Source of the DNA: Bacteroidota bacterium
GTDB taxonomy: Bacteria > Bacteroidota > Bacteroidia > Bacteroidales > Lentimicrobiaceae
Assembly: GCA_009773515.1 (NCBI GenBank)
Contig: WSXX01000040.1
Coordinates: 8,423 to 51,115 of the forward strand
DNA length: 42,693 bases
Direction: 5' to 3'
Shown here: positions 1-42,693 of the stretch, in pieces
How positions within the stretch are numbered: position 1 is the stretch's first letter
How the letters are laid out: each line of letters starts with the position of its first letter
The notes under the pieces: model-generated
Told to the model about the DNA's origin: nothing
Database searches by the model: none
Seen by the model: only the letters and a program-made list of their open reading frames with translations
Translations under genes and position numbers: made by a program

Positions 1-169
1 TATCTTAACAACCCTACTTTTATCTTTTTACTTTTATCTTTTATCTTAACAACCCTACTTTTATCTTTTTACTTTTATCTTTTATCTTTTTCTAACCCTA
101 CTTTTATCTTTTATCTTTTTCTAACCCTACTTTTATCTTTTTACTTTTATCTTTTATCTTAAAAAAACA
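1..169. repeat. Pyrimidine-rich heptamer array upstream of capF
   Basis: The stretch is built almost wholly of degenerate seven-base units such as CTTTTAT and CTTTTTA, broken by a recurring TAACAACCCTA or TAACCCTA block. It runs up to about ten bases before the ATG of the next gene. The same units recur before 3111 and before 5279. No gene is visible. A promoter may lie inside or upstream, but I cannot point to one. Confidence 0.85.
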
Positions 170-1312
170 ATGATAAGAATAGGCATCACCGGTCAATCAG
201 GCTTCGTTGGCACCCACCTGTACAACACCCTCGGCTTATATCCCGATAAGTACAAGCGCATCCCTTTTGAGGATAGCTACTTTCAGGATGAGGTGAAACT
301 AAAAGAATTTGTGGTTTCCTGCGACGTCATCGTGCACCTCGCCGCTATGAACCGCCACAACGATCCGCAGGTAATCTACAACACCAACATAAAACTGGTC
401 AGGCAACTTACTGAAGCATGTGTGGCAACCCAATCAACACCGCACATCATCTTCTCCTCCTCCACCCAGGAAGAGCGCGACAACCTCTACGGCAAATCAA
501 AAAAGGAAGGCCGCGAACTGCTTGAACAATGGGCCGATAAATACAATGCTCAATTCACCGCCTTTGTTATTCCAAATGTCTATGGGCCTTTCGGAAATCC
601 ATATTACAATTCGGTGGTAGCAACTTTTTGCCATCAGCTCACTCACAACGAAACACCAAAAATTGAAGTTGACGGTGAGATAAAACTGATTTATGTCTCC
701 GAATTGGTTGAAGTAATCATTAAAAATATTCAGCAGCACAGTGAAACACCTCTTAACACTGCGAAACACTGTGAAACTATTTTTATCCCCAACACTTCTG
801 AAATTAAAGTTTCAAGCCTGCTTCAGAAATTACAGAATTACAAAGAGAACTATTTTTCAAAAGGTGAAATCCCATGCCTGGATAAGCCATCCGACCGCAA
901 CCTCTGGAACACCTTCCTCTGCTACATCGACCACGAATCTTTCTTCCCCTTCCACCTGAAACTCAACACCGATAACCGTGGCAGTTTCGTGGAAACGGTA
1001 AAACTCAACAGCGGCGGACAGGTAAGCTTTTCAACCACAGTGCCGGGCATCACCCGCGGCAACCACTTTCACACCCGCAAAGCCGAAAGGTTTGCTGTAA
1101 TCAAAGGCAAAGCCCGCATTGAACTCAGAAGAATCGGAACTGATAAAATATTGACTTTTGACCTCGATGGCTCACAACCTTCCTTTGTTGATATGCCCAT
1201 CTGGACTACACATAACATCACGAATATGGGCGATGATGAGCTTTACACGATCTTTTGGATAAGTGAACATTACGATGCTAACGATCCTGATACTTATTTT
1301 GAAAAAGTTTAA
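170..1312 (+). CDS. capF: CapF/WbjC-like bifunctional UDP-sugar reductase-epimerase (UDP-L-FucNAc pathway)
   Basis: The family makes the UDP-L-FucNAc precursor UDP-2-acetamido-2,6-dideoxy-L-talose from the CapE product, using an N-terminal NADPH-dependent SDR domain and a C-terminal cupin epimerase domain. Here the Rossmann loop is GITGQSGFVG (residues 5-14) and the YxxxK pair is Y107/K111. A cupin begins near residue 260 with H299/H301 and E306. The length of 380 aa is slightly above the roughly 370 usual for the family. The excess falls near residues 188-203, where the DNA resembles an intergenic repeat (see findings). The product would feed the CapG-like enzyme encoded next. The matching CapE dehydratase is not in the window and may lie upstream. 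Family assignment is firm; activity is inferred. Confidence 0.9.
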   Translation: MIRIGITGQSGFVGTHLYNTLGLYPDKYKRIPFEDSYFQDEVKLKEFVVSCDVIVHLAAMNRHNDPQVIYNTNIKLVRQLTEACVATQSTPHIIFSSSTQEERDNLYGKSKKEGRELLEQWADKYNAQFTAFVIPNVYGPFGNPYYNSVVATFCHQLTHNETPKIEVDGEIKLIYVSELVEVIIKNIQQHSETPLNTAKHCETIFIPNTSEIKVSSLLQKLQNYKENYFSKGEIPCLDKPSDRNLWNTFLCYIDHESFFPFHLKLNTDNRGSFVETVKLNSGGQVSFSTTVPGITRGNHFHTRKAERFAVIKGKARIELRRIGTDKILTFDLDGSQPSFVDMPIWTTHNITNMGDDELYTIFWISEHYDANDPDTYFEKV

Positions 1313-1590
1313 TAGATAGAACGCGGATGACGCAGATCTGGCAGATAATCGCGGATGTTTTTGAAAAAAAAAGATAGAACGCGGATAACGCAGATTAAGC
1401 AGATACTCGCGGATGTTTTTGAAAAAAAAAGATAGAACGCGGATGACGCAGATCTGGCAGATAATCGCAGATTCTTTTAAAAAAAAAATCCGTGAACATC
1501 CATTAAATCCGTGTCATCTGCGTTCCAATAAAAATTAAATCCGCATAAATCTGCCCAATCCGCGTCATCTGCGTTCCATTAAGAAGACTT
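1313..1590. repeat. 58-bp tandem repeat plus inverted copies (GACGCAGAT / ATCTGCGTC family)
   Basis: Three direct copies beginning GATAGAACGCGGATRACGCAG start at 1315, 1373 and 1431 (58-bp period). They are followed at about 1493-1583 by the reverse-complementary form (ATCCGCGTCATCTGCGTTCC), so the transcript could fold into a long imperfect hairpin. A fragment of the inverted form lies in frame inside the next gene. No gene is seen. Confidence 0.9.
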
Positions 1591-2757
1591 ATGAAAAAAT
1601 TAAAAGTATTAACCGTCGTCGGTACCCGCCCCGAGATCATCCGCCTCTCCGAAGTAATCAAACGGCTCGACGAATCCAAAGCCATTGAGCACATCCTGGT
1701 GCATACCGGCCAGAATTACGACTACGAGCTCAACGAAGTGTTCTTCAAAGACCTCGGCCTGCGCAAGCCCGACCACTTCCTGAATGCCGCCGGTACCAAT
1801 GCCACCACCACCATCGGACAAATCATAATCAACATCGACCCGGTGCTTGAAAAAGAACAACCCGATGCCTTCCTGGTCCTTGGCGACACCAACAGCTGTC
1901 TGTGCGCGATACCTGCAAAAAAACGCCACATCCCCATCTTCCACATGGAAGCCGGCAACCGCTGCTTCGATCAGCGTGTGCCCGAAGAAACCAACCGCAA
2001 AATAGTAGATCACATCTCCGATATCAACCTTACATACAGCGATATTGCCCGGGAATATCTCCTCAGGGAAGGCCTGCCTGCCGATTGCATCATCAAAACC
2101 GGCAGCCCCATGTTTGAGGTTTTGACAGCCAATATGCCGCAAATCGATGCTTCTGAGGTTTTAACCCAGCTTTCGCTTAAACAGCAGGAGTATTTTGTCG
2201 TTTCAGCGCACCGCGAAGAAAATATTAACTCCGGCAACTTCGATAAACTATTAACAGCTTTAAATTTAATCGCCGAAAAATACCAATATCCCATTATCGT
2301 CAGCACCCACCCACGCACCCGCAAAAAACTCGACCAGATAAATCTGCGTAAATCCGCCCAATCCGCGTCATCAGCGTTCCATCTTAACCCCCTCATCCAC
2401 TTCCTCAAACCCCTCGGTTTCCACGACTACAACCATTTGCAGAAAAACGCGAAAGTTGTGCTCTCCGACAGCGGCACCATTTCAGAGGAATCATCCATAA
2501 TGAATTTCAGGGCATTAAATATCCGCGATGCACATGAAAGACCGGAAGCCATGGAAGAAGCATCGGTGATGATGACAGGCATGAATCCCGAGCGCATTAT
2601 GCAAGCTCTGGTGCAGCTGCAATACCAGAAAACAGGAGAGGAAAGAAACCTCCGTCGCGTAGCCGATTACTCAATGCCCAATGTAAGTGGTAAGGTGGTG
2701 CGGATTATTCTGAGCTATACCGATTATGTGAAACGAACCGTCTGGCGTGAAGAATAG
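1591..2757 (+). CDS. capG: CapG/WbjD-like UDP-N-acetylglucosamine 2-epimerase family (UDP-L-FucNAc synthesis)
   Basis: Non-hydrolysing UDP-HexNAc 2-epimerase, here most likely the last step to UDP-L-FucNAc because it follows capF. Visible family motifs are GTRPEIIRLSEV (11-22), LGDTNS (97-102), FHMEAGNRCFDQRVPEETNR (117-136), SAHREEN (205-211) and LSDSGTISEESS (291-302). The ATG at 1591 places the GTRPE motif at the normal distance from the N-terminus. Between THPRTRKKLD and NPLIHFLKPLGFHDY there are about 15 extra residues (250-265) encoded by an intergenic-type repeat. The last 59 codons are duplicated at 5279-5449, and the extreme 3' end again at 4781. The family is certain; choosing FucNAc over ManNAc depends on context. 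Confidence 0.9.
   Translation: MKKLKVLTVVGTRPEIIRLSEVIKRLDESKAIEHILVHTGQNYDYELNEVFFKDLGLRKPDHFLNAAGTNATTTIGQIIINIDPVLEKEQPDAFLVLGDTNSCLCAIPAKKRHIPIFHMEAGNRCFDQRVPEETNRKIVDHISDINLTYSDIAREYLLREGLPADCIIKTGSPMFEVLTANMPQIDASEVLTQLSLKQQEYFVVSAHREENINSGNFDKLLTALNLIAEKYQYPIIVSTHPRTRKKLDQINLRKSAQSASSAFHLNPLIHFLKPLGFHDYNHLQKNAKVVLSDSGTISEESSIMNFRALNIRDAHERPEAMEEASVMMTGMNPERIMQALVQLQYQKTGEERNLRRVADYSMPNVSGKVVRIILSYTDYVKRTVWREE
2338..2382 (+). repeat. Intergenic repeat unit embedded in the capG reading frame
   Basis: The 45 bases read as ATCCGC- and CTGCGT-type units ending in GTCATCAGCGTTCCAT. They match the repeat at about 1535-1580, just upstream of the gene, nearly base for base. The element adds about 15 codons without breaking the frame. 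Confidence 0.85.
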
Positions 2758-3110
2758 AACGCAGATGACGCAGATTTAAGTGATTCCCACAGATAAGAGT
2801 AAAAAAATCAGTGAATATCTGTTCAATCTGTGTCATCCGCGTTCAATAAAAGAAATCCGCGAGCATCCGCTAAATCCGCGTTACCGTGTCTCGGCCTTAG
2901 ACGAGATCTGTGTTCCATCAAAAAGTGAAAAATGCATCTCCTAAAAAACCAGCCTAATCTATTAACCAATCAAACTTTTATCTTTTTACCCTTCGACAAG
3001 CTCAGGACACCGCTTTTGTCTTTTGTCTTTCTTCTTTATCCGTGTAAAGCAGCCTAATCCGCCTCATCTGCGTTCCATCAAATTTTACTTTTGACTTTTA
3101 TCTTTACAAT
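2758..3110. repeat. Mosaic intergenic repeat region
   Basis: It contains, in order: direct and inverted GACGCAGAT/ATCTGCGTC units; a GTCTCGGCCTTAGACGAGA hairpin (about 2887-2905); a roughly 55-bp unit beginning GTGAAAAATGCATC (about 2926) that recurs at about 4619, 5020 and 5150; a CCCTTCGACAAGCTCAGGAC element (about 2990); and CTTTTRT heptamers up to the next start. No ORF or tRNA is evident. Confidence 0.8.
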
Positions 3111-4493
3111 ATGATACCAAAGGCCGAGAGTTTACACACTGAGTTTAAAACTTCATTTAGCGATGAAGTAATAATTACTTTGGTAGCATTCTCAAATGCT
3201 AAAGGAGGTTCGGTTTATATAGGTGTTACAGATAAGGCTGAAGTAAAGGGAGCGGATATTGGCAAAGAAACGATTCAGAACTGGGTGAATGAAATTAAAA
3301 ATAAAACAGCTCCTCAAATTATTCCGGATGTTGAAGAAATATTACTTGACAATAAAACTGTTGTAATTTTAAGTGTTAGTGAATTTCCAATTAAACCCGT
3401 TTCAACCAAAGGCAGATACTATAAAAGGGCAGGGAATTCAAATCATTTAATGTCTGCATCTGAAATTTCGGACTTATATATGCAAACCATGCAGTATTCG
3501 TGGGATTCTTATCCATATTTGGGTGCGCATATCGATGATTTAAATTTTGAAAAAGTTAAAACATTTATCTATAAAGTAAATCAGGTAAAGCGTTTTTCAC
3601 TTCCTGAAAATCCGGTAGATGCATTGTTTAAACTTAATATGATAAAGGGTGAAAACCCCACAAATGCCGCAATGATTCTTTTTTCGAAGGAAAACCTGAG
3701 ATATAATGTTCATATTGGACGATTCAAGACGCCAAGCATGATCATTGCCGACAAAATGATTAATGGTAATTTGTTTGATGTACTTGAAGAGGCAATGCAA
3801 ACTATTGTTGGACACCTGAAATTTGCTTTCGAAATTACAGGTAGAACTACACAACGAACTGAAATACCTGAATATCCGCTCGATGCCATTAGAGAATTGT
3901 TGCTTAATGCATTGGTGCATCGCGATTATCAAAGCCCTACTGATATTCAAATCCGCATTTACGACAACAGTATTACTTTTTTCAATCCAAGTGGATTATT
4001 CGGAAATATTACTGAAGATCAGTTAAAAACTGACAATTATCAGGCCAGTACCCGCAATAAGCAAATTGCTGAAGTATTTTATCTTACTAATGATATCGAA
4101 AAATACGGCAGCGGTTTTATACGTATTCGCAAAGCAATAGCCGAATATCCTACAATGAAGTTTTCCTTCAGAAATTCAGGACATGGTTTTTTAACAGAAT
4201 TCAGTTACGAAAAACAAAAAACTTCTGTGGAAACTACTGTGGAAACTACAGAGCGGGAAAGTGGCGGAATAAGTGGCGGAACAAGTGGCGGAATAAGTGG
4301 CGGAATAAATATAATGAGCAAAGTTGATTTATTCCTTTTTATAACAAATAATCCTGGATTAAATACAAAAACAATAAAGGCAAAAACAGAAATACCGCAG
4401 CGGACAATTGAACGCTGGATCAGAGAATTAAAGAAAAATGGTAAAATCGATTTTCTAGGACCAAAAAAAAACGGAGGATACCATGCCCTCTGA
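3111..4493 (+). CDS. AlbA_2/GHKL-type ATP-binding transcriptional regulator (RecG-like C-domain family)
   Basis: 460 aa. The N-terminal AlbA_2 (Schlafen-like) domain shows LHTEFKTSFS (8-17) and AFSNAKGGSVYIGVTD. A central GHKL ATPase-like domain carries ELLLNALVHRDY, the hallmark of the HATPase_c_4 group. A Gly/Ser linker of four SGG repeats (about 382-397) joins a C-terminal winged-helix domain (IPQRTIERWIRELKKNG). Such proteins are usually annotated as putative DNA-binding or transcriptional regulators and are common accessory genes; the target is unknown. The ATG at 3111 directly follows the heptamer array. The gene interrupts the polysaccharide locus and is flanked by duplicated capG 3' ends, which suggests that it arrived by insertion or recombination. 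Confidence 0.85.
   Translation: MIPKAESLHTEFKTSFSDEVIITLVAFSNAKGGSVYIGVTDKAEVKGADIGKETIQNWVNEIKNKTAPQIIPDVEEILLDNKTVVILSVSEFPIKPVSTKGRYYKRAGNSNHLMSASEISDLYMQTMQYSWDSYPYLGAHIDDLNFEKVKTFIYKVNQVKRFSLPENPVDALFKLNMIKGENPTNAAMILFSKENLRYNVHIGRFKTPSMIIADKMINGNLFDVLEEAMQTIVGHLKFAFEITGRTTQRTEIPEYPLDAIRELLLNALVHRDYQSPTDIQIRIYDNSITFFNPSGLFGNITEDQLKTDNYQASTRNKQIAEVFYLTNDIEKYGSGFIRIRKAIAEYPTMKFSFRNSGHGFLTEFSYEKQKTSVETTVETTERESGGISGGTSGGISGGINIMSKVDLFLFITNNPGLNTKTIKAKTEIPQRTIERWIRELKKNGKIDFLGPKKNGGYHAL
4259..4309 (+). repeat. 12-bp in-frame tandem repeat (SGG linker)
   Basis: Four units of AGTGGCGGAAYA encode the peptide repeat SGGI/SGGT between the ATPase and winged-helix domains. The unit is a multiple of three, so copy-number change alters linker length without a frameshift. 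Confidence 0.85.
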
Positions 4494-5278
4494 TGGTCTT
4501 TAGTTAATAGTCAATTGTCGATAGTTGATTGTCTTTAGAAATTACTTGTCTCGGGAGCTCGAAGAGATAACGAGAGAAGTCAGAGGTCAGATTCCGATAG
4601 CTATCGGAACAGAGTGAAGAGTGAAAAATGCATCGCCTGAAAAACCAGCCTAATCTATTTACCAATCAAACTTTTGTCTTTTTACCCTTCGACAAGCTCA
4701 GGACACCGCTTTTGTCTTTTGTCTTAACGAGCCAACTTTTATCTTTTTACTTTTGTCTTTTGTCTTCCATTTAACATAGAGTCTGGCGTGAAGAATAGAA
4801 CGCAGATAACGCAGATTTAAGGGATTCCCACAGATAAGAATCTAAAAAATCAGTGAAAATTTGTTCAATTTGTATCACCGTGTCTCGGCCTTAGACGAGA
4901 TCAGTGTGCTAATAAAAACACCGTGAAACACTGTGCAAACACTGTGATACTCTGTGAAACAAAAATAATCCGTGAACATCCGCTAAATCCGCGTCATCTG
5001 TGTTCCAACAAAAAGCGAAAAATGCATCGCCTGAAAAACCAGCCTAATCTATTTACCAATCAAACTTTTATCTTTTTACTTTTGTCTTTTATCTTTTTTT
5101 GAGCCAACTTTTATCTTTTTCCTTTTATCTTTTGTCTTTTTTTAGCAGTGAAAAATGCATCTCCTGAAAAACCAGCCTAATCTATTAACCAATCAAACTT
5201 TTATCTTTTTACTTTTGTCTTTTATCTTTTTTTGAGCCCACTTTTATCTTTTTACTTTTGTCTTTTATCTTCCTTTTA
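4494..5278. repeat. 785-bp intergenic mosaic of at least seven repeat families
   Basis: No gene. From left to right: AATAGTC/GATAGTC heptamers; one hairpin element (4549-4575); the palindrome TTCCGATAGCTATCGGAA (4592-4609); a GTGAAAAATGCATC unit (about 4619) with a CCCTTCGACAAGCTCAGGAC element; CTTTTRT heptamers; a copy of the capG 3' end and its downstream DNA starting at 4781; a GTCTCGGCCTTAGACGAGA hairpin; ACACTGTGAAAC units (about 4915-4960); inverted ATCTGYGTTCC units; and two more GTGAAAAATGCATC units with heptamers up to 5278. Confidence 0.85.
4592..4609. repeat. Perfect 18-bp palindrome
   Basis: TTCCGATAGCTATCGGAA is its own reverse complement. It sits between AGAGGTC heptamers and the GTGAAAAATGCATC unit. 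It could be a protein-binding site or a repeat core; I see only this copy in the window. Confidence 0.8.
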
Positions 5279-5449
5279 ATGAATCCCGAACGCATTATGC
5301 AGGGCCTTGTACAGCTGCAATACCAGAAAACGGGGGATGAAAGAAACCTCCGCCGTGTAGCCGATTACTCAATGCCAAACGTTAGTGGTAAGGTGGTAAG
5401 GATAATTCTGAGTTATACCGATTATGTAAAGAGAGTAGTTTGGAGTTAG
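5279..5449 (+). pseudogene. Duplicated 3' fragment of capG
   Basis: From ATG 5279 the frame reads [20 protein letters not shown] and continues almost identically to the last 59 codons of the gene ending at 2757, finishing ...DYVKRVVWS. It keeps no catalytic residue of the epimerase, so it is a remnant rather than a gene. Upstream, the homology stops abruptly at a CTTTTRT heptamer array. It lies just before the Wzx gene and might be the original capG terminus left behind when the 2581-5278 segment was rearranged. Confidence 0.85.
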
Positions 5450-5557
5450 TGAGGATGGGAAAAAGAGAAAAATAAAAAATAATATCCAAAAAAATGAGTA
5501 AAAATTGAATAATTTAAAGAAAGGCTATTAAAATCCTTGAATCTAATATAGACAAAT

Positions 5558-7012
5558 TTGACTACACTAAAACAAAAAACAATACAGGGATTACTTTGGA
5601 GTTTTATCGACAATTTTGCGATGCAAGGCATTACATTTATTGTAGGTATTGTACTTGCCAGACTGCTCACGCCTAAGGAATTTGGGCTTATTGGAATGAT
5701 AACAATTTTTATTGCCATTTCCTCTTCATTTATAAATAGTGGTTTTGGAAATGCATTAATTCGAAAGCAGGACTGCACAGAAAAGGATTATTCCACAGTT
5801 TTCTACTTTAACCTTTTGATGGGGATTATTTTCTTCCTCATCCTATTCTTCTCAGCACCTGCCATTAGTCGTTTTTTTAATGAACCTCAACTTATCCATC
5901 TTATTCAGGTATTAGGCATTGTACTCATTATTGATGCACTCACGATCATTCAGCGTATAATCTTAACCAAGCGGATTGATTTTAAACTGCAAACAAAGAT
6001 TTCAATAATAGCATCAATATTCTCCGGAATTATCGGCTTAACTATGGCTTTTCAAGGTTTTGGAGTCTGGAGTTTAGTGGCAAAACAGATTAGTCAACAG
6101 GCTGTAAATTCAATACTATTATGGACTTGGAACAGGTGGAAGCCATTATTCATTTTTAGTTTGGACTCTTTCCGGCAATTGTTTTCATTTGGATACAAGT
6201 TATTGTTGAGCGGTCTGCTTGATACAGTCTATCGGAATATTTACTATCTGATAATCGGCAAATATTTCTCGGCCAGAGAACTTGGATTTTATACCCGTGC
6301 CGATCAGTTTCAATCCTTGCCTTCTTCTAATCTGATGGGTATTATCGGTCGTGTAAGCTTTCCAGTTTTATCTTCAATTCAGGATGATATCCCGCGCCTT
6401 AGAGATTCTTATGTAAAAATTATCAGAAGTACGATGCTGATTACCTTTGTATTGATGTTAGGCATGGCTGCAATTGCAAGACCTATGGTGCTGACCCTGA
6501 TTGGCGAAAAATGGGAACCAAGTATTATTTACTTACAGATGCTCTGTTTTGTAGGAATGTTCTATCCATTGCATGCCCTTAATCTCAACATGCTTCAGGT
6601 GCAAGGTAGAAGTGATCTATTCCTTCGCCTTGAAATAATAAAAAAGGCATTGGCAGTCCCTATTATAATTATTGGAATATTTTTGGGAATCAAAGCAATG
6701 ATTTTGGGAATGATGGTACTAACATTGATTGCCTTTTATCTAAACAGCTATTGGTCTGGTCGTTTATTAGGGTACTCCTTTACTGCACAAATTAAAGATA
6801 TTTTACCCTCGTTTACATTGGCAGTTGCTATCAGTTCAATTGTTTATATAGAAGGATTGCTCATTTTCCTGCCCCCATTACAATTACTGTTTATTCAATT
6901 GATTTCTGGAATCTTGCTAACTTTTGGTATTTGTGAAGTGGTAAAGTTTAAAGACTATCACTATATTAAGAGCATAGTAAATGATAAATTATTCAAACGC
7001 ACTGCATCATGA
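5558..7012 (+). CDS. wzx: Wzx-type polysaccharide flippase (MOP superfamily)
   Basis: Multi-span membrane protein of 484 aa with the typical N-terminus KQKTIQGLLWSFIDNFAMQG followed by VGIVLARLLTPKEFGLIGM, as in lipopolysaccharide and teichuronic-acid flippases of the MOP superfamily. About 12-14 hydrophobic segments are visible. It would flip undecaprenyl-PP-linked repeat units across the inner membrane for the Wzy polymerase at 11585. The start is TTG 5558: an in-frame TAG at 5549 excludes anything further upstream, and the first internal ATG (about 5621) would remove the conserved N-terminal helix. The stop overlaps the next start by four bases, so this begins the long operon. No clear Shine-Dalgarno site is present, which is normal in Bacteroidota. 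Confidence 0.9.
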   Translation: MTTLKQKTIQGLLWSFIDNFAMQGITFIVGIVLARLLTPKEFGLIGMITIFIAISSSFINSGFGNALIRKQDCTEKDYSTVFYFNLLMGIIFFLILFFSAPAISRFFNEPQLIHLIQVLGIVLIIDALTIIQRIILTKRIDFKLQTKISIIASIFSGIIGLTMAFQGFGVWSLVAKQISQQAVNSILLWTWNRWKPLFIFSLDSFRQLFSFGYKLLLSGLLDTVYRNIYYLIIGKYFSARELGFYTRADQFQSLPSSNLMGIIGRVSFPVLSSIQDDIPRLRDSYVKIIRSTMLITFVLMLGMAAIARPMVLTLIGEKWEPSIIYLQMLCFVGMFYPLHALNLNMLQVQGRSDLFLRLEIIKKALAVPIIIIGIFLGIKAMILGMMVLTLIAFYLNSYWSGRLLGYSFTAQIKDILPSFTLAVAISSIVYIEGLLIFLPPLQLLFIQLISGILLTFGICEVVKFKDYHYIKSIVNDKLFKRTAS

Positions 7013-8145
7013 TTGAAAAATTAAATACTCCCATCTACGTTACCCAGCCTGCACTTCCACCTTTAGAAGAGTTTACGGAGTTGCTTAAGCAAATATGGGA
7101 CAATAAGATTCTAACCAACAACGGTCCTTTTCATCGCCAATTTGAAAATGAATTGGCTGAATACCTGGGCGTAAAATATATTTCTGTCTTTACCAACGGT
7201 ACACTTGCTCTGATGACTGCTCTTCAGGCTTTGCGCATTACTGGAGAGGTAATTACCACCCCTTTCAGTTTTGTCGCAACTACACATTCTTTGTGGTGGA
7301 ATAATATAAAACCTGTTTTTGCGGATATTGATCCGGATTACTTTAATCTTGACCCCGAAAAAGTCGAAGCAGCCATTACACCGCAAACCACTGCAATAAT
7401 GCCAGTTCATGTATATGGTAACCCTTGCAAACTGGAAGTTTTTCAACGTATTGCTGATACTTATGGCCTTAAGCTTATTTATGATGCCGCACATGCATTT
7501 GGAGTTAAAGTGAATGGCGAGTCTGTTTTGAACTTTGGCGATTTATCAATTCTTAGCTTTCATGCTACCAAAGTGTTTAATACTATTGAAGGTGGCGCCA
7601 TTATATGCCATGATGAAAAAACCAAGCAGCGCATTGATTATCTGAAAAATTTTGGTTTTGCCGATGAAACAACGGTCATTGCACCTGGCATCAATGCTAA
7701 AATGAATGAATTGCAGGCAGCATATGGTTTGCTGCAATTAAAGTATGTTGATGGGAATATAGGCAAGCGAAAAGCAATTGCAGATATATACAGGGTACAC
7801 TTGCAAGATGTTCCAGGCATCAGGTGTTTACCAGATATTGAAGGCGTAAATCACGCTTATTCATATTTTCCAGTTCTGGTTGATTCTAGCGGGTATGGAA
7901 GAACACGCGATGAAATTTATGAAGAGTTAAAGCGTCACAATATCTTTGGGCGAAGGTACTTCTACCCTTTAATTAGTCAATTCCCAACTTACCGCGGACT
8001 GTCATCATCAAGACCAGATAATTTACCCATTGCAACGAAAATAGCCGAACAAGTAATTTGTTTGCCAATCTATCCAGAATTATCTTTCGATATTGTAAAA
8101 TCAATTTCAGAGATAATAAGCTCTTACCAGAATCCTTCAAAATAA
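7009..8145 (+). CDS. DegT/DnrJ/EryC1-family PLP sugar aminotransferase
   Basis: 378 aa. It converts a nucleotide-linked keto-sugar to an amino-sugar. Motifs are FTNGTLALMTALQ (61-73), TTPFSFVAT, YDAAHAFGV (158-166) with D159 for the PLP nitrogen, and SFHATKVFNTIEGG with K188 as the Schiff-base lysine. The sequence fits the 4-aminotransferases of viosamine, thomosamine or bacillosamine routes (VioA/PglE-like), whose substrate comes from a 4,6-dehydratase that is not present in this window. ATG 7009 overlaps the wzx stop (ATGA), which indicates translational coupling. With the acyl module at 22.3-27.1 kb it probably supplies the amine that becomes N-acylated; this link is inference. Confidence 0.9.
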   Translation: MIEKLNTPIYVTQPALPPLEEFTELLKQIWDNKILTNNGPFHRQFENELAEYLGVKYISVFTNGTLALMTALQALRITGEVITTPFSFVATTHSLWWNNIKPVFADIDPDYFNLDPEKVEAAITPQTTAIMPVHVYGNPCKLEVFQRIADTYGLKLIYDAAHAFGVKVNGESVLNFGDLSILSFHATKVFNTIEGGAIICHDEKTKQRIDYLKNFGFADETTVIAPGINAKMNELQAAYGLLQLKYVDGNIGKRKAIADIYRVHLQDVPGIRCLPDIEGVNHAYSYFPVLVDSSGYGRTRDEIYEELKRHNIFGRRYFYPLISQFPTYRGLSSSRPDNLPIATKIAEQVICLPIYPELSFDIVKSISEIISSYQNPSK

Positions 8146-8222
8146 TTCCCGTTTTGTTCTCTAGAAAGGAGCATCACTTAACAAACTACCTTACCCAGAC
8201 AAAATTTGTAAATAATATAATT

Positions 8223-9230
8223 ATGACACATAAAATAGCAGTAACAGGCACTGGCGGCGGTGTTGGCCAGAGCATACTTAAGTCGCTTTATAATACAGGG
8301 TATGAAATTGTTGCTTTAGATGGTGAGCTATTAGGAACAGGATTGTATGCTGCACCTATATCGTACATTATTCCATTTGCAAATAGGCCGGAATATATTC
8401 CCACCCTTCTGCAAATTTGTGAAAAAGAAAGCATTTCGTTGATTTTTCCTGGAATGGATGCCGAACTAGCTAAATTATCACAAAACAGAGATGCATTTAA
8501 AGCAATTGGAACTACCGTTGTTGTTAGTTCGCCTAATGTAATTGAATTATCTGATGACAAACAACATATGTATGACCATTTGAAAAACAGCGGTATTAAT
8601 TTGCCTTTTACTTCACCACTGCAAAACATTACTTATAAGCAGGTTAAGTTTCCAATCATCATAAAGCAAATGATAGGTGGTGCGAGATCAAAAAATGTTT
8701 TTCTGGTTAAAAACAAGAGTGAATGGGATGCCACGATTTCTCAAATTGGAGATAAAGCTGATAATTATATTGCACAGGAATATATTGAAGGAGAGGAATA
8801 CACTTGTGGGACTGTAAACTTGAATAATGAATGTAAAGGAGTTATAGTTATGCGAAGGACATTAAGAGACGGAGATACTTACAAATGTTTTACCGAAAAT
8901 AATATTGTAATTGAAAATGCTGTACGAAAAGTGGTTGAAACTATTAAACCATTTGGAGCATGCAACATCCAGTTGAGAATGAGAGAAGACATACCATATA
9001 TTTTTGAGATAAATGCACGTTGTTCAGGAACTACAGCTGCCCGTTCACTTTGTGGTTTTAATGAACCCAAAATGATTGCTGATTTTCTTTTAAAAGGAGT
9101 TGAGCCCAAGTTTGAAATTAAAGAACAAACAATATTAAGATATTGGAAGGAATTAGTAGTTGAAAACGACATCATTCAAACTCTACAAAGAGACCATCAT
9201 TTGCTTAAATCAAATTCAACTGCTCTATGA
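8223..9230 (+). CDS. ATP-grasp (CarB-like) carboxylate-amine/thiol ligase family
   Basis: 335 aa from ATG 8223. An open frame continues upstream but overlaps the aminotransferase in another frame, while MTHKIAVTGTGGGVGQS from 8223 is the natural N-terminal Rossmann-like start. The ATP-grasp core shows FPIIIKQMIGGARSKNVF (ATP-binding lysine and Gly-rich loop), AQEYIEGEEYTCG and FEINARCSGTTAARS (metal-binding E and N). The family is abundant in polysaccharide clusters as 'carbamoyl-phosphate synthase large-subunit-like' proteins and forms an amide or thioester through an acyl-phosphate. The substrate is unknown; joining an amino acid or similar group to a sugar is a reasonable guess. It overlaps the next gene by four bases. 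Confidence 0.85.
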   Translation: MTHKIAVTGTGGGVGQSILKSLYNTGYEIVALDGELLGTGLYAAPISYIIPFANRPEYIPTLLQICEKESISLIFPGMDAELAKLSQNRDAFKAIGTTVVVSSPNVIELSDDKQHMYDHLKNSGINLPFTSPLQNITYKQVKFPIIIKQMIGGARSKNVFLVKNKSEWDATISQIGDKADNYIAQEYIEGEEYTCGTVNLNNECKGVIVMRRTLRDGDTYKCFTENNIVIENAVRKVVETIKPFGACNIQLRMREDIPYIFEINARCSGTTAARSLCGFNEPKMIADFLLKGVEPKFEIKEQTILRYWKELVVENDIIQTLQRDHHLLKSNSTAL

Positions 9231-10018
9231 TATTATTTACAGGAACAGGAGCCTTATCAGCAGAGTTTGCAAAGTATTATTCTTGTAAAATAATATCTGC
9301 CCGTTTGCTGGATGATATACAATTGGCAGAGGCAATTGAATCTTGCAATATTATTATTCATAATGCAGCAACCTTGTCCGCTCCCAATATAGAGACCTTT
9401 GTTGAAAGTAATTTTTTGCTTACTAAACGCATTCTTGACATTGCCTACAAAATTAACTCACAAATTAAATTTATTAATATAAGTTCAATGAGTATATTAA
9501 AAACGGCTAGATCATACCTTGATACAACAGAAATGTCTCATTATGCCTTATCAAAATTTTTAGCTGAAATTTATTGCCTTAATCATCCGATGAAGAGGCT
9601 TACCAATATAAGATTTTCAACGATCTTTTATAAGGACCCTTTAAGGGATGGACTTTCAAAGCTTGCTCATGATGCATTTAATAAGAAGAAAGTAGCAATA
9701 TATAACAACGGTGAAAATTGTCGCGATTTTATCCCTATTAATATTGCAGTAAAATATCTATACAATCTTGTCAATCAAGAAGATTACCCTAGAAAGGTAA
9801 ATATTGCTTCAGGGGTCTCACATAGTTTCCGACATTTTGTTGATTTAATACTGCTACAATATCCGAGAACTGAAGTTGATGATAGAATATTAGAAACAAA
9901 TGAAATCCTATGTAATTTCAGTGAAGACACAATCCGCACTTGGGGTGAATTATATTCTGGTATAGATATGGAGTTCCTCCATTACTTAAAAACTATTCAT
10001 GAGGATACTGATTTATAG
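9227..10018 (+). CDS. NAD(P)-dependent sugar epimerase/dehydratase (extended SDR)
   Basis: 263 aa, shorter than the typical 310-340 aa of extended SDRs. The N-terminal nucleotide loop is FTGTGALS (4-11). The family HNAA motif is at 45-48, catalytic serines are around NISSMS, and Y106/K110 form the YxxxK pair. A later NNGENCRDFIPINIAVKYL block matches the 'R-DF-V-D' substrate-domain signature of nucleotide-sugar SDRs. Which sugar it acts on cannot be told. ATG overlaps the previous stop (ATGA), and its own 3' end overlaps the next gene by 20 bases, so the three genes 8223-10634 look like one translationally coupled cassette. Confidence 0.8.
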   Translation: MILFTGTGALSAEFAKYYSCKIISARLLDDIQLAEAIESCNIIIHNAATLSAPNIETFVESNFLLTKRILDIAYKINSQIKFINISSMSILKTARSYLDTTEMSHYALSKFLAEIYCLNHPMKRLTNIRFSTIFYKDPLRDGLSKLAHDAFNKKKVAIYNNGENCRDFIPINIAVKYLYNLVNQEDYPRKVNIASGVSHSFRHFVDLILLQYPRTEVDDRILETNEILCNFSEDTIRTWGELYSGIDMEFLHYLKTIHEDTDL

Positions 10019-10634
10019 CGACGTACACGGTAATCTCCCTGCATTTGAAACAGTACTAAAAGATGCTGGGCCATGCGATTCTTACATTTGTCTAGGCGAT
10101 TTAGTTAATTATGGCCCCTGGAGTAATGAGTGTGTTGATCTTGCCATGTCGCTGCCAAATTCTACAATCCTGATGGGAAATCATGAGGAAGCCTTTATTT
10201 CAGGTTTCTATTCAGGTAGTAATACACTTGTACAAGATTTTTTTAGACAAACTTTGCTAAATTTCGATCGTTTTCAACAAATAAAGTCTTTTTTACCCTC
10301 ATATAAAGTTGAAGAATATTTGTGTATTCATACTGTTCACAATCAAAATATTTATCCGGATACTATTATTGAATTAGATAAAAATTATATCATTGGGCAC
10401 TCCCACCATCAATTCTTGATCAAAAACAATGGTTTTAATTTGTATAATGCAGGTAGTGTCGGACAGAATCGGAAAATTATTAATATTGCAAGCTACTTGA
10501 TTTTCGATACTGATTTGAATAAAATTGAAATGAATTTAACTAAATTTGATATTAACTTAGTTATTGATAAAATGAAGGATCTGCTTTATCCGCAAAATTG
10601 TATTTTATATTATAAACAAAAGCAAAAATTTTAA
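9999..10634 (+). CDS. YfcE/MJ0936-type calcineurin-like metallophosphoesterase
   Basis: 211 aa with the full metal-binding set: SDVHGN (D8, H10), CLGDLVNYGP (D34), GNHEE (N61, H62), CIHTVH (H111) and GHSHHQF (H134, H136). Such enzymes hydrolyse phosphomonoesters or diesters. In a glycan cluster the substrate could be a sugar phosphate or a phosphorylated intermediate of the preceding ATP-grasp step. The start is set by the conserved DxH only seven residues in, which forces a 20-base overlap with the SDR gene. The C-terminal 40 residues are lysine-, asparagine- and isoleucine-rich without clear motifs. Confidence 0.85.
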   Translation: MRILIYSDVHGNLPAFETVLKDAGPCDSYICLGDLVNYGPWSNECVDLAMSLPNSTILMGNHEEAFISGFYSGSNTLVQDFFRQTLLNFDRFQQIKSFLPSYKVEEYLCIHTVHNQNIYPDTIIELDKNYIIGHSHHQFLIKNNGFNLYNAGSVGQNRKIINIASYLIFDTDLNKIEMNLTKFDINLVIDKMKDLLYPQNCILYYKQKQKF

Positions 10635-10678
10635 TTATAGTTTTTTTCAACTGTTTACACACCTTTAATATTCAAAAT

Positions 10679-11545
10679 ATGAATGAGGATAGAATTAAGG
10701 TTTCAGTTTGTATGATCACTTATAATCATGAATTTTACATCAAACAAGCCATAGAAGGTGTTTTGATGCAAAAATGTAATTTTGATTTTGAATTAGTCAT
10801 AGGAGAAGATTGTAGCAGTGATGGTACACGTAATATTTGCGAAAAATATGCAGTAAACAATAATCATATAAGGTTGTTAGGGAATGAAAATAATTTAGGT
10901 GTTATGCCTAACTTTATTCGATCGTTACAAGCATGTAAAGCTAAATACATCGCACTCTGCGAAGGTGATGATTATTGGACCGACCCGTTAAAGTTGCAGA
11001 AGCAGGTAAATTTTTTGGAAGCTAATCCGGCATATAGTTTATGCTTTCATAATGCCATCATTAAACATGAAGGCAAGCAAGCCAAAGACGAGTTGTATTT
11101 TAAAAATAAGATAAGTGATAATATTGATATTAAGAAGATTATCGCTGGGCATGGGATGCCCACTGCAAGTATGCTTTTTAAAAAAGATGCGCTAGAAATA
11201 CCATTTTGGCTTAATTATGTCTATAATGGCGACTATGCGATCCGGCTAATTTTGGCAACAAAAGGAACTATTGGATATTTGGATGAATTAATGACAGTAT
11301 ATCGCAAACAACCAGGCGGATTAAATGCAACGATGGTTAATGCTAAAGTACACCAACATATAATTGTGTTATTGAGCTATTTCAATATTTACACCAACTT
11401 CAAATACAATGATTTAATTATTGAAAGAATCAATTCGAAATTTAAAGAATACCCGTTTGAACTTATTCGGGATAAATCAAGGTTGTACAGATTTTTATCA
11501 ATTGCCTACTGGGAACATAGGCTCGGTAAAACTTTTAAGTTCTGA
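10679..11545 (+). CDS. Family 2 glycosyltransferase
   Basis: 288 aa with a GT-A fold. Motifs are VSVCMITYNHEFYIKQAIEG (8-27), GEDCSSDGT and CEGDDYWTDPLKLQKQ, which carries the DxD-like metal site. It belongs to the group often annotated as glycosyltransferase for lipopolysaccharide or capsule. It is cytoplasmic and would add one sugar to the lipid-linked repeat unit. Donor and linkage cannot be inferred. The gene is 44 bases from the previous one and upstream of the polymerase. Confidence 0.9.
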   Translation: MNEDRIKVSVCMITYNHEFYIKQAIEGVLMQKCNFDFELVIGEDCSSDGTRNICEKYAVNNNHIRLLGNENNLGVMPNFIRSLQACKAKYIALCEGDDYWTDPLKLQKQVNFLEANPAYSLCFHNAIIKHEGKQAKDELYFKNKISDNIDIKKIIAGHGMPTASMLFKKDALEIPFWLNYVYNGDYAIRLILATKGTIGYLDELMTVYRKQPGGLNATMVNAKVHQHIIVLLSYFNIYTNFKYNDLIIERINSKFKEYPFELIRDKSRLYRFLSIAYWEHRLGKTFKF

Positions 11546-11584
11546 CAAAAATATTATTGATAATCAATCTTAAAAATAAAAGAA

Positions 11585-13018
11585 ATGGGTATATCTGATC
11601 TGATATCATTGATAACAACCATCCTATTAGTAATATTACTAATAAGATTTTATCAAGTTTGGGGCATGAAAATGTTGATGCACCCCGGGTTGTATTTCAA
11701 TCTAATCTGGCTTACATCTGTAATATCCCAGTGGTATTTAACGAAAATTGAGTTGGCGCTATTACCCTTTCCTGAATTTGCTGATGAGTTAAATATATTT
11801 GTGGGTTTTACTGCACTCTGCTTCCTTATTTTCTTATCTCATGGCAAGAGAAAATCCGCGCAACCAGCCACACCACTTAATTATGTATATTCTGTAAAGT
11901 TTTACCAGATTTTAGCATTTGTCTCCCTGTTATCAGCCTTTTTCATGTTTTTTGCAAGTGGAGCTTCGTTTAATTTAGCAGAAACCAGGTTATCAGGTCC
12001 AGCCAACAACAGTCTTATCTCTGGTGGCAATAAGAGCGGCTTATATATTATTGCCCAAATTGCCACGTCATTCAATCCCTTAATGTCCATTTTTGCCGGA
12101 TATCTGATTGGTATGAAAATCCAAAGAAAGGAAGTATTAATAAGTAGCTACTTTTGGTTACTGGCACCTTTTATGATAGCTTTAATTTTTATGTTCACAA
12201 GTGGTGGCCGTAATCCTCTGGCTGTTGGATTAAAAGTGTATTTACTGGGCTTCGCATTTTCAATGCCACAATTGTTAATAAGCAAGTTAAGGAATAAGAT
12301 TTTTAAATATATATTTTTAATACTCTTTGGCTTCACTCTATTTTCGACTGCTGCAGCCGTGCAAAGACAAATAAAAATGCAGTCGTATAATAAATTTTTA
12401 GACGCCACTAATTATGACTCAAAAATAATATTTGCTTTTTCAGGCATCCTTGAATATATGTCGGCACACTATTGGGGCTACCAATTAAGAAGAGTAGATT
12501 CAATGGAACCGGAACTTGGATGGGGGTATAATACATTCTATGGAGTTATTGATGCAGGCATTCCGTTTTCTGGCTTAATGGGAATAAATAGTTCTCTGGT
12601 TAATTTGCTAGGGATAGAGGAACAGGATTATTTAAGTTCATACAATTCCGGTAAGGAAGGAAGCTACACTACGACTTCTGTTTATCTAGCCATTGTAAAG
12701 GATTTTGGCGTACCGGGGGCCTTTGTATTTATATTTTTCTTTGCGTTTTACACACAGTGGTTGTTTACACGGGCCATGCGAAAAAAATATTTCAAAGCAA
12801 CTAACATTTTCTTTTTATATCTGTGTTTCCAGTTCTGGGCTTCTTCAAATTTTGGTTCCGCATACAACAGTAATTTTTCAGTATTTAATTTGTTTATTTT
12901 ATTCTTTGTATTTGATTATATGCAAAAAATATTTGCAAATAGGCCTAAAATAAGAAACAAGGAAGGAGTTCTTAATCATATAAGCCAACAGGGTTTTACT
13001 TCTTCTGCTAAAGCATAG
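11585..13018 (+). CDS. wzy: O-antigen/exopolysaccharide polymerase (Wzy-like)
   Basis: 477 aa and strongly hydrophobic, with about ten to twelve predicted membrane spans and a long periplasmic loop near 290-370. SGGRNPLAVGLKVYLLG and a late YNSNFSVFNLFILF helix resemble the PF14296-type Wzy family of 'oligosaccharide repeat unit polymerases'. Sequence conservation in Wzy is low, so the call rests on topology, size and position between glycosyltransferases and the flippase. It would polymerise undecaprenyl-PP-linked repeats on the periplasmic face. ATG 11585 follows an AAAGAAATG context. Confidence 0.8.
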   Translation: MGISDLISLITTILLVILLIRFYQVWGMKMLMHPGLYFNLIWLTSVISQWYLTKIELALLPFPEFADELNIFVGFTALCFLIFLSHGKRKSAQPATPLNYVYSVKFYQILAFVSLLSAFFMFFASGASFNLAETRLSGPANNSLISGGNKSGLYIIAQIATSFNPLMSIFAGYLIGMKIQRKEVLISSYFWLLAPFMIALIFMFTSGGRNPLAVGLKVYLLGFAFSMPQLLISKLRNKIFKYIFLILFGFTLFSTAAAVQRQIKMQSYNKFLDATNYDSKIIFAFSGILEYMSAHYWGYQLRRVDSMEPELGWGYNTFYGVIDAGIPFSGLMGINSSLVNLLGIEEQDYLSSYNSGKEGSYTTTSVYLAIVKDFGVPGAFVFIFFFAFYTQWLFTRAMRKKYFKATNIFFLYLCFQFWASSNFGSAYNSNFSVFNLFILFFVFDYMQKIFANRPKIRNKEGVLNHISQQGFTSSAKA

Positions 13019-13061
13019 CAAGAGCAATTACTCATTCTCCGGATTTTACAGACCTCAAATA

Positions 13062-14288
13062 ATGAAACCACTAAAATTACTACTTGTAACTCAAGCCAAC
13101 CCCTATTTTACTTCGTCTGCATCAGGCAACAGAATGCGGTCGATACTGGACGGGTTGGCTAAACAAGGGGTGGAGATACATATAATAATTACACAAGGTT
13201 TTAGGTCTTTTGATGAATTTAAAAGATACAGGTGGAAAGGTAATATAAGTGAAATTACATACAGATATACTATTTTTCTTCTACATAGTTCACTTTGGAT
13301 GCGCCGTATCTCAGGTTATATTTTAGCACCTTTATTAAAAAATACTAATGCTAAACTTCTTAGAAAAAAGATAATTGATTTTGATCCTCAAATAATCTGG
13401 GTACATCAAAACCTTGACGTACTAGATGTTTATCTCCTGGCAAAAGCTCACTTAAATCAACAAAATTATAAATTGATGATTGAATTAAATGAGTTTCATG
13501 ATATCGGCCTTGTACATGCAACCAACAGCTTGCAACTTACACTCTCAAAACGTTATAGTAAAACGCTTCTTACTAAGATTCTGCCAAAAGCAGACTTTTT
13601 GGTTATAATGACCAGACACTTATTGGAATATTACCGGCAATACACTGATGCTAACAGGGCCTTATTTTTGCACATGCCTATGACCGTTGATATGGAACGA
13701 TTCCAGTTAAAAAAGGATAAAAAAGACAGGTATATAGCCTATTGTGGTTCGAGCAGTTTTGTAAAGGATGGTGTTGATATATTGATTAGATCATTTGCAG
13801 CTATATCAGGGAAATATCCTGAAATTAAACTAAAAATAGCTGCTTTTATGGAAGCGGATGGATCAAAGATGCTGGCTCTGATTAATGAGCTAAAGATGCA
13901 GGGAAAGATAGAATATGTCGGAGAATTAAAACGAGATGAGATTCCTGACTTCATTATAAATGCAGAACTATTGCTTTTGCCTCGACCAGATTCAAAACAG
14001 GCACAGGGTGGTTTCCCCACTAAATTAGGCGAATACCTTGCAACCGGCAACCCGGTTTGTGCGACAACTGTTGGCGAAATTCCCGATTATTTAAAAGATG
14101 GAGAATCTGTTTATTTTGCAGAACCAGGTTCTGTTGATTCATTTGCAGATTCTATGGATAGGGCATTGTCTGATCCGAAGAAAGCTGCACAAATTGGAAA
14201 AAATGGCAAGCATATAGCCGACTGTAACTTCAACATGGACATTCAAACTGAGCGACTTTTTTCATTCCTAAATGAGCATGCATTATAA
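13062..14288 (+). CDS. Family 4 glycosyltransferase
   Basis: 408 aa with a GT-B fold. The N-terminal lobe begins LKLLLVTQANPYFTSSASGN with the glycine-containing acceptor loop. The C-terminal lobe shows IAYCGSSSFVKDGVDILIRS and the donor-binding segment ending QGGFPTKLGEYLATGNPV, where the usual EGFPxxxxE is modified. It is probably a retaining transferase. It sits 43 bases after wzy and 38 before the first NodB-like gene. Substrate unknown. Confidence 0.88.
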   Translation: MKPLKLLLVTQANPYFTSSASGNRMRSILDGLAKQGVEIHIIITQGFRSFDEFKRYRWKGNISEITYRYTIFLLHSSLWMRRISGYILAPLLKNTNAKLLRKKIIDFDPQIIWVHQNLDVLDVYLLAKAHLNQQNYKLMIELNEFHDIGLVHATNSLQLTLSKRYSKTLLTKILPKADFLVIMTRHLLEYYRQYTDANRALFLHMPMTVDMERFQLKKDKKDRYIAYCGSSSFVKDGVDILIRSFAAISGKYPEIKLKIAAFMEADGSKMLALINELKMQGKIEYVGELKRDEIPDFIINAELLLLPRPDSKQAQGGFPTKLGEYLATGNPVCATTVGEIPDYLKDGESVYFAEPGSVDSFADSMDRALSDPKKAAQIGKNGKHIADCNFNMDIQTERLFSFLNEHAL

Positions 14289-14326
14289 ATCAGAATTAGT
14301 AAAAAAAACATTTCATCAATATTAAT

Positions 14327-15460
14327 ATGGGTATTAAACAGGTAAGTCGTGTACTTCTTCGTAATATAGCTAATTTACCCGGCTGGCGGACACATAGGAA
14401 AATTGTGATTATTGAAAGCGACGATTGGGGTAGTATCCGTATGCCTTCAAAAACCACATACAATTCTCTGTTGGAAAAGGGGATTAAATTAACAAGTAAT
14501 GGGACAAGTATTTTTAATCAATACGATTCTTTGGAATCCAATAACGATTTAACTGCATTATTTGAGACTTTATCGAAATTTAAAGATAAAAATGGAAACC
14601 ATCCTGTTTTTACACCTTTATGTGTTGTAGCCAATCCTGATTTCGAAAAAATCAGTAATTCGGGATTTGAAGAATATTATTATGAAAACTTTAATGAAAC
14701 TCTTTTAAAATACAAAGGCCGGGAGAATGTCTATGATTTATGGCTCGAAGGAATTAGAAACAAACTATTTGTACCGCAATTTCACGGTCGCGAACACCTG
14801 AATGTTGCTGTGTGGATGAAAGCACTTAAAGAAAACGACCCGGATACCCACTTTGCATTTAACAACGGTATGTGGGGTTTTAAAAATAGACACCCACACA
14901 ATATTTCCAATCAGGCAGCATTCGAGCTATCTGATCCAACTGAAATAACTTCACAAACAGCTATACTTGCAGATGGTCTTTCAGTTTTCAAGAAACTATT
15001 GGGTTATAAAGCCTCCTATTTTGTGCCGCCCAATGGTGCGATTAATAACCGTTTAGAATTAGCCGCATCAAGTGCCGGAATCAAATATATGTATGGCGAA
15101 CGTTTTCAGCATGAATCCCTTGGAAATGGAAAGACAAAAATTCATTGGCATTATTTGGGGCAAAAAAATAAGCACAGTCAAATCTACCTCAGTAGAAATT
15201 GTAATTTCGAAACATCTGTCGATAACCGGGATTGGGTAAATGAATGCCTGAGTAGCATAAACACTGTATTCAAGTGGAAGAAACCTGCAATAATAAATAC
15301 CCACAGAGTTAATTATATCGGGGCTATTGATCCAGCCAACAGAGATAAAGGCATCCGAAACCTCAATGAGTTGCTTGCAACTGTAGTAAAAATTTGGCCA
15401 GACGTTGAATTTATGACATCAACAGATTTAGGTGCACTAATAGCCAAAACACGGGTATGA
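14327..15460 (+). CDS. NodB-like polysaccharide (de)acetylase-related protein, copy 1
   Basis: 377 aa. The N-terminal block KIVIIESDDWGSIRMPS (25-41) contains an acidic pair D32/D33. It is followed much later by PQFHGREHLNV (H153, E156, H157) and INTHRVNYIG (H326), an arrangement like the DD, HxxxH and distal His metal set of carbohydrate esterase 4 proteins, but with unusual spacing. In Bacteroidota these are annotated as polysaccharide (de)acetylases next to glycosyltransferases. There is no signal peptide or membrane helix, so it would act in the cytoplasm. A paralogue follows with a four-base ATGA overlap. Activity is inferred from motifs only. Confidence 0.75.
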   Translation: MGIKQVSRVLLRNIANLPGWRTHRKIVIIESDDWGSIRMPSKTTYNSLLEKGIKLTSNGTSIFNQYDSLESNNDLTALFETLSKFKDKNGNHPVFTPLCVVANPDFEKISNSGFEEYYYENFNETLLKYKGRENVYDLWLEGIRNKLFVPQFHGREHLNVAVWMKALKENDPDTHFAFNNGMWGFKNRHPHNISNQAAFELSDPTEITSQTAILADGLSVFKKLLGYKASYFVPPNGAINNRLELAASSAGIKYMYGERFQHESLGNGKTKIHWHYLGQKNKHSQIYLSRNCNFETSVDNRDWVNECLSSINTVFKWKKPAIINTHRVNYIGAIDPANRDKGIRNLNELLATVVKIWPDVEFMTSTDLGALIAKTRV

Positions 15461-16584
15461 ATTTTAATTTAAAACAAGAACTTATTCGGAATTTGGCAAA
15501 TATTCCTGGATGGCATACAAAACGTAAAATTGTTGTAATAGAGTCAGATGACTGGGGAAGCATTCGTATGCCATCGCGCGAAGTCTATCTAACTCTATTG
15601 AAAAAAGGATTTAGAGTTGATGAGAACCCATTTAATAGGTATGATTCTTTAGCGAGTGAAGAAGATTTGACTGCCCTTTTTGAAGTACTTAATTCAGTTA
15701 AAGATAAAAACAATAAACCAGCGATAATTACTGCAAACACAATAGTTGCTAACCCAGATTTTGAAAAAATCAGAAAAAGCAATTTTCAGGATTACCATTA
15801 TGAGCCATTTACAGAAACCTTGAAAAGATATTCAGCACATTCCAAATCATTTGATTTATGGAAAGAGGGGATTAACAATTCTGTTTTTAGACCTCAATTC
15901 CATGGACGGGAGCACCTTAATGTTATTAAGTGGATGAAGGCGTTAGCCGATAACACTGGGAATGTAAGAATGGCATTCGATAATAATATGTTTGATATAA
16001 GTAGCAGCATTTCAAAAACTGATGACTCTTTTCTGGAAGCTCTAAACTTAGTCGACCCAAATGAAATACATTTTCAAAAACAATCTTTAGCTGACGGTTT
16101 GAAACTATTTGAGAATATTTTTAACTATCAATCAAAAACTTTTATTGCACCTTGTTATATCTGGAGCTCTAAATTAAATAGTACCCTTAAAGAAAGCGGT
16201 GTTCTTGGCATACAGGGCAACTGGAATCAATTAGAACCTTCTCTGACAAAAGAAAAGAGATTTAAAACAATTAAACATTTTACTGGTCAGACGAATGAGA
16301 TTGGGCAATATTACACCACAAGAAATGTCCATTTTGAGCCTTCGTATAAACAAAATTTTGATTGGATATCTGATACACTGTTCAGGACTAAAACAGCATT
16401 TCGGTGGGGTAAACCCGCTATAATAAGTTCACACCGAATGAATTTTATAGGTTTTATCGATGCTGAAAACAGAGATCGCAATTTGTTTCTCTTCGCAAGA
16501 TTACTCAAAGAAATTGTTAAAAATTGGCCAGATGTTGAATTTACTAGTTCAGATGAACTTTTTAAAATATTTAAAAACCCATGA
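15457..16584 (+). CDS. NodB-like polysaccharide (de)acetylase-related protein, copy 2
   Basis: 375 aa and a clear paralogue of the preceding protein. It shares KRKIVVIESDDWGSIRMPSR, TALFEVL, VANPDFEKI, FRPQFHGREHLNV and SSHRMNFIGFIDAENRD in the same order and spacing. All presumptive metal ligands are retained, so neither copy looks dead. The four-base ATGA overlaps at both ends couple it to copy 1 and to the acyltransferase at 16581. The middle third (the GMWGFKNRH region of copy 1) differs most, which suggests different substrates or a heteromeric pair. Confidence 0.75.
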   Translation: MNFNLKQELIRNLANIPGWHTKRKIVVIESDDWGSIRMPSREVYLTLLKKGFRVDENPFNRYDSLASEEDLTALFEVLNSVKDKNNKPAIITANTIVANPDFEKIRKSNFQDYHYEPFTETLKRYSAHSKSFDLWKEGINNSVFRPQFHGREHLNVIKWMKALADNTGNVRMAFDNNMFDISSSISKTDDSFLEALNLVDPNEIHFQKQSLADGLKLFENIFNYQSKTFIAPCYIWSSKLNSTLKESGVLGIQGNWNQLEPSLTKEKRFKTIKHFTGQTNEIGQYYTTRNVHFEPSYKQNFDWISDTLFRTKTAFRWGKPAIISSHRMNFIGFIDAENRDRNLFLFARLLKEIVKNWPDVEFTSSDELFKIFKNP

Positions 16585-17168
16585 TTAAATCAAAAAAAGA
16601 TTATCTATTTTATTTGAATGAAGATAAAATAGCCTTGGGTATTAAAAAAAGCAGCATTACTTCAAAAATAAAACTGACAATATACCCTGATTATATTTAT
16701 AAATTTCAATGTATATTAAGAAAAGTAGAATACTACAAGAATTGCAAAAAGGATGGGATTTTTAACAAAATAGTAAGTGCGCTCATTTATTACCGATTTC
16801 AAAAGTTATCTGTAAAGCTTGGGTTTTCGATCCCTACAAATGTTTTTGGCCCTGGTTTGTCCATCGTACATTATGGAACTATAATTGTTAGCCATAATGC
16901 ATCGATTGGAGCAAACTGCAGAATTCATGCTGATACGAATATTGGAGCATCAGGAGGTTCAAGCAAAGCACCTAAATTAGGTAATAATGTCTATATTGCA
17001 CCTGGGGTTAAAATTTTTGGGGACATTTCAATTCCTAATAATACTGCATTGGGTGCAAACTCGGTTGTAAATAAATCCTTTATTAAAGAAGGTACTCTTA
17101 TTGCTGGTATTCCTGCAAAAGTTATTAAAAATATTGATATTAGAGATATTATTAAACACATTGTTTAA
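16581..17168 (+). CDS. Serine acetyltransferase-like hexapeptide-repeat O-acetyltransferase
   Basis: 195 aa. The N-terminal 75 residues are helical and basic. From residue 90 a left-handed beta-helix begins, with FGPGLSIVHYGTIIV (H97 at the catalytic position of CysE-type enzymes), ASIGANCRIHADTNIGA, KLGNNVYIAPGVKIFG and IAGIPAKVIKN. This resembles the CysE-like sugar O-acetyltransferases of capsule loci rather than true serine acetyltransferase. It probably acetylates a glycan sugar. It overlaps the previous stop by four bases and is followed by a 119-base gap without obvious signals. Confidence 0.85.
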   Translation: MIKSKKDYLFYLNEDKIALGIKKSSITSKIKLTIYPDYIYKFQCILRKVEYYKNCKKDGIFNKIVSALIYYRFQKLSVKLGFSIPTNVFGPGLSIVHYGTIIVSHNASIGANCRIHADTNIGASGGSSKAPKLGNNVYIAPGVKIFGDISIPNNTALGANSVVNKSFIKEGTLIAGIPAKVIKNIDIRDIIKHIV

Positions 17169-17287
17169 TGCAGTTCTTTTTAATTATTGTTTAAAAAACC
17201 ATAACAGAATTGCAAATTAAGAAAATCTCTTCTATTATATTCCTCTTTGCCTATGCTAAATGCATATAAAAGAAAGAAAAGCCTGAA

Positions 17288-18394
17288 ATGGAAAGCACAT
17301 ATAAAATCTGCATAATATCACCTTCTCTACAGATGGGAGGTATAGAGCGTGCATTAAGTACTTTAGCAAACTATTTTATCTCCAACGGCAAAGAAGTACA
17401 TTTTTTAACATTTTTCCCATTTGAACCTTTTTTCACACTTGATAAAAGAATTCATTTTTATTCACCGCCTTATTCATTTTCTCATACTGGGCGAAATGCT
17501 TTGCAAACTTCATTATACTATGTTAAAATGCTATCGCCCTTAAATGGGTATATAAGAAAGGAAATCCGTCAAATCCGTCCTGATGTAATACTTTGCTTTG
17601 GCGATTGGTTTCCACATGCTATAATGCTGCAATTAAAAGGGTTGAAAATTCCTTTTTACTATTGCAACAGGTCCAATCCTTTAATCAAATACAACTGGAA
17701 GGAAGAATTAATACGAAAAGTTGCTTATCGTTTTGCACCACCTGCAGGTATAATTGCTCAAACATCTGCTGCCGCCGAGAGGAAGAAAAGAATATTGGGT
17801 AATAAGATTCCGATAAAAATCATCCCGAATCCTGTTTTAAAGTTGGAGCATTATCCGATCGAAAAAGAAAACTGGATAGTATCAGTAGGCAGATTACATA
17901 TAGAAAAAGGATTTGTTCGACTTATGGAAGCATTTGCTCAGATAAATGCACCAGAATGGAAATTGGTTTTAGCAGGAGAAGGTGTACACGCTAAAGAAAT
18001 TAAGCAAAAATCAGTTGATCTGGGTATTAGTAATAGAGTAGTATTTCTGGGGAAAGTCCTTAATATTTCAGAGTTATTATTTAAAAGCAAAATATTTGTT
18101 TTAGCTTCACATCGTGAGGGTTTCCCAAACGCATTGTGCGAAGGAATGGCAGCTGGCTTAGCCTGTATCAGCTTCGATATTGTGGCCGGTCCTAGCGACA
18201 TCATCGAAAATAATGTGAATGGATATCTTGTCGAGGATAAAGACATCAAAGGATTAGCTGAAAAAATGCAATACCTCATTGAGCATCCTGAAACGATGGC
18301 CAGATTCGGATTTGAAGCAAAAAAAATAACGGAACATCTATCGATAAATAAAATCGGGGATATGTTTCTTAACTTTATACTTAAACAGAATTAA
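17288..18394 (+). CDS. Family 4 glycosyltransferase (PglH/PglJ-like)
   Basis: 368 aa with a GT-B fold. The N-terminus has CIISPSLQMGGIERALSTL, the acceptor-side GG loop typical of GalNAc transferases. The C-terminal half has VSVGRLHIEKGFVRLMEAF, LAGEGVHAKEI and ASHREGFPNALCEGMAAGLA, with the E-x7-E donor motif. The sequence style resembles the PglH/PglJ type that extends a diNAcBac-PP-lipid. That would agree with the PglC- and PglD-like genes downstream, but the substrate is not proven. Confidence 0.9.
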   Translation: MESTYKICIISPSLQMGGIERALSTLANYFISNGKEVHFLTFFPFEPFFTLDKRIHFYSPPYSFSHTGRNALQTSLYYVKMLSPLNGYIRKEIRQIRPDVILCFGDWFPHAIMLQLKGLKIPFYYCNRSNPLIKYNWKEELIRKVAYRFAPPAGIIAQTSAAAERKKRILGNKIPIKIIPNPVLKLEHYPIEKENWIVSVGRLHIEKGFVRLMEAFAQINAPEWKLVLAGEGVHAKEIKQKSVDLGISNRVVFLGKVLNISELLFKSKIFVLASHREGFPNALCEGMAAGLACISFDIVAGPSDIIENNVNGYLVEDKDIKGLAEKMQYLIEHPETMARFGFEAKKITEHLSINKIGDMFLNFILKQN

Positions 18395-18396
18395 GA

Positions 18397-19281
18397 ATGG
18401 AAAATCAACCATTGGTTTCGGTTATCATGCCCGTTTATAATGGGGCTAAGACAATTAAACTAGCTTTAAACTCATTAATAAATCAAGCTTATCAAAACTG
18501 GATTTGCATTATTGTCAATGATGGCTCAACAGATAATACAAAAGATATTTTAGATTCACTACAAGATAAACGATTCAGAGTTATTCATTTGAAAAAAAAT
18601 GTCGGACGAGGAGCTGCCCGTCAGGTCGCATTAGATCATACAGAAGGTGATTTCCTGGCTTATCTGGATGCAGATGATTTCTATCATACCGGGAAATTAC
18701 AAAAACAAGTTGAAATACTTTCTGAAAATAAAGCTATTTCATTGGTAGGATGCAGAATTTTCTGTTTTGATAGTAATTACAGCCCAATGTCTACGAGAGG
18801 GTCTGGCTTAAAACAGCCAATTCCGTTCAAATATGGTGACATTTTACGTTTGGTCATGCCTTCTGCAATGATTAGATTGCCGGATGCAAAGAAGTGTAAG
18901 TATAATTCACGATTGAATGCGGCTGAAGATGTTGATTATTTTTCAAGGTATTTGAATAATAAAGTGTATATAAATATTCCTGATATATTATTATACTATT
19001 CTGTTACAGAATCTACAACCTATAGAAAAATCTTAGAGTATACGGGATATGAAATTCTGAGAGGCTTTACGATGTTAGGCAGAAATAATTTGGCTGCTAT
19101 ACGTACGATTTTTTCTACGTCTGCAAAATGGCTTCTTTATGCCACAGCTATTCCGCTTACCGGAATTAATTTCTTTCTGAATCGTCGGGGAAAAATACCT
19201 GAAATGAATGAAATAGAATGTTTTGAAAAACAAAAACTTATGAACAAATTAATAAACGTCACAAATGAAAAGACACTTTAA
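18397..19281 (+). CDS. Family 2 glycosyltransferase
   Basis: 294 aa with a GT-A fold. Motifs are VSVIMPVYNGAKTIKLALNS, IIVNDGSTDNT and AYLDADDFYHTGKLQKQ, with a DADD metal site. A hydrophobic segment (ATAIPLTGINFFL) near the C-terminus may contact the membrane. It starts two bases after the previous stop and overlaps the next gene by 17 bases. It adds one residue to the repeat unit; donor unknown. Confidence 0.9.
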   Translation: MENQPLVSVIMPVYNGAKTIKLALNSLINQAYQNWICIIVNDGSTDNTKDILDSLQDKRFRVIHLKKNVGRGAARQVALDHTEGDFLAYLDADDFYHTGKLQKQVEILSENKAISLVGCRIFCFDSNYSPMSTRGSGLKQPIPFKYGDILRLVMPSAMIRLPDAKKCKYNSRLNAAEDVDYFSRYLNNKVYINIPDILLYYSVTESTTYRKILEYTGYEILRGFTMLGRNNLAAIRTIFSTSAKWLLYATAIPLTGINFFLNRRGKIPEMNEIECFEKQKLMNKLINVTNEKTL

Positions 19282-19828
19282 CAATGTAGTATCTGTTTTA
19301 TATACTCTTATCAAGTTTACGATATTGAAAGTTTTTCATTGGCGAACATTCAAATTTCATTATATCGAAAGGTTCTCTCCTAACACAGATATATATTTTT
19401 TAGGAAAGGGAACTATTACATTGGGTAGAAATGTTCGCGCACATTCACATGTAAAATTGCGTGTTGTTGGAAATGGTGTAATTATTATTGAAGATAATGC
19501 CAGCATGAATTATGGGTGCATGGTAACTTCAAGGGAGTATATATTTATAGGAAAAGGGGTAGAATTCGGTCCTAATGTTTTGATTTATGATCATGATCAT
19601 GATTTTAGAAATAGTGGTGGATTAAAAGCCAATAAATATAAATCAGCGCCAATAGAAATAGGAAGCAACACCTGGATTGGGGCGAATACGATAATTTTAA
19701 AAGGAACAAAAATTGGCTCTAATTGTGTAGTTGGTGCTGGTTGCGTTATAAGTGGGGAATTTCCTGACAACACGCTGATTGTTCAAAAAAGAACAACAAC
19801 CACTAAACAAATAAGCTTAGACAACTAA
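19265..19828 (+). CDS. Hexapeptide-repeat acyltransferase (maltose/galactoside O-acetyltransferase-like)
   Basis: 187 aa. An N-terminal hydrophobic stretch (YTLIKFTILKVF) is followed by left-handed beta-helix repeats: FGPNVLIYDHDHDF with H110/H112 near the active site, ITLGRNVRAH, IEIGSNTWIGANTIILKG and SNCVVGAGCVISG. It matches the colanic-acid/maltose O-acetyltransferase type. It overlaps the GT2 gene by 17 bases. The role is probably O-acetylation of a repeat-unit sugar. Confidence 0.87.
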   Translation: MKRHFNNVVSVLYTLIKFTILKVFHWRTFKFHYIERFSPNTDIYFLGKGTITLGRNVRAHSHVKLRVVGNGVIIIEDNASMNYGCMVTSREYIFIGKGVEFGPNVLIYDHDHDFRNSGGLKANKYKSAPIEIGSNTWIGANTIILKGTKIGSNCVVGAGCVISGEFPDNTLIVQKRTTTTKQISLDN

Positions 19829-19849
19829 CTTATACTTTTTTTTAAAAAT

Positions 19850-20974
19850 ATGACTGGTATTAAAAGGGTTCTTTTCGTTGCTACAATCGACCAACATATC
19901 ATCCGTTTCCACCTGCCCTATTTAAAATGGTTTAAGGAGCAGGGGTTTGAAGTTCATGTGGCATCAAAAGGTGAATTTCAAATAGCTTTTTGTGACAAGA
20001 AATTTAATTTACCGATAGAGCGCTCTCCATTCAGTACAAAGAACTTACGTGCTGTTAAGGCTTTAAAAGAAATAATTGATGTAAATAAGTATTCAATTGT
20101 GCATTGTCATACGCCTATGGGCAGTGTGGTAACAAGACTCGCAGCAAGGGGATCAAGAAAATCTGGTACCAAAGTGCTTTATACTGCGCATGGGTTTCAT
20201 TTTTTCAAGGGAGCGCCGCTAAAAAACTGGCTACTTTATTATCCCATCGAAAAGTTACTTGCGAAATATACCGATGCCATTATTACCATTAATACCGAAG
20301 ATTTCGAACTTTTAAAGAGCAGGAAATTTAAATCTAAAGAATTCTTTAGAATCAATGGAATTGGAGTTGATAATTCAAAATTCAAAAGAATATCGGAAGA
20401 AGAAAAAATAACATTAAGAAAATCAAAAGGATATAATGAAGATGATTTTATTTTAATTTATCCTGCAGAGTTTATTCATCGCAAAAACCATAAGTTTATT
20501 CTGGACTCAGTTGTGCAGATCTCATCAAAAATACCACAATTGAAAATTATATTTGCAGGTAGGGGTGAACTTTTAGAAGAAATGAAAAAGTATACAAAAG
20601 ATATTAATCTTGGAAAATTCGTTGATATTCTGGGTTTCCGGACTGATATAACTGAACTGATTCAACTTTCAGATATTGGTATTTCTTCAAGTAAGCATGA
20701 AGGTTTGCCAATAAATTTAGTCGAAGAAATGTTTTGTGGCCTTCCCCTTGTGGCTGCAAAGGAAAGAGGCAATAAAGATTTGATAGAAAACGGGGTAAAT
20801 GGTTTTCTGTTTGCGCAAAATAATCACACGCAATTTGCAGATTATATTGTCAAGCTATACAAAAACAAAGTAATGAGAATTGATTTCGGTGAACATGCTT
20901 TCCAAAAAGCACAAAAATTCTCTTTAGAGAACTCATTAAAATCTATGGCAGATATTTATAAGCAATTCGTTTAA
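19850..20974 (+). CDS. Family 4 glycosyltransferase (EpsD/PglA-like)
   Basis: 374 aa with a GT-B fold. N-terminal RVLFVATIDQHIIRFHLPYL and IVHCHTPMGSVVTRLAAR are typical of the group acting on the first or second sugar of the lipid-linked unit (EpsD, PglA). C-terminal motifs are YPAEFIHRKNHKFIL, FAGRGELLEEM and SSKHEGLPINLVEEMFCGLPLV. It stands immediately before the initiating transferase, the usual place for the second-sugar enzyme. Linkage is not deducible. Confidence 0.9.
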   Translation: MTGIKRVLFVATIDQHIIRFHLPYLKWFKEQGFEVHVASKGEFQIAFCDKKFNLPIERSPFSTKNLRAVKALKEIIDVNKYSIVHCHTPMGSVVTRLAARGSRKSGTKVLYTAHGFHFFKGAPLKNWLLYYPIEKLLAKYTDAIITINTEDFELLKSRKFKSKEFFRINGIGVDNSKFKRISEEEKITLRKSKGYNEDDFILIYPAEFIHRKNHKFILDSVVQISSKIPQLKIIFAGRGELLEEMKKYTKDINLGKFVDILGFRTDITELIQLSDIGISSSKHEGLPINLVEEMFCGLPLVAAKERGNKDLIENGVNGFLFAQNNHTQFADYIVKLYKNKVMRIDFGEHAFQKAQKFSLENSLKSMADIYKQFV

Positions 20975-20980
20975 GTAAAC

Positions 20981-21595
20981 ATGTATAACTATTTGTTTAA
21001 AAGAATAATTGATTTATTGCTAGGGCTAATAGGCTTTATTCTGGCATTACCATTTTTTATCACTTTAACCATTCTTCTTGCTATTGCAAATAATGGTCAT
21101 GCATATTTCACACAGGAACGCCCCGGAAAAGATGATAAGATTTTTCGTCTGTTGAAATTCCGTACTATGAATAACAAGTGCGACGAAAAAGGCAAATTGT
21201 TATCTGATCGTGAAAGGTTAACTCGCATAGGTCGTTTTGTTCGTTCTACTTCTCTGGATGAACTACCTCAATTAGTTAACGTACTTAAAGGAGATATGAG
21301 TCTGATTGGCCCCCGTCCTCTCCTAATAAAATACCTTCCACTTTACACCAAAACACAAGCTCGAAGGCACGAAGTCCGCCCCGGAATTACCGGTTGGACA
21401 CAGGTAAACGGACGTAACTCACTAAGTTGGGAAAAGAAATTTGAACTGGATGTTTGGTATGTGGATAATCTTTCATTCAGGCTTGATATGAAGATTCTTT
21501 GGTTAACAATCATTAAAGTATTTAAAAGGGAAGGGATAAATGCCGCAGATGCAACCACTATGAACCCATTTACAGGAAATAATGGAAAATCTTAA
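20981..21595 (+). CDS. PglC-like initiating phosphoglycosyltransferase (bacterial sugar transferase)
   Basis: 204 aa, the small monotopic type. An N-terminal re-entrant helix (IIDLLLGLIGFILALPFFITL) precedes FTQERPGKDDKIFRLLKFRT, the catalytic Asp-Glu dyad D93/E94 in TSLDELPQL, KGDMSLIGPRPLL and RPGITGWTQVNGRN. It transfers a sugar-1-phosphate, probably diNAcBac or a related amino-sugar given the PglD-like partner, to undecaprenyl phosphate at the inner membrane and so starts repeat-unit synthesis. It is six bases from the GT4 gene and overlaps the next gene by 14 bases. A second initiating enzyme is encoded at 37714. Confidence 0.92.
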   Translation: MYNYLFKRIIDLLLGLIGFILALPFFITLTILLAIANNGHAYFTQERPGKDDKIFRLLKFRTMNNKCDEKGKLLSDRERLTRIGRFVRSTSLDELPQLVNVLKGDMSLIGPRPLLIKYLPLYTKTQARRHEVRPGITGWTQVNGRNSLSWEKKFELDVWYVDNLSFRLDMKILWLTIIKVFKREGINAADATTMNPFTGNNGKS

Positions 21596-22232
21596 AGAAA
21601 TTGCCATCTATGGCGCCGGTGGTTTTGGCCGGGAGGTCGCTTGCCTGCTCAATCAGATTAATGACGTTAGCCCACAATGGAACCTTATTGGTTTTTTTGA
21701 TGATGGTGTTTCTAAAGGAACAGAATGCAGGTATGGCAAGGTTTTGGGAGACCGGGAAGCATTAAATGCCTACCCCCGGCCACTCAGCCTTGTTATTGCT
21801 ATAGCAACTCCAAGGCACATAAAAGAGGTATCCGAATCTGTCACAAACCCTTTAATTGACTTCCCAAACATCGTTGCACCCAACGTTAATATTTTTGATA
21901 AAAACGCGTTTACCATAGGAAAGGGTAATCTTATCTTTTTTGGTTGCAGATTAAGCTGTGATACAAATATCGGTAATTTTAATCTTTTCAATGGTGCAGT
22001 ATCACTCGGTCATGATGTGACAATTGGAAGTTTCAACGTTCTGCAGCCTTCAGTGCGCATTTCAGGCGACTGCATCGTTGGCAATGAAAACTTCTTTGGT
22101 GTTCAATCTCTTGTATTACAAGGTCTGAAAGTTGGTAATAATACACGAATTGGAGTTGGCTCCGTTGTGATGCGTAATACGAAAGATAATAATTTGTACT
22201 TTGGCAATCCGGCAAAGATGGTGAAGATATAA
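21582..22232 (+). CDS. PglD/NeuD-like sugar acetyltransferase
   Basis: 216 aa. The N-terminal nucleotide-sugar-binding domain begins IAIYGAGGFGREVACLL (8-24). The C-terminal left-handed beta-helix contains GAVSLGHDVTIGSFNVLQP, with H144 as the likely general base. PglD-type enzymes N-acetylate UDP-4-amino-sugars; NeuD-type ones O-acetylate sialic acid. The 14-base overlap with the PglC-like gene favours the PglD reading. A matching UDP-GlcNAc 4,6-dehydratase (PglF) is missing from the window, while an aminotransferase of suitable type is at 7009. Confidence 0.87.
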   Translation: MENLKEIAIYGAGGFGREVACLLNQINDVSPQWNLIGFFDDGVSKGTECRYGKVLGDREALNAYPRPLSLVIAIATPRHIKEVSESVTNPLIDFPNIVAPNVNIFDKNAFTIGKGNLIFFGCRLSCDTNIGNFNLFNGAVSLGHDVTIGSFNVLQPSVRISGDCIVGNENFFGVQSLVLQGLKVGNNTRIGVGSVVMRNTKDNNLYFGNPAKMVKI

Positions 22233-22319
22233 GATAGAAATTTTATAATTTCCGTTTCACTTGTCGTCTGATCCAGGTAAATAAAAACACCAGTAATCTG
22301 CATTTTTTAATTTGAAAAT

Positions 22320-23381
22320 ATGGCACTACTACACACGCGAAATATTGAAATCAGAGGAATTTCAGCCTGCGTTCCATCGCATATAGAAGATAATAAAAAA
22401 TCACACCTCTTAAATACTGCTGAAGAGGTTGCAAAATTCATTGATACCACTGGCATTGAATTCAGGCATACTGTAAATGGCCGTGATATTTGCACCTCTG
22501 ATTTAAGTTATGAAGCTGCAAGAAAATTAATGGCCGAGCTTAATTGGCAACCAGCTGAAATTGATTGCCTTATTTTTGTAAGCCAAACACCCGATTACAT
22601 TCTTCCTGCAACAGCCTGCATTTTACAGGAACGTCTTGGTCTTCCAATGGACTGTTATGCAATGGATATTTCATTGGGTTGCACTGGCTGGGTTTATGGT
22701 CTTTCGGCCATTTCTGCATTGCTTTCATCGGGCTCTATGAAAAAAGGACTTTTATTGGTTGGTGATACAACTACAATAACAAAGTCAAGGAGAGATAAAA
22801 GCACATTCCCATTGTTTGGAGATGCTGGCACTGCCACAGCAATTGAATACCAAGAGGGTGCAGACGGCATAAAATTTCATCTTGGAACAGATGGCAGGGG
22901 ATACGATGCCATAATGATCCCTGATGGTGGCTTCAGAAACTTTGTTACCCCGGAGTCATTTAAAGAAGAAGAAGTTGAACCTGGCATTTTTCGCAATCGA
23001 CTTCAAAGCATACTCAATGGTCCTTCTGTATTTACATTCGGTATTACCAAAGCACCACGCAGTGTAAATGCATTGTTGGAATTCAGTAATTTAAGCAAAG
23101 AAGAAATTGATTACTTTGTATTTCATCAGGCAAACCTGATAATGAATGAAAAAATAAGGACAAAACTTAAGATTGAGCATGAAAAGGTTCCTTATTCACT
23201 TGATGAATATGGAAACACATCATCAGCATCTATCCCATTAACAATTGTATCTCGTTTACAAAGTGAACTTGCCGGAAATAAAAAACAGTTGTTGGCTTGT
23301 TCATTTGGCGTAGGTTTGTCATGGGCATCGGCTTCTTTCAATACTGAAAATCTGGTATTACCTCCAGTTATTGTGATTTGA
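22320..23381 (+). CDS. 3-oxoacyl-ACP synthase III (KAS III), copy 1
   Basis: 353 aa. Catalytic triad Cys121 (ISLGCTGWVYGL), His269 (FVFHQAN) and Asn299 (YGNTSSASIP), plus FGDAGTATAIE. KAS III condenses an acyl-CoA with malonyl-ACP. It differs from housekeeping FabH by its location and by a paralogue two genes later, so a dedicated role in making an acyl decoration is likely. An 87-base gap separates it from the sugar genes, with no convincing promoter box visible. Confident on fold and activity type; acyl chain unknown. Confidence 0.9.
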   Translation: MALLHTRNIEIRGISACVPSHIEDNKKSHLLNTAEEVAKFIDTTGIEFRHTVNGRDICTSDLSYEAARKLMAELNWQPAEIDCLIFVSQTPDYILPATACILQERLGLPMDCYAMDISLGCTGWVYGLSAISALLSSGSMKKGLLLVGDTTTITKSRRDKSTFPLFGDAGTATAIEYQEGADGIKFHLGTDGRGYDAIMIPDGGFRNFVTPESFKEEEVEPGIFRNRLQSILNGPSVFTFGITKAPRSVNALLEFSNLSKEEIDYFVFHQANLIMNEKIRTKLKIEHEKVPYSLDEYGNTSSASIPLTIVSRLQSELAGNKKQLLACSFGVGLSWASASFNTENLVLPPVIVI

Positions 23382-23525
23382 TTTCGGCAAAACCTTTAAT
23401 TCCTTATAAATCTTAGCTTAAAACAGGCTAATCCCTCAATTCTTTTTTAGTACATTTTGTTAATTTTAGTGACCACAAAACGAAATTGACAAAGTACAAT
23501 TTAACGCAACCTAACCTACACAAAA
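23382..23525. other. 144-bp spacer inside the acyl module
   Basis: AT-rich spacer before the acyl carrier protein gene. A TACATTTTG stretch (about 23451-23459) is close to, but one base longer than, a TAnnTTTG -7 box, so a weak internal promoter for the ACP is possible. No hairpin-plus-T terminator and no repeat family from the flanks is seen. Confidence 0.4.
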
Positions 23526-23753
23526 ATGAACGCAAAATTTATTGAATTATTCAAGGAAACACTTGAAATAGAAGAAGACATTGTGAATACTGAAACAAAA
23601 TTCCGTGAATTGGAGCAATGGGATTCATTGGCATTCCTGTCAGTAATTGCAATGATCGACGAAGAATACGATATCGTTATTGAAGGCAATGACTTCAAGA
23701 AACTGGTGACAGTAAATGATTTGATTGAAGAAATCGGGAAACGCAAAGCATAG
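23526..23753 (+). CDS. Acyl carrier protein
   Basis: 75 aa and acidic. The phosphopantetheine site is Ser34 in QWDSLAFLSV. This DSLA form, instead of the DSL(D/E) of fatty-acid ACPs, is typical of specialised carriers in secondary pathways. Four helices are readable (NAKFIELFKETL, SLAFLSVIAMIDEEY, NDFKKL, VNDLIEEIGKR). It lies between two KAS III genes, which makes it the probable tether for the acyl group built by them and the reductase at 24946. Confidence 0.92.
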   Translation: MNAKFIELFKETLEIEEDIVNTETKFRELEQWDSLAFLSVIAMIDEEYDIVIEGNDFKKLVTVNDLIEEIGKRKA

Positions 23754-23878
23754 TTTCCATTGAAATTAAGCTTTGCAAGCCGGGTTTCAAGCATTTCACT
23801 GCAATTCTTATGTGCCGGTTGTTGATGCGTTGTCTTCAATAATCGGTTTTTTTCTTTAACAGTTAAATTGACCAACAT

Positions 23879-24934
23879 ATGGCATATCTGAATTATACAA
23901 ACGTTGGCATCAGAGGCCTGGCAGCAGCTGTGCCTGTCAAAGTAATCAAAAATTATGAATATACCCGTTATTTCCCGGCCGAAGATGTTAAACAGGTGGT
24001 AGATAAGATTGGTATAATCGAGCGTCGGTTCACAGATGATAAAACCTGCTCAAGTGATCTTTGTTATGCTGCAGCAGAGAAGTTACTTAGCGATTTATCA
24101 GTGCCACGCGACGAAATAGATTTATTGATTTTTGTATCACAGACACCTGATTACCGCATGCCGGCTACCTCCATTCTTCTTCAGGAGCGTTTGAAACTTG
24201 GCCATCAGACCATTGCATTTGACATAAACCTTGGATGCTCAGGTTTTATCTATGGCATGTCAGTTATTTATGCAATGATGGAGCGTAGTGGTTTACGAAG
24301 AGCCTTGCTGCTCGATGGTGAAACAAGGTCAAAAGTTTACTCACCAAAAGACAGAAAAACAGCATTTATTTTTGGCGATGCAGGAGTAGCTGCATTAATT
24401 GAAAGGGATGATTCATTTGGTCAGAGTTTTTTCTCTATGAACTCGGATGGTTCAAAAGAAAACCTGATTAAAATGGATGCAGGCGGTTATCGGAATATGA
24501 GCAGCCTAGAAACACTGAAAGAAAAAGTAGTTGATGAACACGGTAATATCCGCAGCGATGAACATGGCTACATGAATGGTGGTGATGTCTTTAATTTTGT
24601 AATTAAAGAAATTCCGTCTGATATTAAAAATATTATGCAATACGCTGGTGCTGATAATACAGCTATTGATTATTTTGTGTTTCATCAGGCCAATGATTTT
24701 ATCAACACATATCTGGCTAAAAAACTCAAACTTGATTTATCAAAGGTTCCATCAACTATAGCCAAATTTGGAAATACTTCCTCGGTTTCAATACCGCTAA
24801 CCATAGTATCTGAATTACAGGGCAAACTCGAAAGCAGGAAATTATTATTATCCGGTTTTGGAGTAGGCATGACCTGGGCAAGTGCTGTAATTAACACAGG
24901 AAATATGTTTATCAGTGATCTGGTAGAAATTTAA
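23879..24934 (+). CDS. 3-oxoacyl-ACP synthase III (KAS III), copy 2
   Basis: 351 aa and a paralogue of the protein at 22320. The triad is Cys120 (INLGCSGFIYGM), His269 (FVFHQAN) and Asn299 (FGNTSSVSIP), all present. The segment at 205-235 (SSLETLKEKVVDEHGNIRSD) is longer and more charged than in copy 1 and may shape substrate choice. A 125-base spacer separates it from the ACP; the reductase follows 11 bases later. Two intact copies suggest two condensation steps, different starter units or a heterodimer. Confidence 0.9.
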   Translation: MAYLNYTNVGIRGLAAAVPVKVIKNYEYTRYFPAEDVKQVVDKIGIIERRFTDDKTCSSDLCYAAAEKLLSDLSVPRDEIDLLIFVSQTPDYRMPATSILLQERLKLGHQTIAFDINLGCSGFIYGMSVIYAMMERSGLRRALLLDGETRSKVYSPKDRKTAFIFGDAGVAALIERDDSFGQSFFSMNSDGSKENLIKMDAGGYRNMSSLETLKEKVVDEHGNIRSDEHGYMNGGDVFNFVIKEIPSDIKNIMQYAGADNTAIDYFVFHQANDFINTYLAKKLKLDLSKVPSTIAKFGNTSSVSIPLTIVSELQGKLESRKLLLSGFGVGMTWASAVINTGNMFISDLVEI

Positions 24935-24945
24935 ATTTTAAAGAG

Positions 24946-25686
24946 ATGAATTACAACCCATTTATTCTTAATGGAAAAACAATCCTTGTTACAGGTGCAT
25001 CTTCTGGGATTGGAAAATCGACTGCAATAGAATGTTCAAAGCTAGGAGCAAAACTTATAATAACAGGTCGCAATGAGCAACGTTTAAAGGAGACTTTTGA
25101 ACTTTTAGTTGGCAATGACCACGCATTACTTTTAGCAGATATTTCGGAAGCCACCGGGATCGACCTTTTGTCAGATAATTTGCCGCAGCTAAATGGCGTA
25201 GTTCATTGCGCTGGTGTTTCTAAACGACTACCATTGAAATTTATTAAAGAAGAAAGTGTTTCTGAACTCCATAAGATTAATTTTATTGCGCCATTGATGT
25301 TAACACAAAAGTTGTACAAGAAGAAACTTTTATTACCGGAGTCTTCCCTTGTATATATATCTTCTGTCGCATCATCCTATGCCTCTATTGGTAGTATTAT
25401 GTATATGTCCTCAAAGGGCGCTCTAAATTCATTTGTAAAGGGCCTGGCATTTGAAGTTTCAACCATGAAAATCAGAGCGAATGCCATTCAGCCAGGGATG
25501 ATCCTTACCGAACTGTCACCAATTCTTTCAGATGATGATAAGTTAAAAGATTCAGAGCTTTATCCATTAGGCAGATATGGCAAACCAGAAGAAGTGGCAT
25601 GGGCTGCAATTTATCTGCTTTCAGATGCGTCCAAATGGGTAACGGGGTCAATACTGACGATAGATGGTGGCTTAACACTTCGTTAA
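24946..25686 (+). CDS. 3-oxoacyl-ACP reductase-like short-chain dehydrogenase (FabG family)
   Basis: 246 aa, the usual FabG size. NADPH-binding TGASSGIG (16-23), HCAG (87-90), catalytic Ser140, Tyr153 and Lys157 (YMSSKGAL), NAIQPGMILTEL, and a classical C-terminal VTGSILTIDGGLTLR. It would reduce the 3-oxoacyl-ACP made by the KAS III proteins to 3-hydroxyacyl-ACP. Its position 11 bases after KAS III copy 2 supports this. Another SDR reaction on a sugar is possible but less likely. Confidence 0.88.
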   Translation: MNYNPFILNGKTILVTGASSGIGKSTAIECSKLGAKLIITGRNEQRLKETFELLVGNDHALLLADISEATGIDLLSDNLPQLNGVVHCAGVSKRLPLKFIKEESVSELHKINFIAPLMLTQKLYKKKLLLPESSLVYISSVASSYASIGSIMYMSSKGALNSFVKGLAFEVSTMKIRANAIQPGMILTELSPILSDDDKLKDSELYPLGRYGKPEEVAWAAIYLLSDASKWVTGSILTIDGGLTLR

Positions 25687-25705
25687 GCTGAGTAGATAAA
25701 TTGCA

Positions 25706-26359
25706 ATGCAACATAAACCCACCTTTATCCTTTTTGAGAATGGTTTTCAAGTTTATGGGTTCACCAATAAAGTATTTACCTCTTCCACATGGGTCATAGA
25801 AAACCAGACTTCCAAAGAAGTGGTCGTAATAGATCCGGGAGATTCTGCAACAAATATTGTAAATCAGCTTCATTCAGCATCAACAGGTAAAATAAGTGCA
25901 ATTATTCTAACCCACGAACACTTTGATCACTGCAGCGGTGTAAATTACCTGTCTGAGCTATACCCCCTGAGTCTTATTGCCACGGATGATTGTCATAAAA
26001 ACATAGCCATTCCGGGCCGAAACCACTCGCTTTATTATGATGGGCTGGAAACTTTCAGCATAAAACATCCGGCACCGATTATCATTGAAAATGAAACCAG
26101 CATAAAAGCAGCCGGTATTTCGTTTACCTTTATACCAACTCCCGGCCATACACCCGGCAGTTTATGCATAATGGCTGGTAATGCAGTCTTTACAGGCGAT
26201 ACTTTTATGGAGAATACGCCAACACCGCTTAAATTTCACAACAGCAACAGACAGCTTTACAATAAATCGATTCAGCGCCTGAAAGAAGTGTTAAAACCCG
26301 GCACTGCAGTCTTTCCCGGCCATGGCGATGCATTTACTTATAAAGAAGGAATGATATGA
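25706..26359 (+). CDS. Metallo-beta-lactamase-fold hydrolase (glyoxalase II-like)
   Basis: 217 aa with the complete dinuclear metal site: THEHFDHCSG (H70, H72, D74, H75), PGHTPGSLC (H148), FTGDTF (D165) and FPGHGD (H206). Glyoxalase II-like members hydrolyse thioesters. Beside an ACP and two ketosynthases, a role as acyl-ACP or acyl-CoA thioesterase or proofreading hydrolase is attractive, but this is inference. It starts 20 bases after the reductase and overlaps the next gene by four bases. Confidence 0.85.
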   Translation: MQHKPTFILFENGFQVYGFTNKVFTSSTWVIENQTSKEVVVIDPGDSATNIVNQLHSASTGKISAIILTHEHFDHCSGVNYLSELYPLSLIATDDCHKNIAIPGRNHSLYYDGLETFSIKHPAPIIIENETSIKAAGISFTFIPTPGHTPGSLCIMAGNAVFTGDTFMENTPTPLKFHNSNRQLYNKSIQRLKEVLKPGTAVFPGHGDAFTYKEGMI

Positions 26360-27090
26360 AAATACACCTGCTCAACGAAGATTCCGCGCTGCTTGCCCGT
26401 GCGGTAATCCGCCTCGACGACTGGACGGACCCCGAAGAACTGCAACATGCAGAAAAGGAAATAAGGGTGGGGCACTGCCGTGCTTACCTTTACACCTCGG
26501 TACCGGCCACCAACAGCAGCCTGATACACCGCCTTGAAGAGCAGGGTTATCAGTTCAGCGAGTTCAGGATAAAAAGCCTGTACAAAGCAGACGGTACAGC
26601 AGAAAGCACCCGCGCCTTATACCCCTGGCGGGCAGATCTTATCGGAGACGATGAACTTTTTGCCAAAGCACAGGCCTTACTTACTGCTACTGCCGGCGAC
26701 GATCGTTTCGCCTGCGATGAAACCCTGCCGGCAAGCTTTTCGCAGTCGCGCAACCACAGCCATTTACTGAAATCATACAAAAGCTGGCCCGATGAATTTC
26801 TGCTGGGCGTAGTACATGCCCAAACCAATGAACTGATTGCATTCCGAAGCGGGGCATTCCTCAGCAAAACAGAAGCTCATTATTATCAATATGCCGTTTC
26901 ACCCAACCTCGACTTCACCCACACAGCCGGCATGTTAGATGCCTTTGCCGTAGAATTCCTTCAAAACCGTGGCATACAGTTTATACATGCAGTCTCCACC
27001 GGATTCAACATAGCCGAACTCAATCGTTTGATATTACAGAGTGGGTTCAGGATAGTTTCGAGTGATGTTATAATGCGTAAAGTATTTTAA
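26356..27090 (+). CDS. GNAT-like N-acyltransferase (WecD-like two-domain type)
   Basis: 244 aa. The N-terminal half (RLDDWTDPEELQHAEKEIRV ... LIHRLEEQGYQFSEFRIKS) resembles the first domain of dTDP-fucosamine acetyltransferase (WecD). The C-terminal half has GNAT-like strands (FLLGVVHAQTNELIAFRSGA, EAHYYQYAVSPNL) and ends FNIAELNRLILQSGFRIV, like the 'N..A..LY...GF' GNAT tail. The likely role is transfer of the acyl group made by the preceding module to a 4-amino-sugar. It is the last gene of the long operon (ATGA overlap with MBL), and repeats begin right after it. Local codon choice is visibly richer in GC than the upstream operon. Confidence 0.7.
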   Translation: MKIHLLNEDSALLARAVIRLDDWTDPEELQHAEKEIRVGHCRAYLYTSVPATNSSLIHRLEEQGYQFSEFRIKSLYKADGTAESTRALYPWRADLIGDDELFAKAQALLTATAGDDRFACDETLPASFSQSRNHSHLLKSYKSWPDEFLLGVVHAQTNELIAFRSGAFLSKTEAHYYQYAVSPNLDFTHTAGMLDAFAVEFLQNRGIQFIHAVSTGFNIAELNRLILQSGFRIVSSDVIMRKVF

Positions 27091-27564
27091 TTCTGATTAA
27101 AGGGTTCACGCAAGGACGCAAGGCCGCAAAGATTTTATGAGATTTCGGATAGTCTTTAGAAATTGGAAGTCACTTGTCTCGGGAGCGCGAAGCGATAACG
27201 AGAGAAGTCACTTGTCTCGGGAGCGCGCAGCGATAACGAGAGAGGTCACTTGTCTCGGGAGCGCGCAGCGATAACGAGAGAGGTCACTTGTCTCGGGAGC
27301 GCGCAGCGATAACGAGAGAAGTCACTTGTCTCGGGAGCGCGAAGCGATAACGAGAGAAGTCGCTTGTCTCGGGAGCGCGCAGCGATAACGAGAGAGGTCA
27401 CTTGTCTCGGGAGCGCGTAGCGATAACGAGGATAGTTGATAGTCAAGTGAGAAAGTTCAGGTGTGTTCATTTTTAATCAAATTAGTGCATTGAAACTACA
27501 TTTTTTGGTTTCATATTAAACTTGTAAAATGAATTTGGTTTATATTTGTGCAAATTAATGTATT
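27091..27564. repeat. Repeat block: CGCAAGG unit, 7x38-bp hairpin array, heptamers
   Basis: After a GGTTCACGCAAGGACGCAAG element (about 27104-27123), seven tandem 38-bp units start at 27171, 27209, 27247, 27285, 27323, 27361 and 27399. Each holds one hairpin (TCTCG GGAG CGC GNA GCG ATAA CGAGA) and a TCACTTG linker. The middle loop base varies (A, C, T) while the stem is constant. GATAGTTGATAGTC heptamers follow. No gene except the promoter near 27541. Confidence 0.9.
27541..27548 (+). promoter_or_regulatory. Bacteroidota -7 box before abiEi copy 1
   Basis: TATATTTG fits TAnnTTTG. A TTG at 27522-27524 lies 16 bases upstream, slightly closer than usual for the -33 element. The GTG start at 27565 would leave a very short leader. 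Confidence 0.6.
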
Positions 27565-28386
27565 GTGAATACAGAAAATGGGTCTAAAATAAACAAATTG
27601 ATGCATATCCAACCGCCCGGCGTTGTGCTGACAAGTAGTTGGTTATTCAAGAAGGGATATAGCGCTGAGCTATTACGCACCTATCGCAACAGCCATTGGC
27701 TGAAGTCAATTGGCAACGGGGCAATGATAAGACAAAGCGATGAGGTTGATTATACAGGAGCCATATACACCTTACAGCAGCAATTGAATTTGAGTGCACA
27801 TCCTGCCGCTAAAACAGCAATGGCGCTTATGGGGAAAAGTCATTATCTGGGTCTTGGCAGTAATGTGGTTTATCTGTTTGGAAACGCTGGAGAGCGCCTG
27901 CCCTCATGGTTTAAAAATCATGACTGGGGTGTTGAAATCCGCTACATAGCCTCTGGTATTTTACCTGCCGGCAAAGGCATGGTTGAAAAAGAACACAGAA
28001 ATTTCTTTGTAAAAATTTCATCACCAGCAAGGGCTATTATGGAATGTTTGTATCTGGCGCCTCACAAACAAGACCTGACTGAGTGTTTTGAAATGATGGA
28101 GAGTCTCAATAATTTAAACCCGGTAAGCGTACAGGAGCTTTTAGAGCATTGTACTTCAGTAAAAGTGAAGAGGCTGTTTCTTTATATGGCAGAAAAGGCA
28201 GGTCACGTTTGGTTTAAGCACATAAATATAAGTCATATCGATTTGGGAAGTGGCAAGCGTAGTCTTGTTTCCGACGGTATTTTCGTTGCTGCTTATAATA
28301 TGACAGTCCCCAAAGAGCTGGAAGCTGATGAAAAAGAGTCTAAAGTCGATAGTCAGGTGAAGAAGTCAATAGTCAATAGTCCATAG
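27565..28386 (+). CDS. AbiEi_3-type antitoxin of a type IV toxin-antitoxin pair
   Basis: 273 aa. The N-terminal winged-helix part (SKINKLMHIQPPGVVLTSSW ... LLRTYRNSHWLKSIGNGAMI) and the C-terminal domain (SSPARAIMECLYLAPHKQDL, SVKVKRLFLYMAEKAGHVWF) match the AbiEi_3 antitoxin family. It should repress its own promoter and neutralise the nucleotidyltransferase toxin. GTG 27565 is preferred because the family N-terminus includes the SKINKL segment; ATG 27601 would cut into it. The last 14 or so residues (after ELEADEKE) are translated AATAGTC/GATAGTC heptamers and replace the natural end. The downstream toxin gene has lost its N-terminus. Confidence 0.85.
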   Translation: MNTENGSKINKLMHIQPPGVVLTSSWLFKKGYSAELLRTYRNSHWLKSIGNGAMIRQSDEVDYTGAIYTLQQQLNLSAHPAAKTAMALMGKSHYLGLGSNVVYLFGNAGERLPSWFKNHDWGVEIRYIASGILPAGKGMVEKEHRNFFVKISSPARAIMECLYLAPHKQDLTECFEMMESLNNLNPVSVQELLEHCTSVKVKRLFLYMAEKAGHVWFKHINISHIDLGSGKRSLVSDGIFVAAYNMTVPKELEADEKESKVDSQVKKSIVNSP

Positions 28387-28485
28387 CCTTTAGAAATTAG
28401 AAATTAGTCTTTAGAAATTGGTATAGTTGAATCTTTGAATTTTGAATCTTGAATCTTCAATTCACTGGCTGGCATCAGTGCAGCA
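28339..28485. repeat. Heptamer/octamer block at the antitoxin-toxin junction
   Basis: GATAGTC/AATAGTC heptamers that encode the antitoxin C-terminus continue into TAGAAAT heptamers and TTGAATCT octamers, ending at about 28460. The reading frame of the toxin emerges directly from the last unit, after an in-frame TGA. Confidence 0.85.
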
Positions 28486-29184
28486 TTGCAACAGATAGCA
28501 TCACAAATCAACGCATCATTGCCCGAAACCTATGCTCAGCATAGGAAATCAGAGGCCAAACTGAATGTTTCAAATAGTGAAGCCAGTATAAAAGTGGAAG
28601 TGAATGTCATTAAACGGGGATGTTTTAGTCCCCCTGTGATAATGACGTTATGTGATAAAGCACAACAGGAATATGATGTGTTCTGTGAAATTCAGGTAGT
28701 TGAAAAAGCTCACTTGTATGGAGGCAAGATATGTGCTGCACTTGACAGACAGCATCCCAGAGATTTATTTGACATCCAACAAATGTTCAAAACACAGCTT
28801 TTTGACGAAGAATTAAAAAAAGGGTTTATTTTTTATCTGGTGAGCTCAGGCAGACCGGTGTCTGAACTGTTGTTTCCAAACCTAATCGAACAGAGACAGG
28901 CTTTTAAGAATCAGTTTACAGGAATGACCCGGCAAGAATTCACTTATGCCGATTACGAGAATACGAGAACGCTTTTGATTGAAAAGATACACACCTCATT
29001 GACCACTTCTGACAAACTCTTCTTATTAAGATTTGAGCAGGGAATACCTGACTGGAGCTTATATGACTTCAATATTTTTCCTGCGGTACAATGGAAATTA
29101 TTAAACATACAACATCTCAAAACAAAAAACCCTGTCAAACATCAAAAAATGTGTATCGATTTTGAAGAAAGGCTTGCTTTTTAG
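28486..29184 (+). pseudogene. AbiEii-type nucleotidyltransferase toxin, N-terminus missing
   Basis: The frame aligns by eye with the middle and C-terminal parts of AbiEii toxins that partner AbiEi_3: ASIKVEVNVIKRG, YGGKICAALDRQHPRDLFDI, GMTRQEF and PDWSLYDFN. The normal N-terminal 70 or so residues, with the KGGT and DxD nucleotide-binding motifs, are absent. Homology starts at about NSLAGISAALQQIASQ and is preceded by repeat DNA and a TGA. Without GGT and DxD it cannot transfer nucleotides, so I call it a disabled toxin. TTG 28486 is only a formal start. Confidence 0.8.
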
Positions 29185-29305
29185 GCTGATTAAACCTGAT
29201 GGTTCAGGTGAAAAAGTCGATAGTCGATAGTATTTTGACATTAGAAATTGCTTGTCTCGGGAGCCTGCCCCGCCTCTTTTGCGGGAGAGCTCAGCGAGGT
29301 AATCT

Positions 29306-29611
29306 TTGAATCTCTGGGTAGCGCCGGTATTTTACTCTGTTATTACCCCCCAAGTCACCCCCCAAGTCACCCCCCAAGTTGAAAAACTACTTGTGGCTTT
29401 GCAATCTGGTGATAAAAGCAAGTCCGAATTACAGGCAATTATAGGTTTATCAGATAAGCACAACTTTACCCAACTGTACATTTTACCAGCAATTGAGCTT
29501 GGATTTGTCTCCCTTACGTTACCGGCTAAGCCAAAAAGTCGTTTTCAGAAATACAGGCTGACGTCAACCGGCTCGGAATATCTGGAGAATAAAACAGGAA
29601 GTAGTTTGTAG
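29306..29611 (+). pseudogene. C-terminal winged-helix fragment of a Fic-family-like protein
   Basis: The recognisable part runs from TPQVTPQVTPQVEKLLVALQ through SKSELQAIIGLSDKHNFTQL to AKPKSRFQKYRLTSTGSEYL, a C-terminal domain often found on Fic proteins and AlbA_2 regulators. The triple TPQV comes from nine-base repeats. Everything upstream of about 29320 is repeat DNA, and no Fic motif (HPFxxGNG) is present anywhere near, so the gene is decapitated. The TAG stop lies in the first unit of a TAGTCGATAGTC array. A small stand-alone DNA-binding protein is a less likely alternative. Confidence 0.6.
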
Positions 29612-29877
29612 TCGATAGTCTCGGGAGCCTGCCCGACTGCGCCACGCAGGCAGGCGTGAAGCGATAACGAGAGAAGTCACTTGTCTCGATAGTCTTTAGA
29701 AATTACTTGTCTCGGGAGCTCGAAGAGATAACGAGAGAAATTAGAAATTAGAAATTAGAAATTGTATCTCCCGAAAAAGCATCCTGATCCATTAACCAAT
29801 CCTATTTTTCACTTTTCACTTAGACGGTTGTAATGCGTGAATTTAGCCTGCCTGAATGTTAGCTTATAAATAACACA
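29612..29877. repeat. Repeat block with nested hairpin element
   Basis: Two hairpin elements are seen. The one at 29619-29672 carries an extra inserted stem GCCTGCC (29627-29633) / GGCAGGC (29649-29655); the other is of the CTC-GAA-GAG type (about 29706-29732). TAGAAAT heptamers and a divergent GTGAAAAATGCATC-like unit (ATCCTGATCCATTAACCAAT, about 29780) follow. No gene. Confidence 0.8.
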
Positions 29878-29906
29878 TGTCACAATTTTTTACTATTTTT
29901 GTGACA
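29878..29906 (+). promoter_or_regulatory. Palindromic operator overlapping a -7 box
   Basis: Perfect 8-bp arms TGTCACAA (29878-29885) and TTGTGACA (29899-29906) flank an AT-rich centre. TATTTTTG (29894-29901) fits TAnnTTTG and overlaps the right arm. The site is 15 bases before the antitoxin GTG, as expected for an autoregulated toxin-antitoxin operator. Confidence 0.7.
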
Positions 29907-29921
29907 TAATTATAAATAAAG

Positions 29922-30524
29922 GTGTCTGTTCATCAACATATAAAAAGCGAAATCCAAAGGCTGGAAAAAGGGAGCCTGCTATTTCCCGTTGATTATGCCG
30001 GGGCAGCCGGATATGATGCGCTGAGGCAGGCCTTTTCGCGTTTGGCGCGCGAGGGGTTCATTATCAGGCTTAGCAAAGGGGTGTATCTTTATCCGCGTAT
30101 CGATAAGGATCTTGGCATTTTATACCCATCAACCGAAAAGATACTTCAGGCTATCGCCAACCGCGACAAGATCAGAATTTTTGCTTCAGGAGCAAAAGCC
30201 CTGCATCAGTTAGGATTAACTTCACAAGTGCCAGTCAACGCAGTATATCTTACCGATGGCCCTGCACGTGAAATCAGGATAGGTAAACACACAATTATCC
30301 TGAAGAAAACAAGTCCGCGCAAACTGATGACCAGTGGCAGCATCAGCGGCCTTGTTGTGCATGCCATGCTGGGAATGGGTAAGGATCAGTTAACTGAAGA
30401 TATGATCGTGAAATTGAGAAGTATTCTGGCCGAAGAAAGCCCGGATAATATCAATCACGATTTAAAGCTTGTACCGGTGTGGATCAGCAGACTTTTACTG
30501 CAAAATCATGTTGAAAATGATTGA
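29922..30524 (+). CDS. AbiEi/DUF6088-family antitoxin
   Basis: 200 aa. The N-terminal winged helix (IKSEIQRLEKGSLLFPVDYA ... AFSRLAREGFIIRLSKGVYL) is followed by a domain with STEKILQAIANRDKIRIFAS, ALHQLGLTSQVP and LKKTSPRKLM, as in DUF6088-type antitoxins. It partners the intact AbiEii toxin that overlaps its 3' end and likely binds the palindrome at 29878-29906. GTG 29922 is the only suitable start near the promoter. Few repeats intrude into this pair, in contrast with the broken pair upstream. Confidence 0.85.
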   Translation: MSVHQHIKSEIQRLEKGSLLFPVDYAGAAGYDALRQAFSRLAREGFIIRLSKGVYLYPRIDKDLGILYPSTEKILQAIANRDKIRIFASGAKALHQLGLTSQVPVNAVYLTDGPAREIRIGKHTIILKKTSPRKLMTSGSISGLVVHAMLGMGKDQLTEDMIVKLRSILAEESPDNINHDLKLVPVWISRLLLQNHVEND

Positions 30525-31530
30525 GTGGCTACGTTTGCCTGACTCCCTGCGCGAAGAAACGCTTTACCAGGCAAATAACCAGACAGGTATATCGGCTAAA
30601 GCGATCGAGAAAGATTGGTGGATCACTCTTGTATTAAAAGCAATTCAGTTAATTCCTGACGCTGACCTATTCATATTCAAGGGCGGTACATCACTCAGCA
30701 AAGGGTGGGGACTGATAGACCGGTTTTCGGAAGATATTGATCTGGCTCTGGACAAAAACAGGTTTGGCCCGGATGAAAATTTCCAAAAAAAGGCCATCAC
30801 GGCATTGCGGCGAAAATCAAGTTTATATGTCCGCAATGAGTTAAAGGCGCAGTTAAACGATGTTTTCATGGGTTTGGGCCTCAGTTCATCTGAATTTACG
30901 CTTATCACGCCTAATCTTACAGTATCAGACCATGATCCGGAAATCATCGAAATCCACTACAAATCATTGCTGGAGTCCAATAATTACCTGGCCGACAAAG
31001 TGATACTGGAAATTAGTGTACGATCCATGCGTGAGCCTTTTGGCGCTGTCGAAATCAATTCGATGCTTAACGAAGTGTTTACACAGAGCCCATGGTCATA
31101 TAGTCCTTTCCGTTTGCAGGCTGTGCTACCGCAGCGAACGTTTCTGGAAAAAATATTTCTTATGCACGAAGAATTTTTAAAACCGGTCGAAAAAATAAGG
31201 AGTTTCAGAATGTCGCGTCACTTGTATGATCTGGAAAGGATGATGGATACCACCTATGCGTTAGATGCCATAAAGGACCATGACTTGTTTGATGCTGTTA
31301 TCTCGCACAGGAAAAGATTCATGCGGCTTTCAAATATTGATTATATCAATCATAAGCCGGAAACAATAGATTTTATTCCTCCGAAGGAACAATATGATGC
31401 CTTCAGAAAAGATTACAATGAGATGCGTTTGAATATGATTTACGGGGATTCTCCGGGTTTTGAAGACCTGCTCATCCGGCTGGTACTACTCAGGTCCAGG
31501 TTAAGGGAAACCTCACCCGAAAAAAAATGA
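30508..31530 (+). CDS. AbiEii/AbiGii-family nucleotidyltransferase toxin
   Basis: 340 aa from ATG 30508; ATG 30517 (MIEWLRLPDS) is equally possible. Both overlap the antitoxin end, giving translational coupling. Catalytic features are EKDWW (34-38), KGGTSLSK (58-65) and SEDIDLAL (74-81, with D76 and D78), a complete GGT plus DxD nucleotidyltransferase site. Characterised relatives (AbiEii, MenT) transfer nucleotides and stop growth, so this toxin looks active. Directly after its stop a headless sugar-transferase fragment begins. Confidence 0.87.
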   Translation: MLKMIEWLRLPDSLREETLYQANNQTGISAKAIEKDWWITLVLKAIQLIPDADLFIFKGGTSLSKGWGLIDRFSEDIDLALDKNRFGPDENFQKKAITALRRKSSLYVRNELKAQLNDVFMGLGLSSSEFTLITPNLTVSDHDPEIIEIHYKSLLESNNYLADKVILEISVRSMREPFGAVEINSMLNEVFTQSPWSYSPFRLQAVLPQRTFLEKIFLMHEEFLKPVEKIRSFRMSRHLYDLERMMDTTYALDAIKDHDLFDAVISHRKRFMRLSNIDYINHKPETIDFIPPKEQYDAFRKDYNEMRLNMIYGDSPGFEDLLIRLVLLRSRLRETSPEKK

Positions 31531-31531
31531 T

Positions 31532-31753
31532 ATAATCACAGGCACAGCAAGTCTTAAATACAGCAACGAAGAAGAACTTCTGGCATCGCAGCCTGATCCG
31601 GTAAAATATAACGACGAAGTATTGTTTCCTGACAAAGTAAGAATAAACCTGCACTACATCAAAACCCGCAGCTTTTGGATGGATTTGGGGATAATTGTTT
31701 TTACGCTGATAAGGAGGAGGCCGAGGGAGAGGTGGGTGGAAAGTGGAAAGTGA
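31532..31753 (+). pseudogene. C-terminal fragment of a bacterial sugar transferase
   Basis: No start codon. The frame reads IITGTASLKYSNEEELLASQ then DPVKYNDEVLFPDKVRINLH and YIKTRSFWMDLGIIVFTLIR, which equals the C-terminal third of phosphoglycosyltransferases. It is near-identical over about 130 bases to the intact gene at 37714-38325. The catalytic DE dyad is missing. The stop TGA lies in GTGGAAA/GTGAAAA heptamers. It begins one base after the toxin stop, so the toxin-antitoxin pair or a recombination event has replaced the 5' part. Confidence 0.85.
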
Positions 31754-32213
31754 AAAGTGAAGAGTGAAAAATGAAGAGTGAAAAGTGCTTGCCTCGGGAG
31801 CGCGAAGCGATAACGAGAGAGTCGATAGTCGATAGCCTTTAGAAATTAGAAATTAGAAATTAGAAATTGCTTGTCTCGATAGCCTTTAGAAATTACTTGT
31901 CTCGGGAGCTCGAAGAGATAACGAGAGAAATTAGAAATTAGAAATTGCTTGTCTCGGGAGCTCGAAGAGATAACGAGAGAAATTAGAAATTAGAAATTAG
32001 AAATTAGAAATTGCTTGTCTCGGGAGCTCGAAGAGATAACGAGAGAAATTAGAAATTAGAAATTAGAAATTAGAAAAGAGATAACGAGAGAAATTAGAAA
32101 TTAGAAATTAGAAATTAGAAATTGCTTGTCTCGGGAGCGCGAAGCGATAACGAGAGAAATTAGTATTACATTTGCATTTAAAAGAACCAATAATGTAAAT
32201 CAAAATACATTTT
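31754..32213. repeat. Repeat block: GTGAAAA and TAGAAAT heptamers with hairpin elements
   Basis: GTGAAAA/GTGAAGA heptamers (about 31741-31787), then hairpin elements alternating between the CGC-GAA-GCG and CTC-GAA-GAG stem types (about 31793, 31905, 31953, 32018, 32129), separated by runs of TAGAAAT. A truncated element (AAGAGATAACGAGAGA) occurs near 32074. A -7 box at 32167 ends the block. No gene. Confidence 0.85.
32167..32174 (+). promoter_or_regulatory. -7 box before the ATPase gene at 32214
   Basis: TACATTTG matches TAnnTTTG, 39 bases before the ATG. No TTG occurs at the usual -33 distance, because that position falls in the last hairpin element and TAGAAAT unit. Confidence 0.5.
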
Positions 32214-33506
32214 ATGGAACGTAAGATCGAGTTAAAATTATTAAACTGGAAGCAAAGTTCAAACCGATTACCACTTGTTATGCATGGTGCACGTCAGGTA
32301 GGCAAGACATACAGCCTGTTGAAGTTTGGCCGGAGTAATTATAAAAATGTTGCGTATTTCAATTTTGAAAGCAGCATGGAACTGCATGGTATTTTTACCA
32401 GGGACTTATCGCCGGAGCGCATATTGCGGGAATTGTCAGCATATACCTCGGCTGCGCTGGTGCCGGATGATACACTTATAATATTTGATGAAATTCAAGC
32501 CTGCGAGCGAGCTTTAACCTCGCTGAAATACTTCGCCGAAGAAGCACCTAAATACCACCTGGCTGCAGCGGGAAGCCTGCTGGGAGTGGCTATCAACCGC
32601 GATAAACATTCATTCCCTGTTGGTAAGATCCATCTTATTACGATGTATCCAATGGATTTTGAAGAGTTTATGCTGGCACAAAATAAAGCGCATGCGGTAT
32701 CGCTGATACGCGAATGTTATGCCAACAATGAAGCCTGCAATCTGCACGATACTTTTATGGATGACTTTCGGATATTTTTTGGTGTTGGCGGTATGCCTCA
32801 GGTTGTGAATGAATATATTTCATCAGGGGATTTCAACCTGATAATGGCATTACAGAAAAATATTATTGATACGTATATTGCTGATATGGCTAAATATGCA
32901 GGTCTTGCCGAAACTGTCAGGATAATGTCAGCATTTAATAGTGTGCCCGCTCAATTGGCCAAAGAAAACAGGAAATTCCAGTATAAAACTATTAAAAGCG
33001 GGGCAAGGGCTACACATTACGAGACTGCAATTGATTGGCTCGAAGCATCAGGCACTATTTATAAATGCATAAAAGTTACCGAAGGACTTTCCCCACTCAA
33101 TGCCTTTACTGAAGGAAGTTCTTTTAAAATCTACATGTCGGATACCGGATTACTTGCTTCGCGCTACGGCATTTCACCCAATATATTAAAGCAGGAATCA
33201 GCAACATGGCAGTCGGTAAAAGGCATACTCGCAGAGAATTATGTTGCAACTACCCTGACATCAAATGGTTATACTATCTTTTACTGGGAATCACAAGGTA
33301 AAGCCGAACTTGATTTTGTAATTCAGAATATTTCTGGTGAAGCCATCCCGATAGAAGTCAAATCATCAGAGAATGTGCGTTCAAAAAGTCTGCAACAATT
33401 TATTACCCGATATAAACCCACATGGTCTGTTAGGGTTTCTTCCAAAAACTTCGGATTTGAGAATAATATCAAGTCAGTGCCATTATATGCAGTGTTTTGC
33501 ATCTGA
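32214..33506 (+). CDS. AAA_14/DUF4143 ATPase with intact PD-(D/E)xK-like tail
   Basis: 430 aa. Walker A GARQVGKT (25-32), Walker B LIIFDEIQ near residue 90, sensor-like AAAGSLLGVA, and a DUF4143 C-terminal region containing YWESQGKAELDFVIQ and IPIEVKSSENV, that is a D and an ExK as in restriction-type nucleases. Such proteins are frequent, often multicopy, orphan ATPases in Bacteroidota and archaea, with no established role; defence, toxin-antitoxin and mobile-element functions have been considered. The gene has its own promoter and no partner gene. Confidence 0.88.
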   Translation: MERKIELKLLNWKQSSNRLPLVMHGARQVGKTYSLLKFGRSNYKNVAYFNFESSMELHGIFTRDLSPERILRELSAYTSAALVPDDTLIIFDEIQACERALTSLKYFAEEAPKYHLAAAGSLLGVAINRDKHSFPVGKIHLITMYPMDFEEFMLAQNKAHAVSLIRECYANNEACNLHDTFMDDFRIFFGVGGMPQVVNEYISSGDFNLIMALQKNIIDTYIADMAKYAGLAETVRIMSAFNSVPAQLAKENRKFQYKTIKSGARATHYETAIDWLEASGTIYKCIKVTEGLSPLNAFTEGSSFKIYMSDTGLLASRYGISPNILKQESATWQSVKGILAENYVATTLTSNGYTIFYWESQGKAELDFVIQNISGEAIPIEVKSSENVRSKSLQQFITRYKPTWSVRVSSKNFGFENNIKSVPLYAVFCI

Positions 33507-34449
33507 TTACTCTGACATGTTTGTATTTCCAGGCCTGGATACGATATAAAGTGGGGAGGTAAATTGAGTCGATAGTCGATGGTCGATAGTTGATAGTTGA
33601 TAGTCTATAGTCTATAGTCGATAGTCGATAGTCTCGGGAGCTCGAAGAGATAACAAGAGAGGTCGGAAGTCAGAGGTCAGAAGTCAGAGGTCAGAAGTCA
33701 CTTGTCTCGGGAGCGCGTAGCGATAACGAGAGAGGTCAGAGGTCAGAAGTCAATAGTCAATAGTCAATAGTCAATAGTCGATAGTCTTTAGTCTTTTGGC
33801 ATTAGAAATTAGAAATTAGTCTTTAGAAATTGGAATTCTTGAATCTTTGAATCCTTGAATCCTTGAATCCTTGAATCCTTGAATCTTTGAATCCTTGAAT
33901 CTTTGAATCCTTGAATCTTTGAATCTTTGAATCTTTGAATCCTTGAATCTTTGAATCCGGCTCAAATTTGTCACCCTGAGCGGAGTCGAAGGGTTGAATC
34001 TTTGAATCTTTCTTCACCTCATCCGCCCTTCGGGCACCTTCTCCTCAAGGAGAAGGGCCACTCCATCAAAGTCTTTGAATCCTTGAATCCGGCTCAAATT
34101 TGTCACCCTGAGCGGAGTCGAAGGGTTGAATCCTTGAATCTTTCTTCACCTCATCCGCCCTTCGGGCACCTTCTCCTCAAGGAGAAGGGCCACTCCCTCA
34201 AAGTCTTTGAATCCTTGAATCCGGCTCAGGCTCAAATTTGTCACCCTGAGCGGAGTCGAAGGGTTGAATCCTTGAATCTTTGAATCGTGCTTCACCTCAT
34301 CCGCCCTTCGGGCACCTTCTCCTCAAGGAGAAGGGCCACTCCATCAAAGTCATTGAATCTTGAATCTTTAAATCCTTGAATCCTTGAATCTTTGAATCTT
34401 TGAATCTTTGAATTCCATAGCGCATGTGCTAAGAAAATAAACTATTGCG
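33507..34449. repeat. Large repeat block with three ~132-bp mosaic copies
   Basis: 33507-33565 holds nothing recognisable. Then GATAGTC, AGAGGTC and TAGAAAT heptamers with two hairpin elements, and from about 33838 TTGAATCY octamers. Three mosaic units follow, each containing CCCTGAGCGGAGTCGAAGGG (from about 33974, 34106, 34244) and a double-hairpin element with GCCCTTCGGGC and CCTTCTCCT/AGGAGAAGG arms (about 34014, 34147, 34292). Octamers return up to about 34411. Plus- and minus-strand open frames here are translations of repeats. Confidence 0.9.
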
Positions 34450-34467
34450 TATATTTGTATTGTACAA
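34450..34467 (+). promoter_or_regulatory. -7 box with small inverted repeat before the ATPase at 34480
   Basis: TATATTTG (34450-34457) fits TAnnTTTG. The inverted repeat TTGTA (34455-34459) / TACAA (34463-34467) overlaps it and could be an operator. The ATG is 13 bases further on. Confidence 0.55.
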
Positions 34468-34479
34468 ACAAAACATCCA

Positions 34480-35685
34480 ATGCAGGAAGATCTCATAATC
34501 CGTAGCAAATATCATCAAAGTTTGCTGCCATACATTGGCAAACAACTGATCAAGGTATTAACAGGGCAGCGCCGTGTTGGCAAAAGTTATATCATGAAAC
34601 AGACTATGATGCATATCAGCAAGGCTGATCCTGCTGCAAATATTATCTATATAAATAAAGAAGATCTGGCATTCGCCGGAATAAAAACGGCAACCGACCT
34701 GGATGAATATGTACGGAATAATACAAAAGAGGGTGTAGTCAATTGTGTTTTTGTCGACGAAATACAAGAGATTGACCAGTTTGAAAAAGCAATGAGGAGT
34801 TTGTTGCTCAATCCGGTTTATGATTTGTATTGTACGGGTAGCAATGCAAATATGTTGTCGGGGGAATTATCAACCTTTCTGAGCGGCCGTTACATCGAAA
34901 TTCCGGTTTATAGCTTGTCTTACCCTGAATTTCTGATATTTCATCACCTGGAAAATACGGTGGCCTCACTTATGTTATATCTCAGGTATGGCGGATTACC
35001 GTATCTGAAACATCTTGAACTGAAAGAAGAAATTGTATTTGGTTATCTCAGAGGGGTTTATAGTACCGTTATTTACCGCGATGTAATGATGCGGAATGAG
35101 ATCCGGAATGCCGCTTTTCTGGAGAACCTGGTATTGTTTCTGGCAGACAATACAGGCCAGCTCTTCTCTGCCAAAAAGATAAGCGACTATTTAAAATCGC
35201 AGAAAACAAACATAGCCACCTCTCAGATAATCAGTTATCTGAAGCATTTGTCTGATGCCTTTTTGATTCATAAAGTCGGGCGATATGATATTGTCGGTAA
35301 AAGGATATTTGAAATTGGGGAAAAGATCTATTTTGAGGATATCGGACTCAGAAATGCGATTATTGACTTTAAACAGGCCGATATTGGCAAACTGATGGAG
35401 AATGCAGTGTACAATCATCTGCTGTTCAACGGTTATGAAGTGAAAGTTGGCCAGCTGGGGAAGCTTGAAATTGATTTTGTAGCCAGGCGTAAAGGTGAGA
35501 TACGGTATATACAGGTTTGCTATCTGTTACATGACGGAGCCACCATCGAACGTGAATTCGGGAATCTGGAAATGATCAATGACAATTATCCAAAGATGGT
35601 TATATCATTTGATGAATTTGCCGGCAATACACGTAAAGGAATTCTGCATTACAATTTGCGCGATTTCCTTACAATGGAGCTTTAA
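34480..35685 (+). CDS. AAA_14/DUF4143 ATPase with degenerate nuclease motif
   Basis: 401 aa. Walker A TGQRRVGKS (28-36), Walker B CVFVDEIQEI, TGSNANMLSGELSTFLSGRY (the conserved SGR segment of this subgroup), YLRYGGLPYL, and the C-terminal LEIDFVARR...IQVCYLL, where the ExK of nuclease-like relatives has become QVCY. It is closely related to the protein at 38701 (same layout, for example YLSGRYVQIEVHALSYPEFL against FLSGRYIEIPVYSLSYPEFL). No partner gene; repeats flank both sides. Function unknown. Confidence 0.88.
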   Translation: MQEDLIIRSKYHQSLLPYIGKQLIKVLTGQRRVGKSYIMKQTMMHISKADPAANIIYINKEDLAFAGIKTATDLDEYVRNNTKEGVVNCVFVDEIQEIDQFEKAMRSLLLNPVYDLYCTGSNANMLSGELSTFLSGRYIEIPVYSLSYPEFLIFHHLENTVASLMLYLRYGGLPYLKHLELKEEIVFGYLRGVYSTVIYRDVMMRNEIRNAAFLENLVLFLADNTGQLFSAKKISDYLKSQKTNIATSQIISYLKHLSDAFLIHKVGRYDIVGKRIFEIGEKIYFEDIGLRNAIIDFKQADIGKLMENAVYNHLLFNGYEVKVGQLGKLEIDFVARRKGEIRYIQVCYLLHDGATIEREFGNLEMINDNYPKMVISFDEFAGNTRKGILHYNLRDFLTMEL

Positions 35686-36097
35686 AGTGAATTTGGTCAT
35701 AGGTCTCGGGAGCCTGCCTGACTGCGCCAGGCACGAAGGCCCAAATTTGTCACCCTGAGTCCCGCAAGTGCGGAAAAGGGTTGAATCCTTGAATCTTTGA
35801 ATCCTTGAATCCGGCTCAAATTTGTCACCCTGAGCGGAGTCGAAGGGTTGAATCCTTGAATCTTTGAATCTTTCTTCACCTCATCCGCCCTTCGGGCACC
35901 TTCTCCTCAAGGAGAAGGGCCACTCCATCAAAGTCATTGAATCTTGAATCTTTGAATCCTTGAACCGACCGAAGGGAGCTCAGCGAAGCTAATCCTTGAA
36001 TCCTTGAATCTTTGAATCCTTGAATCTTTGAATCCTTGAATCTTTGAATCCTTGAATCTTTGAATCTTTGAATCTTTGAATTATGGAATAGAAACAT
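35686..36097. repeat. Repeat block with stem-substituted elements
   Basis: A GTCTCGGGAGCCTGCC element with a nested stem (about 35702), a CCCTGAG...AAGGG element whose centre is replaced by CCGCAAGTGCGG (about 35755-35780), a normal CCCTGAGCGGAGTCGAAGGG (about 35829), one double-hairpin element (about 35877-35927), a GACCGAAGGGAGCTCAGCGA segment, then TTGAATCY octamers to 36081. No gene. Confidence 0.85.
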
Positions 36098-36105
36098 TAT
36101 TTTTG
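36075..36105 (+). promoter_or_regulatory. Promoter with repeat-derived -33 box
   Basis: TTTG (36075-36078) in the last CTTTGAAT unit lies 19 bases from TATTTTTG (36098-36105), the canonical Bacteroides spacing of TTTG and TAnnTTTG. The ATG at 36125 follows 19 bases later. Confidence 0.65.
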
Positions 36106-36124
36106 TAGTCTATAATTATTTAAT

Positions 36125-37480
36125 ATGAAATTCGTCAACAGATTAGAAGAGCAAAAGCGGCTTTCATCAGCACTGGATGGTAAAACCCCATCGTTTGTCG
36201 TGGTATATGGTCGCCGCCGTTTAGGTAAATCAACCTTACTAAAAAAGGTACTTTCTCATGCTGATGTCTATTACATGGCAGACCAGACTGAACGTTCGCA
36301 TCAGATTGAACTGCTGGCTAAAGAAATCGGACTCCGGATTGAGGGTTTCGAGCGGCTGATTTATCCCGATTGGAATGCCCTTTTCGAAGCGCTCAATTTT
36401 CGCACCCGGGAAAGATTTACACTCTGTATTGATGAATTTCCCTATCTGGTAAAAAGTTCGCCGGAACTACCGGCACTTCTCCAAAAACTGATTGATGCAA
36501 AATCGCTCAGTTACAACATTATTTTATGCGGATCGTCGCAGCAGTTGATGCAGGGCCTGGTACTTGATGCAACATCTCCGCTTTATGGCCGTGCCGACCA
36601 GATTCTGAAACTATCGCCTATTCCGATCAAATATTTCCAGGAAGTCCTGGATTGTTCGGCACAAGAAGCCATTGAAGAATACGCCGTTTGGGGTGGTGTG
36701 CCCCGATATTGGGAAATTCGTCAGCAAAGCGATTCTCTCAAAGAAGCCATCGAAAACAATATACTGAATGCGCAAGGACTGCTTTTCGATGAGCCTTACC
36801 GTTTATTCATTGACGATATGCGTGATATTGTGCAGGCATCAACCTTACTTTCATTTATAGGCAATGGCGTAAACCGAATTTCAGAAATTGCCACAAGGAC
36901 AAACAAACCAGCTACAAGTCTTTCTGGCCCGCTGGATAAATTAATTACACTGGGGTACATCCAACGCGAAATTCCGTTTGGAGATAGCGCCCGAAACAGC
37001 AAAAAAGGACTATACAAAATATCCGATCCTTATATGGATTTTTATTTCAGGTTTGTTGTGCCCAACCGCTCTTTGATAGAATTGGGCCGCACTGATACTG
37101 TAATGGAAGAGGTTGCTGGCCGGTTCAACGCATATGTATCATGGCATTGGGAGAATCTTTGCCGAAAGGCAATCAGCGGACAAATACTGATGGGTAAGCG
37201 CTATGGGTTGGCTTCACGTTGGTGGGGTAATGTATCCCGCGATGAACATATGGAAATCGATGTTATTGCCGAATCAACTGATGGTAAGTGTTTACTCATT
37301 GGTGAATGCAAGTGGTCGGAGAATGAAAATACCCGCCATCTGCTCCAACAATTAACTGAAAAAGCAAATAAATTACCTTTTGTGGCAAATAAAAAAATTG
37401 TACCGGTTTTGTTTTTGAAAAATAATAAAAAATCAGAAGAAAATATTCTGCAACCAACCCAGGTTATTGAAATGTTATAA
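36125..37480 (+). CDS. AAA ATPase with DUF234-type C-terminal domain
   Basis: 451 aa. N-terminal MKFVNRLEEQKRL and Walker A VYGRRRLGKST (27-37); Walker B FTLCIDEFPYL; WGGVPRYWEI; a winged-helix segment (NRISEIATRTNKPATSLSGP); YKISDPYMDFYFRFV; and a C-terminal DUF234 domain with MEIDVIAES...LLIGECKWS, an intact D...ExK. This type (archaeal ATPase plus DUF234) differs from the three DUF4143 neighbours, but the layout ATPase, winged helix, nuclease-like tail is analogous. Orphan gene with its own promoter. Function unknown. Confidence 0.88.
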   Translation: MKFVNRLEEQKRLSSALDGKTPSFVVVYGRRRLGKSTLLKKVLSHADVYYMADQTERSHQIELLAKEIGLRIEGFERLIYPDWNALFEALNFRTRERFTLCIDEFPYLVKSSPELPALLQKLIDAKSLSYNIILCGSSQQLMQGLVLDATSPLYGRADQILKLSPIPIKYFQEVLDCSAQEAIEEYAVWGGVPRYWEIRQQSDSLKEAIENNILNAQGLLFDEPYRLFIDDMRDIVQASTLLSFIGNGVNRISEIATRTNKPATSLSGPLDKLITLGYIQREIPFGDSARNSKKGLYKISDPYMDFYFRFVVPNRSLIELGRTDTVMEEVAGRFNAYVSWHWENLCRKAISGQILMGKRYGLASRWWGNVSRDEHMEIDVIAESTDGKCLLIGECKWSENENTRHLLQQLTEKANKLPFVANKKIVPVLFLKNNKKSEENILQPTQVIEML

Positions 37481-37713
37481 ATGGAAAAAGAACTCATTAG
37501 CTCTCAAGCTTCTTGAATCTTTGAATCTTTGAATCTTTGAATCTTTGAATCTTTGAATCCGGCTCAAATTTGTCACCCTGAGCGGAGTCGAAGGGTTGAA
37601 TCCTTGAATCCTTGAATCCTTGAATCCTTGAATCCTTGAATCTTTGAATCTTTGAATCTTTGAATTTTTGAATTTTTGAATTTTTGAATCTTGAATCCTT
37701 GAATCCTTGAATC
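37481..37713. repeat. TTGAATCY octamer array abutting a TTG start
   Basis: Octamers (also in a TTGAATTT variant) surround one CCCTGAGCGGAGTCGAAGGG element (about 37577). The array continues without any spacer into the coding sequence, whose start codon TTG 37714 is the first three bases of the last unit. Confidence 0.9.
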
Positions 37714-38325
37714 TTGAAACGCATCTTTGATATCATATCTTCTTGCTTAGCAATGTTATTGCTGTTACCATTATTGCTTTTGGTGGCCATACTTATAAAA
37801 CTAACCATGCCTGGTCCGGTATTGTTCCGGCAAACGCGCATTGGTTTTGGCGGCAAGCCTTTTGTGATCTTAAAATTCCGTTCCATGCGGGTCAATAAAT
37901 CCACGGTATCCATAACCCTGAGCAGCGACACCCGTGTAACACCATTGGGCAGGTTTATCAGGAAAACAAAAATTGACGAATTTCCCCAGCTCTGGAACAT
38001 CCTGAAAGGAGAAATGAGTGTGGTAGGTCCCAGGCCCGACGTACCAGGTTACTCCGACAAACTAACCGGCACAGATCAGCTGTTATGGACAGTACGCCCC
38101 GGCCTCACAGGATTAGATTCAATAACCTATCCCAACGAAGAATCAATACTCGATCAGCAGCCCGACCCGCAAAAGTATTACGACGAAGTGCTGTGGCCGG
38201 ATAAGGTAAGAATTAACCTGCACTACATCAAAACCCGCAGCTTTTGGATGGATTTGGGGATAATTGTTTTTACGCTGCTACGAAGAAAACCACTGGAATC
38301 GTGGGTGTCTGTTGATAGTCGATAG
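37714..38325 (+). CDS. Initiating phosphoglycosyltransferase (bacterial sugar transferase), second locus
   Basis: 203 aa. The re-entrant membrane helix KRIFDIISSCLAMLLLLPLL begins right at the start. FRQTRIGFGGKPFVILKFRS, the DE dyad D88/E89 in KIDEFPQLW, KGEMSVVGPRPDV and RPGLTGLDS follow. It transfers a sugar-phosphate to undecaprenyl phosphate. TTG 37714 must be the start: KRIFDII is a family-conserved N-terminus, and the next ATG (codon 14) would cut the helix. This TTG belongs to the octamer array. The last residues VDSR and the TAG stop come from a GATAGTC heptamer. A C-terminal duplicate is at 31532-31753. Confidence 0.9.
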   Translation: MKRIFDIISSCLAMLLLLPLLLLVAILIKLTMPGPVLFRQTRIGFGGKPFVILKFRSMRVNKSTVSITLSSDTRVTPLGRFIRKTKIDEFPQLWNILKGEMSVVGPRPDVPGYSDKLTGTDQLLWTVRPGLTGLDSITYPNEESILDQQPDPQKYYDEVLWPDKVRINLHYIKTRSFWMDLGIIVFTLLRRKPLESWVSVDSR

Positions 38326-38642
38326 AGGTCAGAAGTCAGATGTCACTTGTCTCGGGAGCGCGTAGCGATAACGAGAGAGGTCAGAAGTCGCTTGACTCGG
38401 GAGCTCGAAGAGATAACGAGATAGTCGATAGTCAAGTGAATAAGTCTTTAGTCAATAGTCGATAGTCAATAGTCAAGTGAAGAAGTCGATAGTCGATAGT
38501 CAATAGTCGATAGTCTCGGGAGCACGAAGTGATAACGAGATAGTCGATAGTCTTTAGAAATTAGAAATTAGAAATTAGAAATTAGAAATTGCTTGTCTCG
38601 ATAGTCTTTAGAAATTAGAAATTAGAAATTAGAAAAAATTAG
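38326..38642. repeat. Heptamer and hairpin repeat block
   Basis: AGAAGTC, GATAGTC, AATAGTC and TAGAAAT heptamers with three hairpin elements of different stem types: CGC-GTA-GCG (about 38349), CTC-GAA-GAG (about 38396) and CAC-GAA-GTG (38514-38540). No gene. Confidence 0.9.
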
Positions 38643-38693
38643 TTTACTTATACGAAAAGAATATTGTATATTTGTATAATCTTTTACTTATAC
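38643..38693 (+). promoter_or_regulatory. -7 box between direct TTTACTTATAC repeats
   Basis: TATATTTG (38667-38674) fits TAnnTTTG. Identical 11-mers TTTACTTATAC lie at 38643-38653 and 38683-38693 (40 bases apart, about four helical turns), and GTATAA beside the box is the reverse complement of the TTATAC ends. This looks like a repressor site controlling the ATPase gene at 38701. Confidence 0.6.
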
Positions 38694-38700
38694 AAAAAAC

Positions 38701-39903
38701 ATGAAGAATACAGAATACATTCCCCGAAGCCTGTATTTCAACAAGATAGAGCCATTTATTGGTTCTGGCCTTATAAAAGTACTAACCGGACAGCGAAGGG
38801 TAGGTAAAAGTTATGTATTGTTACAGGTAATGGATGAAATACGTAAACGCGACAAAAGCGCCAACATCATTTACATCAACAAGGAGGATTATCGTTTTGA
38901 GTCAATCAGAACCCACAGCGATCTGATGGCTTATATTAACAATCATCGTGGTGGTTCGGGCACGCGATGCCTGTTTATAGATGAGGTTCAGGATATCAGT
39001 AATTTCGAACTGGCGCTGCGCAGCCTGCAAGCGGTTGACGATTGGGACATCTACATAACCGGCAGCAATGCAACGCTCTTATCGGGTGAATTGGCAACCT
39101 ACCTGAGTGGCAGGTATGTGCAAATTGAAGTTCATGCTTTATCGTATCCCGAATTTTTACAATTTCACCAGCTTACTGACAGCGCAGAATCATTCCTGAC
39201 ATACATCCGTTGGGGTGGAATGCCTCATTTGATCAACCTTCGCAGAAACGATGCAGTGGTATATGAATATCTGCGCAACATACACAATTCAATTATTCTT
39301 CGTGACATCATTGCACGCTTCAATATCAGAAATGTCCAATTTCTGCAGGATCTGATCAATTATCTGGCCGACATCACCGGAAGTGTGTTATCAGCCAAAC
39401 GAATCAGTGACTATTTGAAATCGCAGCAAATCAATCTGACGCCGAAGCTGGTATTGGAATATCTGGTTTACCTTGAATCGGTTTATCTCATCAATAGAGT
39501 AAAACGTATGGATGTAGAGGGGAAAAAAATATTTGAGATTGGCGATAAGTTCTTTTTTGAGGATCTTGGTATGCGCCATGCCATTATTCCATTCCAGCAG
39601 AAAGACATTGGCAAAGTACTCGAAAATCTGGTGCATCACCATTTGGTTGTAAATGGCAATCAGGTTTATGTAGGAAAGCATAGCGAGCGGGAAATTGATT
39701 TTATTGCCATAAAAGATGAGAATAAAACCTACGTACAGGTAGCATATCTGATTACCGACGACAAAACCCACGACAGGGAGTTTGGCAATTTGCTGGCAAT
39801 ACCCGACAACTGCACAAAAATAGTGGTAAGTATGGATGAAACCGCGACCGGCAATTTTAAAGGAATTGAACATGTCTCTATCCGCAACTTTTTGATGAGG
39901 TAA
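38701..39903 (+). CDS. AAA_14/DUF4143 ATPase with degenerate nuclease motif, paralogue
   Basis: 400 aa and a paralogue of the protein at 34480. Walker A TGQRRVGKS (29-37), Walker B CLFIDEVQDI, TGSNATLLSGELATYLSGRY, YIRWGGMPHL, AKRISDYLKSQQ, and C-terminal REIDFIAIK...VQVAYLI, again lacking the ExK lysine. The two differ enough throughout to be old duplicates rather than recent copies. The gene has its own putative operator-controlled promoter, and the repeat array starts at the stop codon. Function unknown. Confidence 0.88.
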   Translation: MKNTEYIPRSLYFNKIEPFIGSGLIKVLTGQRRVGKSYVLLQVMDEIRKRDKSANIIYINKEDYRFESIRTHSDLMAYINNHRGGSGTRCLFIDEVQDISNFELALRSLQAVDDWDIYITGSNATLLSGELATYLSGRYVQIEVHALSYPEFLQFHQLTDSAESFLTYIRWGGMPHLINLRRNDAVVYEYLRNIHNSIILRDIIARFNIRNVQFLQDLINYLADITGSVLSAKRISDYLKSQQINLTPKLVLEYLVYLESVYLINRVKRMDVEGKKIFEIGDKFFFEDLGMRHAIIPFQQKDIGKVLENLVHHHLVVNGNQVYVGKHSEREIDFIAIKDENKTYVQVAYLITDDKTHDREFGNLLAIPDNCTKIVVSMDETATGNFKGIEHVSIRNFLMR

Positions 39904-40339
39904 TAGTCGATAGTCGAAGTCAATAGTCAATAGTCGATAGAGGTCAGAAGTCAGAAGTCAGAGGTCAGAAGTCACTTGTCTCGGGAGCGCGAAGCGATAA
40001 CGAGATAGTCGATAGTCGATAGTCAATAGTCTATAGTCTATAGTCAAGTAAATAAGTCGATAGTCACTAGTCTTTCTGAATTAAGAAGCAATTCTGACAT
40101 CCGACATCCGACCTCTGACCTCAACCCCCCTACCTCCGACCTCTGACCTCTGACCTCCGACCTCTTAATCCTTGAATCCTTGAATCTTTGAATCCTTGAA
40201 TCTTTGAATCCTTGAATCCTTGAATCCTTGAATCCTTGAATCCTTGAATCCTTGAATCCTTGAATCCTTGAATCCTTGAATCTTTGAATCCTTGAATCCT
40301 TGAATCCTTGAATCTTTGAATCTTTGAATCCTTGAATCC
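39904..40339. repeat. Heptamers in both orientations and the longest TTGAATCY octamer array
   Basis: GATAGTC, AGAAGTC and one hairpin element (about 39979) come first. Then GACCTCT/GACCTCC units (about 40096-40164), the reverse complement of the AGAGGTC family, and from 40167 to 40339 some twenty TTGAATCY octamers run directly into a TTG start codon. Minus-strand open frames (GFKDSRIQ-type peptides) are translations of the array. Confidence 0.9.
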
Positions 40340-41458
40340 TTGAAAATCACCCCCTCCAACCCACACTTGTACGACTTCAACCGTTTGCTTTCTTCCATGC
40401 AAGCATCGGGAGACGCGGACAACCTCAGCCTGAATCCCTGTCTGCCGGGTATAACCGGCAAAGCCATGCACTGGCCGTATATCGCTTTGTTGTTTGAGAT
40501 AAATCACAAACCCATAGCCTGGTTTGCTGCACTGCGCACCGGTAAAGAGTGGTTCTCACTGCCACACTTTAACAACGGGGCGTATTGGTTTCATGAAAAG
40601 GAATTTAATACAGCAACGGGGAATGGACAAAAAGAGGGTTGCAACAAACGCAGTTTCTACAATCACTTTATCCTTAACGGAGAATGGTTCAAAACCATAC
40701 CCACCGAAGATCAACTGCTGATCATCAGCCTCGATGAAGAAGATATAAAAAAGGCAGAGCACTCAGCAGCATCAGCAACAACACTGAAAGTCCGGGACAA
40801 TGCAATATTGAGTGATCACCGCCTCAGTCACAAGGTTGACAGTCAGCTTGAGTTAAAAAATACCGAAGAACAACAGCTTTCAGCACTTCCATCAGCAGTC
40901 CGGCGTAAAATTAACAAAGCAACACGCAACGGCATCAGCACACAAACCGGAGGAGCGGAACTGCTCAGCACTTATTATGCGGTTTACCGGAAGAAAATAC
41001 ATGAACTGGGCTCGTTTGCCCTGCCTTTTGGCTTTTTTGAATTGTTGCTGAAAGAATATACCCATGGCGACATAAGGCTGATGATAGCTTATGACAAAGG
41101 CAAGCCCATTGGATGTGCGGTACTGATGACCTTCGGTCGCTACGCTGAAAACCCCTGGTTTGCCACACTTAAATCGCACAATCAACTGTATGTAAGCTAC
41201 CTCTTGCATTGGGAAATGATAAAATACGCGATAAATGCAGGCTGCAGTTTATACTCATTTGGCTACAGCACCATTCACAGTGGGGTACATCATTACAAGC
41301 AGCAGTGGGGTGCAACCGACAAACCAATACACCTGAACAGCAATCATCCGGTAAGTGATAAGCTGGAGAAAAAACAATATCTTCGCAGCATAATAAAACG
41401 CCTGCCCATGTCATTTACAAAGTGGCTGGATCAATACATAGCCCAACGCTATTATTAA
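40340..41458 (+). CDS. FemAB/GNAT-like acyltransferase family protein
   Basis: 372 aa. The N-terminal part shows FNRLLSSMQASGD and EINHKPIAWFAALRTGKEWF. The C-terminal part has SAVRRKINKATRNGI, YYAVYRKKIHELGSFALPFG, GDIRLMIAYDKGKPIGCAVL and YSFGYSTIHSGVHHYKQQWG, typical of the FemAB-like proteins found in exopolysaccharide loci. A transfer of an aminoacyl or acyl group to a glycan is likely. The TTG start (40340) is in the last octamer; the next ATG is codon 20, so the exact N-terminus is less certain than for 37714. It is eleven bases from the deacetylase gene. Confidence 0.75.
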   Translation: MKITPSNPHLYDFNRLLSSMQASGDADNLSLNPCLPGITGKAMHWPYIALLFEINHKPIAWFAALRTGKEWFSLPHFNNGAYWFHEKEFNTATGNGQKEGCNKRSFYNHFILNGEWFKTIPTEDQLLIISLDEEDIKKAEHSAASATTLKVRDNAILSDHRLSHKVDSQLELKNTEEQQLSALPSAVRRKINKATRNGISTQTGGAELLSTYYAVYRKKIHELGSFALPFGFFELLLKEYTHGDIRLMIAYDKGKPIGCAVLMTFGRYAENPWFATLKSHNQLYVSYLLHWEMIKYAINAGCSLYSFGYSTIHSGVHHYKQQWGATDKPIHLNSNHPVSDKLEKKQYLRSIIKRLPMSFTKWLDQYIAQRYY

Positions 41459-41468
41459 TAAACATTAC

Positions 41469-42329
41469 ATGTCTGCCGGAAACCTGAACCTGCTCAGCAT
41501 CGATATCGAAGACTGGTATCTCAGTTATGATTCATCCCAGATAACACCGGCAAAATGGCATTTGCTCGAAAGCAGGGTTACCCAAAGCACCCGTATTTTT
41601 CTTAAACTGCTGGCGGAACATCAGCTGAAAGCAACATTTTTTGTACTAGGGTGGATAGCCGAACAGCATCCGGAACTGATCAGAGAAATTTCAGAGGCTG
41701 GTCATGAAATAGGATATCACTCCTACAATCATGCCTTGCCTGTAAATCAGGGGCCGGTAGAATTTGAGGCCGATCTGATACGTGGGCTCGATCTTCTTGA
41801 GAACATTACAGGAAAGCGACCGGTACAATACAGGGCACCGATGTTTTCTTTATGCAACGAGTCATCGTGGGCACTGCCGCTGTTGATGAAACACGGCATA
41901 GAAATCAGCAGTTCCTACAAAGCATTTCAAAGGGTAAACGGACATAAAATCCCGAACGGACCATTTTACTTTATACATGGCAACAATCGTTTGCTCGAGC
42001 TTCCGCTCAACAGGCTGAATCTGCCGGCATTGAACTGGGTATATTCCGGAAGTGGCTATTTCAGGCTATTGCCGATCGGTGTGTTAAAAAGCCTGTTCAG
42101 CCAAAGCAGATACAACATGGCCTACTTTCATCCCCGCGACTTCGACCTGAGTGTGCCCACCACCAAACAATTGCCCGCTTACCGCAATTTCATGAACAGG
42201 GTAGGCAATGCAAGTACAAGTCCCAAACTCAATAAGCTGCTGAATGAATTTGGTTTTATTCCATTAGGCCAGGCCGCAGTGCAACTCAGGCAACAAACCC
42301 TTCCGGAGATAATTATCGATAGTCTTTAG
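41469..42329 (+). CDS. NodB-type polysaccharide deacetylase (PEP-CTERM/XrtA-like locus type)
   Basis: 286 aa. SIDIEDWY (10-17, catalytic D12/E14/D15 region as in the DUF3473-type deacetylases), ATFFVLGWIAEQHPELI, GYHSYNH (H84, H88) and QYRAPMFS. There is no signal peptide, which is normal for this subgroup. It would deacetylate a lipid-linked or nascent glycan. The C-terminal residues IIDSL and the stop TAG are formed by ATCGATAGTCTTTAG repeat DNA, so the natural terminus may have been overwritten. It starts eleven bases after the FemAB-like gene. Confidence 0.88.
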   Translation: MSAGNLNLLSIDIEDWYLSYDSSQITPAKWHLLESRVTQSTRIFLKLLAEHQLKATFFVLGWIAEQHPELIREISEAGHEIGYHSYNHALPVNQGPVEFEADLIRGLDLLENITGKRPVQYRAPMFSLCNESSWALPLLMKHGIEISSSYKAFQRVNGHKIPNGPFYFIHGNNRLLELPLNRLNLPALNWVYSGSGYFRLLPIGVLKSLFSQSRYNMAYFHPRDFDLSVPTTKQLPAYRNFMNRVGNASTSPKLNKLLNEFGFIPLGQAAVQLRQQTLPEIIIDSL

Positions 42330-42610
42330 ACAGAAGTCAGAAGTCACTTGTCTCGGGAGCGCGTAGCGATAACGAGAGAGGCCACTTGTCTCGGGAGCGT
42401 GAAGAGATAACGAGAGAGGTCATAAAACTGGAAATTAGAACCACGAATCTTTGATGTTTCTATCTTTGAGTCCTTGAATCTTGAATCCTTGAATCTTGAA
42501 TCCTTGAATCTTTGAATCAGGCTTAAATTTGTCACCCTGAGCGGAGTCGAAGGGTTGAATCTTTGAATCTTTGAATCTTTGAATCTTTGAATCTTTGAAT
42601 CCTTGAATCC
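42330..42610. repeat. Repeat block ending in an octamer array at a TTG start
   Basis: AGAAGTC heptamers, two hairpin elements (CGC-GTA-GCG near 42350; a mismatched CGT-GAA-GAG near 42388), octamers, one CCCTGAGCGGAGTCGAAGGG (about 42536) and further octamers to 42610. Confidence 0.9.
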
Positions 42611-42693
42611 TTGAAACTCAAACTCCTCCTCCCCCTCTTTCTTCTGATACTGCTTGCGGCCATCGTTATGCGATATGCCGGAACCTATCTGGT
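42611..42693 (+). CDS. 5' end of a gene with a hydrophobic N-terminus (partial)
   Basis: The frame TTG AAA CTC AAA ... gives MKLKLLLPLFLLILLAAIVM followed by RYAGTYLV and runs off the window. Two lysines before a 16-residue hydrophobic stretch are a classical signal or anchor sequence, which supports TTG 42611 as the true start. As before 37714 and 40340, this TTG is the first triplet of the last octamer. Family unknown; membrane anchoring or export is likely. Confidence 0.6.
   Translation, partial: MKLKLLLPLFLLILLAAIVMRYAGTYL

Follow-up and report, generated by a model that had tools for sequence, protein, structure and literature searches.

A hairpin repeat resembling known bacterial REPs lies in register between heptamers in a probable Lentimicrobium genome

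The window, a stretch of 42,693 nucleotides from contig WSXX01000040.1 of a Bacteroidota genome that probably belongs to Lentimicrobium, was scanned with the pattern TCTCGGGAGNNNGNANNNATAACGAGA, which gave 22 matches with three mismatches or fewer (18 of them exact), all on the + strand, against none in 100 dinucleotide shuffles of the same sequence. The hairpin family reported by the first-pass annotation is thus real; 21 of the 22 matches lie in the range assigned to it (27171-42420) and the remaining one, at 4549-4575, had also been named there. The core of the element was given correctly in that annotation, but the true unit is longer, a conserved 31 nt starting at CTTG (CTTG-TCTCG-GGAG-CGC-GNA-GCG-ATAA-CGAGA), which folds into 5 bp, a 4x4 internal loop, 3 bp and a three-base loop. 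The ends are near-constant (CTTGTCTCGGGAG at the 5' side and ATAACGAGA at the 3' side) and the inner hairpin is swappable. Most copies have CTTG as 5' foot, and most carry TGTC, the TC of which forms the first two stem pairs.

A single 31-nt copy with CTC-GAA-GAG was matched at 4545..4575 (27-nt core 4549-4575). At 27166..27431 the pattern revealed seven tandem 38-bp units, each consisting of a heptamer GARGTCR and the 31-nt element (element starts 27173, 27211, 27249, 27287, 27325, 27363 and 27401, + strand), with neighbours differing at just 4 of the 38 positions (the centre of the loop, the third and seventh heptamer base and the final base). The 5' part alone (CTTGTCTCGGGAG), followed by other sequence, is found at 29251..29263, and a variant at 29615..29672 holds a long inner hairpin within the same ends, so that the earlier statement of an invariable three-base loop holds for the 22 matches but not here. 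A copy with CTC-GAA-GAG at 29706..29736 has GAAATTA heptamers on both sides, a copy starting CTTGCCTCG (31788..31818) lies downstream of a GAAAAGT-type array, and four copies lie within GAAATTA arrays at 31896..32155 (starts 31896, 31948, 32014 with CTC/GAG and 32125 with CGC/GCG), with a 3' fragment among them at 32076-32089. Within GATAGTC arrays are a CTC/GAG copy at 33628..33658, where ATAG replaces CTTG and the 3' arm reads CAAGA, and a CAC-GAA-GTG copy at 38510..38540. Copies with a GTA loop were located at 33701..33731, 38346..38376 and 42347..42377, a CTC/GAG copy with A as first stem base at 38391..38421 and a CGC-GAA-GCG copy at 39975..40005. Fused element fragments occur within heptamer arrays: the 5' fragment CTTGTCTCG is joined to ATAGTC at 29680..29688 (read by eye) and 38592..38600, and to ATAGCC at 31870..31878. 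All of these features are on the + strand. As annotated, the inner stem occurs as CGC/GCG (27177-27203), CTC/GAG (4549-4575) and CAC/GTG (38514-38540), and the loop is GNA with A, C or T at its centre in all 22 matches; these three paired types and one mismatched copy make up the inner stems of the window. The mismatched copy, placed near 42388 by the annotation, is CGT-GAA-GAG at 42385..42415 (CGT/GAG at 42389-42415, + strand) and its predicted DNA fold loses the inner stem.

At least 81 model matches were obtained in the genome as a whole, a number which may be low because 150 of 1125 candidates were scored; contigs C65 and C25 hold 46 of them, and clusters are in direct orientation on one strand. 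Over several genomes there were 146 model matches, from which 14 were dropped as duplicates by element and near flanks (some being true separate copies with identical flanks), giving 132. Among the 115 of these rows that are 31 nt long, which were also used for the wobble counts and for the pairing counts on 62 forms below, variation was greatest at the loop centre (51 of 115 off the majority). Positions 7, 15 and 21 covary; these and the loop centre apart, the remaining 27 positions were more than 90% conserved. Crude ORF calls on all 146 matches, contig-end cases included, placed 11 within ORFs of at least 110 aa, and the element fits the broad REP definition of a short, mostly intergenic palindrome in many copies.

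A survey of the class under strict filters found this genome alone positive among 395, with filters that recover just 19 of its own copies (at least 81). An exact pattern run over named genome contigs picked up 8 stretches, spread over three other MAGs; one exact pattern found none in viral contigs, on which basis phage carriage was set aside. The matches of the contig scan in two other Bacteroidetes MAGs lie in short loci from which lag-7 arrays are absent, and local recombination does not explain them. Other Lentimicrobium species retain both ends around different, unrelated inner hairpins; inner segments were swapped for other hairpins rather than for unpaired sequence, and one loop was inverted (GATA to TATC). 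Exact-letter literature searches retrieved no paper.

The element sits in register between heptamers, most of which fit GANNNYR. Across 126 of the 132 rows the two flanking heptamers agreed at a mean of 5.25 of 7 bases in register, compared with 1.46-2.73 at other shifts and with 4.39 and 4.69 for neighbouring heptamers. The excess over shuffled pairing was equal (1.19 for flanking heptamers versus 1.07 and 1.21 for neighbouring ones), so target duplication has left no clean signature and was unsupported once the shuffled control had been subtracted. Downstream of the same gene, G016 and G005 differ by a single 50-bp gap equal to two heptamers plus a 36-nt form of the element; this one element-free orthologous site is compatible with gain and loss alike and cannot tell between them. 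At site B the element directly follows a stop codon; for this site G003 and G014 gave no match, and the locus did not show up in G004. In other species, element-free heptamer arrays occupy the corresponding site.

Pairing was assessed on 62 distinct 31-mers by shuffle tests that ignore kinship among copies. It was observed that 446 of 496 pair cells were paired (shuffled mean 426) and that 19 of 496 were compensated double changes (shuffled mean 4.9), values reached in none of 2000 shuffles; pairs 15-21 and 7-29 account for 17 of the 19. The number of pairs changed on both sides was at chance level (3 versus a shuffled mean of 2.1 in 40 distinct rows, 154 of 500 shuffles being as high), and further pair types were likewise as in shuffles (11 versus 10.4; 234 of 500 as high; 40 distinct rows). 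The 95 departing cells comprised 19 compensated, 26 G.T and 50 unpaired, so the pattern that the first-pass annotation had itself set against its reading, stem positions varying independently with mismatched forms as common as paired ones, is seen in part. Inner-stem wobbles, read on the element strand, were T.G or G.T in 15 cases and C.A in 2, and outer-stem wobbles did not lean towards that strand (13 versus 17). Paired changes are real but few, and template switching at a quasi-palindrome could be an alternative source of them. The annotation had seen in them strong evidence for selection acting on the fold or for copying by way of a folded form; compensated changes do exist, but no copying machinery was found, and that wording is therefore too strong. 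Neither selection of the fold nor copying via a folded intermediate is demonstrated.

The reading we prefer, with about as much doubt as confidence, is that of a REP-like DNA hairpin repeat which multiplies locally via recombination between heptamers. Such multiplication, by slippage and by unequal recombination at the heptamers on either side, would account for the clustering, for the tandem array of 38-bp units and for the use of one strand within each cluster. On rare occasions single-stranded DNA may be copied into another heptamer array, either by template switching or by some enzyme that acts in trans on single-stranded DNA. Matched stem changes would arise because the strand folds during copying, and foldability would be retained because foldable copies are copied better; the element would work as DNA, not RNA.

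It is possible, though we do not favour it, that spread is purely passive: given heptamer arrays and a quasi-palindrome, the hairpin would be both propagated and corrected by slippage, recombination and template switching, with neither selection nor a dedicated enzyme. The fused fragments, the inverted loop, the clusters, the element-free arrays that other species have at the corresponding site and the limited covariation are all in keeping with this, but the 27 highly conserved positions and the exchange of inner segments for other hairpins rather than unpaired sequence are not.

Active mobilisation, in which a Y1/HUH single-strand transposase (RAYT-like) or other enzyme would cleave at the edge of the heptamer and transfer the hairpin with one heptamer (38 nt), is rather doubtful. 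It would suit a hairpin with constant ends, flanks in register, 38-bp head-to-tail units and copies spread over many contigs; in addition, Y1_Tnp genes were present in 15 of 19 Lentimicrobium genomes. PF01797 had 7 matches in the own genome. However, none of the 34 RAYT loci inspected with 1.5 kb flanks (7 own and 27 from the genus, some Y1_Tnp matches being without a locus) carries the element: with up to 4 substitutions allowed the 7 own loci gave no match, 5 matches appearing at 5-6 substitutions, and the 27 genus loci had separate half motifs only. Four of six own RAYT loci scanned carry palindrome families of their own. Seven palindromes flanking RAYT locus L141 of G012 begin TTGTCCCG, letters common to the TCCCG form of the element, but G012 has no element match, and the RAYT type of element-rich G006 gave no match at E 1e-8 in G000, the genome richest in copies. 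On the basis of these loci and flanks a RAYT partner was set aside, and mobilisation was further weighted down because of the shuffled control on heptamer agreement, target duplication not being clean.

We consider it unlikely that hairpin plus heptamer is the unit of a new Bacteroidetes single-strand DNA copying system, whose enzyme would use the constant ends to recognise the folded strand, accept any inner hairpin and join copies at heptamer borders, at least some of the heptamer arrays being its footprints.

Predicted stability of intact 31-nt copies was modest as DNA (z -1.1 to -2.3) and z was -0.7 to -1.9 as RNA, and the 36-nt form stood out more in the RNA prediction (z -4.7) than in the DNA one (z -3.5). 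In the window, 21 of 23 matches lie between two + strand ORFs and 2 in a 115-aa minus-strand ORF. By crude ORF calls, own copies outside C65 and C25 that have genes on both sides were co-directional on the same strand in 7 cases, on the opposite strand in 12, divergent in 4 and convergent in 3, with 11, 12, 3 and 8 respectively in other species; element strand is unrelated to gene strand in both sets. No T run follows the hairpin, heptamers such as GAAATTA or GAGGTCA standing there instead, which ruled out an intrinsic terminator (G+C-rich hairpin plus T run), and Rfam at gathering score gave no match in the window, leaving no known Rfam RNA there. An RNA element of 3' regions acting in processing, stability or termination might suit the position between + strand ORFs, the copy at the site B stop codon and the 36-nt form, but is most unlikely given the unrelated gene strand, the missing T run, the lack of an Rfam match and the low RNA scores of the 31-nt copies.

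The element resembles known bacterial hairpin repeats. CGTC-tagged REPs, as described in the relevant parts of Di Nocera et al. 2013 (PMC3733652), are likewise short hairpin repeats found also in Bacteroidetes, many with the CGTC head altered to TGTC, and no dedicated transposase is given for them there; according to the same parts, they have stems of 8-9 bp and loops of 4-5 bases (versus 5+3 bp, an internal loop and a three-base loop), an unpaired tag (CGTC, TGTC or CCTC; the TC of TGTC is stem-paired in the element) and mostly CCA tails, and occur predominantly as head-to-head pairs and rarely in clusters, in contrast to the direct single-strand clusters seen here. GTAG REPs, in the sections of Quentin et al. 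2018 (PMC6006769) that deal with them and with RAYT genes, are hairpins about as large as the element, in some cases with a bulge in the stem, but have a GTAG/GTGG 5' foot rather than mostly CTTG, and copies flank the RAYT gene, whereas no RAYT gene stood next to the element in the loci inspected. The intergenic heptamer repeats TAACTGA (PMC4679880) and GGGNATC (PMC4692102) also form arrays between genes and also occur in Bacteroidetes, but the heptamers differ and the portions describing them mention no in-register hairpin. The BrickBuilt MITE of Porphyromonas gingivalis, as its main description has it (PMC4596501), is another intergenic tandem repeat of Bacteroidetes, but its 23-nt units follow one another without spacers, within a MITE bounded by inverted repeats.

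A second hairpin family, TGTC-N5-GA-GCGNAG(T)C-GA-N5, was observed in the same genome, with 190 pattern matches there and a match in 72 of 295 class genomes; copies in the window lie within TTGAATC-type octamer arrays, and no name for the family was found in the literature. Its sequence differs from that of the element, but like the element it has a TGTC head and an outer stem, an internal loop of purines and a small tip; its stem changes are likewise matched (the outer stem varies in matched pairs) and its inner hairpins swapped.

The origin of transposase-less REP-like repeats and of bacterial heptamer arrays is not agreed, according to the portions of the two reports that address it (PMC3733652, PMC4679880). 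Here a REP-like hairpin and a heptamer array are joined in register, alongside an element-free site in a close relative; together with the exchangeable inner hairpins and the second TGTC family, this makes the spread of such repeats testable within one genus.

The hairpin family marked by the first-pass annotation, whose coordinates and stem forms were correct, was recovered in the window as 22 pattern matches (at most 3 mismatches), all on the + strand, compared with 0 in 100 shuffles. Extending the window copies outward gave a whole unit of 31 nt, CTTG-TCTCG-GGAG-CGC-GNA-GCG-ATAA-CGAGA. The fold proposed for it was predicted for intact copies as ssDNA, with one further A-T pair inside the internal loop, and in the mismatched copy (42385-42415) the inner stem was gone from the predicted ssDNA fold. 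The annotation also pointed to GCGAAGC, said to be an exceptionally stable DNA mini-hairpin, within the CGC-GAA-GCG form; stable mini-hairpins are a subject of published work. At least 81 matches to a model built from 81 copies were found in the 5.03 Mb source genome (150 of 1125 candidates scored), with at least 35 on C65, the 51 kb contig that contains the window, and at least 11 on the 12 kb contig C25. A second genome of the same genus, probably Lentimicrobium (G006), contained 55 matches and seven others 1 to 8 each, giving 9 of the 19 genomes of the genus, while outside the genus exact-pattern matches were present in HGW-Bacteroidetes-14 and one Saprospirales MAG. Several copies lay about 300 bp or less from contig ends (C1, C4 and C8 of the source genome and several G006 contigs), as expected if repeats break assembly.

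The best indication that the ability to fold counts, whether through selection or through the way copies are made, is that the letters of the inner segment have been replaced while a hairpin persists. In five related genomes (G001, G013, G005, G014 and G018) identical or near-identical ends enclose ACGGC-GATA-GCCGG or closely similar hairpins; in G018 one copy carries the inner hairpin GCTG-CGC-CAGC, and in G001 one copy has the loop inverted to TATC. A longer inner hairpin was also present in the window copy at 29615-29672 and on contig C31 of the source genome.

Paired changes within the stems, taken by the annotation as strong evidence that the fold is under selection or is copied via a folded intermediate, were upheld in part. 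Compensated cells exceeded shuffles among 62 distinct 31-mers (19/496 vs 4.9), as did double-change cells among 40 distinct rows (14 vs 3.4; 0/500 shuffles as high), where 90% of pair cells were paired vs 85.5% in shuffles, all of these being statistics that ignore kinship among copies. On the other side, 50/496 cells were unpaired, and in the 40 rows neither the number of pairs with any double change (3 vs 2.1) nor the number of pair types (11 vs 10.4) was above shuffles. Pair 7-29 changed from T-A to C-G in 6/48 rows from other genomes and 0/67 own-genome rows, with more broken than compensated distinct forms (13 vs 6); pair 5-31 likewise changed from T-A to C-G, and pair 15-21 from G-C to T-A or A-T (own genome, 67 rows: GC 52, TA 9, AT 1, GT 2 and GA 3). 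The loop centre was off the majority base in 51/115 rows (runner-up base 21, 30/115), and in the tandem array of seven units (27166-27431) it differed in 4/6 neighbour steps, with one change in the remaining 30 element bases combined.

Compared in register, the heptamers to the left and right of the element shared a mean of 5.25 of their 7 bases, against 1.46-2.73 out of register (126 rows, 26 with identical pairs). Target duplication was not supported, since adjacent array heptamers agreed at 4.39 and 4.69 bases and the excess over shuffles (4.06 for flanking heptamers vs 3.32 and 3.48 for neighbouring ones) was about equal. At one locus (L088:7227) the variant GTAATTA flanks both sides inside a GAAATTA array. 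Repeats at lag 7 were common and disappeared upon shuffling; 7 is not the sole period, as lag 8 equalled lag 7 in the window and lag 9 exceeded it in two groups of relatives' loci.

Site B, an intergenic stretch following a gene that is matched at the DNA level in 17/19 genomes, contained the element in G013, G001 and G005 and heptamers alone in G016. Alignment of G016 with G005 gave one 50-bp gap, corresponding to two heptamers plus a 36-nt element, with small gaps further on, a difference that is either gain or loss of the element. Several species without the element at site B have heptamer arrays of other letters, and the arrays are therefore independent of it; these differing arrays after one conserved gene (loci L154-L170) suggest turnover of the units at a constant position.

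In the window, 21/23 element matches lay between + strand ORFs. Own-genome copies outside C65 and C25 were same-strand (7), opposite-strand (12), between divergent (4) or convergent (3) genes, or had a gene on one side only (3), and those of other species were similarly mixed (11, 12, 3 and 8 in the first four classes), so that the single strand of the window copies is best explained by local multiplication. Genes near copies included toxin-antitoxin genes of the AbiE type, ATPases (AAA_14/DUF4143, DUF234), a polysaccharide deacetylase and a gene resembling acetyltransferases. At 27565-31527, two pairs of type IV toxin-antitoxin type (AbiEi_3/AbiEii and DUF6088/AbiEii), with AAA_14/DUF4143-type ATPase genes further along, are interspersed with the repeat-rich intergenic regions.

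Matches to Y1_Tnp, the candidate partner transposase, numbered 7 in the source genome and some were present in 15/19 genomes, and the 34 loci inspected, each taken with 1.5 kb on either side, showed no element copies beside the gene. Own-genome loci gave 0 element matches at up to 4 substitutions and five at 5-6, the 27 other genus loci had separate half motifs and no complete element, and the G006-type RAYT had 0 matches in the source genome at E 1e-8. Other palindrome families were present at 4/6 own-genome loci. Y1_Tnp genes with their own repeated palindromes alongside were noted at L031, L033, L035 and L037 (source genome) and L141 (G012), the seven flanking palindromes of L141 starting with TTGTCCCG. 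The Y motifs of L031 and L141 (YIKNQEEHH and YIKTQEIHH) resemble those of subclass 1.2, for which PMC6006769 gives no REP-type structures.

A second TGTC-headed hairpin pattern had 190 matches in the source genome and at least one in 72/295 class genomes. Window copies, TGTC-ACCCT-GA-GCGGAGTC-GA-AGGGT on the + strand at 33969, 34101, 34239, 35823, 37571 and 42530 (variant at 35748), sit in TTGAATC-type octamer arrays; stems differ elsewhere in the genome. Among 18 copies found in extracted loci with no pairing requirement, stems were fully paired as ACCCT/AGGGT (7), ACACT/AGTGT (2), AGTCT/AGACT (1) and ATCCT/AGGAT (1), or had one mismatch as CTCCT/AGGAT (5) and ATCCT/AGGAC (2), and here too inner hairpins were exchanged. 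Within 34010-34345, CACCTCATCCGCCCTTCGGGCACCTTCTCCTCAAGGAGAAGG occurs three times; visual inspection showed that it contains two short inverted repeats. Hairpins follow TGTC at 37.5 per 1000, somewhat above nine other four-letter words (22.3-30.9), which together with the second family points to a broader class of hairpins with a TGTC head.

No earlier description of the element was found in the open-licence literature searched. It differs from GTAG REPs in having no GTAG-type foot and no copies beside the RAYT loci inspected, and from CGTC REPs in lacking an unpaired tag and in stem, loop and arrangement. The element works like a REP, and is classed here with REP-like repeats, broadly defined.
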